A stretch of DNA of 43,082 nt, taken from the IMG/VR virus record IMGVR_UViG_3300032605_000046, positions 1 through 43,082 of that record. The stretch is one strand, 5' to 3'. This stretch comes from a virus. A program made the position numbers and the translations under genes. The notes below the pieces were generated by a model. It was not told the origin of the DNA and did not search any database. It was given only the letters and a program-made list of their open reading frames with translations. Shown piece by piece: positions 1 through 43,082 of the stretch (positions within the stretch are counted from its first letter, which is position 1; every line of letters begins with the position of its first letter).

Positions 1-327
1 AACACCTGAGGTACCGACATTAACAGTAATACTTGAAGTTGTTGCATATCCACTTGTGCTAACAGAACCACTACCTACTTGTACTTGTGGCAAAGATGTC
101 CCATTGGTACTAACCCCATTAAACATTACAGTTATCTGTTTTGCCCAAGATGGAATGCCTGTAAATGTTACAGAAGTACCACTTGTAGATGCTACAGCAG
201 TACCTTGACCAATCATGCCAACTGTACCTGTTTGGGCTGGTAAAGTAGCTGTATTTGAACCTGCTACTGATGGTGCGGATAGGGTAATTGTTCCGCTAGA
301 ATCCCCAGAAATTACGACTGAACTCAT
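1..327 (-). CDS. Tail-fibre-type virion protein, 3' part cut by the window edge
   Basis: An open frame runs from ATG at 327 to the first base, so 109 codons are visible and the C-terminus is missing. The start is preceded by AGGAGATAAT, a good ribosome site. The N-terminus (MSSVVISGDSSGTITLSAP, then ATLPAQTGTV) is the Ser/Thr/Gly-rich opening seen in many phage tail-fibre and collar-like proteins. It is followed by beta-rich, low-complexity sequence without enzymatic motifs. It is the last visible gene of the left arm and lies just downstream of two other virion-type genes. Exact role unknown; fibre tip or fibre-associated protein is an inference. Confidence 0.65.
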   Translation of the reverse strand, partial: MSSVVISGDSSGTITLSAPSVAGSNTATLPAQTGTVGMIGQGTAVASTSGTSVTFTGIPSWAKQITVMFNGVSTNGTSLPQVQVGSGSVSTSGYATTSSITVNVGTSGV

Positions 328-335
328 ATTATCTC

Positions 336-959
336 CTATGCCCATGTGCCGACAGATACGTTTGCACCTGCTGCGCCAATTGGTTTGATTTTTATGTATG
401 AACCTGCTTGTGTTGTATATGCACCACCAGGAGCTGCACTTAATGTGTATTGTGGAATGAATGTACCACCAGCGTTGATAGATACTGTACCTTTAATTAT
501 AAAGTTTACACCTTCACCGGCGCCAGTAAATGCTGCGGTAACTACTGTGCTAGATGCTGTTAAAATAGTCATGGCATTTGCACCATTTGAAGTAGTGCTG
601 ATACCAGAAGAACTCCAAGCATTTACTAAAGTATATGCACAATTATTTACAGTAGCAGTTCCACCAAATCCTAAAGCAATTGTATGTGATGTAGTTCCTG
701 CAGCTTTTAATAATGGACAAACCATCTCAAATTCATACTGTGTAGATGCAGATAATGTGACACCTACACCAAAGATAGATTGTGCTGTATTAACGTTACC
801 ACCAACTAACCCAGAGTTAAGTGCAAAGAACTGTTCATTAGGAACAATACCACGTTGAGTGCCTAGTGGAGTTGCAGCAAAGATAGTGCCGTTATACTCA
901 ATCTGACCAGCAGCAGCCGTTCCTGATAGCGTATTACTTGTTAAAGCTAAAATTGACAT
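336..959 (-). CDS. Probable virion surface or fibre-associated protein (207 aa)
   Basis: The frame starts at ATG 959 after TAAGGATATATT, a good ribosome site. The N-terminal third contains a motif around residues 28-50 (FAATPLGTQRGIVPNEQFFAL) that I associate with phage virion proteins next to fibre genes. The rest is beta-rich and dominated by Thr, Ala, Gly and Ser. No signal peptide, membrane segment or catalytic motif is seen. It sits between a short fibre-tip-like gene and the truncated fibre gene and is transcribed with them. The right arm has no visible counterpart, so it belongs to the variable gene content of the left arm. The virion role is inferred from composition and position. Confidence 0.6.
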   Translation of the reverse strand: MSILALTSNTLSGTAAAGQIEYNGTIFAATPLGTQRGIVPNEQFFALNSGLVGGNVNTAQSIFGVGVTLSASTQYEFEMVCPLLKAAGTTSHTIALGFGGTATVNNCAYTLVNAWSSSGISTTSNGANAMTILTASSTVVTAAFTGAGEGVNFIIKGTVSINAGGTFIPQYTLSAAPGGAYTTQAGSYIKIKPIGAAGANVSVGTWA

Positions 960-968
960 AATATATCC

Positions 969-1394
969 TTAAGAAATAACCCAGCGACTACCACTAGGAA
1001 CAGTTACTGTAATACCTGATGCAATAGTAATCGGGCCTACACTTGAAGCACTACGATTAGTTGTAATTGTATAGTTAGCTGTGATTGTTTGATTGTTTTC
1101 ATACATACAGTTATTAGCTACGCAATAAGCAGCAGATGTTTGTGTTGTGCCATCGCCAAAAGTTAATCCGCTAGGTGCTGAAAATGTACCTGTAATTGCA
1201 AGATTAGCAACAGTAACCAATTGTGAACTGTTAATGGTAATTGCATTTAAACCGCTTGTTTGTAATGCTAATGTGCCACCTGAGCCATTAATTACACCAT
1301 TTAAACAAGTGCCGTTATAAGTCCAACCATTTACATCGTTTAGCCACGATGCGTAAATAATGGTCTGGTTATCAATAAAAGTAGTGCTAGCCAA
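969..1394 (-). CDS. Short tail-fibre-like protein with the ITVTVPSGSRWVI end motif
   Basis: This 141-residue protein opens with STTFIDNQTIIYASWLNDVN, a segment typical of phage fibre or collar proteins (pattern ASWLNDVN). It ends with GPITIASGITVTVPSGSRWV plus two residues. The same ending closes the 883-residue fibre at 3125-5776 (final residue V instead of S). The middle is beta-rich and repetitive. Its start overlaps the end of the endonuclease VII-like gene by 8 bases. A second, shorter fibre carrying the same C-terminal element is the likely reading. It could also be a fibre fragment split by the inserted endonuclease gene, but it has its own start and complete ends. Confidence 0.65.
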   Translation of the reverse strand: MASTTFIDNQTIIYASWLNDVNGWTYNGTCLNGVINGSGGTLALQTSGLNAITINSSQLVTVANLAITGTFSAPSGLTFGDGTTQTSAAYCVANNCMYENNQTITANYTITTNRSASSVGPITIASGITVTVPSGSRWVIS

Positions 1395-1788
1395 AATGAT
1401 TCTCCTTTAAATAAGAAATGGCAGCGATTAAACTTTCTATATTATCTTCAAACATACCAATTCCACTATTACATTTAGAACATAATAAACCACGAACTTT
1501 TCCAGTTTCGTGACAATGATCAACAAACAAAGGTAGCAACTGCTCTCTTTTCTTTTTATGATTTCTTCTTAATTCAGGTTTTTTACATATTTTGCATGAT
1601 TTATTCTGTGCTTCATACATTAAAAAATAATCATCAAAATTAATTCCATATTTTCTTTTTAAATGACTGTTTACATAAGTTAAAACATATTTTTCTGATT
1701 CTCTATATTTTTGTTGGATAGCCTTTGCTTTATCCGGATTATTTTTACGCCATTCAATTGCTATTTTTGATTTATCTTTAGATAGCAT
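1387..1788 (-). CDS. Endonuclease VII-like HNH nuclease (T4 gp49 family)
   Basis: A 133-residue basic protein. A zinc-binding pair CKICKK (about residue 65) is followed by FVDHCHETGKVRGLLCSKCN, the signature of the recombination endonuclease VII family, with the catalytic DHCH and a second CxxC pair. The Lys-rich N-terminus fits DNA binding. T4 gp49 resolves branched DNA before packaging, but many small free-standing copies behave like homing-type nucleases. This copy sits immediately downstream of the gp4-like gene, where the right arm carries an unrelated HNH gene, which favours a mobile role. Confident for the fold, unsure about the biological job. Confidence 0.85.
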   Translation of the reverse strand: MLSKDKSKIAIEWRKNNPDKAKAIQQKYRESEKYVLTYVNSHLKRKYGINFDDYFLMYEAQNKSCKICKKPELRRNHKKKREQLLPLFVDHCHETGKVRGLLCSKCNSGIGMFEDNIESLIAAISYLKENHFG

Positions 1789-1797
1789 TTTTAATCC

Positions 1798-2784
1798 TTA
1801 TCTAAAGAAGCCGCCTGATAATATCCAGCCAGCATCTTTTGCTCTACCAACCAACATAGAGTCAGGATAACTAGCAGCTGCAATTGGTTGCATATTATTA
1901 CGTTTGATTGTGGCTTTAGCTTCGTTAGCAAATTTATTAATCATCTCTATTTGCACTTGTGATGCCTTGCCATACATAGGCATTAAGCGTTCAGCCAAAT
2001 TCCATCTGAGAGCCATTGAATAGCCTTGTGGCAATACAATCTCGTCATACAACGTTTCATAGTTACTAAAAATAGTAGATGAAAACATGTGCATCTCGCC
2101 TTGCGCTGGATTAGGCCATACAAATACGTTACCTGACACAGCGTTAGGATTGTAATAAAGTGCTTTAGGCCAAGGGCCATTTAATGTTTTTAAGCCAATT
2201 TGGTTATAATTTTCTAACGCTAAAATAGCTACTTGATAATCTAAACCGCCATTAGCAACAGGCTCGCCATTAGAGTTTGTATTAACTCTCACATAGGCTT
2301 GATCAATAAACAAAGGCTTTTGATAGTAAGCTGTAATGCTTTCTGACGTTACCGCAGTCGGATAAGAAATGTTTAACTCGTATGTACCTGTTTCGTTTAC
2401 TTGACCGCCAGAGCCCGTTAAAAACTGCACAATTTTAGTGCCAGCAATAATTCCTGTGCCTGTAAGCGTTTGACCTTGAGCAATTGCGCCAGAATTTAGT
2501 GCAGTAACAGTTAAAATGTTGCCTGTAATTGATCCGGTAAATGTTGCACCAATAAAGTTTTGTGTGGATGGTGTTGGCCCGATAGTGTATTGAACTTGAC
2601 CTGATATAAGAGGGAATATAATTTCAGTGGTGTTATACACCATCATATCCTCGTTAGACCATTGGTCTATCAAGTCATTAAGCATATCAAAAGCATCTTG
2701 GGCGGCATCTGGTGTCGGTGTTTCACCTGACTCTAATGCGCCAATGTCTTTTAATGCTCTTGAGATGATTTCAATTGGTTTCAT
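1798..2784 (-). CDS. P22 gp4-like tail accessory / head-completion protein, left-arm copy
   Basis: The N-terminus ([18 protein letters not shown], then [19 protein letters not shown]) and C-terminus match the P22 gp4-like family, which assembles under the portal and extends the DNA channel after packaging. P22 gp4 is about 166 residues and this protein is 328. The extra length is explained by an inserted beta-rich Gly/Thr domain at roughly residues 76-155 (pattern [13 protein letters not shown]). It is nearly identical outside this insert to the right-arm copy at 35224-36213. Upstream is a DUF7936-like gene and downstream the endonuclease VII-like gene. Finding two copies of a normally single-copy head-completion gene is a main argument that this arm is an alternative haplotype. 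Confidence 0.85.
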
Positions 2785-2792
2785 TTTTAGTC

Positions 2793-3116
2793 CTAAACAT
2801 TAGGTGTGAACACTTGGGGCTGCCAAGGCGCAGGAGTTTTAACAGATGTTTTTGCTAAATAATCCAATTGTTCATTTAGTCTTGATTCTATAATATTTAT
2901 TCCATCTACAACAGATTCTTTTTTAATTAAATCTATTACATCTTGCTCAGTAATATCGGCATAAGGCTTATCAAATTTGCCGTTAAAATACCAATTACCC
3001 TCAGTTTCAACGCTTAAATCGCCTTCTGATTCGCTTGCAGTAACGTGATATTTAGCAGACGTAATAACTTCATTATCTGCATCAACTTCTAATATTAACC
3101 AATTAAAATTATTCAT
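2793..3116 (-). CDS. DUF7936-like small fibre-partner protein (107 aa)
   Basis: The protein has the pattern of a small family seen beside phage fibres: an aromatic start ([13 protein letters not shown]), a beta region with [11 protein letters not shown], an acidic helix ([12 protein letters not shown]), and a Pro/Trp end ([12 protein letters not shown]). Two relatives occur in the right arm at 36731-37048 and 38609-38959. Each lies directly downstream of a fibre or spike gene, as this one does after the 883-residue fibre. That pairing suggests a fibre-assembly partner or minor tail component, but no catalytic residues are visible and the role is inferred. The family name is from memory. Confidence 0.65.
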
Positions 3117-3124
3117 AATTTACC

Positions 3125-5776
3125 TTATACGATTACCCAACGACTGCCTGATGGAACTGTAACTGTTATTCCGGATGCCACAGTAATTGGCCCAGCACTC
3201 ATAGCACTAGAACCACTAGGAATTGAATACGATGTAGCTACTGATTGGCTATTAACATGAAAGCCATTAGATGCAACAACTTGAGCCCCTGTTACGTTTC
3301 CAGAAGCTAAAATGTTATTAGCACCAGCATCTGTCGTAGTACCTACAGAAAAACCGCCTGATACTGATAATCTAGCTTTTTCCGCACCATTATTCCAAAA
3401 CCCCATTGGCAGGTATGTGCCTGTGCCATTGATGCCTGATACTAATTGAACGTCTGTAGAGCCGTTAGTAGCAATTAAAATCTTGCTTGCATTGGTTGGG
3501 TCTGCTGCATTAGATGCTTGCCATGAAGCTGCTGTGCTTGTGCCGTTAGGAACTGCATAGATGCCTGTAGACGAATTTGTAGTTGATGTTTTAAATAATG
3601 TTCTGCTATTAACTGTTGCGTTACTAAAATCGCCTTGATATAAAGAACTTGCATTAATTATTGTTGACGATAATAACCCTGTAGATGGCGTGTAATTTAG
3701 TTTAGTTGAGCTAGTATATTCAGTTGTTGCTGTTCCTGTAGTTACACGAGCAAACAATGGATAGTAAGCAGTTGCAGAACTTGTATCGTCTGTAATTGTT
3801 ACCCCTGTTGCTGGTGCAGCAGCCCAAGTAGGAACACCACCAGCCAATGTCATAATGTAACCATTGGTGGTTGCAGCAAGAAATGTAGTAGCCCCTGAGC
3901 CTGTTTGATATGGAACTGACCCATTAGCCCCACCAGCAATATTTGTCGCTGTGGTTGCGCTTGTAGCACTTGTAGCAGTAGCAGCATTGCCACCAATAGA
4001 TAAGCTAGATGCAGTACCTGTTAAACCTGTACCTGCCCCTGTAAAACTAGTAGAAGTAAATACACCTGTTGATGGATTGTATTGTAGTTTGGTAGAACTA
4101 GTGTATTCAGTCGCTAAGTTACCGCTTGTTTGGTTAGCAAATAATGGATAACGAGTACCGACTGTTGTAGTGTCATCCGTTACAGTTGCATAGCTTACAG
4201 GAGTAGCCCAAGTAGGAACTGCTGCACCATTAGATTGTAAGAATTGACCTGCTGTACCATTACCAATAAAACTTGTGCTTCCTGACCCTGTTTGGTAAGG
4301 AATTTGACTTGCAGCACCACCAGCTAAATTAGTTGCGGTAGTCGCTGTGGTCGCTGAACCTACAGACAAAGTAGATTGAGCCACATATTGTGGCGCAGTA
4401 GCACCAGCCGTCAACACATAATTAGTTGTGCCTAATGACAGGAATGTAGTTGCGCCAGCCCCTGATTGATAAGGCAAAGCACCAGCAGAACCACCAGCAA
4501 TATTAGTTGCGCTTGCTGCAAGCGTAGCAGAAGCCACAGCCCCACTTACAATAGAACCTAATATAGACGTTAGCCATGATGGATTTGAATAGCTACCGGT
4601 TGAATAAAGCCCATTGGTGACTGTTCCTGCATTGCCTGTAATGCCAATTCCCCAAGTTCCTGATGCGTTTGTACCTGTTGTAGAAGGTGCGCCAATCGTA
4701 TTGTAAGAAATAGTTTGTGCAACAGAGCCGTTAAATGTTGTGCCTGTTGCGCCACCTGTTCCGCTATTATTAAATGTTAGCGAATTAGGTGTGTTAGCTG
4801 TAACTGTTGTAGAACCGCCCAAACTAACTGCATTACCATTAATCGTAATAGATGAATTAGCCAAATAACTGTTAGCAATAGGTGTCGCATTCCAAGTACC
4901 TGCGGTTAGCGTTCCAACACCCGTAATTCCTGTGTAAGAACCACTAATTAAACTAGATGCAATCGTTCCGCTAGTGATTTGACTAGCAGCAATCGCAATA
5001 GATTGTGCAGATAAAGCAGTTAATTGACCTTGAGCATTAACTGTTGCGCTTAATGTTTGGCTTGCTGATCCATAAGCCCCAGCCGTTACGCTTGTATTAG
5101 TAATGCTAAATTGATTGGCAAATAATGTTAATCCTGTGCCAGCAGTATAAACGGCAGAGCCTGAGAATTGAACAAAGGTAATTGGTGTTACGTTAATAGT
5201 CCCTGTATCAGCAGATGTTGATACCCAACCTGTATTTGCTTGACCGCCATTTAAAATAACTGTGTATGCGCCTGGCACTTCTGCCCAAACATCCATGTCG
5301 GCTGCACGAGTCCAAGCACTTGCAGAAGCTATCCAAATCCCGTTTTCTGATGATGTAGATTGATTTTTTACTAATACTCTATCGCCAGCTAACGTAGTGT
5401 AAGTGTCAATAGTCTGTAACCCTGATAATGTAATGTTGCCTGTTGTGGTACATTTACACGCAGCTTTAGGGCCAAGACCTGTAGCAACAGTATCAACATA
5501 GAATTTATTAGCTAAATCTGTTGCCCCGCTAGGTGTAGTAGTTACTTGACCTGTTGTCGTTAGAACATTAGTAAAAACTCCCGTTGAGGGAGTAGTTGCA
5601 CCAATTGTCGTACTGTTAATCGTACTATTGGTTATGTTTAATCCTGATTGACTAGGATTGATGGAAGCATAAAATGGCTGACCCTGACCGATAAAGGTCT
5701 GAAAGTTGCCGTAAACGTCAAAGTACGCTTGAACAGGCAGTAAATTTTGGTCTACAGTTGAACTAGGGCCAGCCAT
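3125..5776 (-). CDS. Large tail fibre, left-arm version (883 aa)
   Basis: Residues 1-80 form a virion-anchor region (PSSTVDQNLLPVQAYFDVYG onward) almost identical to the right-arm fibre. Residues about 95-215 form a second conserved unit (KFYVDTVATGLGPKAACKC ... LAGDRVLVKNQ) common in phage fibres. The rest is Ser/Thr/Gly/Ala-rich with at least three repeats of an AGG-x5-PYQ(S/T)G-x-G-(A/S)-T-(T/S)-F unit. The C-terminus ends in SGITVTVPSGSRWVIV, shared with the 141-residue protein at 969-1394. It has no enzyme motif. Receptor binding is the expected role. After residue ~560 its sequence diverges strongly from the right-arm fibre, consistent with exchange of the distal receptor-binding part. 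Confidence 0.85.
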   Translation of the reverse strand: MAGPSSTVDQNLLPVQAYFDVYGNFQTFIGQGQPFYASINPSQSGLNITNSTINSTTIGATTPSTGVFTNVLTTTGQVTTTPSGATDLANKFYVDTVATGLGPKAACKCTTTGNITLSGLQTIDTYTTLAGDRVLVKNQSTSSENGIWIASASAWTRAADMDVWAEVPGAYTVILNGGQANTGWVSTSADTGTINVTPITFVQFSGSAVYTAGTGLTLFANQFSITNTSVTAGAYGSASQTLSATVNAQGQLTALSAQSIAIAASQITSGTIASSLISGSYTGITGVGTLTAGTWNATPIANSYLANSSITINGNAVSLGGSTTVTANTPNSLTFNNSGTGGATGTTFNGSVAQTISYNTIGAPSTTGTNASGTWGIGITGNAGTVTNGLYSTGSYSNPSWLTSILGSIVSGAVASATLAASATNIAGGSAGALPYQSGAGATTFLSLGTTNYVLTAGATAPQYVAQSTLSVGSATTATTATNLAGGAASQIPYQTGSGSTSFIGNGTAGQFLQSNGAAVPTWATPVSYATVTDDTTTVGTRYPLFANQTSGNLATEYTSSTKLQYNPSTGVFTSTSFTGAGTGLTGTASSLSIGGNAATATSATSATTATNIAGGANGSVPYQTGSGATTFLAATTNGYIMTLAGGVPTWAAAPATGVTITDDTSSATAYYPLFARVTTGTATTEYTSSTKLNYTPSTGLLSSTIINASSLYQGDFSNATVNSRTLFKTSTTNSSTGIYAVPNGTSTAASWQASNAADPTNASKILIATNGSTDVQLVSGINGTGTYLPMGFWNNGAEKARLSVSGGFSVGTTTDAGANNILASGNVTGAQVVASNGFHVNSQSVATSYSIPSGSSAMSAGPITVASGITVTVPSGSRWVIV

Positions 5777-5784
5777 GTGTTTCC

Positions 5785-6324
5785 TTAAAATGGAATTGCC
5801 GAAAGAATAATTACATCATTAGCATTAAAAGCAGTAGCAGAACCGCTGCTGTTTGCTAAAGAAGTAATAGTTGCTGAAGTTGTTGTATAAGCAGTTTGTT
5901 GAATATACAAAGTTCCAGCACTTGTTATGTTCCATCCTGTCAAAATCCATCCATTAGGTGCTGCTGGCAAACTTATTGTTCCAGTTGTTCCAGGGCTTGT
6001 TCCTACTTTTACACTAAATCCAACAGTATTCAATGCTGTAATTGTAGGGCCTGTTCCAAAACCTGAAGAAATTGTAGGTGGAGTATTAGAAAATACTAAT
6101 GCACCGCCAATGTAAGTATTTCCATTGACATTAAGATTTCCCATTGCAACTGCGCTGCCATTGATTGTTACAGTATTAGCAGTTAAAGTTGTTGCTTGCA
6201 ATGGTGCTACTAATGGTGATGCACCCTGACCAAAAAGACCTAAACAGTTTCCATTTGAATCATATTCAGCTTGAACTGACAATAGATTTGTGGAAACTGT
6301 GCTTGCGACTTGATTTGAGCTCAT
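5785..6324 (-). CDS. Small tail protein with fibre-type N-terminal anchor, left-arm version (179 aa)
   Basis: The N-terminus (ASTVSTNLLSVQAEYDSNGN, then GLFGQG) mirrors the first ~35 residues of the neighbouring large fibre (SSTVDQNLLPVQAYFDVYGN, then FIGQG). The rest is a beta-rich Thr/Ala/Ser domain ending in DVIILSAIPF. The right-arm counterpart at 42149-42622 is 157 residues with the same two ends. Its start overlaps the stop of the upstream 112-residue gene in a TAATG junction, so translation is probably coupled. The shared anchor suggests that it docks on the same virion site as the fibre, perhaps as an alternative or adaptor fibre. That function is inference. Confidence 0.65.
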   Translation of the reverse strand: MSSNQVASTVSTNLLSVQAEYDSNGNCLGLFGQGASPLVAPLQATTLTANTVTINGSAVAMGNLNVNGNTYIGGALVFSNTPPTISSGFGTGPTITALNTVGFSVKVGTSPGTTGTISLPAAPNGWILTGWNITSAGTLYIQQTAYTTTSATITSLANSSGSATAFNANDVIILSAIPF

Positions 6325-6662
6325 TATGAAATTCCTTCGCCTGGAGTAATTTCTGCGCTTGTTGCTGCGCTAGATAAGAACCATCCATTAGGTGGTAAAC
6401 CGCCAATAACAGCAACTCCGTTAGCAGGAATAGAAATAGTATTAGCAGATGGTGCGCCCAATGCTGGTGCAGTTACTGCCAAAGTTACAGCTAAATCGCC
6501 TGGCTCTGGTGGTTGCCATGACACACGAATTAAACTAGAAGTAACGTTCACAATGCGATAGCTTGTAGGATAAACGTTGTTAGACGTTTTAACCTGTACC
6601 GCAGCAGCGTTACCAACTAGGTAAGTCGGCCCCCAAGGGGTAAATGGTGAATTATAAGCCAT
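6324..6662 (-). CDS. Small virion protein, left-arm version (112 aa)
   Basis: The protein begins MAYNSPFTPWGPTYLVGN and ends SSAATSAEITPGEGIS. It contains a beta-rich core with IRVSWQPPEPGDLAV and an Ala-rich strand segment, and resembles a small single-domain tail or decoration protein. The right-arm copy (42622-42960) has the same ends and differs through the middle. The gene lies one step downstream of the 106-residue virion gene at 6673-6993. The exact 127-bp repeat that links the two arms begins at bases 6658-6660, inside this start codon region, so this is the first gene that differs between arms. Function not recognised. Confidence 0.6.
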   Translation of the reverse strand: MAYNSPFTPWGPTYLVGNAAAVQVKTSNNVYPTSYRIVNVTSSLIRVSWQPPEPGDLAVTLAVTAPALGAPSANTISIPANGVAVIGGLPPNGWFLSSAATSAEITPGEGIS

Positions 6663-6784
6663 GATTTTTCCTTTATAGACCTGCTGGCAATTGACCTTCT
6701 GGGCGAATAACTTGAATTACATAGTTACCAGCCAAAGGTGTTGCGCTTGATCCTGATACGTTAGCAAATTGAATTTGCAATGTG
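6658..6784. repeat. 127-bp exact direct repeat, internal copy (node joining the two arms)
   Basis: Bases 6658-6784 equal 42956-43082, the very end of the window. The base before it differs (A at 6657, G at 42955). The length is exactly 127, a common largest k-mer in metagenome assembly. This copy spans the first codon of the 112-residue gene and the 3' part of the 106-residue gene. It closes 6658-42955 into a 36,298-bp circle and leaves 1-6657 as a side branch. Confidence 0.9.
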
Positions 6785-6993
6785 TTAGCAGCAGTTACTT
6801 CAGCTTCTGCATAAATAATACCAGCAGTTTGAGTGCCAATAACACCAATAACAATAATTTGATCAGTTGTTAAAATGCCAGGTACAGTAAATGTTTGGTT
6901 TGATGAAGTACCTGTTACAGCAGCTGGAGTCAATGAAACTGAAAGATATGAAACGCTTAAAGCATTTCCACGAGCAATAGTAGTAGATGACAT
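6673..6993 (-). CDS. Small virion protein, common to both arms (106 aa)
   Basis: It opens SSTTIARGNALSVSYLSVSL and is a beta-rich domain with the segment QTFTVPGILTTDQIIVIGVI. It ends VIRPEGQLPAGL. No catalytic motif, signal peptide or membrane helix stands out, and its composition matches its virion neighbours. A terminator-like hairpin (7043-7067) separates it from the upstream 146-residue gene, so it may open the tail operon. The last 37 codons are repeated exactly at the right window end (42971-43082). Tail or head decoration protein is the best guess from position just after the coat gene. Confidence 0.6.
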   Translation of the reverse strand: MSSTTIARGNALSVSYLSVSLTPAAVTGTSSNQTFTVPGILTTDQIIVIGVIGTQTAGIIYAEAEVTAANTLQIQFANVSGSSATPLAGNYVIQVIRPEGQLPAGL

Positions 6994-7035
6994 GATTTTT
7001 CCTTTAAATAAGGTTAACTAATTATAGGGCTTTAA

Positions 7036-7067
7036 AGAAAAAAAGCCACACTTTTTAGGCATGGCTT
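7036..7067 (-). terminator. Rho-independent terminator after the coat-146 aa unit
   Basis: On the minus strand AAGCCA (7067-7062) pairs with TGGCTT (7048-7043) across a 13-base loop, and the stem is followed by a run of seven U residues (7044-7038). T-rich sequence on the other side makes it potentially bidirectional. It lies in the longest gap of the head region, between the genes ending at 7096 and starting at 6993. It therefore could trim head transcripts before the tail genes. Confidence 0.65.
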
Positions 7068-7095
7068 CTTCTCTTTTTTTTACATTATTTAGCTC

Positions 7096-7536
7096 TTAGC
7101 TAAAGTCGTAACCATAGATGTAAGCATCAAAAGTACCGACTACGCCAGAAGCTGTGCCAACATACACATACAATGTTTGTGCAGAGAAAGCTAAAGTGCT
7201 TTCATAAGCAGTAACAACTTGTGTACCAGCAATTGCTGTTAAGTTAGCTAAGGTTGTAGCAGCAAATACTTCTGAACCTGTACCACCGCTACCACCTGGT
7301 GCTGTGTAAATAGAAGCTACTGTTGAGCTTTCATTTGCTACTGCACCTGCGTTGTTAGCATTAGTATAGATTACAGAGGTAGGTAAATAATTATTAGTAT
7401 TATTTATCTGAACTGCTGTAGAACCTACATAGTTAGAGTTAACACCCTTTACCACAGCCAATAGACGTAAAGCCTGATCGGTTGTGACATTGGAAGGATG
7501 TCCTGAGGTGGTGACTGCTGGGCCTGGATTAGACAT
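7096..7536 (-). CDS. Putative head decoration or minor capsid protein (146 aa)
   Basis: The protein lies directly downstream of the coat gene, 28 bases from its stop. It is Ser/Thr/Ala/Val-rich and mostly beta. It contains a Gly-rich turn (APGGSGGTGSEVF) and ends FDAYIYGYDFS. No enzymatic signature is present. Small proteins encoded immediately after P22-type coat genes are often decoration proteins, but I do not recognise the family, so the role is from position only. A terminator follows its stop codon, grouping it with scaffold and coat in one transcription unit. Confidence 0.55.
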   Translation of the reverse strand: MSNPGPAVTTSGHPSNVTTDQALRLLAVVKGVNSNYVGSTAVQINNTNNYLPTSVIYTNANNAGAVANESSTVASIYTAPGGSGGTGSEVFAATTLANLTAIAGTQVVTAYESTLAFSAQTLYVYVGTASGVVGTFDAYIYGYDFS

Positions 7537-7564
7537 AATAGTTTTCCTTTTCTTTATCCGTTAA

Positions 7565-8839
7565 TTAAGCTGAAACTCGGCAAGCAAGTTCTGGATATAG
7601 AGGAGCCCAACCATACAATACGTCTACACGAGTTGGAATTGAGTCGTTGTTAATTGTGTATTGACGAACAACACGCAATGATAGACCCACTTCTTTATCT
7701 GATGCACGACCAGCAAAGTGAACACCCTCTGGCAATTCCAAGTCAGCAGTAGCCAATGTGAACGCATTGCGGTGCATAACAATGTTTTGTGGTGAAACGA
7801 TACCGTTACCACTTGCATTGTATTGTGATGCAAAGAATGTCACAGCAGCTGATGATACTGGGCTAGGAATTGAAACGTTTTGGAATTGACCGCCAGAAAT
7901 AATTGCTGGTGATACAGTTACTGAAACGCTTGAACCAGAAGCTACAGATACAGCAGATTTAACTACGAATGAACGTAGTTTGTTTGTGCCGTATGCTTGA
8001 CGGTTTTGTGGGTTGACTGCATACACGCCAGCAATTTGGAATGTATCACCAGCGTTCAAGTTGATTGTGCCTGTGTTAGCAGCAGTCAAAGTGATTGTTG
8101 AAGTTTGCGCCCAACCTGAAGTCAAGAAACCAGTCGCTGTAGATGTGTTTACAGATGCAGTTACTGTAGATGTTGAGAAGTTACCAAAAGTTTGTGACAC
8201 AATGTTTTGGTCTAGTTTCCAGTTCATACCACCTGAGTCACGACCCATCAAACCTTTAGTGTATTGGCTAGAGATTTGTTCTGTAGGAACGAACAAACCT
8301 TTCAAGCTGTCAACAGTAGCAGCTGATGTGAATGGCTCGATGATTGCTGAACGACGGCCATCACGAGGTGCGCCTTCAGAGTCAAGATATGCTTGAGCAT
8401 TTAACCAAGTATACAAGCCTGTTGGTGGTGTACCAGCAGTACCTGTAATGTTAGCTGTATTCAAAGCAGCAGTAGTTGTACCATCAAAGTCAATCTTGTT
8501 GGCAATAGCTGCAACGGCTGGTTTTAAGATACGATCTGAGAACATATCCAATGAAAGAGCCAAGTCTTGTGTTGTAAATTGTGTATCAACGTGGAACTGA
8601 GTTGAAAGCGTTACAGGTACTGAAGTTTCGTTCAAGTCCTCTACGTTCAAAGCTGGGCCAGTTGTACCAATGAAACGACCAGGTCTACGAACATTTACAG
8701 TTGCGCCAATTTTTGCGCCTACTACTGCAAATTGATCATCGTAGTTACGATCTACTTCTGATGTAAATGTTAATTCATTCTCTAAGACCATCAACGCTTC
8801 GTTGGTGATCTTGGAAATGGTGAGTAAGGTATTCGCCAT
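7565..8839 (-). CDS. Major capsid protein, P22 coat-like
   Basis: At 424 residues it is close to the ~430-residue P22 coat protein. The N-terminus (NTLLTISKITNEALMVLENE) and the following VGAKIGATVNVRRPGRF, then FHVDTQFTTQDLALSLDMFS, match the P22 coat family with its HK97 fold. The C-terminus (VLYGWAPLYPELACRVSA) also fits. The gene follows the scaffolding gene by 24 bases, and a promoter upstream of the scaffold probably drives both. It is the only coat gene in the window, so both fibre arms share one head. The central beta-rich stretch (about residues 215-330) is where P22 coat carries its inserted domain. Confidence 0.9.
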   Translation of the reverse strand: MANTLLTISKITNEALMVLENELTFTSEVDRNYDDQFAVVGAKIGATVNVRRPGRFIGTTGPALNVEDLNETSVPVTLSTQFHVDTQFTTQDLALSLDMFSDRILKPAVAAIANKIDFDGTTTAALNTANITGTAGTPPTGLYTWLNAQAYLDSEGAPRDGRRSAIIEPFTSAATVDSLKGLFVPTEQISSQYTKGLMGRDSGGMNWKLDQNIVSQTFGNFSTSTVTASVNTSTATGFLTSGWAQTSTITLTAANTGTINLNAGDTFQIAGVYAVNPQNRQAYGTNKLRSFVVKSAVSVASGSSVSVTVSPAIISGGQFQNVSIPSPVSSAAVTFFASQYNASGNGIVSPQNIVMHRNAFTLATADLELPEGVHFAGRASDKEVGLSLRVVRQYTINNDSIPTRVDVLYGWAPLYPELACRVSA

Positions 8840-8863
8840 TTTAATTCTCCAAAAAAATTAGGT

Positions 8864-9769
8864 TTATCTGATCTTATTAGCCTGACGAGCAGCTTTCCAT
8901 TGTGCGTAACTGCCATAATATTCACCATTGGTGTCTATTAAAACGTCTGCGCCCACTGATTTGCCACCAGCCAAAGGCTTGATAGGTTCAGGTGCTTTTG
9001 TATTTCTAACAGGCTCTTTGTCTTTCTTTGAAGGCTTCCCCTCAAGTTCAAGACGAGCTTCTAACTTACCAATTTCTCTTAGAGCTTTAACAGTAGGCAT
9101 TTGAGTTAGCTTAGTAGCATATTCCTCATCTGACGCTAGTAGATATAAAAGCTGTGGCCCTACATCACTTTCTAAGATGCTGTCCCGTATCTCGTCACTA
9201 ACTTGGACTGTACTAGACTGCACCATGCGTTCAAAATCAGGTATTACTTCTTTTACTTTGGCTACTTTCTCATTCCAAGCATTTAATACTTTTTCCTGAG
9301 CCTTTTGAGCCTTGCGATTAGCATCCTCAATATCTCGCTGTTTTAAAGCGTTTTCAGCACTCCACTCAGCTAACGCTTCTGCATATTCAAAAGCATCGTT
9401 AAATTGATGTGCTTGTGGCTTACCTTCTGCTTGAGTCTTTACAGGTTGTTCAGCAGGTGGGGTTTGCCTTGCTTCATACTCTTTAAGTCGCTGTTCTAAT
9501 TGCTGCGCCTTTGCCTCTGCTTCTTTGGCTCTTTGCGTAACTTTATCAAACCGCTTATTTAGCTTGTCAGAACGCTTATCAGAGTTCTGTTCTTTAGCAT
9601 CGCCCTTTGCTTCTGGTTCACTCTTATCTTCATCCTCTGTTGGCTCAGAATCTTTCTTTACAGACTCTACCTCAACTTCGGGTTCTGAATCAGCTAAACC
9701 TAATCTTTCTGCATAAAAGGTTGTTGCGTTGTCACTTGTTACTACACTACTTGCTTCTTTTTCGGCCAT
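8864..9769 (-). CDS. Scaffolding protein
   Basis: The 301-residue, highly charged protein lies between portal and coat, the standard place for a P22-type scaffold. Residues about 25-75 are extremely acidic and Lys-rich. Residues about 75-180 form a long helical and coiled-coil region (AKAQQLEQRLKEYEARQ). The C-terminal half is helical, ending in a basic tail (YGSYAQWKAARQANKIR), as expected for coat binding. It should direct procapsid assembly with the coat protein at 7565-8839 and then leave the shell. It has its own predicted promoter at 9793-9823. No protease motif was seen. Confidence 0.8.
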   Translation of the reverse strand: MAEKEASSVVTSDNATTFYAERLGLADSEPEVEVESVKKDSEPTEDEDKSEPEAKGDAKEQNSDKRSDKLNKRFDKVTQRAKEAEAKAQQLEQRLKEYEARQTPPAEQPVKTQAEGKPQAHQFNDAFEYAEALAEWSAENALKQRDIEDANRKAQKAQEKVLNAWNEKVAKVKEVIPDFERMVQSSTVQVSDEIRDSILESDVGPQLLYLLASDEEYATKLTQMPTVKALREIGKLEARLELEGKPSKKDKEPVRNTKAPEPIKPLAGGKSVGADVLIDTNGEYYGSYAQWKAARQANKIR

Positions 9770-9792
9770 GATTTCTCAAGCTCCATAAAATT

Positions 9793-9823
9793 ACTATATA
9801 TATGATAAAAAACTACTTGTCAA
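9793..9823 (-). promoter_or_regulatory. Sigma70-like promoter for scaffold and coat
   Basis: On the minus strand a perfect TTGACA (9823-9818) is followed, after 17 bases, by TATATA (9800-9795). An overlapping TATAGT (9798-9793) gives a 19-base spacer. The site overlaps the stop codon region of no gene and sits 24-54 bases upstream of the scaffold start, in a 59-bp gap. Extra transcription of scaffold and coat relative to portal makes sense because coat is needed in hundreds of copies. Confidence 0.6.
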
Positions 9824-9828
9824 TCTAT

Positions 9829-10014
9829 CTATTGTGCTTTTTCAGATTTAGCTTCTTTTAGTGCTTCTTTGATAAAAGCCTTTTGCTCTTTAAGTTTAGC
9901 TTTGTCTAGACCTGCAAAAGGGTTAGTAGACTCAGGTTCAAACTTCTTACCTGCTCTACGAGCCATTTCTCGCATTTTCCATTCAAGCGCATTATCGCCA
10001 GTTACTGTTGCCAT
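9829..10014 (-). CDS. Small charged protein between portal and scaffold (61 aa)
   Basis: A 61-residue, Lys/Glu-rich helical protein (ALEWKMREMARRAGKKFEPE, then KAKLKEQKAFIKEALKEAK). It starts 12 bases after the portal stop and is co-directional. Small proteins occur at this place in several P22-like phages, but I do not recognise a characterised function. Its high helicity and charge would fit an assembly helper or a minor scaffold component, which is a guess. Its stop lies just upstream of the scaffold promoter. Confidence 0.6.
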   Translation of the reverse strand: MATVTGDNALEWKMREMARRAGKKFEPESTNPFAGLDKAKLKEQKAFIKEALKEAKSEKAQ

Positions 10015-10026
10015 TTAATTCTCCTT

Positions 10027-12138
10027 TTAAATACCACGTTCAACTGCTTCTGCTTCTGCTTCATGTGCATCTTTCAAATCCATATTAGCCAAAAGTAATG
10101 CTAATTGGGCTTTCATTTGCTCAATCTCTTTTTGTGATTCAGTCTTAATTACTGTGTCATGTGCAATAGTATCGGTACGCAATTGGCTATCCTCACGTTT
10201 AACTTGAAGTTCCATAGTTTTACGTTGAGTTTCAGCTTCTTGTTTTTGCTGTTCAATAGATGCACGATATTTCATGTCCATTTGCAATGCTTCCAACTGT
10301 TGTTGTAGCTGTTGCATTTGTGCTTGTTGCTGTTTGATAATCATTTGCGCTTCTGGTGGTACGTCTGACTTATCATCAACTTGTGCTAATGGGTTAGCAG
10401 CAGCCAATCGGTCAGCAATAATATCTGCGCCAGGGAAATCCATGTTGCGGAATATCAAATCACCAGCTTGTTGCATTAAGTTAGGATCAGCAGTTAGTAA
10501 AGTCATCATAGAGTCTACTGCTTCTTGACGTTTAGATGCGTAGCCTGGGCCTGTTTCCATCACAATATCGTATTCGCCTACAGTGACGTCATTTAATACT
10601 TTATCAACACCCATCTCATCTTGAGATTGCTCATTAATTTTAACTAACTCACCTTTACCATCAGCACCAATGATGCGTAATACTCGTTCTTTATCATAAA
10701 TATGTGGAATTAAATCTAAGCAAATACGGCCTGATTGACGAATTGAACGAGTCAAATTATCGTAATAGTGGAAGTTAGTCATGTCAGTTTGTTGCTGCTG
10801 ACCATTTAACGCTTTACCACTAATCATGCCTGTTGGAAGCTGACTAGGATCGTAAATACCTACAACAGCCATCAAATCAGAGTTTAAGCCTTGTAAAGCT
10901 GTGACCATTCCTGTTGGTGGTGGCTCAGGCTGAATACGTTGTGGAACAGGTGCTGGGTTGCCATCAGAGTCGGTTTGTTTATAGCGCAATACAGGCATTG
11001 ATTTAATGTTAGCTGTATTCCATTCCATCTCGTGGCCTTCGTCTTGGCCTTCTGCGAGTAGATATTTGGCTTTAGGTGCTAACGCTACTGACTCAGTTAA
11101 TGCTGTAGACCAGAAGTTATACATCCGTTGTGGGTCTTTAGCCATGCGAGTAAGACCAAATTTCTTTTTCTTACTATCAACAATTATTTGCTGACCATAA
11201 ACAGGTACAACAGGAATATATTTACCAGGCCAATCCCTTTGTTCTAGGATTTGCATACCTGTTAATTTAGCCCACTTGATTTGCTTTTTAACTGTTTCAC
11301 GCTTAGATACAACGTAAACACCAGCATCCATCATAATTGATTCAGATGGTTTTTCATCCTCATAGCAGGTAGTGCCATCAGACAATAATAGTAATTTGGT
11401 GCGTTTGTATTCAGTCCAAAAATACTCAGCGATACGAATATCCTCACGAGTAATCCATTCTGATTGTGAGTCACCTGTGCCACGAGGGGTAAAGCCACCA
11501 CCATCGTCTGCGCCAGGATACATTTTACGGAATGATTCTTTAGAGATAACTTCTGTGATTAAACACTTTTCAGCATCAGAGCCATCAGGCTCATTAGAGT
11601 TAGGATCAAAGTAAACCATAAAAGCGTTTTCAATGCGCTTAATGTATAACTCTTGGTCAAAGCTATCTGGACTTGGATAGTCGTGAATAATGCGCCAATA
11701 GCCCCATCCCATACGCACAGCAAAGTCAAAAGCGTGGTCGTATGCTGCATCTGCATCAGATTGATTTTCAATATGTCTTAGGATGCCTGTAACGATTTCA
11801 GCGACTTTCTCGTCTGCTTCGTCATTCATGCCATGAGCCACCATGCGTGGGCGTTGTTGTCTTTGTTGGTTACATATTTGACGAACGTATGCATCAATCT
11901 TGTTAATAGTGAGATAGGGTCTAGATTCTAGTAAGCGTGAGTTTTGGATTTCTACAGGCCATTGATCGCCACCAGCAAACTTTAAATCATCTAGTGCTTC
12001 TACACGATTATTTGAGTCATTCTCAGAACAAAATCGTAAATATTCTTTGGCTTCAGTAATAACGCTTGATTCGTAATCATCAGGCTCGCCAAACTCTGTT
12101 GTATAAATACCGCCATTACCGCTATCTTGTGTTGCCAT
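10027..12138 (-). CDS. Portal protein, P22-like
   Basis: At 703 residues it is close to the ~725-residue P22 portal. The N-terminal region (LDDLKFAGGDQWP, RPYLTINKIDAYVRQICNQQ) and the central stem and wing sequence (MGWGYWRIIHDYPSP; FMVYFDPNSNEPDGSDAEK) are characteristic of the P22 portal family. The last ~110 residues are Gln/Lys/Glu-rich coiled coil, matching the barrel helices of P22 portal. Twelve copies should form the vertex through which DNA is packaged and ejected. The gene lies 10 bases downstream of the large terminase gene, an arrangement usual for packaging modules. Confidence 0.9.
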   Translation of the reverse strand: MATQDSGNGGIYTTEFGEPDDYESSVITEAKEYLRFCSENDSNNRVEALDDLKFAGGDQWPVEIQNSRLLESRPYLTINKIDAYVRQICNQQRQQRPRMVAHGMNDEADEKVAEIVTGILRHIENQSDADAAYDHAFDFAVRMGWGYWRIIHDYPSPDSFDQELYIKRIENAFMVYFDPNSNEPDGSDAEKCLITEVISKESFRKMYPGADDGGGFTPRGTGDSQSEWITREDIRIAEYFWTEYKRTKLLLLSDGTTCYEDEKPSESIMMDAGVYVVSKRETVKKQIKWAKLTGMQILEQRDWPGKYIPVVPVYGQQIIVDSKKKKFGLTRMAKDPQRMYNFWSTALTESVALAPKAKYLLAEGQDEGHEMEWNTANIKSMPVLRYKQTDSDGNPAPVPQRIQPEPPPTGMVTALQGLNSDLMAVVGIYDPSQLPTGMISGKALNGQQQQTDMTNFHYYDNLTRSIRQSGRICLDLIPHIYDKERVLRIIGADGKGELVKINEQSQDEMGVDKVLNDVTVGEYDIVMETGPGYASKRQEAVDSMMTLLTADPNLMQQAGDLIFRNMDFPGADIIADRLAAANPLAQVDDKSDVPPEAQMIIKQQQAQMQQLQQQLEALQMDMKYRASIEQQKQEAETQRKTMELQVKREDSQLRTDTIAHDTVIKTESQKEIEQMKAQLALLLANMDLKDAHEAEAEAVERGI

Positions 12139-12148
12139 AATATTTTCC

Positions 12149-13438
12149 TTAGCTCATCCAAGAGGATATGCCATCATAATTCATTGGTTTTCGTTTAACA
12201 ACTTTCTTCTCTTGTATCATTAAGCCAATGTATCTAAACGCATCTGCGCCATGAGAGTATTGATCATGCACAGGCTTTTGACTAAATGCTTTAGTATCTG
12301 GATCAACATCATATCTATAATGACGTAGACAATCTAGACCAGCAGCGGTGTTGTTTTTGTCAAAGTAACATTGGCTAAAGATAGTACGAGCAGCATTGAT
12401 AGAGTCAGCAACAGGCACCCTGCCAATAATTCTGACATTATATCCCGATGAACGCACAATTTCCTCAATACTTCTGCCATGAGATGCAAGGGTTTTGTTT
12501 TGTGCATCGTGTGGTAAATATAGTGTGTCGTATACATAACCAAACGTCTGCATTTTAGCTAGGATTTCACTTATGGTTGTTTGTGTTGTTTCATAGTAAC
12601 GGATAAGTCTAGTTTCCATTCCTACAAATTGTACGAACCAAATAGCTGTAGCGTCTGCCCAACCAATATCGAAAACAGCCATAACAGGCTTAATAGGATC
12701 ATAAGGTACATTAGTAATACGATTATCTTGTTCAGCACGTTGCATCTCTTTGGCAAATACTGCGCCATCAATGGTTGATCTAGTAAAGCCTTCCCATACG
12801 TTTTGATAGGCTTCAAAGTCTTTATTCTTTAGCGACTGACGTTCTAAATCCAATACATCAGGGAACCAGGGATTGTCATTCCAATTAACTTTTTGAACTA
12901 CAGCGTTGTCAGGCGGTGAGATAACAAAGCGTTTATAGGTTTCATCCGTAGGCAACTCAGGATTAAACGTAATCCATATCTCTGAATTTTCTTTCCGAAT
13001 AGTAGGAATAAGAATATCCCAGCTAGTTTGCGTTACATTGTTGGCTTCCTCTACCCAGCAATAATCAATACCCTCAATAGACTTTAAGCCGTTGACGTTA
13101 TTTTTAATGCCAGCAAAGATAAACTCTGTGCCGTTAGTTCCACGAATAGTGGTTTGAGTGATTTCGTAATGCGCCTCTAAACCAAGATTATAGATTTGGT
13201 CTACTAATAACTTATGTACGGAGTCTTTAATTGATGTTTGAAATTCACGAGCACACAGTATGCGTAATGTAGTTTGAACACCCATGCAAAGCAATGCACG
13301 AGCAACTGAATGAGATTTACCAGCACCACGACCACCATACAATATGCGATAGCGTGAGTTTTTTGGTTCAAATAGGCATTTTAGCTTGGCTGGAAACTGT
13401 GGCCAAACAAAACCATTACTGTCCTTCTTTGTTTCCAT
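12149..13438 (-). CDS. terL: Terminase large subunit (packaging ATPase-nuclease)
   Basis: The 429-residue protein has a Walker A loop at residues 34-42 (YGGRGAGKS). A Walker B with catalytic glutamates sits at 124-131 (IDYCWVEE), a coupling motif at about 155-160 (WITFNPE), and a C-terminal RNase H-like nuclease domain begins with FDIGWADATA (D257, D262). PHDAQNK lies further on. This is the Terminase_3/PBSX-type architecture. It should cut concatemers and drive DNA through the portal, encoded immediately downstream. Its 5' end overlaps the small terminase gene by 23 bases, which suggests coupled translation. Confidence 0.92.
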   Translation of the reverse strand: METKKDSNGFVWPQFPAKLKCLFEPKNSRYRILYGGRGAGKSHSVARALLCMGVQTTLRILCAREFQTSIKDSVHKLLVDQIYNLGLEAHYEITQTTIRGTNGTEFIFAGIKNNVNGLKSIEGIDYCWVEEANNVTQTSWDILIPTIRKENSEIWITFNPELPTDETYKRFVISPPDNAVVQKVNWNDNPWFPDVLDLERQSLKNKDFEAYQNVWEGFTRSTIDGAVFAKEMQRAEQDNRITNVPYDPIKPVMAVFDIGWADATAIWFVQFVGMETRLIRYYETTQTTISEILAKMQTFGYVYDTLYLPHDAQNKTLASHGRSIEEIVRSSGYNVRIIGRVPVADSINAARTIFSQCYFDKNNTAAGLDCLRHYRYDVDPDTKAFSQKPVHDQYSHGADAFRYIGLMIQEKKVVKRKPMNYDGISSWMS

Positions 13439-13775
13439 TAGGCTCTACGAATGAAATATTGATACCTTTTACTTCTGCACCTTCACCAGCAGCAATCTCA
13501 GTCACGTTGGTTTCTTTCCAACCTGCTCTAGTCTTTAACCAAAAAATCATAGCTGCTACGTTGCCGTTTTTAGCTTGAGCAAATAAACCTTGACCAATGG
13601 AAGCGTTGGCATCGATTCGCCCTTCCTCTAATTCTTTCTTGTAATGCTTGCGTAATGTGTCATCAGTAATATCTAGCTTGGTTGCTATGTCAACGTAACG
13701 AATACCCACAGCACTTAAACTACGCACCAGCTTGCGTGAGGACTCGTCAGGGATGTGTTCTATGCCTTGTGCCAT
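13416..13775 (-). CDS. terS: Probable terminase small subunit
   Basis: A 119-residue protein whose N-terminal half is a helix-turn-helix (YVDIATKLDITDDTLRKHYK). The following segment (AMIFWLKTRAGWKE) is typical of small terminase and phage DNA-recognition subunits. It overlaps the large subunit gene by 23 bases and ends in a flexible acidic tail. The expected role is recognition of the packaging site and loading of the large subunit. Assignment rests on the HTH, the motif and the strict position before terL. Confidence 0.8.
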   Translation of the reverse strand: MAQGIEHIPDESSRKLVRSLSAVGIRYVDIATKLDITDDTLRKHYKKELEEGRIDANASIGQGLFAQAKNGNVAAMIFWLKTRAGWKETNVTEIAAGEGAEVKGINISFVEPNGNKEGQ

Positions 13776-13776
13776 T

Positions 13777-14976
13777 TTATAACTCCGAAACTAACTGTGC
13801 TTTCTTGCCGGTAAAGTCTTCCCAACGCTTAACAATAACGTCACAGTAAGCTGGTGATAGCTCCATCATAAAGCAATCACGATTGTTTTTTTCACAGGCA
13901 ATAAGCGTTGAACCTGAACCACCAAACAAATCTAAAACATTTTGTTTATATAGACTTCCATGACGTATAGCACGTTCACATAACTCAATAGGTTTTTTAG
14001 TAGCGTGTTCCTCATCTTTTTTGCGTTGAATGCGCCAAACATCTTGATATTCTTTTTCGCCCTCTTTGTTAGTAGCTAAAGGTGGCTTTCCTTTTTTACA
14101 TACATGAATAAACTCGTGTGTATATTTATAATCGCTACCTAACCCATGAACCATTTTGTCCCACACAATTAAATTAGTAAATTTCCAATGGTTTTTAAGA
14201 TGTGGCACTAACTCATATGATCTGCGCCAATCTAAACATACATAAATAAATGAATTGTCTTTAGTAGCTATATCATAACTAACGCAAAAATCAGCCATAA
14301 ACTGTTGCCATTCCTCATCAGAATAGTCGTCGTCGAACATATGGTTCAACCAGGTTGAACCAGAGTTCGATTTGGCAGACATTCCTGTGTTATATGGCGG
14401 ATCAGTAAAAACCATGTCAGCTTTCTGTCCATCCATTAACTTATCCACAGCATCAATGCTTGTGCTATCGCCACACATCAAACGATGATTGCCTAATAGA
14501 TATATATCCCCCAACTTTGTAATAGGCTCGTCAGGAACGTCAGGAACGGCATCCTCATCGGTTAAGCCTTCAATCTGTTCTGGCTCTAATAATTTAGCTA
14601 ATTCATCAGCATTAAAGCCTAATACAGATAGATCAAAGTCATCGTCAGCTAGGTTTTTAAGTTCTAGCGTTAATAGTTCAAAGTCCCAATCAGCGTTTAA
14701 AGCTAGTTTATTGTCAGCAATGATTAAGGCTTTTTTCTGAGCATCAGATAGATGGGCCAATTCAATAACTGGTACTTTATCCATCTTGAGCTTGCGAGCA
14801 GCAAGTAAACGACCATGACCAGCAATAATGCCACTGTCCCCATCAACAAGAATAGGATTAGTCCAGCCAAACTCTGTAATGCTGGCTGCGATTTGTGCCA
14901 CCTGCTCATCAGAATGTTTCCTACTGTTATTGATGTAAGGAATTAAGTCTTTAATTGGTCGCTGTTCTATTTTCAT
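13777..14976 (-). CDS. ParB-like domain fused to a DNA methyltransferase
   Basis: Residues 1-90 form a ParB/sulfiredoxin-like domain (IKDLIPYINNSRKHSDEQVA, IIAGHGRLLAARKL). Residues ~155-395 form an amino-methyltransferase with the catalytic DPPY at 192-195 and the SAM-binding DLFGGSGST at 349-357. The catalytic motif precedes the SAM motif, so this is the beta-type order, giving N6-adenine or N4-cytosine methylation. Such fusions are frequent in phages and prophages next to terminase genes. They probably modify phage DNA against host restriction. Specificity cannot be read from sequence. The start overlaps the stop of the upstream small gene by 4 bases. Confidence 0.88.
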   Translation of the reverse strand: MKIEQRPIKDLIPYINNSRKHSDEQVAQIAASITEFGWTNPILVDGDSGIIAGHGRLLAARKLKMDKVPVIELAHLSDAQKKALIIADNKLALNADWDFELLTLELKNLADDDFDLSVLGFNADELAKLLEPEQIEGLTDEDAVPDVPDEPITKLGDIYLLGNHRLMCGDSTSIDAVDKLMDGQKADMVFTDPPYNTGMSAKSNSGSTWLNHMFDDDYSDEEWQQFMADFCVSYDIATKDNSFIYVCLDWRRSYELVPHLKNHWKFTNLIVWDKMVHGLGSDYKYTHEFIHVCKKGKPPLATNKEGEKEYQDVWRIQRKKDEEHATKKPIELCERAIRHGSLYKQNVLDLFGGSGSTLIACEKNNRDCFMMELSPAYCDVIVKRWEDFTGKKAQLVSEL

Positions 14977-15173
14977 TCGTTTGCCATTGAGTCAGAGTTA
15001 GCTTCTGCTTCATTAATATCAGCTTGAACTTCTGGGCTATTGTTTAGATTAGTCCATTGATCTTGAAGTTCCTGTGGCACACCAGGCTGATAGATTAAAG
15101 TGTTAATGTCTGCTTTGATTTCAGCATCGCTTTGAGGGATAGGGTAAGGTAAATAAATGTTAGGTGCTGACAT
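14973..15173 (-). CDS. Small hypothetical protein (66 aa)
   Basis: The start at ATG 15173 (MSAPNIYLPYPIPQSDAEI) is preferred over a longer frame because it lies immediately after the stop of the upstream gene (TAA at 15177-15175). The protein is acidic, with a Pro/Tyr-rich N-terminus and helical remainder (VPQELQDQWTNLNNSPEVQA). It overlaps the methyltransferase start by 4 bases. I do not recognise it. Confidence 0.5.
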   Translation of the reverse strand: MSAPNIYLPYPIPQSDAEIKADINTLIYQPGVPQELQDQWTNLNNSPEVQADINEAEANSDSMANE

Positions 15174-15174
15174 A

Positions 15175-15378
15175 TTAAGCCTGTGGTTCTGTTTGTTCTG
15201 GTACAGGTTCAGCAATAACAGGTTCTGTTACTTGTGCTTGAATAGCTGCTGATGCTTGTGGTAATGCTTGACCATGAATTTTAGCAATCAATTGAGCTAC
15301 GTCAGCATAAATACCTGCTGAAATATGTTTAAGCACTGCTTCTACTTCTTGTAATTCTAATTCTAGTTTGATAGCCAT
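15175..15378 (-). CDS. Small helical hypothetical protein (67 aa)
   Basis: The first ~45 residues are amphipathic helix (LELELQEVEAVLKHISAGIY, then VAQLIAKIHGQALPQ). The tail is Pro/Glu-rich with EPVIAEPVPEQTEP. Its ATG shares a base with the preceding stop codon (TAATG). Proteins with this layout, a short helix pair plus a Pro/Glu tail, are common in phage genomes near the packaging genes, but I know of no function. Confidence 0.55.
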   Translation of the reverse strand: MAIKLELELQEVEAVLKHISAGIYADVAQLIAKIHGQALPQASAAIQAQVTEPVIAEPVPEQTEPQA

Positions 15379-15521
15379 TATTTTTTACCTTTCTTTTTAG
15401 TTGATTCTTTTTGAACAGCGTAACCAATGGCTACAGCTTGTGATGGTTTCTTACCTGCTTTAATTTCTGTTTCAATATTCTTTTGGCGAGTTTTATCGCT
15501 AGTTCCTTTTTTAAGCGGCAT
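15378..15521 (-). CDS. Small basic conserved phage protein (47 aa)
   Basis: The frame starts at ATG 15521 and ends at 15378, with 47 residues: MPLKKGTSDKTRQKNIETEI, then KAGKKPSQAVAIGYAVQ and a Lys-rich tail. The pattern (MPLKKG, then a helix with K-x-Q-A-V-A-I) is one I associate with a widespread small phage protein of unknown function. It overlaps the GroES-like gene by 11 bases and is joined to the next gene by TAATG, so it is tightly embedded in the operon. Confidence 0.65.
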   Translation of the reverse strand: MPLKKGTSDKTRQKNIETEIKAGKKPSQAVAIGYAVQKESTKKKGKK

Positions 15522-15831
15522 TGCTTTCCCCTTCCTCAATAAAGCACACATCTTTCCAACTCATGCAAAGGTATTTAACGCCATCCTCTGTGAATGGAAA
15601 GTATTTAAGATATTCGTCTTGGTGATTGTCATTCATTGTACCAAAACGCACTCTAGCACCAACTTCTACAGGCATATCCTCACGCTTGGTGTCTGATATT
15701 TTTTTGCCTGGGCCAACTGCAACAACTGTCCCCATGTTTTCAACTTCTTTGTTTTCAACAATGAGTACGCTAGATAATTCTCTAACGTCTGGTCTTACAG
15801 CTATTTTATCTTGTAATGGTTTGAATTTCAT
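15511..15831 (-). CDS. groES: GroES-like co-chaperonin
   Basis: The 106-residue protein begins MKFKPLQDKIAVRPDVRELS and continues NMGTVVAVGPGKK, the conserved strand and glycine loop of the cpn10 fold. The C-terminus, FTEDGVKYLCMSWKDVCFIE, aligns with the closing strands of GroES. The region between residues 18 and 32 (ELSSVLIVENKEVEN) takes the place of the mobile loop that contacts GroEL. Phage co-chaperonins such as T4 gp31 replace host GroES so that host GroEL can fold the phage coat protein. That is the likely role here. It lies in the middle operon upstream of packaging genes. Confidence 0.8.
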   Translation of the reverse strand: MKFKPLQDKIAVRPDVRELSSVLIVENKEVENMGTVVAVGPGKKISDTKREDMPVEVGARVRFGTMNDNHQDEYLKYFPFTEDGVKYLCMSWKDVCFIEEGESNAA

Positions 15832-16052
15832 TTCTTAAAAGGTCTCCCACGTTTTTTAGTAGGTTCAATAGGTTCAACATATTCAACAGGTTCAACATAT
15901 TCAACATTACGAATAAGTTTAATGTGTTCACCACACCATTCATTAGGAGATTTGTTTGTAGTGGGTGGGTAACGTCTGCACGTTCCTAAATGTCCGCTAC
16001 CTGTAAAGAATAGACAACTTGAGCAAGTTTCTTTACTATTTGATTCAGCCAC
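15828..16052 (-). CDS. Cys-rich putative zinc-binding protein with GTG start (74 aa)
   Basis: The frame starts at GTG (16052-16050), preceded by GGAGAGATAATC, so the start is non-standard but well supported. CSSCLFFTGSGHLGTCRRYP followed by EWCGEH offers four Cys and a His for one zinc site. The tail carries two VEYVEP repeats and ends in a basic RGRPFKK. Small zinc-finger-like proteins with this pattern occur in many phages. Function is unknown. It overlaps the GroES-like gene start by 4 bases. Confidence 0.6.
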   Translation of the reverse strand: MAESNSKETCSSCLFFTGSGHLGTCRRYPPTTNKSPNEWCGEHIKLIRNVEYVEPVEYVEPIEPTKKRGRPFKK

Positions 16053-16082
16053 GATTATCTCTCCATAGTTGTGGTTAGTAAG

Positions 16083-16106
16083 CCTTGAGAGTGATGGCTC
16101 TCAGGG
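16083..16106. promoter_or_regulatory. Stem-loop between two small genes
   Basis: CCTTGAGAG (16083-16091) pairs with CTCTCAGGG (16098-16106) over a 6-base loop. On the minus strand it has one C-A mismatch, and no U-tract follows it. It lies in the 66-bp gap about 30 bases upstream of the GTG start at 16052. It may be an mRNA processing or stability element. A terminator is unlikely. Confidence 0.35.
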
Positions 16107-16118
16107 TTTACGACTTAA

Positions 16119-16343
16119 TTAAAAGTCTTTTTTGTAGTTAAGACGTTGATGTTCATAACACACACCAGCTGTGCGGCCTGTGTTAAATTCTTTGTCAGCA
16201 CCAATCTTGTCTTCTTTACCCATCGCTACACCACCACGATGAGATTTTTCCATACGCTCGCCTGACATATCAGCTTTGCCTGCGCCTTTTGGAACTACTA
16301 CACCTTTTGCTGGAATACCAGCGGTACTATTTGGGTTTGCCAT
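16119..16343 (-). CDS. Small basic hypothetical protein (74 aa)
   Basis: Gly/Lys-rich and hydrophilic (PAKGVVVPKGAGKADMSGER, then GGVAMGKEDKIGADKEFNTG), with a short end CYEHQRLNYKKDF. No structured domain or motif is recognised. It is preceded by AAAGGATTAATC, an acceptable ribosome site. It stands between NinG and the Cys-rich gene with gaps on both sides. It could be a nucleic-acid-associated or virion-minor protein, but nothing in the sequence decides this. Confidence 0.55.
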   Translation of the reverse strand: MANPNSTAGIPAKGVVVPKGAGKADMSGERMEKSHRGGVAMGKEDKIGADKEFNTGRTAGVCYEHQRLNYKKDF

Positions 16344-16394
16344 GATTAATCCTTTTAGCTAAAAAGTCTGCCAATTGCAGAACTTAATTGTAGT

Positions 16395-16949
16395 TTAACT
16401 ATTCTCGGTGTCAAGTAGTTTAATTTTCTGACGATATAGTTGTTTTAATTCTTTAATTTCATCAACGGAATAGTGTTTAGGTTCATGTTTACTTTCTAAC
16501 CATTCCACCAGCTTTAATCCAATTTTTTTAATTAAGTTTTTTCTGTATTCGAGCAAGTTGCCTGACAAATAATTGTTACATGAGCTACATTGTTTGTGGC
16601 AGTTAATTTCACTAAATCGTAATTCGGGTGCTGCACCAACAGTTCTGTAATGGCCCGCATGGTACTGGCCTTTGTGGTGTCTATTGCAACTAATACAGGG
16701 TTCATTCTTATCTCTTAATCTAATAAATTGGTTAAATATTACTTGAGCTTCTTTAAACCATTCTGATTTAGTCTTTAATTTTAGTTTAGTAACTTGTTTA
16801 ATTAATTTGTCCGATTTAACTCGTAATTGTTTAGAGTATTCAAACGCACAATTAGGGCTGCAAACCATCTGCAATGGTCTTACAGGATTAAACTTAATTT
16901 TGCATATTTTACATGTTTTTGGTCTAGGCTGTTTCAAAGAGATAGCCAT
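16395..16949 (-). CDS. ninG: NinG/Rap-like recombination nuclease
   Basis: From ATG 16949 the protein reads MAISLKQPRPKTCKICKIKF. A second upstream ATG at 16961 would add four residues. It has an N-terminal zinc pair (CKIC ... CSPNC), a Lys-rich helix, and an HNH-type core: PCISCNRHHKGQYHAGHYRT, then INCHKQCSSCNNYLSGN. This order matches the lambda NinG/Rap family, which cuts branched DNA in RecBCD-associated exchange. It overlaps the NinB gene by 26 bases. Together with NinB and the annealing protein and exonuclease on the plus strand it forms the recombination set of this phage. Confidence 0.85.
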   Translation of the reverse strand: MAISLKQPRPKTCKICKIKFNPVRPLQMVCSPNCAFEYSKQLRVKSDKLIKQVTKLKLKTKSEWFKEAQVIFNQFIRLRDKNEPCISCNRHHKGQYHAGHYRTVGAAPELRFSEINCHKQCSSCNNYLSGNLLEYRKNLIKKIGLKLVEWLESKHEPKHYSVDEIKELKQLYRQKIKLLDTENS

Positions 16950-17286
16950 TTTCAGCCCCATATCTCATGCAGTTTTCAATGTAATCTGTCATTTCTTTAG
17001 TAGTTAGTTTGGTTGTGGATAACAGTCGTTTATGCTGTTCACCATCAATCGTAACGATTTCAAACAAAAACTTAAATCGCAATAAGTCGTGAGTGAAGTC
17101 TTTATCGTAACCAAAGTGATTTCCAAAGCCTTCTACAAATTTCCAATATAGTGAGTTTTGATCACCTGTACGGGTAGATTGACGTAGCTTTACATTAGCA
17201 ACATAACCCTGTGAAAAGTCTAAGTCGTTTAGCTTATCTATAAAATAAGGCAAATTGCTGGCTGATAATGAAAAGTTATTAATCAT
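16924..17286 (-). CDS. ninB: NinB-like recombination protein
   Basis: The 120-residue protein contains the NinB family signature: RSTRTGDQNSLYWKFVEGFG around residue 40, then FGYDKDFTHDLLRFKFL, and the C-terminal LSTTKLTTKEMTDYIENCMR. NinB (lambda Orf) binds single-stranded DNA and SSB and can replace RecFOR functions in phage recombination. Its neighbour NinG overlaps it, as in lambdoid nin regions. The start overlaps the upstream PD-(D/E)XK-like gene by 4 bases. Confidence 0.8.
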   Translation of the reverse strand: MINNFSLSASNLPYFIDKLNDLDFSQGYVANVKLRQSTRTGDQNSLYWKFVEGFGNHFGYDKDFTHDLLRFKFLFEIVTIDGEQHKRLLSTTKLTTKEMTDYIENCMRYGAENGYLFETA

Positions 17287-17711
17287 AGTGTAATTAATTT
17301 AATTTTATCTAATGGAACTTGAAAAAACATTTCACCATGTGCCATGTATTTATTCTTTATTTCAACAACAGGGCTGTTTAAAACAGTTATATCTTTGCAG
17401 ATATAGGCTAGTGTACCTTGCTTGTTAAAAGCCACTAAAACAGTCGGCAAATCGTTTTCAAGTAGCTTCTTTTTACGATATGGGATGTTTAATGTGTCAA
17501 ACGGAAATAATCCATCCCAGGCAGCTCTAACTTCTACTTCAACATAACCAACCTTTTGATTATCTCGGTAAGCTACTAAATCCACTCCATAAGTGTCTTG
17601 GTTGTCTTGTAATTCAACGTCAAAGTATTTATTAAATAGTCTGTATGCCCTAAATCTGCCTAAATCATCGTAAGTATCATGTAAGTTATTACTAAATTGT
17701 TTAGCTACCAT
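17283..17711 (-). CDS. PD-(D/E)XK-like nuclease-fold protein (142 aa)
   Basis: Residues ~38-62 (DTYGVDLVAYRDNQKVGYVE, then VEVR) show D44 in a GVD turn followed by E58-x-E60 on a strand, the layout of a PD-(D/E)XK nuclease core with Glu in place of the usual Lys. A basic IPYRKKKLL at 76-84 may supply the missing positive charge. The gene is embedded between NinB and a small protein by short overlaps. It could be a DNA-end nuclease acting with NinB and NinG or a restriction-type protein. The fold assignment is from pattern only. Confidence 0.5.
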   Translation of the reverse strand: MVAKQFSNNLHDTYDDLGRFRAYRLFNKYFDVELQDNQDTYGVDLVAYRDNQKVGYVEVEVRAAWDGLFPFDTLNIPYRKKKLLENDLPTVLVAFNKQGTLAYICKDITVLNSPVVEIKNKYMAHGEMFFQVPLDKIKLITL

Positions 17712-17853
17712 GATTCTTTTCCTTTTTAGATATTAAAGGCAAGCCATCTTTAGAATCTTCTTTTTCATAAAATTCTTTCAATAATGACTCTTGCCATAAC
17801 TTACGCAAAAGTTCTAGCCATTGCTTTCTAGTAAGTGGGGTAGCATTAGCCAT
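17701..17853 (-). CDS. Small hypothetical protein (50 aa)
   Basis: The frame from ATG 17853 to TAA at 17701 gives 50 residues: MANATPLTRKQWLELLRKLW, then QESLLKEFYEKEDSKDG and a basic tail. It overlaps both neighbours by a few bases (stop of the 153-residue gene, start of the nuclease-like gene). The upstream AAAGGAAAAGAATT supplies a ribosome site. Helical and charged; unknown function. Confidence 0.55.
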   Translation of the reverse strand: MANATPLTRKQWLELLRKLWQESLLKEFYEKEDSKDGLPLISKKEKNHGS

Positions 17854-18307
17854 AATTCTTTTCCTTTAATGCTTGTTCACATTTACACGCTTCATATCCT
17901 AGTTTAAAACCAACTTCTACAATTTGTTTATATTCATCATCCGTTAATCCGACCCATTGATGAGGGTGGGTGTAGAGGGGAATTGCTGAATCACTATGTT
18001 TATATAATCCAATTAACCCATCATCGTTCATCCAAGCCACAGGTTCTTGCGCTGGTTGTTGATGCTTGCGCCAAAACCTTTGAAGCACAACTAATTCTTT
18101 TGGGCATCCATCAGGTTCATTAGCATAACCTTCACTTACTTCTTCTGGAGATTGTTTTTTTGATTCTTTTATAACTTCTAAAAATGCTTCAAAAACGTGT
18201 TTTCTTAAAAATGACATATCAGCTTTTGATTTTTTATCATAATGATTAGCCCAATAATCAGCGTATCTATCTGCTTTTTTCTTTAATGCTTCGTCTTTAT
18301 TAGTCAT
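17846..18307 (-). CDS. QPAQEP-repeat protein A (153 aa)
   Basis: The N-terminus MTNKDEALKKKADRYADYWA is charged and helical. The middle has QQPAQEPVAWMNDDGLIGLY, then IPLYTHPHQWVGLTDDEYKQ, and it ends CEQALKEKNYG. The QPAQEPVAW element and the THPHQW-x-GLTDDE element recur in the next gene, and the MTNKDEAL start recurs in the gene at 18958-19137. The family is common in phages and is usually called hypothetical. No catalytic motif is present. These genes look like products of local duplication and shuffling. Confidence 0.6.
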   Translation of the reverse strand: MTNKDEALKKKADRYADYWANHYDKKSKADMSFLRKHVFEAFLEVIKESKKQSPEEVSEGYANEPDGCPKELVVLQRFWRKHQQPAQEPVAWMNDDGLIGLYKHSDSAIPLYTHPHQWVGLTDDEYKQIVEVGFKLGYEACKCEQALKEKNYG

Positions 18308-18846
18308 GATTCTTTTCCTTTAATGCTTGTTCAATAGCACGACCATATTCAATCCCAAAAAATTCTGTACTTACTTTATCGTTAGCCAATACAGCATCAA
18401 ATAACTTCCCTATCTCATCATCCGTTAATCCTTGCCATTGATGAGGGTGGGTGTTTTTTAATTGATAGCGTAATTTAACAACTTCTTCAGGTGTCCAATC
18501 TGCATCACAAGCACATTCGCCTTGATAATAAGCATAGCAATTACAATCTTTACCATTACAATGCTTTAATGCTTCATCCAATTCCACAGGTTCTTGCGCT
18601 GGTTGTTCACGGTTAAAATAAACTTCTTCACCATCAATGTTTAATGTGCAAGTAGAACCATCAAGTGCGTATGACACTAATCTTGGTTCTGCTGGTTGTT
18701 CTAGTGCTTCTTTGTCAATCCACTTACGTTCAAATTGTTGAATAGTAGCCACAGGTTCTTGCGCTGGTTGTGCGGTATTATTTGCACGAATAACTTGTTG
18801 TGCCCTAGTTAAAGGCTCTTGCGCTGGTTGTTCTAGTGCTTCTTTG
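18041..18846. repeat. Short dispersed coding repeats (QPAQEP units)
   Basis: The 18-mer aggttcttgcgctggttg occurs at 18041-18058, 18588-18605 and 18753-18770, and with one change at 18813-18830. A degenerate copy lies at 18685-18698. The 23-mer from ctggttgttctag to ttctttg occurs at 18691-18713 and 18824-18846. On the minus strand they encode (E)QPAQEP. They span two neighbouring genes in the same frame. Confidence 0.85.
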
Positions 18847-18947
18847 CAAGCGTTGATAATTTCCATTGACCAATCATATCGAAGAATGGACATTTCTTTT
18901 GCAAACTTTATCGACATTTCTAACGCTTGTTTAGTTTTTGTGTTCAT
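18300..18947 (-). CDS. QPAQEP-repeat protein B (215 aa)
   Basis: The start at ATG 18947 is preferred because AAGGACGAAACA precedes it. An in-frame ATG 21 bases upstream is less well placed. It contains four QPA(Q)EP units (EALEQPAQEPLTRAQQV; QPAQEPVATIQ; EALEQPAEPRLV; QPAQEPVELD). Between these lies a Cys-rich stretch, CNGKDCNCYAYYQGECACD. The end is THPHQWQGLTDDE ... EQALKEKN, shared with the previous gene. It reads as linkers joining small modules. No function is known to me. A metal-binding role for the Cys cluster is possible. Confidence 0.6.
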   Translation of the reverse strand: MNTKTKQALEMSIKFAKEMSILRYDWSMEIINACKEALEQPAQEPLTRAQQVIRANNTAQPAQEPVATIQQFERKWIDKEALEQPAEPRLVSYALDGSTCTLNIDGEEVYFNREQPAQEPVELDEALKHCNGKDCNCYAYYQGECACDADWTPEEVVKLRYQLKNTHPHQWQGLTDDEIGKLFDAVLANDKVSTEFFGIEYGRAIEQALKEKNHD

Positions 18948-18957
18948 TGTTTCGTCC

Positions 18958-19137
18958 TTAAACGTCATTTACTAATCTGTGTTTTTTCTTATTGCATAAT
19001 TGGCAATGTGTATATTGTCTATCTGAACCTCCAAATTGTTCTTTGCACATTTTCCAAGGATTATAAAAATGAACAAATGGAATTAAATGTAATAATCTTT
19101 TAATCGCCATATTTAATGCTTCGTCTTTATTAGTCAT
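18958..19137 (-). CDS. Small CxxC protein sharing the MTNKDEAL start (59 aa)
   Basis: The frame from ATG 19137 to TAA 18958 gives MTNKDEALNMAIKRLLHLIP, then FVHFYNPWKMCKEQFGG, and HCQLCNKKKHRLVNDV at the end. The first 26 coding bases repeat those of the gene at 17846-18307, including upstream sequence. The C-terminal CxxC and a lone Cys suggest a small zinc ribbon. It overlaps the wHTH gene start by 4 bases. Its hybrid nature (duplicated start, different body) supports local recombination. Function unknown. Confidence 0.5.
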   Translation of the reverse strand: MTNKDEALNMAIKRLLHLIPFVHFYNPWKMCKEQFGGSDRQYTHCQLCNKKKHRLVNDV

Positions 19138-19592
19138 GATGCAAACTCCATCATGTTGAATGATGATTGAATACCACCATAAAGGTTTTTGCCTTTAATT
19201 TTAGGGCTAGGTGCTTGTTTAGGTCTATCTAACAATCTATGAACAACTGCATGAGGGTTATACCAGCTTTCTTTTTTAATTGGCTTTGCTGGTTTTTGAT
19301 ATTGATGTGAAACGTATTCAATAAAATCAGCACGAGTCTTTTTGGTGTATTCAAGACCTGTAAAATGATAAATCTTTACTTTACGACCAAACTCTAAATT
19401 CATTCCTGTACTGAAGTCTAAATGGCCACCATCAATTAAAATCCTTACCATGCTTTGTGCATTGCTTCTGTTAACTTTAAATTTACCCATGATTTGTGGA
19501 ACTGACATAGGTGTATGCATTAAGGTTAAATACACTTGATATTTAATTTCCTCATTTCGTTCTAATTTATCGTAATAAGTTTCTATGTTCAT
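19134..19592 (-). CDS. Winged-helix DNA-binding protein (152 aa)
   Basis: Residues ~15-60 form a helix-turn-helix with a wing: IKYQVYLTLMHTPMSVPQIM, then KFKVNRSNAQSMVRILIDGG and a strand pair with KVKIYHFTG. The rest is basic with Pro-rich linkers (YQKPAKPIKKESWYNP; DRPKQAPSPKIKGKN), and the end is SSFNMMEFAS. It is preceded by GGAGAGATTAA. It could regulate the middle/late operon at whose head it lies, or help at a replication origin, since no other initiator-like protein is visible. Neither role is proven. Confidence 0.6.
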   Translation of the reverse strand: MNIETYYDKLERNEEIKYQVYLTLMHTPMSVPQIMGKFKVNRSNAQSMVRILIDGGHLDFSTGMNLEFGRKVKIYHFTGLEYTKKTRADFIEYVSHQYQKPAKPIKKESWYNPHAVVHRLLDRPKQAPSPKIKGKNLYGGIQSSFNMMEFAS

Positions 19593-19609
19593 TTAATCTC
19601 TCCATTAAA

Positions 19610-19777
19610 TTATTTTTTAGCTTTCCATTTACGTTTAACCAGTTTTTCTACTTCATTTGCAAACTGATCACCATACTCTTTTCTAAACCATGCTAATTGA
19701 CTGCGCCTACTTTCTAACAATATACATCTTAAAACGCTTTCTACTGCTTCATCTATTGTTGCTAGTCTATATTTCAT
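19610..19777 (-). CDS. Small hypothetical protein (55 aa)
   Basis: ATG 19777 to TAA 19610 encodes MKYRLATIDEAVESVLRCIL, then ESRRSQLAWFRKEYGDQFAN and VEKLVKRKWKAKK. The helical pattern ending in KEYG-x-x-FAN-x-V-x-x-x-V-K-x-K-W-K is one I associate with small phage proteins. The ribosome site is weak. The gene sits at the edge of the long non-coding stretch and may be the first real gene of the middle operon. Confidence 0.5.
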   Translation of the reverse strand: MKYRLATIDEAVESVLRCILLESRRSQLAWFRKEYGDQFANEVEKLVKRKWKAKK

Positions 19778-20274
19778 AAATTTTTCGGCAATAAAAGGTC
19801 TAATGATGGGTTTGCTTGATACCCACCATATCTACAATAATAAATACCATTAAGGCAGAGAATAATCATTTAGCAATTCTTATATAAGCTGTGAATTCAG
19901 TCTTGCTCAAGGACTTGTGGCTCACCAGACCACCCATAAGGATCAAGCATTATCTTTCTTTGTAAGTCAGAACTTCTCTATTCCTCTTACCAGCCGCCAT
20001 CAAAAGGCTGTTAGCTAAATCTTTCCTAAACATTTCAGTCTAGTATCTGCTTTCTTTGTCAGCCCTCGCAGTCACAGGCATTGCTTTATTGATTTTCCGA
20101 ACAGTAGAATGACAGACGTAAAAAAACCACTTGGCTTATGTACCCTGCCGCCCCACGACACGTTAATTTAATAACTGGATACATAAACCAAATGGCTCTT
20201 TGTACTTTATTGACGTGGGGCATCAATGGATACAGAATAATTCACTATTAAATAAATTGCAACTATTTATTAAA
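19778..20274 (-). other. Long intergenic stretch with mini-ORFs and structured RNA
   Basis: About 500 bases lack a normal gene. On the minus strand there are short frames: 13 codons (starting MPVTARADKESRY), 27 codons at 20033-19950 (MFRKDLANSLLMAAGKRNRE, then VLTYKER), and 17 codons at 19950-19897 (MLDPYGWSGEPQVLEQD). The last two are joined by a TAATG junction. Hairpins include CAGCC/GGCTG in the 27-codon frame and GGTGGGT/ACCCATC near 19800-19822. A pseudoknot-like element is listed separately. It may be a leader, an ncRNA gene, an origin, or a decayed gene. Confidence 0.5.
20120..20221 (-). ncRNA. Pseudoknot-like structured RNA ending in a U-tract
   Basis: On the minus strand GCCCCACG (20221-20214) pairs perfectly with CGTGGGGC (20157-20150). 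CCATTTGGTTTATGTATCC (20195-20177) pairs over 18 bp with GGTACATAAGCCAAGTGG (20144-20127), with two G-U pairs and one bulged base. The two helices interleave as in an H-type pseudoknot. Seven U residues (20126-20120) follow the second helix directly. The two non-Watson-Crick positions are G-U only if the minus strand is the RNA, which sets the direction. It starts 54 bases after the stop of the 88-residue gene. Confidence 0.6.
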
Positions 20275-20541
20275 TTATTTTCTTTTAATAAAATCATTAG
20301 CTGAATAAGACCTTAAAGTGCCATCATACCAAGTAGTCATTACATAACCTTCAGCAAAGAACCAGCAGCCAAATACAACATGCCCCGCTGAATCTTGAGC
20401 AAAGATTACATATTTATTAGATTCATTAGTGCATAAAGTGTCTGTGGCAATTATTTTACCGCCAGCATCGTTTTTCATTTCCCATGATTGCGCTTGGGCC
20501 ATATTTGAAACTAATAATAAAGCTAATAATAATTTATTCAT
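20275..20541 (-). CDS. Small secreted protein with signal peptide (88 aa)
   Basis: MNKLLLALLLVSNMAQAQ is a clear Sec signal peptide, with likely cleavage after AQA. The mature part (about 70 residues) has two cysteines (DTLCTNES; FGCWFFAEG), which could form a disulfide, and is rich in beta and aromatic residues (AEGYVMTTWYDGTLRSYS). It is the second gene of the unit led by the HTH regulator, 9 bases downstream. A periplasmic protein expressed early could be involved in exclusion of other phages or envelope change. That is a guess. The family is not recognised. Confidence 0.65.
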   Translation of the reverse strand: MNKLLLALLLVSNMAQAQSWEMKNDAGGKIIATDTLCTNESNKYVIFAQDSAGHVVFGCWFFAEGYVMTTWYDGTLRSYSANDFIKRK

Positions 20542-20550
20542 TACACTCTC

Positions 20551-20730
20551 CTATAACGACAAATTCCTAAAATAACCATAAAGGTTTTGGATCACTGAAT
20601 ACTTTACATCGCCACCTTTAGCAATCTTATCTAACATAAACCTACTTAAACCCGTTTCACGACTTAATGCTTCTTTATTAATAGTGGGCTCGTTTAATTT
20701 ACGCACCACATAACCAAATATATCTTCCAT
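20551..20730 (-). CDS. Small Cro/C1-like HTH regulator (59 aa)
   Basis: ATG 20730 follows AAGGAGTTTTAT, a strong ribosome site. The 59 residues (MEDIFGYVVRKLNEPTINKE, then ALSRETGLSRFMLDKIAKGG and VIQNLYGYFRNLSL) form a compact helix-turn-helix of the Cro/C1 type: SRETGLSRFMLDKIAKG is the recognition turn. A perfect TATAAT lies 30 bases upstream. It is divergent from the early plus-strand operon and probably controls both promoters. Too short to be a CI-type repressor with a dimer domain. Confidence 0.7.
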   Translation of the reverse strand: MEDIFGYVVRKLNEPTINKEALSRETGLSRFMLDKIAKGGDVKYSVIQNLYGYFRNLSL

Positions 20731-20881
20731 ATAAAACTCCTTAAAAATACTTAATTTTGATTATACACTAAATTATTTTATAAAATATATTAAATTATTT
20801 GCGTAAATGTGTTGATTTTTTATTTTTGTGGTAAACTGTAATTGTCGTACAGCAATTAATCTTAATAACAGGAGATGTAAA
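20731..20881. promoter_or_regulatory. Divergent early promoter and operator region
   Basis: Minus direction: TATAAT at 20765-20760 with a weak -35, reading into the HTH gene. Plus direction: an extended -10 TGG-TAAACT at 20829-20837 with a poor -35 (TTGATT 20812-20817, short spacer), reading into the early operon with AACAGGAGATGTAAA before the first start. TAAATTATTTTATAA (20769-20783) fills the minus-promoter spacer, and a shorter copy lies at 20791-20800. These are candidates for the HTH protein's operators. Confidence 0.5.
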
Positions 20882-21103
20882 ATGTCAGTCGAAACACTCA
20901 ATGTAGCCAATATTAACTTTCACGTTTATTACGAATGTGAAGTTCAAACAGACCCATACGCTACTGGCGATAGTCCTACCAAATACAATATTGAAATCAT
21001 AGCAATTGAAGTCGGTGATGATACTCAAGATGTAACCGATATACTTCCACGCAATATTTGGGATCAAATCATGGATCAACTTATTCAAATCGAGGCTAAC
21101 TAA
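20882..21103 (+). CDS. First early-operon protein, unknown (73 aa)
   Basis: ATG 20882 is chosen because it follows AACAGGAGATGTAAA. An in-frame upstream start lacks a site. The protein (MSVETLNVANINFHVYYECE) is acidic, with a beta-rich first half, YNIEIIAIEVGDDTQDVTDI, and a C-terminal helix IWDQIMDQLIQIEAN. Small proteins of this plan are frequent in phage early operons. No function is recognised. As the first early product it is a candidate host-takeover factor, by position only. Confidence 0.6.
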   Translation: MSVETLNVANINFHVYYECEVQTDPYATGDSPTKYNIEIIAIEVGDDTQDVTDILPRNIWDQIMDQLIQIEAN

Positions 21104-21104
21104 A

Positions 21105-21200
21105 ATGGATAACGCATTAATTTTAATTATTGGTTTTATTGCAGTCATTGCAGTTCTTTTAGTTGGTGAAGTAATTGCCAGACATTTTGATTGGAACTAA
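21105..21200 (+). CDS. Single-span membrane micro-protein (31 aa)
   Basis: ATG 21105 follows the previous stop by one base. The 31 residues are MDNALILIIGFIAVIAVLLV followed by GEVIARHFDWN: one hydrophobic helix of about 20 residues and a short polar tail. Its position, inside an operon with short gaps on both sides, supports it as a real gene. Its job is unknown; small membrane peptides in early operons can affect host envelope functions. Confidence 0.5.
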   Translation: MDNALILIIGFIAVIAVLLVGEVIARHFDWN

Positions 21201-21202
21201 TT

Positions 21203-21436
21203 ATGTGTGAACAACAATATCAAGCTGAAGTCATGGATCAGTTAAAACAACAACAAACTAGATTTCCAAATAATGTTGATTGGGAAGCTACTGAGGAAAA
21301 GCATCAAGATGCATTTTGGACTTGGTGCTTAGAAAATGGCATCCATAATGAAGATTATATTTTAGATAATTTTGGCGATTTGTTTGAGGATTTTGCAGAC
21401 AATTTGCATGACGATGAATTTGTTTATTTTAATTAA
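21203..21436 (+). CDS. Very acidic early protein (77 aa)
   Basis: The ATG at 21203 (MCEQQYQAEVMDQLKQQQTR) is two bases from the previous stop. The protein is strongly acidic, especially at the C-terminus (YILDNFGDLFEDFADNLHDD, then EFVYFN). Its high negative charge and small size recall DNA-mimic or other inhibitor proteins, but that is a suggestion from composition. No family is recognised. Confidence 0.55.
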   Translation: MCEQQYQAEVMDQLKQQQTRFPNNVDWEATEEKHQDAFWTWCLENGIHNEDYILDNFGDLFEDFADNLHDDEFVYFN

Positions 21437-21448
21437 TGGAGAGATAAG

Positions 21449-22000
21449 ATGGCTAACGGATTTGTAACCATACATGGTAAAGAGTACGAAACAGTAGCAA
21501 GCAGGGTGTCACGCTTTAGAGCAGATTACAAAGAATACACTTTAATGACCAAAATTGTAAAAATTGATGCTGACGAATGTATTGTTGAAGCAGCTATTTT
21601 AAATGAAACAGGTCGTTTAATTGCTAATGGCCATGCCCAGGAGTTTAGGGCTTCAAGTCAAATCAATAAATCTAGTTATGTGGAAAACTGCGAAACGTCA
21701 GCAATTGGTCGTGCATTAGCTGCATTTGGAATTGGCGGTACTGAATACGCTACAGCTAATGAAGTAGCTAATGCTATTCACCAACAAAATAGTAAACCTG
21801 TAGGAAGAGCAGCAGCTGCACTTTTAAAAGAGCCACTAGATGCCACAGCGCACGTTAAAAAGATAACTGATACTAAGTCATTAGACGAACTACAAAGTGT
21901 GTTTAAAGAAGTTTATGTGGCTTGCAAAGATGATACAGAAGCACTTAAAGCTATTACAACAGCTAAAGAACAAATGAAATCTTTGTTTACAGGAGAATAA
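21449..22000 (+). CDS. Single-strand annealing protein, ERF/Rad52-like (Sak-type)
   Basis: The 183-residue protein carries, at residues 76-90, SYVENCETSAIGRAL followed by FGIGGTEYATANEVANAI. This is the signature I associate with phage ERF/Sak-like annealing proteins. The first half is beta-rich (FVTIHGKEYETVASRVSRFR; IVEAAILNETGRLIA). It lies 1 base upstream of a YqaJ-type exonuclease, the classical annealase-exonuclease pairing. It should coat single strands and anneal homologous DNA for recombination-dependent replication. The exact subfamily cannot be fixed by eye. Confidence 0.75.
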   Translation: MANGFVTIHGKEYETVASRVSRFRADYKEYTLMTKIVKIDADECIVEAAILNETGRLIANGHAQEFRASSQINKSSYVENCETSAIGRALAAFGIGGTEYATANEVANAIHQQNSKPVGRAAAALLKEPLDATAHVKKITDTKSLDELQSVFKEVYVACKDDTEALKAITTAKEQMKSLFTGE

Positions 22001-22001
22001 T

Positions 22002-22634
22002 ATGGAGAGTTCAGTGGATATTAAACAAGGTTCTGAAAGTTGGTTTGCACAACGTATTGGTAAAGTAACTGCTAGTTGTGTAGCTGACGTATTAGCTACG
22101 ATTAAAAGCGGTGAGTCAGCCAGCCGTAGAAACTATCGTATGCAATTAGTATGCGAACGTTTAACGGGTAAAAAAGAGGAAACTTTTACTAACGTACACA
22201 TGGAGCGTGGCATTGAATTAGAACCAATTGCTAGATCATTGTATGAGATGAAAAATGATTCTTTTGTAACAGAAGTGGGTTTTGTAGAACATCCAACAAT
22301 TAAAATGGCTGGCGCATCACCAGATGGGTTAGTTGGTGACGATGGTTTGATTGAAATTAAATGCCCTACAGTAGCTAACCATATTGAAAGCATTACAGGT
22401 AAACCTGTTGGAACTGTACCAAGTAAATATATTCCACAAATTCAGTTTCAATTAGCGTGTACGGGTCGTGCCTGGTGCGACTTTGTCAGCTTTAATAACG
22501 AACTGCCAGAACACCTACAATTGTTTGTTAAGCGTGTTCATCGTGATGATGAATACATAGCCAACATGGAAAAAGAAGTGGCTTATTTTCTTAATGAAGT
22601 AGCAGACACAGTTAATGAATTGGAAAAGCTATGA
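22002..22634 (+). CDS. YqaJ-type recombination exonuclease
   Basis: Residues 8-30 (KQGSESWFAQRIGKVTAS) are the typical opening of the YqaJ/lambda exonuclease family. RGIELEPIAR around 69-78 and the core SPDGLVGDDGLIEIKCP give D108, E118 and K120 of the PD-(D/E)XK site. The C-terminus is helical and acidic. At 210 residues it is of normal family length. It should resect double-strand ends to give the substrate for the annealing protein encoded next to it. The stop overlaps the next gene's start by 4 bases. Confidence 0.88.
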   Translation: MESSVDIKQGSESWFAQRIGKVTASCVADVLATIKSGESASRRNYRMQLVCERLTGKKEETFTNVHMERGIELEPIARSLYEMKNDSFVTEVGFVEHPTIKMAGASPDGLVGDDGLIEIKCPTVANHIESITGKPVGTVPSKYIPQIQFQLACTGRAWCDFVSFNNELPEHLQLFVKRVHRDDEYIANMEKEVAYFLNEVADTVNELEKL

Positions 22635-22957
22635 AACAACATCGATGGGAAAAAGAAATTAACGCATTTAAAAAAGGAAAAGTTATTGAAATGGCTTACT
22701 CATTAGGTCACGTTATAGACGGACAATGGCAAATAAAATGGGGAGAAACTAATTATCCAGATTTTAATAATCCAGCTTGGTTGTTTAGAATTAAAAAAAT
22801 TGATAAAAAACCTTTATTAAAAGAGCCACAGTATTTGTATGTTTATAACAAAGGCTCATTAAATAACTTTGATTTTTATTGTTCACTTAATGAATTAACT
22901 GGGATGGATGCAAAAACACATCAATTTATTGGAAAACTTAAATTGGAGAATGAATAA
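22631..22957 (+). CDS. Duplicated early protein, copy 1 (108 aa)
   Basis: The protein reads MKQHRWEKEINAFKKGKVIE, then PAWLFRIKKIDKKPLLKEPQ, LYVYNKGSLNNF, and ends FIGKLKLENE. It aligns with the 95-residue protein at 23013-23300 along its length: HxW-x-KEI-x-A, W-x-x-x-x-FRIK, KEPQYLYV, and the IGK(L/I)KLE end. The family (pattern A-x-G-x-x-IE ... W ... FRIKP) is widespread in phages as a hypothetical protein. It contains no catalytic motif. Its start overlaps the exonuclease stop. Confidence 0.65.
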   Translation: MKQHRWEKEINAFKKGKVIEMAYSLGHVIDGQWQIKWGETNYPDFNNPAWLFRIKKIDKKPLLKEPQYLYVYNKGSLNNFDFYCSLNELTGMDAKTHQFIGKLKLENE

Positions 22958-22995
22958 TGTTAATTGATAGCTTATACGGCATGGCAAAAAGGTAA
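22957..22995 (+). pseudogene. 12-codon remnant of a duplicated small gene
   Basis: ATG 22957 directly abuts the previous stop (TAATG). It reads MLIDSLYGMAKR and stops. The SLYGM segment (with ttatacggcatg) corresponds to CLYGM in the 51-residue gene at 23300-23455, which stands in the same relation to the second copy of the duplicated protein. The stop after twelve codons makes it a likely truncated copy. It could still be translated. Confidence 0.5.
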
Positions 22996-23012
22996 ACCAA
23001 AGGAGAGTAAAA

Positions 23013-23300
23013 ATGGCAAAGCATAAGTGGCACAAGGAGATTTGTGCATGGGCTGATGGTGCAGAAATTGAGTATGTGGCTAATAATGTTGGAGTTGAGC
23101 AAATATGGATTACTGCAACAACACCTAATTGGTGGAATGAAGATTATGAGTTTCGCATTAAACCACAGCCTAAAGAACCACAATATTTGTATGTGTTTGC
23201 AGATTTAGCAAATTGGGAAGCAACAAGGACTTCTGTTCTTAATCGCAAAAAAGATTATGAAACATACATAGGCAAAATTAAACTAGAGGAGATTGAATAA
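23013..23300 (+). CDS. Duplicated early protein, copy 2 (95 aa)
   Basis: The 95-residue protein (MAKHKWHKEICAWADGAEIE ... WWNEDYEFRIKPQPKEPQYL ... IGKIKLEEIE) is a paralog of copy 1. Of the two it fits the common phage consensus better (ICAWADGAEIE; YEFRIKP). An AAAGGAGAGTAAAA ribosome site precedes it. Its stop overlaps the next small gene in TAATG. Role unknown. The two copies flank the remnant. Confidence 0.65.
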   Translation: MAKHKWHKEICAWADGAEIEYVANNVGVEQIWITATTPNWWNEDYEFRIKPQPKEPQYLYVFADLANWEATRTSVLNRKKDYETYIGKIKLEEIE

Positions 23301-23455
23301 TGTTTTTTGAACAAGTAGAAATAATCACCTGTTTATACGGCATGAAAACTGAGCCATACGATATTTATGCTGAAAAGCGTAAAGCAGCCATTGAGTTACT
23401 TGGCAACAAATACCTATTAGCAAAACCAATTAATCAAAAGGATGAAAGCAAATGA
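23300..23455 (+). CDS. Small early protein (51 aa)
   Basis: ATG at 23300-23302 overlaps the stop of the preceding gene. The protein is MFFEQVEIITCLYGMKTEPY, then DIYAEKRKAAIELLGNKYLL and a short basic/acidic tail. A helical segment RKAAIELLGNKYLL is clear. It overlaps the SSB gene start by 4 bases (ATGA). It is the intact form of the remnant at 22957. Unknown function. Confidence 0.55.
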   Translation: MFFEQVEIITCLYGMKTEPYDIYAEKRKAAIELLGNKYLLAKPINQKDESK

Positions 23456-23844
23456 ATATTTTATGTTTAACAGGTAACATTGGTAAAGATGCAGAAATTA
23501 GATATACCCCTAGCGGTGATCCTGTATGCTCATTTAACTTTGCTTTTACTAGCGGTTTTGGTGATAAAAAAGTAACTAGCTGGCTTAATGCTAGCGTATG
23601 GGGTAAACGTGCTGAAACGTTATATCCTATGTTATTAAAAGGTGATCGTGTTGGCTTGGTTGGTGAATTAACTAACAGACCATATAAATCTAAAGATGGT
23701 ACAGAAAAGTATAGCCTAGAAATGCGTGTAAGCGATGTAACGCTACTTTCAGCTAAAAGTGATACATATACTTTACTTGCAAATGCAACGCCTTCTGTAG
23801 CAACAAATGATTTAACAGATTTTGAGGATTCAATTCCATTTTAG
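23452..23844 (+). CDS. ssb: Single-stranded DNA-binding protein
   Basis: The 130-residue OB-fold protein starts MNILCLTGNIGKDAEIRYTP and contains VCSFNFAFTSGF, SWLNASVWGKRAE, and GDRVGLVGELTNRPYKSKDG, all conserved in bacterial-type SSB. The C-terminus ends in DFEDSIPF, the acidic tip that binds recombination and replication partners. It closes the recombination genes of the early operon and should work with the annealing protein, the exonuclease and NinB. Confidence 0.9.
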   Translation: MNILCLTGNIGKDAEIRYTPSGDPVCSFNFAFTSGFGDKKVTSWLNASVWGKRAETLYPMLLKGDRVGLVGELTNRPYKSKDGTEKYSLEMRVSDVTLLSAKSDTYTLLANATPSVATNDLTDFEDSIPF

Positions 23845-24057
23845 TTTAACAGGGGTTAAGCCGACATTAGAGGATGTAACAAGTTGGGATTTTTTCGGCT
23901 TTCACACCAACGTGCAATAGTTACCAAATCTACCCTGCCCTATGAGGGGAAAGCTGCAACATTTTTTATTAACAAATAACAAAAATTGTTCATTGACAAG
24001 TTAGTACCCTCACCCTTTTTTAATGATAAACTTTAAATTATTTTATAAGGAATTATC
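23845..24057. promoter_or_regulatory. Gap after ssb with a -35-like element and inverted repeats
   Basis: AAGCCGA (23858-23864) can pair with TCGGCTT (23895-23901) over a 30-base loop, without a following U-tract. A perfect TTGACA lies at 23993-23998, but no good -10 is at normal spacing. TAAATTATTTTATAA (24034-24048) equals the 15-mer in the divergent early promoter. A second promoter for the three genes downstream, controlled by the same regulator, is plausible. Confidence 0.4.
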
Positions 24058-24348
24058 ATGGCTACAAAACTTTCAGTGCTAGTCCCAGCTATTAGGGAAA
24101 AGTCAGGCAAAGTAATTAAAGCACCATCTAAAGCCTGGTCGCATGAGGAACTAATAGAACGTATTGGTAAAGCAGCCAAAGGCGCAAAACACATGTTTGA
24201 GTTATCAGACGATGAAATAGTTAATCGTAAGAAAGCTGCAAAGATAGCTGAAAAAGCTGGTGAAGTACCTAAAAAAGTTGGTAAAAAACTTCACAGTCAT
24301 GATTTGCGTAGAGCATTAGGCATCAAAAAACATAAAGAACCTAAATAA
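24058..24348 (+). CDS. Lys-rich early protein (96 aa)
   Basis: ATG 24058 follows AAGGAATTATC. The protein (LSVLVPAIREKSGKVIKAPS, then EELIERIGKAAKGAKHMFEL) is very basic, with a long Lys/Ala helix (NRKKAAKIAEKAGEVPKKVG) and ends in HDLRRALGIKKHKEPK. The charge suggests nucleic-acid binding. No family is recognised. The stop overlaps the next start in TAATG, so it leads a three-gene unit. Confidence 0.6.
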   Translation: MATKLSVLVPAIREKSGKVIKAPSKAWSHEELIERIGKAAKGAKHMFELSDDEIVNRKKAAKIAEKAGEVPKKVGKKLHSHDLRRALGIKKHKEPK

Positions 24349-24524
24349 TGTTAAATGATTTATTAAAAGATAAAGACGAAAAGTTTAAGCAAAAGTTTGC
24401 AGAATACATGAAAGATTCTGATAAAAAATGGCGTAAAGAAAAAGCTATTTTAGCTGGCAACAAAATGTCAGATGAGGAATATGATAATTTACTTAAAATT
24501 ACAAAAAGGTTAAAAAATGCTTAA
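24348..24524 (+). CDS. Small charged helical protein (58 aa)
   Basis: The frame runs from ATG 24348 to TAA 24524: MLNDLLKDKDEKFKQKFAEY, then KDSDKKWRKEKAILAGNKMS and EEYDNLLKITKRLKNA. It is nearly all charged helix. Its end overlaps the next gene's start by 8 bases. The chain of overlaps supports translation. Function unknown. Confidence 0.55.
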   Translation: MLNDLLKDKDEKFKQKFAEYMKDSDKKWRKEKAILAGNKMSDEEYDNLLKITKRLKNA

Positions 24525-24684
24525 AGAGGAAGTGGTTTATGAACGCTGGGATAATGGCGCAAAAGTAGAAATTCGTAAACCTAAAAAGTTACATCCTAGA
24601 GAATTAACCAAAGATGAATTGCTAGAGATTAAAACTTTAATCGAAGAATTAATCGCTAGACGAGGCGATACCGAAAGAAGTTAA
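24517..24684 (+). CDS. Last early-operon protein, converging on the endolysin (55 aa)
   Basis: ATG 24517 to TAA 24684 encodes MLKEEVVYERWDNGAKVEIR, then KPKKLHPRELTKDELLEIKT and LIEELIARRGDTERS. The first part is two strands, the rest helix with a Lys/Glu pattern. The final 36 bases lie antisense to the 3' end of the endolysin gene. Unknown function. Confidence 0.55.
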   Translation: MLKEEVVYERWDNGAKVEIRKPKKLHPRELTKDELLEIKTLIEELIARRGDTERS

Positions 24685-25194
24685 TGCACGTTGTTTAACT
24701 TGATCAATACGATTTAACCAGCCTTTTAAGAATACAGATTGACTTGGTTTATTAGCAACTATATTTTGATAAAAGGCTTCTTTTTCATTGCTAAACTGAT
24801 TAATTAACATTACAGGGTCAGCTTGCCTTATTAAACCAATCGTAATAGCACCTAAAACCCCATCTATATCCGCACCAACGCATTTTTGTATTGTTTTAAT
24901 ACTACGACCTACCCCAGCGTTAATTGCAAAGTCAAACACGCAATAATCAATGCCTGATGGCAAATCAGAACAACGTGCTGGATTCCAATAGTTACTTAAA
25001 TAAATATCGTGTACGTCAGCATCTGAAATTTTTTTAAGATCATTAGCTGTTAAATGGGAGTTTTTTTTGAATATACGATAATTGTCTAAAGTAACACCTT
25101 TCATTGTAGCACCGCCTGGGTCGGCAGAATTATCTACATAAAGGCCTTCTGATTGTAATGCAAAATTTAATGACTTCTGAAAGTTACTCAGCAT
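24649..25194 (-). CDS. Endolysin, glycoside hydrolase 108-type lysozyme
   Basis: At 181 residues, it has the family core EGLYVDNSADPGGATMKGVT, with E16 the likely catalytic residue. The C-terminal part (DYCVFDFAINAGVGRSIKTI, then VGADIDGVLGA) matches the peptidoglycan-binding domain that follows GH108. No signal peptide, so release depends on the holin. Its 5' end overlaps the Rz gene by 11 bases and its 3' end overlaps the convergent early gene by 36. It should cut the glycan strands of the cell wall. Confidence 0.9.
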   Translation of the reverse strand: MLSNFQKSLNFALQSEGLYVDNSADPGGATMKGVTLDNYRIFKKNSHLTANDLKKISDADVHDIYLSNYWNPARCSDLPSGIDYCVFDFAINAGVGRSIKTIQKCVGADIDGVLGAITIGLIRQADPVMLINQFSNEKEAFYQNIVANKPSQSVFLKGWLNRIDQVKQRALTSFGIASSSD

Positions 25195-25681
25195 TTACTT
25201 GAGCCTGTTCCTTTGCCCATTCTTGAGCATTATCTAATTGAATAGTAGTAGCCAAACAATCGTTTGCTAGGGCTTCGTAGTCGGCACGAGGTACTGTGTC
25301 GGTGGTGTTTTGGTTAGACTGTTCGGTAGTGGTGGGAACGCTGGACACTTCGCTACTACTGGTTTTTCTAACGGTTGACTGCTGCACCCTGTTATGAGGA
25401 ATAGGTACAGGATGACTGCTGTAATAATCAGTAGTTGCAATATCGCTTGTATTAAGTTTGGTGTTTTCATCTTGAGTGACCTTTTCAGAATTAAGATTAA
25501 TCGTATCAGTTTTGGCTTCTGCTTTATCAACTGCTTGCAAGTCTAAAACTTTTTGAGCATCCCACCTAGCTTGAACAGAAGCCTCACCAGCAACATAGCC
25601 ACGATGATGTATAAGTCCAATAAAAACCAAGATAGCAAAAAATGAAGCAATTTGTTTCCAATATGTTAGTAAAAAAGGCAT
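25184..25681 (-). CDS. Rz: Rz-like inner-membrane spanin
   Basis: MPFLLTYWKQIASFFAILVF followed by IGLIHHRGYVAGEA forms a signal-anchor helix. The remainder is periplasmic and helical (SVQARWDAQKVLDLQAVDKA; YEALANDCLATTIQLDNAQE, then WAKEQAQ), typical of Rz i-spanins, with a Ser/Thr-rich region in between. An Rz1-type lipoprotein is encoded in another frame inside it. Start and stop overlap the neighbours (TAATG with the holin-like gene). It should fuse inner and outer membrane at the end of lysis. Confidence 0.82.
   Translation of the reverse strand: MPFLLTYWKQIASFFAILVFIGLIHHRGYVAGEASVQARWDAQKVLDLQAVDKAEAKTDTINLNSEKVTQDENTKLNTSDIATTDYYSSHPVPIPHNRVQQSTVRKTSSSEVSSVPTTTEQSNQNTTDTVPRADYEALANDCLATTIQLDNAQEWAKEQAQVNAE
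25267..25470 (-). CDS. Rz1: Rz1-like outer-membrane spanin lipoprotein, embedded in Rz
   Basis: In a different frame wholly inside Rz, ATG 25470 starts a 67-residue protein: MKTPNLIQAILQLLIITAVI, then LYLFLITGC, where ITGC is a lipobox with C29 as the lipidated residue. The mature part is Pro-rich (CPAFPPLPNSLTKTPPTQ), as in lambda Rz1. A longer start at 25530 would place a charged segment before the signal and is less likely. Confidence 0.85.
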   Translation of the reverse strand: MKTPNLIQAILQLLIITAVILYLFLITGCSSQPLEKPVVAKCPAFPPLPNSLTKTPPTQYLVPTTKP

Positions 25682-25905
25682 TATTTTTCAGACCAATTTT
25701 TAGCAGCTATCGCAACACCAAGCGCAGCAATACCTTCAGCAAAATCGCTAAACTGTGGATCGGCAACAGTTGCAAATTTAAACAACATTTCAATCCCACC
25801 AACAAAAGCAATAACCCTAAAAGCGCAAATGGTTTGATTGTCACGTTCACTTAATATGTTATGTAACCAATTCTTAATCATTTTTTGTAAATCTACCTTT
25901 TGCAT
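25681..25905 (-). CDS. Putative holin (74 aa)
   Basis: The 74-residue protein lies directly before the spanin and endolysin genes. It has two hydrophobic stretches (CAFRVIAFVGGIEMLFKFAT; DFAEGIAALGVAIAAKN), joined by a short polar loop, and a charged N-terminus (MQKVDLQKMIKNWLHNILSE). Two-helix phage membrane proteins with a FAEGIAALG-x-AIAAKN-type second helix are frequent at this place and are usually called holins. Timing of membrane opening is inferred. An in-frame ATG at 25881 could provide a shorter form, as in dual-start holins. Confidence 0.65.
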   Translation of the reverse strand: MQKVDLQKMIKNWLHNILSERDNQTICAFRVIAFVGGIEMLFKFATVADPQFSDFAEGIAALGVAIAAKNWSEK

Positions 25906-25966
25906 CCCTGTAATAACTTCTTTTTGATAATAACTTTTTTAATAGTTTTGCTAGTTTTTTAAACAT
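25874..25966 (-). CDS. 30-residue cationic amphipathic peptide
   Basis: ATG 25966 after AAATAGGGGGCTGT, a good ribosome site, gives MFKKLAKLLKKLLSKRSYYR then DAKGRFTKND. It is strongly basic, and its first 16 residues alternate Lys and Leu in the manner of an amphipathic helix. The RDAKGRFTK end is a motif seen in small phage proteins. It overlaps the holin-like gene start by 32 bases in another frame. Its position in the lysis cassette suggests membrane activity. Confidence 0.55.
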   Translation of the reverse strand: MFKKLAKLLKKLLSKRSYYRDAKGRFTKND

Positions 25967-25974
25967 ACAGCCCC

Positions 25975-26409
25975 CTATTTCATTATTTTTTGATAACAAG
26001 CAATCCAATTAGTTGAAATACATTGTTGAGCATCAATCACATTTATTTTTCCAGCACAGACTTGACGATGCAATTCATTTTCTAATTTGTCTTTGTCATG
26101 TGCGTTCCATTGACCGCAATAAGATTGTGGCCACAAGTTTTTAATGTCATTACTTCCACCAAGTTCCAAACTGATTAAATGATCAACTTCTAGACCTTGA
26201 GAACATACGCTTCTATTATTAGTCACGTTATATTCTTTATAAACGGCTTTCTTTTCAGATTCGGGTACATTGCGAATTGTAGACGTTGCTGTAGAGCAAA
26301 TATCTTGCTTGTTTGATGTCCTAACATCACCCATTGTAATTGATGCGTCAGGAAGCGTTCCTGCAAAGGATGGAAGGCTAATTAGTAAACATAGCCACCA
26401 TTTACTCAT
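25975..26409 (-). CDS. Secreted HNH endonuclease in the lysis cassette
   Basis: MSKWWLCLLISLPSFAG is a Sec signal peptide (cleavage after SFA). The 127-residue mature protein has six cysteines (38, 69, 98, 118, 130, 138), suited to disulfides outside the cytoplasm. The HNH core is LEVDHLISLELGGSNDIKNL, with D76-H77 and the N91 LWPQ end. It should be a nuclease acting in the periplasm or after lysis. Possible roles are destruction of incoming DNA of rival phages or of DNA released on lysis. The genes around it are lysis genes. Start and end overlap neighbours by a few bases. Confidence 0.8.
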   Translation of the reverse strand: MSKWWLCLLISLPSFAGTLPDASITMGDVRTSNKQDICSTATSTIRNVPESEKKAVYKEYNVTNNRSVCSQGLEVDHLISLELGGSNDIKNLWPQSYCGQWNAHDKDKLENELHRQVCAGKINVIDAQQCISTNWIACYQKIMK

Positions 26410-26633
26410 TTACGATGTTCCAATATATCAAATAACTTGCTGATCATTTCTTTTAGCTCTCGCACATCTTGGCGATAATCAGATTTAGCAACGTAATCTT
26501 TAGGCAATTCCTCACGCAATTTAGCCAAGTCAATTTTAAGTTCTTTGACGGCAGCCCAAAGCTCTCTTAAAAACCAACCTAATACTAAGCCAGCAGAAGT
26601 GAATAAAAGATTAAGTAATGATTGAGTTTCCAT
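26406..26633 (-). CDS. Membrane-anchored coiled-coil protein (75 aa)
   Basis: ATG 26633 is preferred: a frame reaching further upstream uses a non-ATG start inside the injection protein gene. METQSLLNLLFTSAGLVLGW holds one membrane helix. The remaining 50 residues are charged coiled coil (ELWAAVKELKIDLAKLREEL, then DVRELKEMISKLFDILEHRK). Proteins of this plan in front of holins occur in many phages and may be second holins or antiholins. The exact role is unknown. It begins the lysis cassette directly after the injection protein genes. Confidence 0.65.
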   Translation of the reverse strand: METQSLLNLLFTSAGLVLGWFLRELWAAVKELKIDLAKLREELPKDYVAKSDYRQDVRELKEMISKLFDILEHRK

Positions 26634-26634
26634 A

Positions 26635-28671
26635 TTATTCTTTACCGAAATTATAAAAGTCAGATAATTTTGTACCAACAATTCCTGATTCTAAACTTGT
26701 TGATTCTTTAGCTTGTTTTTTGGCTTTTCTAGCTTCTAATTTCTCACCAACCCAACTAGCTGCTTGACTACCGCCTGGTATGCCAAATTGCGATCCAAGA
26801 ACTTCAGCTGCTGCTGGGCCATATTGTTTAATCATTTGAGCAGATGCTGGTGCTGTATTTGAATAATTAATATAAGAGCCTTCTGGTGCAGCTTTTGTAT
26901 ATTTAGCAACTCTAGCATATTTTCTAATTTCATCTGCATTGTCACCAAACAAAGCATCTAAGCGTTTGTTTCTGTCTAAATCATTTATATATTTAGCCAT
27001 TTTTAATGGGTTAAGATTGCCACTACCATCGGTAGATTTAGCAATCATGTAATCCATAGCCCCTTGAGCAAGATGTTGTTTTGCTTCAGGGTCTTTATTA
27101 ACAATATCCATTACATTGTTAAAATAATCATTTTTAACACCAAATACTGTTGATTGAATTAAATTGCCTGAATCTAAACTTCCTCTAGTAGCTTTTCCAT
27201 AAAATGGATTGGATGACTCTAATTGACGATTAGCCCTAAACGCTGCACGAGCATCATCTGCCAATCCTTTAATTTCACCAGATTCATTAGTTAAAGGTAA
27301 ATTTTCTAATTCATTACGAATGACGCTGATAGCGTGAACTGTATTGCCATCACCTGCACGTTCAGCTTTGCGTGATTCATTAGCAAGCTGAGTTCTAAGG
27401 TTTTCAAATAAATTAAAATTCATTTCTTTTTTACCTTCTGAGTAATCTTTTAATTTACTCATAATGGTAGAAGGCACATATTCCTCAATATCACTTTCTT
27501 TTAATGCTGAAAGTGCATTGTGACCAATAGATTGACCATCAATAGGCAATTTACCGCCAGATGCTTCATCTAATTTTTTGTAAGCATCAGAAGCTATTTT
27601 GTCATTAGCTGCAATTTGATCTTGAACTTTGCTTAAAATATGTTCTGAATTAGTTACATAATTATCAGCAGTTTCTTGTGGCCCAACTTTAGTTTTAATG
27701 TTTTCACCAGCAGTTTTTAATTGTTGGTTTTGTTGATTAAATGTATCAACTAATTGTTCTTTAATTCCACGTTGATTGCGTTCTTGAGAAATTAAATTAG
27801 GGTCTTGTAGTTTTTGACCTTTAGTTAAATTAATTCCTAAAGATAACGCTTCATTTTGTCTTTCTAACGCATCTTGATTAATTGGCAATCCACTTTTTTC
27901 AGCTTTTGTAACAACGGCTGCCAAAGCTGGATGTAAGCCTTCTTTTGGCAATACAGATTCTTCACCTGTACCTGTTGGCAAATTAGGTAAATAATCAGAT
28001 GCAACTTCAGTAGGTTTATTTCTTATTGCTTGAAATTGATCGGTAACTGTTTTTGCTGCGTTTGTTAAATAAGGCGATGCAACTTCAATACCTTTTCCAA
28101 CATATTTGCCAGCTTCAGGAATTGCAGCAAAACTTAATGAATTAGCAATGTTTTCTACGTCTTGAACAGGCATCCCTGTTTTATTAGAAATCCATTGTGA
28201 GCCTTTATGAATATTCTCACTAATAAAATTTAATAATTGACGAGATCCTTCTTGTTGATAAGCTGGTGATTGAGTGATTCCTGTAGCTTGACCAATAGGA
28301 TTTTCTAAATAAGAACTAGCTTTGCTTGCTGTTTGTTCTGCTTGTTGTGGAGTTTGACCAAATGCTCTTGCTCCTGCATAAGTTCCAATATTAGTTACAG
28401 CAGCAGGAACGCCAAGCAAAGTATCTACAAAAGATGCAAATTGCTTTTCTAATTTTAATGGTTCATTTCCAGCATATTTTCCACTCATGCTTTCTTGAAC
28501 AGATAATTTTTTAGGTGGTTTGTAAGGTTTAACAGTATTAGGCAAACTTGTTAAATCAACTTCTGTTTGCTGTGGAGTAGTGACAGCAGCAGGTTGAATA
28601 ATATTTGCAAGATTGCTTAAATCATATTCTTGTGACCCATCATCCACAGCAGATTGATTTGCAAGACCCAT
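26635..28671 (-). CDS. Probable injection (ejection) protein (678 aa)
   Basis: A long, mostly helical protein encoded after two other candidate injection proteins, matching the P22 order of gp7, gp20 and gp16-like genes. It has a hydrophobic segment around 85-110 (FASFVDTLLGVPAAVTNIGT) and a Lys/Asn/Gln-rich helical body. No peptidoglycan hydrolase motif is visible. Such proteins are packed in the head and ejected first to carry DNA across the envelope. Assignment rests on size, composition and position. Confidence 0.6.
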   Translation of the reverse strand: MGLANQSAVDDGSQEYDLSNLANIIQPAAVTTPQQTEVDLTSLPNTVKPYKPPKKLSVQESMSGKYAGNEPLKLEKQFASFVDTLLGVPAAVTNIGTYAGARAFGQTPQQAEQTASKASSYLENPIGQATGITQSPAYQQEGSRQLLNFISENIHKGSQWISNKTGMPVQDVENIANSLSFAAIPEAGKYVGKGIEVASPYLTNAAKTVTDQFQAIRNKPTEVASDYLPNLPTGTGEESVLPKEGLHPALAAVVTKAEKSGLPINQDALERQNEALSLGINLTKGQKLQDPNLISQERNQRGIKEQLVDTFNQQNQQLKTAGENIKTKVGPQETADNYVTNSEHILSKVQDQIAANDKIASDAYKKLDEASGGKLPIDGQSIGHNALSALKESDIEEYVPSTIMSKLKDYSEGKKEMNFNLFENLRTQLANESRKAERAGDGNTVHAISVIRNELENLPLTNESGEIKGLADDARAAFRANRQLESSNPFYGKATRGSLDSGNLIQSTVFGVKNDYFNNVMDIVNKDPEAKQHLAQGAMDYMIAKSTDGSGNLNPLKMAKYINDLDRNKRLDALFGDNADEIRKYARVAKYTKAAPEGSYINYSNTAPASAQMIKQYGPAAAEVLGSQFGIPGGSQAASWVGEKLEARKAKKQAKESTSLESGIVGTKLSDFYNFGKE

Positions 28672-30257
28672 TATTGACCACCATTCACCAATTTAATTAA
28701 TGCCTGACGTTTTAATTCTAACGCATTTGCAGCTTCTTTAACTGAACCATTTTTTTGTGGCAATCGTGCATACAATCTAGAAATATCATCATAATCATTT
28801 TTATCTAATACGGCTTTTTTACCTTCGCCAACAATGCCAATATATTTCATCAATAATGGATCTTTAGCATATACAGAAAATGAATTATCAAAATTGTTGA
28901 TAGCATTAGTATCAGGGTTATTAGGATTTTTACCAGCATTAATACGGCCACGAGCTTGTAAATCTTTAGTGGCTAATTGTCCGTTTTCATTTCTTATAAG
29001 TTCCATTAAAGCATCTTTTTTCAACGCTGTAGTGCCGTATGCTTGATGCTTAGATTGTAAATCCATAACTGATGTAGGATTTAATCCTTGAACTCGTTGC
29101 TCTAAAAATTTAGCCAAATCTTGTTCTTTAGAATTTAATAATTTGTATTTCACTGGATCAGAAAAATAATTGGCAATTCTAGATGTATCAACTTCTGGGT
29201 CTTTTAATAATTTAACAATGTTTTGATTATTAAATAATTGAGATGGAATATGCCCTTTTTTGCTTTCAGGATTATTTTGTTGATCTAATGAATCACGATA
29301 ATTATTAAATGCAGTATTAATGTTAGCTTGTGTAGATTCTTTAGTTTGACCTGGTTGTGGTTGTAAATTGCCACCTACGCTTGGTGCTCCTGTTGTACCT
29401 GCACCGCCCCCACCAACATTACTGCCACCGCCACCGCCAACAACAGCTAAACCACCTTCAATTGTTGGTGCAAGTTGTGGTGCTAATGTTTTATTTCCTA
29501 ATTTTCCACCAAGAGTAATTGATGGTTTATTTCCACCTACGCTTGGTTGAGCTTCTGTAGTGTAAACAGCACCACCTAAATCAGCAGTTCCAGCAGTCGG
29601 AGTAAATGCCGCTTGCGCTTCTGTTGGTGCTAACAATTGCTGACTTTTAATAATAGCTGCATTAGCTATATTTGCGCCTTTTGGCACATGAGAAATTAAA
29701 TCTTTTTGTGCTTGAACATATTTAAGCAAATCTTTATCGTTAGGATTTTCTTGTGCAGCTAAATTTAATTCATTGATGTACGCATTAGGGTCTTGAATAC
29801 CAGCACGACCTAAAATGCCAAGTCTACTTGCAACATTTTCACGAGTTGTTTTAGTGAATTTACGTTCTGCATCTTTAGCATTAGTTTGAGCAGTAGATAT
29901 TCCTGCTAATTTACTAATAACATCTGAACCAGTTAAAGGTGCAATTTTAAGCACAGCATCATTTAATTTAGCCATGTCAATCTTGCCATCAGTCTGCCAG
30001 TTTTCAGGCTTGCTCATATAATCTTGCAAGGCTAAACGTTCTTGATTTTGTTGTTGTCTAATTTGTAAATCAATGCCGCCTGTTTCAGCTTGTTGTTGAG
30101 CTGATTGCGTTTGTGCTTGTTGTTGTTGAACAGCCAAAGGATTAATCTGTTGCGCTTGTTGATAGGTTTGTGCGCCACGAGCAAGGTTTACCATATCACC
30201 TAGCGACATGGCTTGAGGAAGTTTAAGGTTTCCGTAGATACTAGCGTCTAATGGCAT
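28671..30257 (-). CDS. Probable injection (ejection) protein (528 aa)
   Basis: The N-terminus is Gln/Ala-rich helix (YQQAQQINPLAVQQQQAQTQ). A long helical part follows to ~residue 200. A Gly/Ser/Thr-rich flexible linker lies at about 230-310 (VGGGGGSNVGGGGAGTTG), then a second helical domain. It touches the next gene (overlap of one base). Two helical domains with a flexible linker fit a protein threaded through the portal channel. No enzyme motif was found, and family assignment is by position. Confidence 0.6.
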   Translation of the reverse strand: MPLDASIYGNLKLPQAMSLGDMVNLARGAQTYQQAQQINPLAVQQQQAQTQSAQQQAETGGIDLQIRQQQNQERLALQDYMSKPENWQTDGKIDMAKLNDAVLKIAPLTGSDVISKLAGISTAQTNAKDAERKFTKTTRENVASRLGILGRAGIQDPNAYINELNLAAQENPNDKDLLKYVQAQKDLISHVPKGANIANAAIIKSQQLLAPTEAQAAFTPTAGTADLGGAVYTTEAQPSVGGNKPSITLGGKLGNKTLAPQLAPTIEGGLAVVGGGGGSNVGGGGAGTTGAPSVGGNLQPQPGQTKESTQANINTAFNNYRDSLDQQNNPESKKGHIPSQLFNNQNIVKLLKDPEVDTSRIANYFSDPVKYKLLNSKEQDLAKFLEQRVQGLNPTSVMDLQSKHQAYGTTALKKDALMELIRNENGQLATKDLQARGRINAGKNPNNPDTNAINNFDNSFSVYAKDPLLMKYIGIVGEGKKAVLDKNDYDDISRLYARLPQKNGSVKEAANALELKRQALIKLVNGGQ

Positions 30258-30268
30258 AATTTATTCTC

Positions 30269-31120
30269 CTAATAATTACCAGATGTATCAGGCAATGCGC
30301 CAGGCCCAGTATAAACACCATTGCTATAATTACTTGAATTGTTTACTGATGCAGATGTTGCGCCACCAAGATTTTGATTTTGCAATAAACCATATAATGA
30401 AGCAGTATTGCCAAGATTGCTAATACCACCAGCCAAAGCACTTGCAGAGCCAATTTGTCCTGCTGCTTGAGCATTACCAATGCCTTGCGTAATGTTAGAA
30501 ATATTAGTGCCAATCCCAAGTTGAGCATTAGCAGCACCTGTTACAGCATTTTGACCAAGACCAGCTAATCCAGCATTTTGATTGTAAATATTAGTGCGTT
30601 GAGCATTGTAATTATTAAATGCGTTTTGATAAGCATTTTGTGCATAATTCTGTGTAAACATCTGATTAGCACGATTTACGTTAGAACCACCACCAGCAGC
30701 GTTAGATGCTTGAATGTTAGCCTGTTGACCTTGATTTAATCCCCAGCCGTAGTTTGGTGCTAAATTAGATTGAAGTTGTTGTGGCCCAAACTGCTGAGTT
30801 AGATAACCTGAGTTAATTAATTGATTAAGATTATTAAGCCCTTTTTGACCTGTAGCCATATAAGGCGTGTACATTGGTGCAATATTAGCACCTACGTTTA
30901 ATAAATTTTGCTGTGCTGCTAGACCTGCTTGCGCTTGAGTGGCTGCTGCATCAGAAGCTGCACCGCTAGACATAGCCGAGCCAAGTAAGTTTGCCCCTGC
31001 CGATAATGCTAGACCTACGCCTGGAGTAATCGCATTACTAGCTGCGCTAATAATAGCGCCAAGCCATCCTGGAGTACACCAATTAATTAAATATATATGC
31101 CATTTATACCATTTAAACAT
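30269..31120 (-). CDS. DNA transfer / injection protein (about 283 aa)
   Basis: ATG 31120 is preferred (preceded by GGAACGC). A longer TTG start adds four residues. A hydrophobic N-terminus (WLGAIISAASNAITPGVGLA) is followed by a Gln/Asn/Ala/Gly-rich body (AQAGLAAQQNLLNVGANIAP; AQNAYQNAFNNYNAQRTNIY; GAANAQLGIGTNISNITQGI). This pattern is common in phage proteins annotated as DNA transfer or internal virion proteins. It overlaps the cupin gene by 8 bases. It probably forms part of the ejected channel. Confidence 0.7.
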   Translation of the reverse strand: MFKWYKWHIYLINWCTPGWLGAIISAASNAITPGVGLALSAGANLLGSAMSSGAASDAAATQAQAGLAAQQNLLNVGANIAPMYTPYMATGQKGLNNLNQLINSGYLTQQFGPQQLQSNLAPNYGWGLNQGQQANIQASNAAGGGSNVNRANQMFTQNYAQNAYQNAFNNYNAQRTNIYNQNAGLAGLGQNAVTGAANAQLGIGTNISNITQGIGNAQAAGQIGSASALAGGISNLGNTASLYGLLQNQNLGGATSASVNNSSNYSNGVYTGPGALPDTSGNY

Positions 31121-31472
31121 TTTGCGTTCCAATCGTCACATTATCTAAATCATCTACATCAGCAAATTCTGTAGCATGAATACAAAACCAAATTGCATCC
31201 TCTAAAATTTCAACAGCGTGTTGAGTGTTAGCAGGTACTTCAATACAACAAGGGCCAGTTAATATTTTTTCATCACCTTTATCAGATAATAATTTTACTT
31301 TACCTGAAGCTAAAATGCTTAAATGATTGTAGGTATGTGAATGTTTATTAACGATTGAGCCAGCTTTTAAAGTTGATTGTCGTGCATAAACACCACTTCC
31401 AAAATGATGTACTATTTGCGGATCATAAATCTGCTTACCGCCATTTTCCTCAAATTTCTTAAAAATATCCAT
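31113..31472 (-). CDS. Small cupin-fold metal-binding protein (119 aa)
   Basis: Cupin motif 1 is seen at 38-57 (GSIVNKHSHTYNHLSILASG), with H44, H46 and H50 in place of the usual Glu. Motif 2 follows at 73-86 with P80 and H85. Four His ligands suggest a bound metal. It stands inside the tail/injection gene block, with one-base overlaps on the upstream side. No partner enzyme is nearby, so catalysis is doubtful. It might be a structural or assembly protein, or modify a virion or host sugar or small molecule. The fold is clear, the role is not. Confidence 0.75.
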   Translation of the reverse strand: MDIFKKFEENGGKQIYDPQIVHHFGSGVYARQSTLKAGSIVNKHSHTYNHLSILASGKVKLLSDKGDEKILTGPCCIEVPANTQHAVEILEDAIWFCIHATEFADVDDLDNVTIGTQNV

Positions 31473-32152
31473 TAAGTAGCCTGTGTTTGAGCAGTTAAAA
31501 TACCATTAACAAAAGTCATGCTTCCTTGCGTACCTGTAAGAGTTAAAGCAGCAGTAGTAATAGTAACAGAAAGCCCACTACCAAGCCCTAAATTCGTTCT
31601 AGCACCAGACGCTGTTGTTGCGCCTGTACCGCCATGCAGAACAGCAATAGTAGTAGCGTTCCAAGTTCCAGTTGTAAGCGTTCCTACGCCCGTAATTCCA
31701 GTATAAGAGCCAGTTAATACAGAGCTTGGCAAAGTTCCTGATGTAATTTGATTGGCATTAATAGAAATAGGCGTTTGAGTAATTTGCGTTAATATGCCAT
31801 CTTTATTAAAAGTAATTTCTGGAATGGTTGATGCTGAACCATAAGTGCCAGCTTTAATATTAGAGTTACCTGCTGAAAGCGTAATAGAACCTGCTGCATT
31901 AACAATGCTAATACCTGCACCAGCAGTCAAAGTATTAAGTGTATAGCCTGTGCCATCACCAATTAATAATTGACCATTAGAAGGCGTATTATTAACGCCT
32001 GTGCCACCTGAAATATGCCCTAATGGCGTTGCTGAAGTAAATCCAACAACACTAGGGTTTTGCATCCAAAGTAACCAGGGAAGTGATGGCCTTCCTGTAT
32101 ATTCATCAAGGAAAGGACTTTGAGGCCAATTAATATTGGTATTTACACTCAA
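31472..32152 (-). CDS. Short fibre-type tail protein (226 aa)
   Basis: The N-terminus NINWPQSPFLDEYTGRPSLP followed by WLLWMQ is probably a virion-docking segment. The rest is fibre-like, Thr/Gly/Ser-rich. It has the ISGGTG and LHGGTGATTASGARTNLGLG motifs common in fibres. Residues ~130-170 (NQITSGTLPSSVLTGSYTGI, then TGVGTLTTGTWNATTIA) match a segment of both large fibres. It overlaps gp10-like by 4 bases. Likely a short tail fibre or tail-needle-associated protein. Confidence 0.65.
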   Translation of the reverse strand: MSVNTNINWPQSPFLDEYTGRPSLPWLLWMQNPSVVGFTSATPLGHISGGTGVNNTPSNGQLLIGDGTGYTLNTLTAGAGISIVNAAGSITLSAGNSNIKAGTYGSASTIPEITFNKDGILTQITQTPISINANQITSGTLPSSVLTGSYTGITGVGTLTTGTWNATTIAVLHGGTGATTASGARTNLGLGSGLSVTITTAALTLTGTQGSMTFVNGILTAQTQAT

Positions 32153-34587
32153 CTGTCTGCCCCTTCTGCTTTTAAGTTAGCACTAACAATCACCGCTTTA
32201 ATCGGATCAGATACTACAACTTCAAAAATCCTATCTCGTGACCAGCCCAATCTGCGCCAAATAATACGGAATTGATATTGTCCTACCAAACCAATACTAG
32301 ACCAATGCTCATTAGACCATGTAGAACCGCCATCATTAGACCAGCGTAACATTGCTTGTGGGTTTTGCCCTTGTCCTAATTGCAAGCCAACACCAGGCTG
32401 GAATTGTAATTGTAATTCGTGAAAGTATTGACGTTGAAAATCTGATACTAAATGCGGTGCTCTGCGTAATCTGCGGATTGTAGTTCCGTTGTCTGTATAA
32501 ACTTCATTATCTAGCTGATAGATTGTACCGCTACGATAATCGCCTACTAAATAAACATTATTAAAAAACGCACCACAATTAGACCAATGTCTGTGATAGC
32601 CAGTAACTGAGTCGTAAGATAGCCACTTATGCCACATCTTAGTTGTCAGATCGAATACCCAAGTCAAATCAAGAGAAGGGAATGTAACAACGTACATTTC
32701 ATGGCCTTCTAATTGATATGTGTATGCAATTGCATCCTCAATAGGCTGATTCATTAAAGTCTGTTCTACAGCGTGTGTAGATAAACGAGTAAAGCTATAG
32801 CCTTCCATCATGCCAATAATGGCTTGACCACGAGTATCTCGGCTAACAAACATAAATTGATTAGAGAACCTAGCTACAGAAAAAGGTGCTGCAATACCAT
32901 GTTGAACTGATGTGCCTGGTATTCTTGAGAATGGGAAAGATACAACGCCTGATAATTGACTGCCTACATCAATCCACGTTTCAGAAGTAAACTCACCTAA
33001 TAAGTAAACTTGTCTGCGATCAATAATCAAACTGACTAACGGGTCAGGAGAACCATCTTTAGTGCCGTAATAAGCATTGTATGAGAATGGACTACCTACA
33101 TCACTTGCAGCAAAGTTTTGAGTGCCAACTTGATTGTAGATAATATAATTATCCATTACTCCAACTACAGAAGCACCCTGCCAAGGGCCATCAGTATCAG
33201 GAAGCTGAAACCAAGTAGGACTAGTGTAAGTGACTGAACCACCCAAACTATAAGAACTAATGCGATAAGTACCCAAGCCGCCATCAATTGCAGATACTTG
33301 GTCAGTAATTGTAAATGTTGTAAAACCATTTTTTAACACCCTTCCTACACCCAAAGCACCATTAGTGGCAGTAACATCAAATACTTGATTGCCTAAAACA
33401 ACGGAAGTTGTAGCACCTGATCCTAAAACATTATCTGTAATAGTGACGGCTGGCGTTGTTAAATAGCCAGTACCTTCATTATCTAAAGTAAGGGATTCAA
33501 TTGTTCCACATGAGCCTTGAACAGTTACAATACAACTAGCACCAGGGCCACCAGTATCGGTCACAGTCGCAGTAGGATTTGAATTGTATCCTGACCCATA
33601 GCTTACAATGTTAATGCCTGTTACAACGCCACCATTTTGCGTTAAAAGGGCATTGGCTGGATAACCTGCATACAAAAGCACAGCCGTTCCGTCAGCTTGT
33701 GAACCGCTAGTAAATGCTGGAGCTACAGTTCCTGTCGTTCCTGCGGTAGTAACTGTATAAAGATTATTGCCGTAAAATAATTGTTGGCCTACAGTATAGG
33801 TCGTTGAAGCTACCCATTTAGTACCAAACACAATGGTCGGAGTAACATAACCTGTACCGCCATTAGTAATCGTTGCGCCTGTAATGGTTTGATTAACTAA
33901 AATGGTTAATGATGCAGCAGTACCAGCAAAAGCAATTGTTGCTGTGCCGTCAGAGGCAGTTCCTGATGTAATAGTCGGGCCAGTTGTGCCTGATGTGCCA
34001 CCTACTGTGTAAGTGTAAAGATAACCACCATAATAAACTTGCTGACCTGCTGTATAAACAGTTGAAGCTGTCCATTCATTGCCAATTGATACAGTAGGGG
34101 AATTATAGTTAGCACCAGCGTTAGTTAAAGTAACTGATGTTACAGAAGCACTTTGATTGCCTGTGACTGTAAAAGTAGTAGAAGTTCCTGCAATCCATGT
34201 ATATCTATTTACACCATCGACTATATAAGCAGTTAAACCGCCATAAGTCATAATGTTGTCAGTAATAGATACAGGGCCTGTAGAAGTGGTTAGCGTACCA
34301 ATTAAAGTAGTATTCCATGAATTATCCACAGAATAAACATTACTACCAACTACAGCGAGTAACCATTGACCGCCTGATAAAGTGTAAATTGCACGAGTTT
34401 CGCCTGTGCCTAAATTAAGTTTTTCTACTAAACCAGGCGTGGGATAAAGTGAAACAACACCACGAGCAGGTGGATTTGATGATGCTTTAGTTATATCAAT
34501 TTCAGGAAAGAAATTAATGCACTCCTCTGCATTTTGAGTAATTGATGGCGCAACATAACTAGGGCCGATAAATCCAAAATCAGGCAT
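32149..34587 (-). CDS. P22 gp10-like head-completion protein with large insertion (812 aa)
   Basis: The ends match the gp10 (packaged-DNA stabilisation) family: FGFIGPSYVAPSITQNAEEC, NFFPEIDI and YPTPGL at the start, and RQVYLLGEFTSETWIDVG, RIPGTSVQHGIAAPF and FDLTTKMWHKW later. P22 gp10 is about 470 residues. Here residues ~140-455 are an inserted beta-rich region. It has four G-x-GY-x-x-P-x-x-x-I-type units (near 158, 244, 331, 372) and two CBM5/12-like segments (W172 and W258, each followed by Y-x-x-GQ-x-x-YYG). It should plug the portal/gp4 stack, and its insert probably faces outward. Confidence 0.82.
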   Translation of the reverse strand: MPDFGFIGPSYVAPSITQNAEECINFFPEIDITKASSNPPARGVVSLYPTPGLVEKLNLGTGETRAIYTLSGGQWLLAVVGSNVYSVDNSWNTTLIGTLTTSTGPVSITDNIMTYGGLTAYIVDGVNRYTWIAGTSTTFTVTGNQSASVTSVTLTNAGANYNSPTVSIGNEWTASTVYTAGQQVYYGGYLYTYTVGGTSGTTGPTITSGTASDGTATIAFAGTAASLTILVNQTITGATITNGGTGYVTPTIVFGTKWVASTTYTVGQQLFYGNNLYTVTTAGTTGTVAPAFTSGSQADGTAVLLYAGYPANALLTQNGGVVTGINIVSYGSGYNSNPTATVTDTGGPGASCIVTVQGSCGTIESLTLDNEGTGYLTTPAVTITDNVLGSGATTSVVLGNQVFDVTATNGALGVGRVLKNGFTTFTITDQVSAIDGGLGTYRISSYSLGGSVTYTSPTWFQLPDTDGPWQGASVVGVMDNYIIYNQVGTQNFAASDVGSPFSYNAYYGTKDGSPDPLVSLIIDRRQVYLLGEFTSETWIDVGSQLSGVVSFPFSRIPGTSVQHGIAAPFSVARFSNQFMFVSRDTRGQAIIGMMEGYSFTRLSTHAVEQTLMNQPIEDAIAYTYQLEGHEMYVVTFPSLDLTWVFDLTTKMWHKWLSYDSVTGYHRHWSNCGAFFNNVYLVGDYRSGTIYQLDNEVYTDNGTTIRRLRRAPHLVSDFQRQYFHELQLQFQPGVGLQLGQGQNPQAMLRWSNDGGSTWSNEHWSSIGLVGQYQFRIIWRRLGWSRDRIFEVVVSDPIKAVIVSANLKAEGADS

Positions 34588-34589
34588 TA

Positions 34590-35168
34590 TTATTCCTTAT
34601 AAGAATCGCCACGCAATAATGTTTTCATGCTGGCACGACTTAAATTGAACCTAGCCATTAATTGAGGAATTGACATTCCGTCTTTTCTTAAAGCTCTAGC
34701 TTCTCTTGCTTGTGACATAGACAATTTACATCTAGGTCCTTTATCTTTACTAAAATCTGCACTTCTGCCTTTAGCAACTTTATCTTTCATGTTGTCTAAA
34801 TGAGTTCCTACAAATAAATGTTTAGGATTACAACAACTAGGATTATCGCAAGTATGCAATAAAAATCCATAATCATCAGTAGATTTAGGCGCATTTAAAG
34901 TAATTGTATTTGGATATGCTAAATTATAAATTACTCGATGTGCATAATATGATCGATCATTAATCATTACACGACCATATTTTTCGTTATTTTTATAACC
35001 TAACCATTCCCAACATTCATCTTCACTACGCTTGTCTACTTTACTCCATAAAACTTCTGGAGTATTTGCTGGTCTGCCAGGATTGCCTACAGCACGACCA
35101 ACTTTTCTTGCATAAGCAGCATTATCTCTAGCACGCTTTCTTGCAATTGCTTCTTCTTTTGTATACAT
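34590..35168 (-). CDS. Free-standing HNH homing-type endonuclease
   Basis: The 192-residue basic protein has an N-terminal Lys/Arg/Ala helix. An HNH_3-type core follows (CWEWLGYKNNEKYGRVMIND; YAHRVIYNLAY; LLHTCDNPSCCNPKHLFVGT, then HLDNMKDKVAKGRS). A C-terminal helix-turn-helix (SIPQLMARFNLSRASMKTLL) completes it. It stands between gp10-like and gp4-like. The architecture is that of mobile homing nucleases in phages. It is unrelated to the endonuclease VII-like gene at the same place in the left arm. Confidence 0.88.
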   Translation of the reverse strand: MYTKEEAIARKRARDNAAYARKVGRAVGNPGRPANTPEVLWSKVDKRSEDECWEWLGYKNNEKYGRVMINDRSYYAHRVIYNLAYPNTITLNAPKSTDDYGFLLHTCDNPSCCNPKHLFVGTHLDNMKDKVAKGRSADFSKDKGPRCKLSMSQAREARALRKDGMSIPQLMARFNLSRASMKTLLRGDSYKE

Positions 35169-35223
35169 GATAAATCCTTTTAATTAATGGAAATACCATA
35201 ATATTACAAAATGACGGAATAAT

Positions 35224-36213
35224 CTACCTAAAGAAACCTCCCGAAAGTATCCAGCCTGCGTCCTTTGCACGACCAACCAACATTGAATCAGGATAGCCAG
35301 CAGCAGCGATAGGTTGCATATTATTACGTTTAATCGTTGATTTAGCTTGTGCTGCGTTTTGTTGAATCATTGCAATTTGGATTTGGCTAGATTTGCCATA
35401 CATAGGCATTAATCGTTCTGCTAGATTCCATCTTAAAGCCATTGAGTAACCTTGAGGCAATACAATGTCATCGTATAAAGTTTCATAGTTACTGAAAATA
35501 GTAGATGAAAACATGTGCATTTCACCTTGCGCTGGGTTAGGCCATACAAATACATTACCTGATACAGCGTTAGGATTGTAATAAAGTGCTTTAGGCCAAG
35601 GGCCATTTAAAGTCTTTAAGCCAATTTGATTGTAGTTTTCTAATGCAAGAATAGCGACTTGATAATCAAGACCGCCATTAGCTACAGGCTCGCCATTAGA
35701 GTTTGTATTAACACGCACATAGGCTTGGTCAATAAACAAAGGCTTTTGATAGTAAGCTGTGACGTTTTCAGAGGTTACAGGGCTTGTATAAGTGATGTTT
35801 AACTTATAAGTACCTGTTTCGTTCACTTGACCGCCAGCACCTGTTAAAAACTCTACAATTTTAGTGCCTGGAATAATACCTGTGCCTTTAAGCGTTTGTC
35901 CTTGCGCTACTGCACCGCTACTTAAACCGCTTACTGTTAGAATATCGTCTGTAATAGAAGCAGTAAAGACTGCGCCAATAAAGTTAGCCGTAGATGGTGT
36001 TGGCCCGATAGTGTATTGAACTTGACCAGCAATCAAAGGGAATATGATTTCGGTAGTGTTATAAACCATCATGTCCTCGTTAGACCATTGGTCTACAAGA
36101 TCATTAAGCATATCAAACGCATCTTGCGCTGCATCTGCCGTTGGCACTTCACCTGATTCTAATGCGCCAATGTCTTTTAAGGCTCGGCTAATAATATCTA
36201 TTGGCTTTGTCAT
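35224..36213 (-). CDS. P22 gp4-like tail accessory protein, right-arm copy
   Basis: The 329-residue protein is nearly identical to the left-arm copy outside the central insert. Compare [20 protein letters not shown] at the start and [20 protein letters not shown] at the end. The inserted beta-rich region (about residues 76-155) differs more (FTASITDDILTVSGLSSGAV, then GQTLKGTGIIPGTKIVEF). The HNH gene follows 55 bases downstream and gp10-like after that, so the closure genes are separated by the endonuclease. Role as for the left copy: extension of the portal channel. Confidence 0.87.
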   Translation of the reverse strand: MTKPIDIISRALKDIGALESGEVPTADAAQDAFDMLNDLVDQWSNEDMMVYNTTEIIFPLIAGQVQYTIGPTPSTANFIGAVFTASITDDILTVSGLSSGAVAQGQTLKGTGIIPGTKIVEFLTGAGGQVNETGTYKLNITYTSPVTSENVTAYYQKPLFIDQAYVRVNTNSNGEPVANGGLDYQVAILALENYNQIGLKTLNGPWPKALYYNPNAVSGNVFVWPNPAQGEMHMFSSTIFSNYETLYDDIVLPQGYSMALRWNLAERLMPMYGKSSQIQIAMIQQNAAQAKSTIKRNNMQPIAAAGYPDSMLVGRAKDAGWILSGGFFR

Positions 36214-36222
36214 TATTTATCC

Positions 36223-36720
36223 TTAATCCACAAATTCAACTACATCATTAACATTTAAACCAGTAATAAAAGTAATGGTTGTTGTATTTGTTTCATTATA
36301 ATTTAAAGTAACAATCTGTTTGCTTCCGTTTACATAAACTTTTAAATTGTTTGATCCAACAACATAAGAAAATGGAACTGTAAAAACAGTTTGATCTTGT
36401 GTTGCAGTTGTATATCCTGATTCACCATTTGCAGAACCATTAATATTGTCCGCACTCCAAATTTGATTAAATGATGCATCTTGCAAAATAAATTTATAAC
36501 CCAAAGATGCAGTTAGCCAAATTTCACTAGAAGGCCTTCCAGCAGAATTTAAAACAATAGGATTTGAATTTGCTACGCTTCCAGAAGCAGATGTATAAGT
36601 TGCCAATGGTGTTGATGTTCCAGCAGCATAGGTATATATCAAACCACCAGATAAAGGAATACCATTGTTATCAAAAAACTGCCATCCTGCGCCACCTATT
36701 GGTGAAAGTACAACTGCCAT
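36223..36720 (-). CDS. Tailspike head-binding-type protein (165 aa)
   Basis: ATG 36720 follows TTAGGAGCATAAAA. A frame extending further upstream lacks such a site. Residues ~4-95 (LSPIGGAGWQFFDNNGIPLS, GGLIYTYAAGTSTPLATYTS, NPIVLNSAGRPSSEIWL, FNQIWSADNI) match the head-binding domain of podovirus tailspikes. The rest (about 70 residues) is a short beta domain with FTVPFSYVVGSNNLKVYVNG. It stands alone without a receptor-binding beta-helix. It could be an adaptor or a spike that lost its distal part. Confidence 0.75.
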   Translation of the reverse strand: MAVVLSPIGGAGWQFFDNNGIPLSGGLIYTYAAGTSTPLATYTSASGSVANSNPIVLNSAGRPSSEIWLTASLGYKFILQDASFNQIWSADNINGSANGESGYTTATQDQTVFTVPFSYVVGSNNLKVYVNGSKQIVTLNYNETNTTTITFITGLNVNDVVEFVD

Positions 36721-36730
36721 TTTTATGCTC

Positions 36731-37048
36731 CTAACTATTCGGTGTAAAAACTTGAGGAAGCCAAGGCGCAATAACAGTTTTTTTAGAATTTATTACATTT
36801 AACTGTTCCTCTAGTCTTGATTTTATAAGGTTTCTTCCGTCTTTCATAGTTTCTCTTTCAATCCAAGAAGCTACCATTTCTTCTGTAACCTGATCAAAAG
36901 GCACTTTAGCTTCTGTGCTGTTAAACCACCAATTACCTTCAGTTTCTACAATTTGATTTTGATCAGTAAGGCTAACTTTGTATTTAGCATGAGTAATTAA
37001 ACCATTGTTGGCTGATATATCAAGAATTGACCATTTGTAATTCATCAT
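36731..37048 (-). CDS. DUF7936-like fibre-partner protein, right arm copy 1 (105 aa)
   Basis: The protein (MNYKWSILDISANNGLITHA, then VETEGNWWFNSTEAKVPFDQ, and APWLPQVFTPNS) aligns closely with the left-arm gene at 2793-3116, including the ends. It overlaps the beta-helix spike by one base and precedes the head-binding-type gene. It is the second of three family members in the window, each next to a fibre or spike gene. Assembly partner or minor tail protein is inferred. Confidence 0.65.
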   Translation of the reverse strand: MMNYKWSILDISANNGLITHAKYKVSLTDQNQIVETEGNWWFNSTEAKVPFDQVTEEMVASWIERETMKDGRNLIKSRLEEQLNVINSKKTVIAPWLPQVFTPNS

Positions 37049-38589
37049 TAATTTTCCGTTTCAGCGTACCATTGAAAATTAGAAGCGGAGCTTGTTGTAA
37101 CTGAAATGCAAATTGTTCCTGAAGCTACATAAGATTCACTTGTAGCTCCTCCTGGTACATTTCCAAAACATACAACTGCTCCTAATTGACCAGGAACAGC
37201 TCTATTTGGTGTTTGCCATATTAATTCTTTATCTGCAAATAATAATCCATTAGAACCATTGTATTGATAGGTTACAGAATAAACAGCTTCTTCAGCAGCA
37301 GAATATACAGTTGAAGCTGATGTTGTTGGATTTCCTTTTACAGATACTTTCCATACTGTTGAACCACCCCAAAATGGCAAAACAACAGACTGATAAGTGC
37401 TAGTATTATTTATATAAGCAAAACCTGAAACATTTTTTATACTTATGTTTGGTGTTAATTGCGTTGTATTAATATTTAATCTTGTTGCAGGGCAATTAAC
37501 AACATCTCCACCTTTAATATTTAAAGCAGTTAAATTATTATTTATTGTTGCAATAGGGCCATATAAATTTCTAAATTCACATCCATCAAAATTATAAGAA
37601 CCATATCCTGCATTTAATACAGAAGCCGTTGTGCTTTGTGTATATGATGGTGAACTTGCATTACCATCAAAAATACATCCTTTAAAAGATACATTTAATG
37701 TTGCTCCAGTATTGTAAACAATAGCATAGTTATACATATTTCTAAAAGTGCAACCAGTAAACAATGCTTGCAAATTTTGTGCTGCCAAATTTACAAATCC
37801 TGTAAAGGTTGTATATTGCGTATTCATTACAAAATCAACGCCAGTAAAAGATATAGATTGAACAGAAGTTGCGCCTGAAAATAAAACTGAATTATATAAA
37901 GCATATTCTATTGTTCCATTTGATATTTGAATATCACGAGCATTATCAGAAACACTTATTCCATAATTAGCTAAATAAATATCAAAGTTAGTTATTGAAA
38001 TATTTTGAGATGCGTTTAATATAATTCCGTTTAATGCTTGATCTATTTGAATATTTGATATAAGACCATCAGATCCACCATCAATAGAAATTCCTCCACC
38101 ACAAGCAGACATAAACATATCAGAAATAGAAAATCCTGAACAAGTAACTGATATAACTGAAGATGCTCCAGGCCCACCTAAAGTAAATAAATTTGACATT
38201 CTTGCTGGTTGTCCCCCACTATCTGGAGTAACTACACCAGCTATAAGTCCTGATCCCATAATAAATGCAGGAACAGATGAATTTGTAAAAGTAGTGCAGT
38301 TAATATAAGAAGAAGTTTCTCCTGTTCCGTAAAAAGTTTGTCCTTTTCGTACATAGACAGTTCCACTAATTTTATAAGTACCAGCAGGAACAACAATGTT
38401 ATATTGCAACGCACTTGACCATGCTACTGTAGCTTGTGTGGCAGCATTAAAAGCTGCTGTACTATCTGTAACACCTGTTGGATCGGCCCCAAAATCTAAA
38501 ACAGAAATTGTTTCTGATAATTTTTGATTAATAGGTCTATTAACAGAACCTGTTATGCCTTCATAATATTTTGGAATTAATGTTGTCAT
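37048..38589 (-). CDS. Beta-helix tailspike, pectate-lyase-3-like (513 aa)
   Basis: The region SVLDFGADPTGVTDSTAAFN is the classical start of the pectate-lyase-3 or glycoside-like beta-helix. It is followed by IVVPAGTYKISGTVYVRKGQ and then repeated N-rich rungs (ISITNFDIYLANYGISVSDN; RDIQISNGTIEYALYNSVLF). The first 28 residues (LIPKYYEGITGSVNRPINQK) dock it to the virion and are unlike the P22 head-binding domain. It should bind and perhaps cut a surface polysaccharide. Catalytic residues cannot be assigned by eye. It is found only in the right arm. Confidence 0.82.
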   Translation of the reverse strand: MTTLIPKYYEGITGSVNRPINQKLSETISVLDFGADPTGVTDSTAAFNAATQATVAWSSALQYNIVVPAGTYKISGTVYVRKGQTFYGTGETSSYINCTTFTNSSVPAFIMGSGLIAGVVTPDSGGQPARMSNLFTLGGPGASSVISVTCSGFSISDMFMSACGGGISIDGGSDGLISNIQIDQALNGIILNASQNISITNFDIYLANYGISVSDNARDIQISNGTIEYALYNSVLFSGATSVQSISFTGVDFVMNTQYTTFTGFVNLAAQNLQALFTGCTFRNMYNYAIVYNTGATLNVSFKGCIFDGNASSPSYTQSTTASVLNAGYGSYNFDGCEFRNLYGPIATINNNLTALNIKGGDVVNCPATRLNINTTQLTPNISIKNVSGFAYINNTSTYQSVVLPFWGGSTVWKVSVKGNPTTSASTVYSAAEEAVYSVTYQYNGSNGLLFADKELIWQTPNRAVPGQLGAVVCFGNVPGGATSESYVASGTICISVTTSSASNFQWYAETEN

Positions 38590-38608
38590 ATAGAGCCTTT
38601 TTAAAAAT

Positions 38609-38959
38609 TTAAGCCCAAGGTAATTTAGGACTTGTTATCAAACTATTTTGTATATTTGTTAATTGACTATCAAGATTAAATTCAATTGCAGAAACACCTG
38701 ATAAATTTGAAGCAGCTAGTTCAGCGTTTTGAAATTGATTTTGTACCCATGAAATAATTTGTGATTCTGTTAATTGATTAAATGGAATAAATGAATTTGA
38801 TGATACATATGGAATATCCATATCAAAATTTAATGTAGCAATATTAGTTCCATCTGTACCAATAACTGTACAAAATGCTTTTGAAACCACATTAGATTCT
38901 CCATTTAAATTTGGATTAACTAAAAGAGAATTTATTTTCCATGTATAAGTATTTGACAT
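38609..38959 (-). CDS. DUF7936-like fibre-partner protein, right arm copy 2 (116 aa)
   Basis: The 116-residue protein reads NTYTWKINSLLVNPNLNGES, then VVSKAFCTVIGTDG, FIPFNQLTESQIISWVQNQF and ends SPKLPWA. The plan (YTW start, beta region, LTE-x-x-I-x-x-W-V helix, PW end) matches a recognised family of small phage proteins that I recall as DUF7936. It follows the 356-residue fibre-like gene. Its role is not established. Confidence 0.65.
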   Translation of the reverse strand: MSNTYTWKINSLLVNPNLNGESNVVSKAFCTVIGTDGTNIATLNFDMDIPYVSSNSFIPFNQLTESQIISWVQNQFQNAELAASNLSGVSAIEFNLDSQLTNIQNSLITSPKLPWA

Positions 38960-38960
38960 A

Positions 38961-40031
38961 TTACAATCTTTTAACTAAATAAACAGTTTGGTTATATCCA
39001 ATATTTCCAGTATCTTGATAAGTTACTTTGATTCTTATTTGATTAGTTGTTGGGCTTGTAGTAAATGTAGATTCAGATGAGCCATTCCAAAATACTGCCG
39101 TTACTACTAATTGTGCTGGAAAAACAGGCGCAGCATTAATTCCTAATTGAGTATAAGAAATATAATTTCCACCAGTCGTTCCGTTATATCCATAACTAAC
39201 AAATATTAATCCTGCGATAGTAGAATAATAATTAGTGTTTCCTGTTGCATAAGGATCTCCACCAATACAAACATCATAAATTGCACCTAAACCATATCCA
39301 ATAGTTGCAGTATTACTATAAATTCCAGTATCTACTATTGAATAAGGACTGCTTGTACTTGTCTGAGAATAAGTTTTTCCATGTAAAACATTAAAAGTTC
39401 CTAAATTAGGATTTGTTGATCCTATTGATGTGCCATCTATAGACCCTCCTGTTATTGAAACTGATGTCGAATTTTGAGTTGACATTGTTCCAAGACCAGT
39501 AATTGATGTATTTGGGATGGTTGTAGAAGCAGTCATTGCTCCTGTTCCGTTGCCATAAACATAACCAGTTAATGTAGTTGCTCCTGTTCCACCATTAGCA
39601 GCTACAAGAGTTCCTGCAACAGTTACAGCACCTTTTGTAGATGTAGAAGGTGTTAATCCAGTAGTTCCAAAATTAATGCTTGTAACTGCAAGAGTGTTTG
39701 GATTAGTCCATTGGGGAGCAGATCCGCTAGAAGTTAAAAAATAACCGCTAGTTCCAATCCCAAGTTTTGTAAATGCAGATCCTGATGCGTAATAAGTTAA
39801 ATCACCAGCGGTATAGCTAGTAAGTCCAGTACCGCCAGCATTTGTAGGAGTGGTTTTCCAAGCAATTGTTTGAACAGAACCACCAGAATCTTTATAAAAT
39901 AATTTTCCATCAGCAATATTAATTGCTAATTCAGACCCTGTAGAATTATTTAATAAATTTGTAGCAAGAGGCGTATTAGAAGCCGTAGAGCTTGAATATA
40001 TTAATAAAGGGGTAAATCCTGTTTGCGCCAT
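38961..40031 (-). CDS. Tail fibre-like protein (356 aa)
   Basis: The N-terminus TGFTPLLIYSSSTASNTPLA, then SELAINIADGKLFYKDSGGS, is typical of phage fibre N-termini. The middle has NAGGTGLTSYTAGDLTYYAS and NGGTGATTLTGYVYGNGTGA motifs common in fibres. The C-terminal ~140 residues form a separate beta domain that is less repetitive (YGLGAIYDVCIGGDPYATGN; NQIRIKVTYQDTGNIGYNQT) and could bind the receptor. It lies directly after the large right-arm fibre, overlapping nothing. Only in the right arm. Confidence 0.7.
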   Translation of the reverse strand: MAQTGFTPLLIYSSSTASNTPLATNLLNNSTGSELAINIADGKLFYKDSGGSVQTIAWKTTPTNAGGTGLTSYTAGDLTYYASGSAFTKLGIGTSGYFLTSSGSAPQWTNPNTLAVTSINFGTTGLTPSTSTKGAVTVAGTLVAANGGTGATTLTGYVYGNGTGAMTASTTIPNTSITGLGTMSTQNSTSVSITGGSIDGTSIGSTNPNLGTFNVLHGKTYSQTSTSSPYSIVDTGIYSNTATIGYGLGAIYDVCIGGDPYATGNTNYYSTIAGLIFVSYGYNGTTGGNYISYTQLGINAAPVFPAQLVVTAVFWNGSSESTFTTSPTTNQIRIKVTYQDTGNIGYNQTVYLVKRL

Positions 40032-42140
40032 TTAAAAAGCTCCTCCACCCATACCACCAATAGAAGTTAAAACTCCTGTAGATGGGTTAAATTGAAGTTT
40101 AGTAGAAGAAGTATTTAAAGGCAAATTTCCTGTAGTTGTATTTACAATTGTTGGATAATATGTAGCATTTGTGCTTGTGTTATCAGTAATTGCTACGTTA
40201 TTTGCGTTTGTAGCAGTTGTAGCCGTTGTTGCGCTAGATGCAGAACCGCTAATATTTACTGCTAAAGAAGTAATTGATCCGCTTGCAGCGTTCAAAGCTA
40301 CGGCAGTTGTGCCAATATAAAGCGTTGAATTACTCAATACGCCACTAGGAATAGTTCCTGTTAAATTACCAGCAGTAAGGCTAGTTAAACTTGCTCCCGA
40401 TCCGCTAAATCCTGTGGCTGTAAGAACGCCAGTAGAAGGATTAAATTGATATTTAGTAGAGCTTGTATATTCAGTTGTAAGATTTCCCGTAGTTTGATTA
40501 GCAAACAAAGGATAGCGAGTCGCATTAGTTGTTGTATCGTCAGTTACTGTTGCATAGGATGTTGGCGTAGTCCACGCAAAGCCACCGCCAGTTGTATAGC
40601 TTAAAACTGTGTTATTTGTAGGAACAGTAATAAATGAAGTTGCTCCTGCGCCTGATTGATAAGGAATATATCCTGCACCACCACCAGCTAAATTAGTTGC
40701 AGTAGTTGCTGTTGTTGCAGAGCCTACAGATAAAGTAGATTGCGCTACATATTGAGGGGCAGAAGCACCAGCCGTCAAAACATAATTAGTCGTGCCTAAT
40801 GATAGGAATGTAGTTACACCTGCGCTTGATTGATAATGCAAAGCACCAGCAGAACCACCAGCCACGTTAGTCGCACTTGCAGCAAGCGTAGCAGAAGCTA
40901 CAGCACCACTTACAATTGATCCAAGTATAGACGTTAGCCATGTAGGATTTGAATAGCTACCAGTTGAATAAAGCCCATTGGTGACTGTTCCTGCATTACC
41001 TGTAATGCCAATTCCCCAAGTACCTGATGCGTTTGTACCTGTTGTTGAAGGTGCGCCAATCGTATTGTATGAAATTGTGTGTGCAGCAGAGCCATTAAAT
41101 GTTGTGCCTGTTGCGCCACCTGATCCGCCATTATTAAATGTCAATGAATTAGGTGTGTTAGCAGTTACTGTCGTTGAACCACCCAAGCTAACTGCATTGC
41201 CGTTAATCGTAATGGACGAATTAGCCAAATAACTATTAGCAATCGGGTTAGCGTTCCATGTACCTGCTGTTAATGTTCCTACTCCTGTAATACCTGTGTA
41301 TGAACCACTAATTAAGCTAGATGCAATCGTTCCGCTAGTGATTTGACTAGCACCAATGGCAATAGATACATTACTTGCGTTAGTTAATTGACCTTGAGCA
41401 TTAACAGTAAATGTGCCAACACTTGATGCAGAGCCATAAGAACCTAGCGTAACTGTTGTATTGGTAATAGAAAATTGATTAGCAGATAAAGTTAAGCCTG
41501 TTCCTGCTGTGTAAGTATTAATTGCAGAAAATTGCACCCAAGGCATTGCAGTTACATTTATTGTGCCTGTATCAGAAGCAGTACAAACCCATCCTGTATC
41601 AGCTTGACCGCCATTTAAAATGACTGTGTATGCGCCTGGCACTTCTGACCATACATCCATGTCAGTTGCACGAGTCCAAGCACTTGCAGAAGCGTTATAA
41701 ATGCCGTTGTATTGACTAGAACTTTGATTTTTTACTAATACTCTATCGCCAGCCAACGTAGTATAGCCATCAATAGTTTGTAAGCCTGATAGCGTAATGT
41801 TGGTTGTTGTTGCACATTTACACGCTGCTTTAGGGCCAAGACCTTGTGCTACAGTATCTACATAAAACTTATTAGCAATGTCAGTATTGCCACTAGGTGT
41901 AGTGATAACTTGACCTGTTGTCGTTAGAACATTAGTAAAAACTCCCGTTGAGGGAGTAGTTGCACCAATTGTCGTACTGTTAATCGTACTATTGGTTATA
42001 TTTAATCCTGATTGACTAGGATTGATAGAAGCATAAAAAGGCTGACCCTGACCGATAAAAGTCTGAAAGTTTCCGTAAACGTCAAAGTACGCTTGAACAG
42101 GCAGTAAATTTTGGTCTACAGTTGAACTAGGGCCAGCCAT
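40032..42140 (-). CDS. Large tail fibre, right-arm version (702 aa)
   Basis: Residues 1-80 equal the left-arm fibre almost exactly. Residues 80-560 are related with scattered differences, and then the two diverge. It has KFYVDTVAQGLGPKAACKCA, the ASQITSGTIASSLISGSYTG unit and two AGG-x5-YQS(S/G)AG units. It ends at GVLTSIGGMGGGAF without the SGSRWVI ending of the left fibre and is 181 residues shorter. The Gly-rich end and the separate fibre and spike genes downstream suggest that it serves as a proximal or branched fibre here. Confidence 0.83.
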   Translation of the reverse strand: MAGPSSTVDQNLLPVQAYFDVYGNFQTFIGQGQPFYASINPSQSGLNITNSTINSTTIGATTPSTGVFTNVLTTTGQVITTPSGNTDIANKFYVDTVAQGLGPKAACKCATTTNITLSGLQTIDGYTTLAGDRVLVKNQSSSQYNGIYNASASAWTRATDMDVWSEVPGAYTVILNGGQADTGWVCTASDTGTINVTAMPWVQFSAINTYTAGTGLTLSANQFSITNTTVTLGSYGSASSVGTFTVNAQGQLTNASNVSIAIGASQITSGTIASSLISGSYTGITGVGTLTAGTWNANPIANSYLANSSITINGNAVSLGGSTTVTANTPNSLTFNNGGSGGATGTTFNGSAAHTISYNTIGAPSTTGTNASGTWGIGITGNAGTVTNGLYSTGSYSNPTWLTSILGSIVSGAVASATLAASATNVAGGSAGALHYQSSAGVTTFLSLGTTNYVLTAGASAPQYVAQSTLSVGSATTATTATNLAGGGAGYIPYQSGAGATSFITVPTNNTVLSYTTGGGFAWTTPTSYATVTDDTTTNATRYPLFANQTTGNLTTEYTSSTKYQFNPSTGVLTATGFSGSGASLTSLTAGNLTGTIPSGVLSNSTLYIGTTAVALNAASGSITSLAVNISGSASSATTATTATNANNVAITDNTSTNATYYPTIVNTTTGNLPLNTSSTKLQFNPSTGVLTSIGGMGGGAF

Positions 42141-42148
42141 GTGTTTCC

Positions 42149-42622
42149 TTAAAATGGAATTGCATTAACTAAAATTACATCACCAGCAGACATATTAGCA
42201 GCCGCACCTGTTGTTACAGAAAAGCTAGTAAATGTGACTGAAGTTGCTGTGCTTCCAGTTAATTGTAAAAACAATGTACTACCACTTGTTACATCAGCAG
42301 CAAAAGCCAACCAACCATTTGGTGCTGTTGGTAAAGTAATAGTGCCATTTGCAGCCCCACCTGTACCAACAACAATTTTAAACACAAAAGTGCTTGTTGC
42401 TGAAATTGTAGGGTTAGTACCAAAACCACTGCTAATAGTAGGTAATGATGTTGTTGTTGCTAATAAATTACCATTTAAAGAAATAGAACTTGCGTTATAA
42501 GGCGCAAGTAACTGATTCCCACCTTGACCAATTAAACCTGTACATACATTGTTTACATTGTACTGAGCTTGTACTGGCAAAATGTTATTGGTAACTGTTG
42601 ATGCTACTTGGTTTGAACTCAT
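42149..42622 (-). CDS. Small tail protein with fibre-type anchor, right-arm version (157 aa)
   Basis: Counterpart of the gene at 5785-6324: ASTVTNNILPVQAQYNVNNV, then GLIGQGGNQLLAPYNA, at the start, and SAGDVILVNAIPF at the end. The central region is shorter by 22 residues and differs in sequence. The N-terminus shares the STV-x-N-x-LPVQA element with the large fibre encoded next to it. Virion location is likely, exact role unknown. Confidence 0.65.
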   Translation of the reverse strand: MSSNQVASTVTNNILPVQAQYNVNNVCTGLIGQGGNQLLAPYNASSISLNGNLLATTTSLPTISSGFGTNPTISATSTFVFKIVVGTGGAANGTITLPTAPNGWLAFAADVTSGSTLFLQLTGSTATSVTFTSFSVTTGAAANMSAGDVILVNAIPF

Positions 42623-42960
42623 TATGAAATCCCTTCGCCTGGAGTAATTTCAGCACTAGAAGCAGCACTAGAAATAAACCAAGCATTAGGTGGAATATAA
42701 CCAATAACGGCTACTCCGTTAGCAGGTACAGCAATTGTATTAGCTTGCGGTGTTGTTAAGCCTGGCGCAGTTACCGTAACAGTAACAGCTAAATCATTAG
42801 GCTCTGGCGGTTGCCATGAAACATGAATCAAGCTAGAAGTAATATTGACAATCCGATAGCTAGATGGATATACGTTATTACTTGTTTTAACTTGAACCGA
42901 TGCCAAACTTCCCACAAGATACGTTGGGCCAAAAGGCGAAAACGGTGAGTTATAGGCCAT
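42622..42960 (-). CDS. Small virion protein, right-arm version (112 aa)
   Basis: Same length and ends as the left copy at 6324-6662 (MAYNSPFSPFGPTYLVGSLA; SSAASSAEITPGEGIS), with substitutions in between. Its start codon lies in the exact repeat that joins the arms. On the circular reading it is preceded by the common 106-residue gene. Function not recognised; small tail or decoration protein. Confidence 0.6.
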   Translation of the reverse strand: MAYNSPFSPFGPTYLVGSLASVQVKTSNNVYPSSYRIVNITSSLIHVSWQPPEPNDLAVTVTVTAPGLTTPQANTIAVPANGVAVIGYIPPNAWFISSAASSAEITPGEGIS

Positions 42961-43082
42961 GATTTTTCCTTTATAGACCTGCTGGCAATTGACCTTCTGG
43001 GCGAATAACTTGAATTACATAGTTACCAGCCAAAGGTGTTGCGCTTGATCCTGATACGTTAGCAAATTGAATTTGCAATGTG
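42956..43082. repeat. 127-bp exact direct repeat, terminal copy
   Basis: Identical to 6658-6784, running exactly to the window end. See the internal copy for the meaning. It shows that the sequence following 43082 is at least compatible with continuing at 6785. Confidence 0.9.
42971..43082 (-). CDS. 3' part of the 106-aa virion gene, cut by the window edge
   Basis: The frame ending at TAA 42973-42971 is open to the window end and encodes the last 37 residues of the protein at 6673-6993, without a difference. It is not a broken gene: the start is simply missing because the window ends. On the circular reading it is the same gene. Confidence 0.85.
   Translation of the reverse strand, partial: TLQIQFANVSGSSATPLAGNYVIQVIRPEGQLPAGL

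Follow-up and report, generated by a model that had tools for sequence, protein, structure and literature searches.

A virus record that very probably joins two sister P22-like podoviruses by assembly, and gene exchange among their relatives

The IMG/VR virus record IMGVR_UViG_3300032605_000046, a single entry of 43,082 bp that was analysed over its whole length (the window), is very probably a chimera that assembly made out of two sister P22-like podoviruses. The closed circle of one, called R here (6658-42955), is preceded by a stretch supplied by the other, called L (1-6657). The public record is thereby corrected: it holds one complete genome, of 36,298 bp, and 6,657 bp that stem from a second phage. 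Taken as it stands, it would lead to wrong gene counts and to a spurious "two-module" phage. R, L and their relatives also offer a clear instance of environmental P22-like phages swapping adsorption genes one at a time, and they show that assemblies can misjoin at the very gene that has recently moved.

Shape of the record and source of its left arm

The record has the shape of a lollipop, with a closed circle and an extra tail (Table 1). Its last 127 bp (42956-43082) exactly copy positions 6658-6784, a repeat which implies that the contig entered a circular path from a side branch, made one lap and stopped on re-entry, and which agrees with the assembly logic based on k = 127 that was put forward in a first-pass annotation of this DNA. 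The right arm, p106, p146 and the coat gene are contiguous without a break in three independent contigs. Circular relatives measure 33,597 and 36,633 bp, and near-complete contigs of other relatives 33-35 kb.

The left arm could be followed beyond the window on the 19,143-bp contig IMGVR_UViG_3300032665_000261, which includes window positions 1-6815 with zero mismatches. Leftward, this contig continues into its own gp10 (51% amino acid identity over the aligned codons, dS 1.35), an ejection protein with 43% amino acid identity and very divergent internal proteins, and it regains an R-like core only at window positions 25,415-26,633 (92% DNA identity). Rightward, the 106-aa gene is 99.7% identical to that of R in DNA, p146 has 47% amino acid identity and the coat gene 93.6% DNA identity. 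Because the contig runs on into its own gp10 and ejection genes on one side and its own p146 and coat on the other, the left arm is assigned to a sister phage, L, of which this contig covers only a small part of the core (about 1.2 kb on one side and 1.6 kb on the other). The first-pass annotation had placed two host-recognition modules on one phage core, and this had to be given up, as L has a core of its own. A left arm from a distant phage with a different core, which it had named as grounds against its own reading, was right as to the different core but not as to the distance. The two arms that it compared are real, but the divergent region reaches well beyond them, in L spanning from about 26,634 round to 42,955. 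Its wider view, that the arms come from different genomes of a closely related set of phages within which adsorption genes are exchanged, was upheld.

As a separate observation, the L contig (L204) ends on both sides (17909-19143 and 1-112) in runs identical to the R core, of 126 and 112 bp (window 8550-8675 and 25415-25526), which suggests that it broke where its core turns identical to that of a co-occurring R-like phage.

Table 1. Features of the 43,082-bp window, with strand and the basis for each assignment
Feature	Position	Strand	Basis
Left arm, adsorption genes of phage L, foreign to the circular genome	1..6657	-	100% identity to IMGVR_UViG_3300032665_000261
Endonuclease VII-type gene, left arm only	1387..1788	-	phrog_2633, E 3e-30
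gp4-like tail adaptor, L copy	1798..2784	-	89% aa to R copy, dS 0.89
Long tail fibre, L allele, 883 aa	3125..5776	-	homologous to R fibre
179-aa short fibre-like protein, L allele	5785..6324	-	46% aa to R allele
112-aa protein, L allele	6324..6662	-	elsewhere always paired with L-type p146
Closed genome of phage R, 36,298 bp	6658..42955	.	127-bp end repeat; uninterrupted contigs; circular relatives
127-bp assembly overlap, copy 1	6658..6784	.	exact repeat
Recently exchanged block: 106-aa gene (6673-6993) and ribosome-binding site	6658..7005	-	1 mismatch (6816) to L; dS 0
p146, R allele	7096..7536	-	47% aa to L allele
P22-type major coat protein	7565..8839	-	phrog_283, E 5e-72; 53.9% aa to Xanthomonas phage PBR31
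P22-type portal protein	10027..12138	-	phrog_156, E 4.5e-144
Terminase large subunit	12149..13438	-	phrog_3717 and phrog_2
678-, 528- and 287-aa genes, putative ejection/internal virion proteins	26635..31132	-	divergent between R and L
gp10-like head-closure protein (Hc3)	32149..34587	-	phrog_578, E 7e-90; 51% aa, dS 1.35 to L
HNH_3 endonuclease adjoining gp4, right arm only	34590..35168	-	PF13392
gp4-like tail adaptor, R copy	35224..36213	-	phrog_12985, E 2e-41
182-aa protein	36223..36771	-	phrog_26190
Beta-helix tail spike, pectate-lyase-type, right arm only	37048..38589	-	PF12708, E 6.9e-10; phrog_28781 tail spike
356-aa protein, putatively fibre-like, right arm only	38961..40031	-	local 41% aa to left-arm fibre over 51 residues
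Long tail fibre, R allele, 702 aa	40032..42140	-	tail fibre and virion families; 76% aa to left-arm fibre over 704 columns
157-aa short fibre-like protein, R allele	42149..42622	-	predicted all-beta, pLDDT 87
112-aa protein, R allele	42622..42960	-	80% to L allele
127-bp assembly overlap, copy 2, contig end	42956..43082	.	exact repeat

The join and how it may have arisen

At the join, R and L are identical over 6658-6815, show a single difference at 6816 and diverge at 7006, that is, one mismatch in 348 bp. The join thus lies within a shared segment longer than k, of 158 bp if exact identity is required and 348 bp if near-exact. From the nearest L-specific base (6657) to an R-specific base the distance is 160 bp, which exceeds k = 127, so no 127-mer links a base specific to the L arm with one specific to the R core. 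In independent records, each side of the join is found on a different genome. Contig 3300032562_000994, which is 100% identical to window 6658-14301, starts exactly at 6658, indicating that an equivalent graph branch existed in a second assembly.

Exact-pattern scans of IMG/VR were used to follow the alleles on either side. The L allele of the 112-aa gene was found on four contigs (3300032665_000261, 3300025429_000404, 3300021139_000343 and 3300025598_000383), all four with an L-type p146 and coat; of these, 3300025429_000404 and 3300025598_000383 are 99.7% identical and so amount to hardly more than a single case. For p146, the R allele was likewise present on four contigs; in three of these the 112-aa gene is of the R type too, and the fourth starts at 6658. 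The same scans gave no record outside the window in which an L arm is paired with an R core. The L contig crosses the shared 348-bp block itself, and the pairing of L-type p146 with the L-type 112-aa gene is backed by the three other contigs, among which L211 and L280 are nearly identical and at least L208 and L211 are without L's 106-aa allele.

A recent recombination event would have moved the 106-aa gene between the two lineages and left the near-identical 348-bp block in both R and L. An assembler working at k = 127 would then have collapsed this block, entered it from the L arm, lapped the R circle once and stopped on re-entry, a route that we infer. It is the identity of the 106-aa gene in R and L that let the assembler join the two genomes. 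Misassembly of this kind, in which coexisting viruses that have similar regions end up on one contig, has been documented (PMC5610896; PMC10563150). The case for a chimera is built from contigs, linkage in relatives and dS, and read pairs may have supported the join.

The same join could be read as a real but rare recombinant, an L arm on an R core caught in mid-exchange, with the 106-aa gene as the homology bridge for the whole adsorption region. In its favour, alleles in the group are indeed transferred one gene at a time, the 348 bp in common would suffice for homologous recombination, and the assembler did join the L arm to the R core. This reading is nonetheless improbable, given that the pairing occurs in none of the four contigs whose 112-aa gene is of the L type and in none of the three R-type p146 contigs with a visible arm, that the L arm runs into a divergent gp10 and ejection set, and that the link is backed by no single k-mer. 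The chance that both adsorption arms truly stand in tandem on one 43-kb genome, as their contiguity in the record would have it, is close to nil: the overlap is exactly the 127 bp of the assembly k-mer, the right arm is joined directly to the core in three contigs, and the relatives are 33-37 kb long with one gp4 each. Tandem modules in relatives, an outcome that the first-pass annotation had raised, were absent, since gp4, reached in 25 of the 83 fetched loci, was present in a single copy in all 25.

It might also be held that no genes were exchanged at all, and that the adsorption genes of one clonal lineage simply diverged faster under selection. Host-recognition genes are indeed known to be variable, and amino acid divergence is higher there. 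However, dS is not expected to be inflated by selection on proteins, and between R and L it was 0.66-1.43 in the adsorption and ejection genes and 0.92 in p146, as against 0.07, 0.12 and 0.21 in three core genes, with 0.56 in a 75-aa core gene adjoining the border and 0 in the 106-aa gene. This contrast is incompatible with a single clonal history and means that genes were exchanged; together with the abrupt allele switches seen in relatives, it makes purely clonal divergence very improbable. An assembly chimera of two phages with a history of exchange is the reading retained here.

Gene content of the arms and the core

The two arms part where the first-pass annotation had placed the boundary, at the start codon of the 112-aa gene: identity ends precisely between 6657 and 6658, and not one matching base precedes that point. 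Homologues follow in a common order, with identities of 80% for the 112-aa proteins, 46% for the 179- and 157-aa proteins, 76% for the fibres, 48% for the 107- and 105-aa proteins and 89% for the gp4-like proteins. Of the two anchors that had been proposed to be shared between the arms, the gp4-like protein (89% amino acid identity) stood; the other, fibre residues 1-80, was drawn too short, as homology extends over about 704 residues (76%). The stretches of about 90 bp noted as identical between the arms were found to be 92 bp (5544-5635 and 41908-41999) and 91 bp (5709-5799 and 42073-42163). The reported differences in spike and endonuclease were also borne out, with the PF12708 spike and HNH_3 gene on the right only and the endonuclease VII-type gene on the left only. 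Also extra in the right arm are the 356- and 182-aa proteins, and in the left arm three small proteins. An HNH_3 endonuclease occupies the equivalent place in L113, L097, L098 and MW202674.

For the 356-aa fibre-like protein (38961-40031), the searches gave no family matches. The model of the 157-aa protein had as its best Foldseek match the fibre tip of the R1 pyocin, a weak one (E 0.03), and the 106-aa protein is predicted to be all-beta (pLDDT 90). Sequence searches of the PDB with profiles of the 106- and 157-aa proteins found nothing significant. A resemblance of the 106-aa model to tailspike C-terminal domains was set aside, as its Z of up to 7.2, with an rmsd of 3.3 over 87 residues, falls below the level that identifies a family. 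The N-terminal part of the 182-aa protein (about 95 residues, 18-112) recurs on different proteins and at different genome places in relatives, including L204 (1228-1755) and L177 (15471-15794), the latter being the start of the PBR31 tail spike, and is probably a portable virion-attachment domain.

In the core, the terminase (phrog_3717) is followed in order by P22-type portal, scaffold and coat genes (phrog_156, phrog_8865 and phrog_283), and a gp4 adaptor (phrog_12985/phrog_637) and gp10 head-closure protein (phrog_578) are present, both with annotated homologues in MW202520 and PBR31. Judged by the sequences of their head and packaging genes, R and L are P22-like podoviruses. Among the three genes at 26635-31132, the 287-aa protein matches phrog_598, "DNA ejection", and the 528-aa protein has weak similarity to putative internal protein B of PBR31; the 678- and 528-aa genes are putative ejection or internal virion proteins on the basis of their position and that similarity. 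Residues 171-199 of the gp10-like protein gave a CBM_5_12 match just under threshold (25.9 bits against a cut-off of 26.2). Elsewhere, at 17846-18968, adjoining genes contain repeated segments of 35-40 bp (families D7, D9 and D10), some copies of which are 93-94% alike, suggesting local gene duplication.

Exchange among relatives and known systems

Relatives of L show where its 106-aa gene may have come from. The two nearest to it, L208 and L211, have L's coat, p146 and 112-aa alleles but other 106-aa alleles, and L's 106-aa gene was therefore most likely imported from the R lineage (R to L). This gene, which the first-pass annotation had counted as core, is thus itself a freshly exchanged piece. 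L211 has an otherwise L background, but its 157-aa gene is the R allele and its fibre is R-like at the start and L-like beyond. Nor did the first-pass idea of a module swap between two states survive, as relatives combine alleles of p146, p106, the 112- and 157-aa genes and segments of the fibre one gene at a time. Among 50 records in which all four genes were present, clustering at 90% gave 32 allele combinations; no complete set emerged from a strict four-gamete test on these clusters, many of whose alleles are rare. Closely related cores carry divergent host-recognition genes at one place, and the allele mixing and dS contrast indicate that these alleles recombine independently of the core. 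The distance from coat to gp4 varies from 2.7 to 8.2 kb in relatives and is 0.7 kb in PBR31, which is without the cassette.

To judge from such sequence comparisons, adsorption and ejection genes are exchanged one by one between phages whose cores are about 92-97% identical in DNA. The 91-92-bp segments and the 348-bp block point to ordinary homologous recombination through conserved patches as the likely means. The motif AAAGGAAAAATCATG, at the starts of the 106- and 112-aa genes, was considered as a general boundary motif and rejected; the exact 15-mer occurred in 3 of 23 and 3 of 19 cases in relatives, and its scarcity marks it as an ordinary ribosome-binding site and not a dedicated exchange motif. 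As fibres, spike and adaptors would meet the host surface, swapping them should alter which hosts can be adsorbed, and the gene families involved suggest that exchange probably changes the host surfaces that can be bound.

The case is a further example, in the P22-like group, of the already known shuffling of phage pan-genomes (metaviromic islands). In phages of cryoconite holes, coexisting module variants shuffle independently on shared cores (Bellas et al. 2020, PMC7468147), and there as here related cores carry homologous variants of each module, with host-recognition genes and homing endonucleases variable. That study used read mapping across metagenomes and near-identical cores, whereas the cores here are mostly 92-97% identical and the evidence comes from contigs only, through an assembly join and relatives. 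Marine phages have variable host-recognition islands (Mizuno et al. 2014, PMC3909814), in which tail-fibre and receptor-binding genes likewise vary between close coexisting phages, most of all in their C-terminal parts; those islands were recognized by low read recruitment, and the present one by allele mixing in the P22-like group.

At the DNA level, a search among phages gave almost no near matches. Among individual phages, the Manatee Spring phages MW202520 and MW202674 share the order terminase, portal, scaffold, coat, small proteins, fibre, variable genes, gp4 and gp10, and their coats are 78% and 77% identical in amino acids to that of the window. They have other distal adsorption genes, and their circular genomes measure 33.6 and 36.6 kb. 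Xanthomonas phage PBR31 (MT119766) has homologous portal, coat, gp4 and gp10 proteins (35-56% amino acid identity) but, with 729 bp from coat to gp4, has no fibre cassette there. Several of the samples behind these records may be bog-lake metagenomes. Relatives in genome collections come from a Methylococcales MAG, Burkholderiales and others. The first of these (L195, QVQD01000042.1) is a 34-kb contig of the phage group, with a coat 81% identical, that was placed in a bacterial genome bin; it is possibly a mis-binned free phage and gives only a weak hint of the host. In MW202674, the coat gene (L176, 6570-8085) is annotated as two separate CDS that enclose a small ORF, which may be an insertion or an intron-like element.

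Follow-up and report, generated by a model that had tools for sequence, protein, structure and literature searches.

A 43-kb viral contig read as a lariat: a 36.3-kb circular P22-like phage genome joined to a piece of a related phage

The virus record IMGVR_UViG_3300032605_000046 ends with 127 bases (42956–43082) that are an exact copy of its internal bases 6658–6784, which raises the question of whether the window, that is, the entire record of 43,082 bases, is one viral genome or a product of assembly. A sequence-only reading had proposed that it is a lariat, composed of a 36.3-kb circle and a 6.66-kb alternative arm, with a repeat left by a k=127 assembly graph. Based on a reconstruction of this graph and on related contigs, we find that the window is very probably a lariat-form assembly chimera, consisting of the 36,298-bp circle of one phage (phage A) and a 6.7-kb piece of a related one (phage B). 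The 43-kb genome is not real as biology. Feature coordinates are given in Table 1.

Table 1 Features of the window, with the phage of origin where two copies are present.
Feature	Position	Strand	Remarks
Left arm, piece of phage B	1..6657	-	Cut within an ORF at base 1; 100% identical to IMGVR_UViG_3300032665_000261
Endonuclease VII-like	1387-1788	-	Left arm, which also holds small virion genes
gp4-like, B copy	1798-2784	-	Left arm
Fibre, B copy	3125-5776	-	Left arm
Phage A, circularly mapping genome, P22-like, 36,298 bp	6658..42955	.	Closure junction in three other contigs
Internal copy of 127-mer, first k-mer common to A and B (fork vertex)	6658..6784	+	Two incoming edges, one outgoing (k=127 graph)
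Block common to A and B, holds s106	6658..7005	.	347/348 identical, one SNP at 6816
16-bp start-codon/ribosome-site repeat CATGATTTTTCCTTTA, left edge of exchanged block	6660..6675	-	Exact copies at 6660, 6991 and 42958 (inside the 127-bp repeat)
s106, 106-aa gene adjoining head genes	6673..6993	-	Passed to B from an A-type phage
16-bp repeat CATGATTTTTCCTTTA, second copy, at the right edge of exchanged block	6991..7006	-
A head and packaging genes	7565..15215	-	All head and packaging entries lie on this block
Coat	7565-8839	-	PF11651, E 9.4e-36
Scaffold	8864-9769	-
Portal	10027-12138	-
TerL	12149-13438	-	PF04466
Probable TerS	13416-13775	-	By position
DNA methylase	13777-14976	-
A late arm	26635..42960	-
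Ejection-type protein	30269-31132	-	A late arm
gp10-like	32149-34587	-	phrog_578, E 6.7e-90; PDB gp10 chains, E 5.8e-13 to 4e-5
HNH	34590-35168	-	A late arm
gp4-like, A copy	35224-36213	-	A late arm
Pectate-lyase-like spike	37048-38589	-	A late arm
Fibre, A copy	40032-42140	-	A late arm
112-aa gene, A copy	42622-42960	-	A late arm
Terminal copy of 127-bp exact repeat	42956..43082	+	Overlap left where A's edge reaches the fork

Origin of the 127-base repeat

The longest repeated suffix of the window is 127 bases, and an exact repeat of this length cannot be due to chance. As the sequence-only reading stated, the match ends at 6657/42955: the flanks diverge immediately (A at 6657, G at 42955), and upstream of the two copies 39 of 60 bases are alike. 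A natural direct terminal repeat was rejected, since one copy is internal, at 6658, and the sequence at base 1 is unique within the window. An invertible fibre cassette was likewise set aside; the repeat is direct, not inverted, and there is a single shared junction.

Several observations place the origin of the repeat in the assembler, as had been suspected. Breaks in metaSPAdes assemblies leave end sequences of the largest k-mer length, and regions common to different genomes were among the break causes simulated in the COBRA paper (PMC10914622). JGI has run metaSPAdes with -k 33,55,77,99,127 (PMC11584781), and the sample of the window was presumably also assembled at k=127. Comparison of each contig end with the contig interior in 16 longer relatives revealed two more lariats. 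The first 127 bases of 3300025423_000050 (35,929 bp) recur exactly at 35130 and those of 3300032579_000041 (39,924 bp; two coat genes) at 35039, followed in both by diverged homologous sequence, which gives circles of 35,129 and 35,038 bp, respectively. These repeats lie in different genes and have no sequence in common with the repeat of the window, which rules out a biological site as their cause. Two closed relatives also have 127-bp end repeats, of unrelated sequence, and in some others the end repeats are not 127 but 123 or 101 bp, possibly a consequence of different assembly settings.

A k=127 graph built from circle A and phage B has forks at 6658–6784 and 6879–7005 and a one-base bubble at 6816. 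The long edge of A runs from 6879 to exactly 43082, and the window corresponds to B's arm, the shared stretch and this long edge in series. The graph gives no account of the contig break at base 1; a search with bases 1–51 returned phage B as the sole match. The repeat thus has the length of the largest k of the JGI protocol, the same length occurs in unrelated sequences, and with both genomes in the graph the fork falls at the vertex of the repeat, all of which are features of a de Bruijn overlap artefact. The case is similar to a metaSPAdes break at a region common to different genomes (PMC10914622), in which the end repeat equals the largest k and is found again on the sequence expected to come next. 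It differs in that the overlap of the window lies inside the same contig, since the assembler also joined the arm of the second genome upstream.

Phage A as a 36,298-bp circle

The lariat topology requires closure of 42955 onto 6658, and this junction is present in three IMG/VR contigs from other assemblies: 3300006114_000092, 3300025411_000457 and 3300006116_000535. All three pass from the right arm through 42955 directly into 6658, 6785 and the core, with the gene order 112-aa gene, s106, s146, coat, scaffold, portal and TerL. They have 0 mismatches with the window in the 200 bases preceding the junction and ~94–95% identity across the core. Sequence past 43082, which had been proposed as a check on the circle, does proceed in relatives as from 6785 onward. 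A further contig, 3300032562_000994, is 100% identical to 6658–14301 and terminates exactly at 6658, as expected where the graph forks; when the core just beyond 14301 was searched for exact matches, no other contig came up. The stretch of A between about 21.4 and 40.1 kb is spanned by no close relative; for it, the circle depends on the window's own sequence and on the order of genes in relatives further away. A search with the 528-aa protein found no relative.

The size of the circle fits that of closed relatives, which are 31.7–36.6 kb overall: after closing, those that have end repeats measure 31,693 to 34,502 bp, and the circular GenBank relatives MW202674.1 and MW202520.1 are 36,633 and 33,597 bp. 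The proposal of a 36.3-kb rather than a 43-kb genome is borne out.

Closing the circle also gives the anticipated P22-like order, with TerL, portal, scaffold and coat in sequence and each in single copy. A P22-type coat, a gp10-type stabilization protein and an ejection-type protein, together with YqaJ exonuclease, SSB, NinG and lysozyme, mark phage A, as judged from its predicted proteins, as a P22-like podophage. It resembles podophages of this type, including MW202674.1 and MW202520.1, in head and tail gene order, size range, and coat and gp10 homology. It differs from them in its extra fibre genes and in the DNA of the coat region, which is only 68–69% identical. The gp4-like protein has a weak adaptor match (phrog_637, 3e-5) and no match in the PDB; its name and role are positional only. 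Literature on freshwater P22-like phages yielded nothing specific. The DNA methylase has a ParB-like N-terminal part and is encoded immediately upstream of the terminase genes. Two adjacent ORFs at 17846–18968 have in common repeated QPAQEPVA stretches and a THPHQW-GLTDDE segment, with no Pfam match.

The coat gene is uninterrupted in the window and is interrupted by about 210–240 bp in three relatives: 3300032579_000041 (about 398–611), MW202674.1 (record positions 16847–17089) and 3300047463_000062 (within 10001–11510). The inserts of the first two are similar in sequence and occupy the same site, after HVD near residue 86, and that of the third lies at a different site, near residue 40. The inserts have GACTAAGTGAGA and GATGCGATAGTCTGAAC in common and look like a small group I intron core, although against Rfam they matched no family at E below 1 except chance hits.

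Phage B and the exchange of s106

Positions 1–6815 of the window are 100% identical to the phage B contig, which extends 10,470 bp beyond window base 1 and there encodes its own gp10 homologue (42% aa identity), an ejection-type gene and a nuclease gene. Past 7005 phage B departs from the window, with an s146 of 46% amino acid identity and a coat 97% identical. The diverged s146 and gp10 homologue indicate that the left arm belongs to a core of its own. Therefore, the view of the left 6.66 kb as an alternative arm on the same core did not survive: the arm is that of a second phage with a different core, and only 6658–7005 is common to the two. The read depth to be expected also changes. With a second phage as the source, A should be uniform over 7006–42955 and B should cover 1–6657, with A and B adding up only over 6658–7005, rather than left and right arms together equalling the core.

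The sequence-only reading pointed out that the linear window holds gp4, fibre and small virion genes twice, and these duplicates are real but diverged. Amino acid identity between left and right copies is 89% for the gp4-like gene, 76% for the fibre, 80% for the 112-aa gene, 46% for the 179/157-aa gene and 48% for the 107/105-aa gene. The gp4-like gene is present in one copy in each relative having it and in two in the window alone. The duplicated genes derive from two phages. The nuclease genes directly downstream of the gp4-like gene differ, being endonuclease VII-like in B and HNH/homing-type in A. The 80,308-bp contig 3300025401_000022 has one gp4-like gene (86% aa identity) near its start and no coat of the P22-like family of the window; either a further chimera or a larger phage may account for it.

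Phages A and B are 99.7% identical over 6658–7005 only, and identity is 74.6% in the neighbouring gene on one side and 57.6% on the other. In a related type, B' (3300025598_000383 and 3300025429_000404), the 112-aa gene, s146 and coat are near-identical to those of B (97.6%, 99.3% and 99.1%, respectively), but the s106 block is different (66.7%). Because B resembles B' in the flanks and A in the s106 block, the comparison shows a clear single-gene exchange in which B received s106 from an A-type phage. Searches of s106 against PHROG and Pfam gave no match. Copies of CATGATTTTTCCTTTA at 6660 and 6991 bracket s106 and cover the start codon and ribosome site of two adjoining genes, and the exchange may have made use of them. 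The window, the B contig and most likely 3300032562_000994 all reflect the junction at 6658, which is thus not the error of one assembly. The s106 exchange resembles phage mosaicism by homologous recombination (e.g., PMC3945230) in that one gene is replaced between phages that are related and the edges are sharp. It differs in that these edges lie at a 16-bp start-codon/ribosome-site sequence flanking the gene on both sides, which would have served in the exchange.

The most probable course of events is as follows. Phage A and the related B, carrying A's 106-aa gene after homologous exchange, would have been members of one community. Their genomes merge, in a de Bruijn graph with k=127, at the first shared 127-mer, 6658–6784; they form a one-base bubble at 6816 and separate again beyond 7005. 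Walking leftward from A's core, the assembler would have taken B's arm at the fork; walking rightward along A's right arm, it would have come to a halt at this fork too, so that the contig ends in the 127-base overlap. Since the shared stretch is longer than usual short reads, such a join could easily be wrong, and we infer that the join of B's arm to A's core is false.

Alternative explanations and implications

One alternative is a true recombinant C living alongside A, with B's arm on A's core and a biological join at 6657/6658; both the lariat and the 36.3-kb circle of A would stay in place. The A alleles at 6816 and from 7006 do stand directly after B's arm in the window, and B itself proves that recombination between the A and B types takes place at this spot. 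However, all 6,657 bp of the arm are 100% identical to the B strain whose contig enters B's own core, 348 shared bp with one SNP suffice for a false join, and no contig of the virus collection besides the window has the B-arm/A-core join. We therefore regard recombinant C as unlikely. It is just as doubtful that lake podophages swap whole receptor-binding arms beside the 16-bp CATGATTTTTCCTTTA repeat, with A, B and recombinant C coexisting in one water body.

Far less probable still is one genuine linear genome of 43 kb, in which a tail module is duplicated and the 127-bp repeat is functional or due to chance. The deposited contig reads this way and open frames are intact in both arms, but the arms match two different phages at 98–100% near the junction, relatives carry one gp4-like gene, closed relatives fall within the size range given above, and a repeat as long as the assembler's k turns up at three unrelated sites. 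Duplication of the module within one genome was rejected on the basis of the single-copy relatives and the closure contigs. We give scarcely any credence to a phase-variable receptor cassette, i.e., one phage switching two arms by recombination at the repeat: both arms do carry variants of the same fibre genes, but there is a single shared junction, the repeat is direct, the far end of the left arm never rejoins A, and B, with its own core, is a genome in its own right.

With the chimera of A and B as the preferred reading, the record is corrected to a circularly mapping phage genome of 36.3 kb rather than a 43-kb linear fragment. Completeness tests restricted to comparing one contig end with the other overlook such lariats, and comparison of each end with the interior finds them. 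What is left is of modest interest: a corrected genome, a simple way of detecting lariats and a clean case of one gene exchanged between lake phages that are related.

Follow-up and report, generated by a model that had tools for sequence, protein, structure and literature searches.

Structured small RNAs carried by phages are a known kind. The CI RNA of phage P4 is an immunity RNA, and in lambda the late promoter pR', under Q, is followed by the 6S RNA and the terminator tR'. The element described here resembles this lambda region in having a putative promoter, a short leader RNA and a terminator-like end ahead of phage genes, but it differs in that pR' is a late promoter under Q and in that we know of no comparable knot at pR'-6S RNA-tR'. 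Its place is presumably the one where lambda has nutR and tR1, and the putR site of HK022 lies just past cro. Its position in the early right operon and its terminator context are similar to those of HK022 putR and lambda nutR-tR1. The putR site is reported to lie ~270 nt past the start of PR, and the put RNA to have ~70 nt with two stem-loops (PMC9378689). The canonical form of our element has two pseudoknots, an apparent promoter of its own and a U run instead, and the RNAfold structure of the element studied here is not one of two stem-loops in ~70 nt, as put is defined. What would be new is a family of RNAs with two supported pseudoknots, a probable own promoter and a Cro-adjacent place. 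No title or abstract beginning in the literature searched describes such an RNA; papers under subscription were outside this scope, so its absence from print is not established. Rfam 15 gave no match at the gathering score, either in the window or in 15 loci. At an E-value threshold, the element and locus L025 returned miRNA, snoRNA, sRNA and RAGATH-6 matches far under their gathering scores, and the weak same-strand overlap with RAGATH-6 (RF02686; 18.2 bits, where the gathering score is 170) was discarded as chance.

The window, i.e. the whole stretch analyzed, is a single virus record, 43,082 bases long, that encodes a P22-type portal, NinB and NinG. The element lies on the minus strand (20226-20120), in a gap bounded by the gene of an 88-aa protein (20275-20541, minus strand) and a short ORF starting at 19777; no ORF of 60 aa or more was found in 19779-20274, only short ones. 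A hairpin, H1, and a long helix, P2, interleave by pairing of the H1 loop with a loop inside P2, every arm having been checked by script. Read on the minus strand, the short helix joins 20221-20214 with 20157-20150 over 8 bp (GCCCCACG/CGTGGGGC). Seven of these eight pairs are better represented by a contact of two loops (PK1), between the 5-bp hairpin H1 (20226-20210, stem TTGAT/GTCAA, 7-nt loop GCCCCAC at 20221-20215) and a hairpin loop internal to P2 that carries the partner GTGGGGC (20156-20150). P2 joins 20195-20177 with 20145-20127 in 19 pairs, with three departures from Watson-Crick pairing, each a G-U when read on the minus strand and an A.C on the plus, and it is followed by the U7 run (20126-20120). 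The sequence-only reading had described interleaved helices of 8 and 18 bp, a U7 end and two such departures: both helices, their interleaving, the U7 and the strand pattern stand, while the long helix and its departures have to be recounted as 19 and three. Its description as a pseudoknot with a terminator-like end agrees with the H1 loop-P2 loop contact and the U7. Also on the minus strand, P2 encloses the hairpins P3 (20175-20162, GTTA/TAAC) and P4 (20160-20146, TGTC/GGCA), the loop of the latter being the PK1 partner; RNAfold, which disallows pseudoknots, folds the P4 stretch slightly differently. The A-rich AAAGAG just before P2 (20201-20196) could extend this helix by pairing with the U run.

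The minus-strand fold is stronger than any of 200 shuffles (RNAfold z -6.62), compared with z -1.85 and 9 of 200 shuffles as good for the plus strand, these z values ignoring the interleaved helix. In a descriptor scan for long-loop stems before a T run, covering both strands of the window, 8 stems were found with that of the element on top (42.0); second place (29.5) goes to a stem that lacks interleaved pairing, and among the other stems that have some the highest score is 27.0, with 6 pairs. The descriptor is weak alone, since other contigs, 417,352 bases in all, also give 19 matches.

A search with the 88-aa protein returned six loci, four of them close, and these were used to follow the pairing at the same site. 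Loci L003 and L004 carry the same element. In L003, P2 is that of the window, while the H1 loop and its partner (GCCGACA/TGTCGGC) differ, as does P3 (ACCT/AGGT). In L002 every helix is changed, with PK1 TGTCGGG/CCCGACA, P3 GGTA/TACC and P4 TACTG/CAGTA, and L005, from a near-identical phage, has at this site what we call the canonical form, with PK1 TTGGCGG/CCGCCAA. Both PK1 partners are thus changed together in L002, L003 and L005. Between the window and L003, PK1 and P3 each show four double-sided changes, and P2 is the same in both (pairs counted by eye). Excluding gaps, differences from the window in the gene, the element and the downstream stretch number 17 of 267, 48 of 102 and 2 of 317 for L002, and 10 of 267, 21 of 100 and 6 of 311 for L003. 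The element, in which up to 48 of 102 bases differ between near-identical flanks, has thus been exchanged or has diversified fast, with double-sided changes preserving its pairing. Fold z values at these loci are -6.6 (window), -6.0 (L002), -7.6 (L003) and -3.5 (L005). Covariation in relatives had been proposed as a check: changes at paired positions are compensated, and uncompensated change was not seen. Together with the strand difference in fold strength, this agrees with the selection on minus-strand RNA that had been suggested from the letters. The ligand-sensing attenuator that was also considered finds no support, close relatives differing wholesale in their pairing sequences. Further relatives were sought by DNA searches, and none was found in phages with the window element region; a search for the window-type P2 arm returned 23 stretches, of which only L009, the contig of L002, is real.

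A 3' RNA of the secreted-protein gene had also been considered. This is not supported, because a promoter-like sequence lies between the gene and the element in the window, L002, L003 and L005. In the window it consists of a -35-like TTGCAA (20262-20257, minus strand) and, after 17 nt, a -10-like TATTCT (20239-20234), with a predicted start at ~20227; the counterparts are TTGCAA-17-TATATT in L002 and TTGCAT-17-TATATT in L005, and TTGCA is kept in L002, L003 and L005. It matches 8 of 12 consensus bases, under the cut of the promoter scan. Since it ends just before H1, the element is probably the gene of a small RNA and not a 3' tail.

For the canonical form, a gapped pattern requiring TTGGCGG, CCGCCAA and T6 was matched in at least 120 stretches of the viral collection, holding 126 matches among those listed. 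Of these listed matches 92 passed the fold filter and 34 failed, and removal of near-copies left 48 representatives; L077, among the 92, looks like a chance match. Forty-one of the 48 were aligned (alignment A2), L040, L048, L049, L077, L091, L104 and L112 being omitted for length or odd form. In these 41, from the matches listed, the structure of H1, P2, P3, P4 and two pseudoknots has 97.1% of its cells paired, against 77.1% in shuffled controls and 32-48% for slid versions, and double-sided change is seen in 33 of the 41 base pairs. The pairs that never vary are six of PK1, one of H1 and one of P3. TTGGCGG, CCGCCAA and T6 are invariant because the set was collected with a pattern demanding them, so the constancy of PK1 is an artefact of collection. 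A second pseudoknot, PK2, between the linker and the P3 loop, is supported by the alignment: it spans 3-7 bp in all 41 canonical rows among the matches listed, and the exact run averages 5.80 bp, compared with 3.19 once the partners are permuted (0 of 2000). The shuffle controls leave the relatedness among the sequences in place. Read by eye, no convincing PK2 was found in the window, L002 or L003. Double-sided change also reaches PK1 where the pattern had fixed it, in L213 (TTGGTCG/CGACCAA), and a further version of the architecture was found in L172 (3815-3955, PK1 GTGAAGT/ACTTCAC), after what we read as the C-terminus of a Cro-like protein. This one lies elsewhere than the match of the scan for canonical elements with another PK1, in which none of 27 stretches had a canonical element at the match.

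A DNA search with the canonical element gave two Manatee Spring records in phages and none in plasmids. Two related Manatee Spring phages (portal 66% identical) have the same architecture, again with TTGGCGG in the H1 loop. The canonical element is also supported as having an upstream promoter: with the -10 placed -21 to -13 from the loop, a sigma70 promoter with at least 8 of 12 bases was found in 29 of 47 representatives among the matches listed (those of the 48 with enough upstream sequence), where shuffles give 2.0 on average and 6 at most. Nine genome contigs also matched the canonical pattern; seven are chance matches in our own reading, and only L151 and L153 have both fold and promoter.

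The genomic position is recurrent. Of the 92 elements two are cut by contig ends, and 85 of the other 90 have an ORF starting 4-15 nt past the U run; the upstream ORF stops within 20 nt of the element in 58 of the 85 with a near upstream ORF, both counts being among the matches listed. In the window, by contrast, the next clear gene is far downstream. One upstream protein matches P22_Cro and several others are alike by eye. Among the downstream proteins tested there are matches to DUF1376/primosomal, replication-initiation, ParB-like, HNH/NUMOD4 and, weakly, GIY-YIG families. The canonical element often has a Cro-like gene on one side and a replication gene on the other. In a Polynucleobacter genome it is flanked by a gene whose sole family match is phrog_2529 and by a replication gene, and the opposite strand carries a CI-like HTH gene.

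A covariance model (R1) matches L005 (105.3 bits), L151, L156, L153, L025 (50.7) and L026 (34.5) and, once and weakly, L149 (19.5 bits, E 0.047); none of eight further phage regions is matched. In bacterial genome sets it matched 3 of 398, 1 of 369, 2 of 399 and 1 of 186 genomes, each count including the Polynucleobacter genome that was the centre, and it added L162, L163 and L213 from that genome's family and order. L162 and L163 were found without the TTGGCGG pattern and have no long U run; in both, the match (1501-1604) has a short hairpin, GGTCTTTCCGAGACC, in place of the U run. The window element gave no match with default filters and 10.7 bits with filters off, a weak match that is the best of its 401-base stretch. 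It has a PK1 like that of the canonical form, the H1 loop reaching into the P2 multiloop over 7 bp with compensated changes in relatives. Given only 10.7 bits, it is to be taken as a divergent relative and not as a proven canonical member, an assignment suggested by its position, promoter-like sequence, end and architecture.

We regard it as probable that the element is a ~107-nt minus-strand small RNA gene with a promoter and a terminator-like end, a variant of a widespread phage RNA that likely works as a conditional terminator. What the sequence analysis shows is the fold, its strand, the covariation, the promoter enrichment and the genomic position. Transcription, termination and any regulatory effect are here deduced from position, and the most likely function would be to govern the early operon, as a terminator and as a small RNA. 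A sigma70-type promoter just before H1 would give the minus-strand RNA, whose hairpin loop is predicted to be tied by the loop-loop pseudoknot to the multiloop of the long terminator-like helix. Placed typically between a Cro-like regulator gene and replication genes in the early right operon, the knotted structure and the U run may form a conditional terminator of early-operon transcription that holds back the replication genes, while the terminated product from the own promoter may accumulate as a stable RNA. This combination of conditional terminator and stable product is preferred because it uses all the parts. A strong intrinsic terminator whose loop is unusually long and structured, with neither RNA gene nor regulation, would suit the GC-containing stem with U7 and its place between two genes; such a terminator, however, needs no conserved hairpin outside the stem, no two covarying pseudoknots and no promoter ending at the 5' edge, and we find this reading unlikely. 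The stem and U run of a terminator are there (the 19-bp P2 and U7), while the short loop is absent: the P2 arms lie 31 nt apart, and a terminator scan with loops of 3-8 nt misses the element. The proposal of a terminator in the sequence-only reading is likely right, for only part of the object.

The Cro-adjacent place also recalls antitermination in cis of the HK022 put kind, in which RNA polymerase, once modified by the nascent RNA, reads through the terminators that follow; put, with putR ~270 nt from the PR start in a similar place, has ~70 nt and two stem-loops (PMC9378689), against a larger, knotted RNA ending in a U run, and this we hold to be very unlikely. A regulatory RNA acting in trans, such as an immunity RNA like P4 CI whose changing loops set specificity between related phages, would account for the promoter-like sequence and for pairing sequences exchanged between otherwise near-identical phages. 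It is quite unlikely considering that PK1 is constant in all 41 aligned canonical examples among the matches listed, though by selection, and that the scan for other PK1 sequences gave no canonical element at the match in any of its 27 stretches. Improbable to a similar degree is the broader idea of a large, undescribed class of phage small RNAs sharing architecture and not sequence, acting in trans as self-recognising regulators of the early operon. Exchangeable loop pairs would here enable an RNA from a phage that is resident or co-infecting to pick out nascent transcripts of its own kind, and to determine whether the replication genes are transcribed. On the preferred reading of a conditional terminator with a stable product, the locus offers a testable case of phage RNA folding that gates replication genes, and another of why a base-paired sequence is exchanged so fast while its flanks stay fixed. 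The RNA is common in environmental viral DNA, as seen in the at least 120 stretches found with one pattern, and has relatives in many other water phages.

Some minor observations were made along the way. The ~300 nt downstream of the window element (19780-20095) have neither a long ORF nor a fold signal (z -0.6), and vary less against L002 (2 of 317 positions) than the neighboring gene does (17 of 267). Elsewhere in the window, 32149-34587 has a CBM_5_12 carbohydrate-binding match at 25.9, just under the Pfam cut-off of 26.2. HNH or GIY-YIG type genes often start right after the RNA (L037, L102, L133, L162, L163 and others, mostly by eye). At canonical loci, the gap ahead of the next start codon offers a pairing partner for the 3' arm of P2 together with the U run, with a mean of -5.07 kcal/mol against -3.72 when permuted (0 of 300), as calculated on 43 of the 48 representatives among the matches listed, with the relatedness among them retained.
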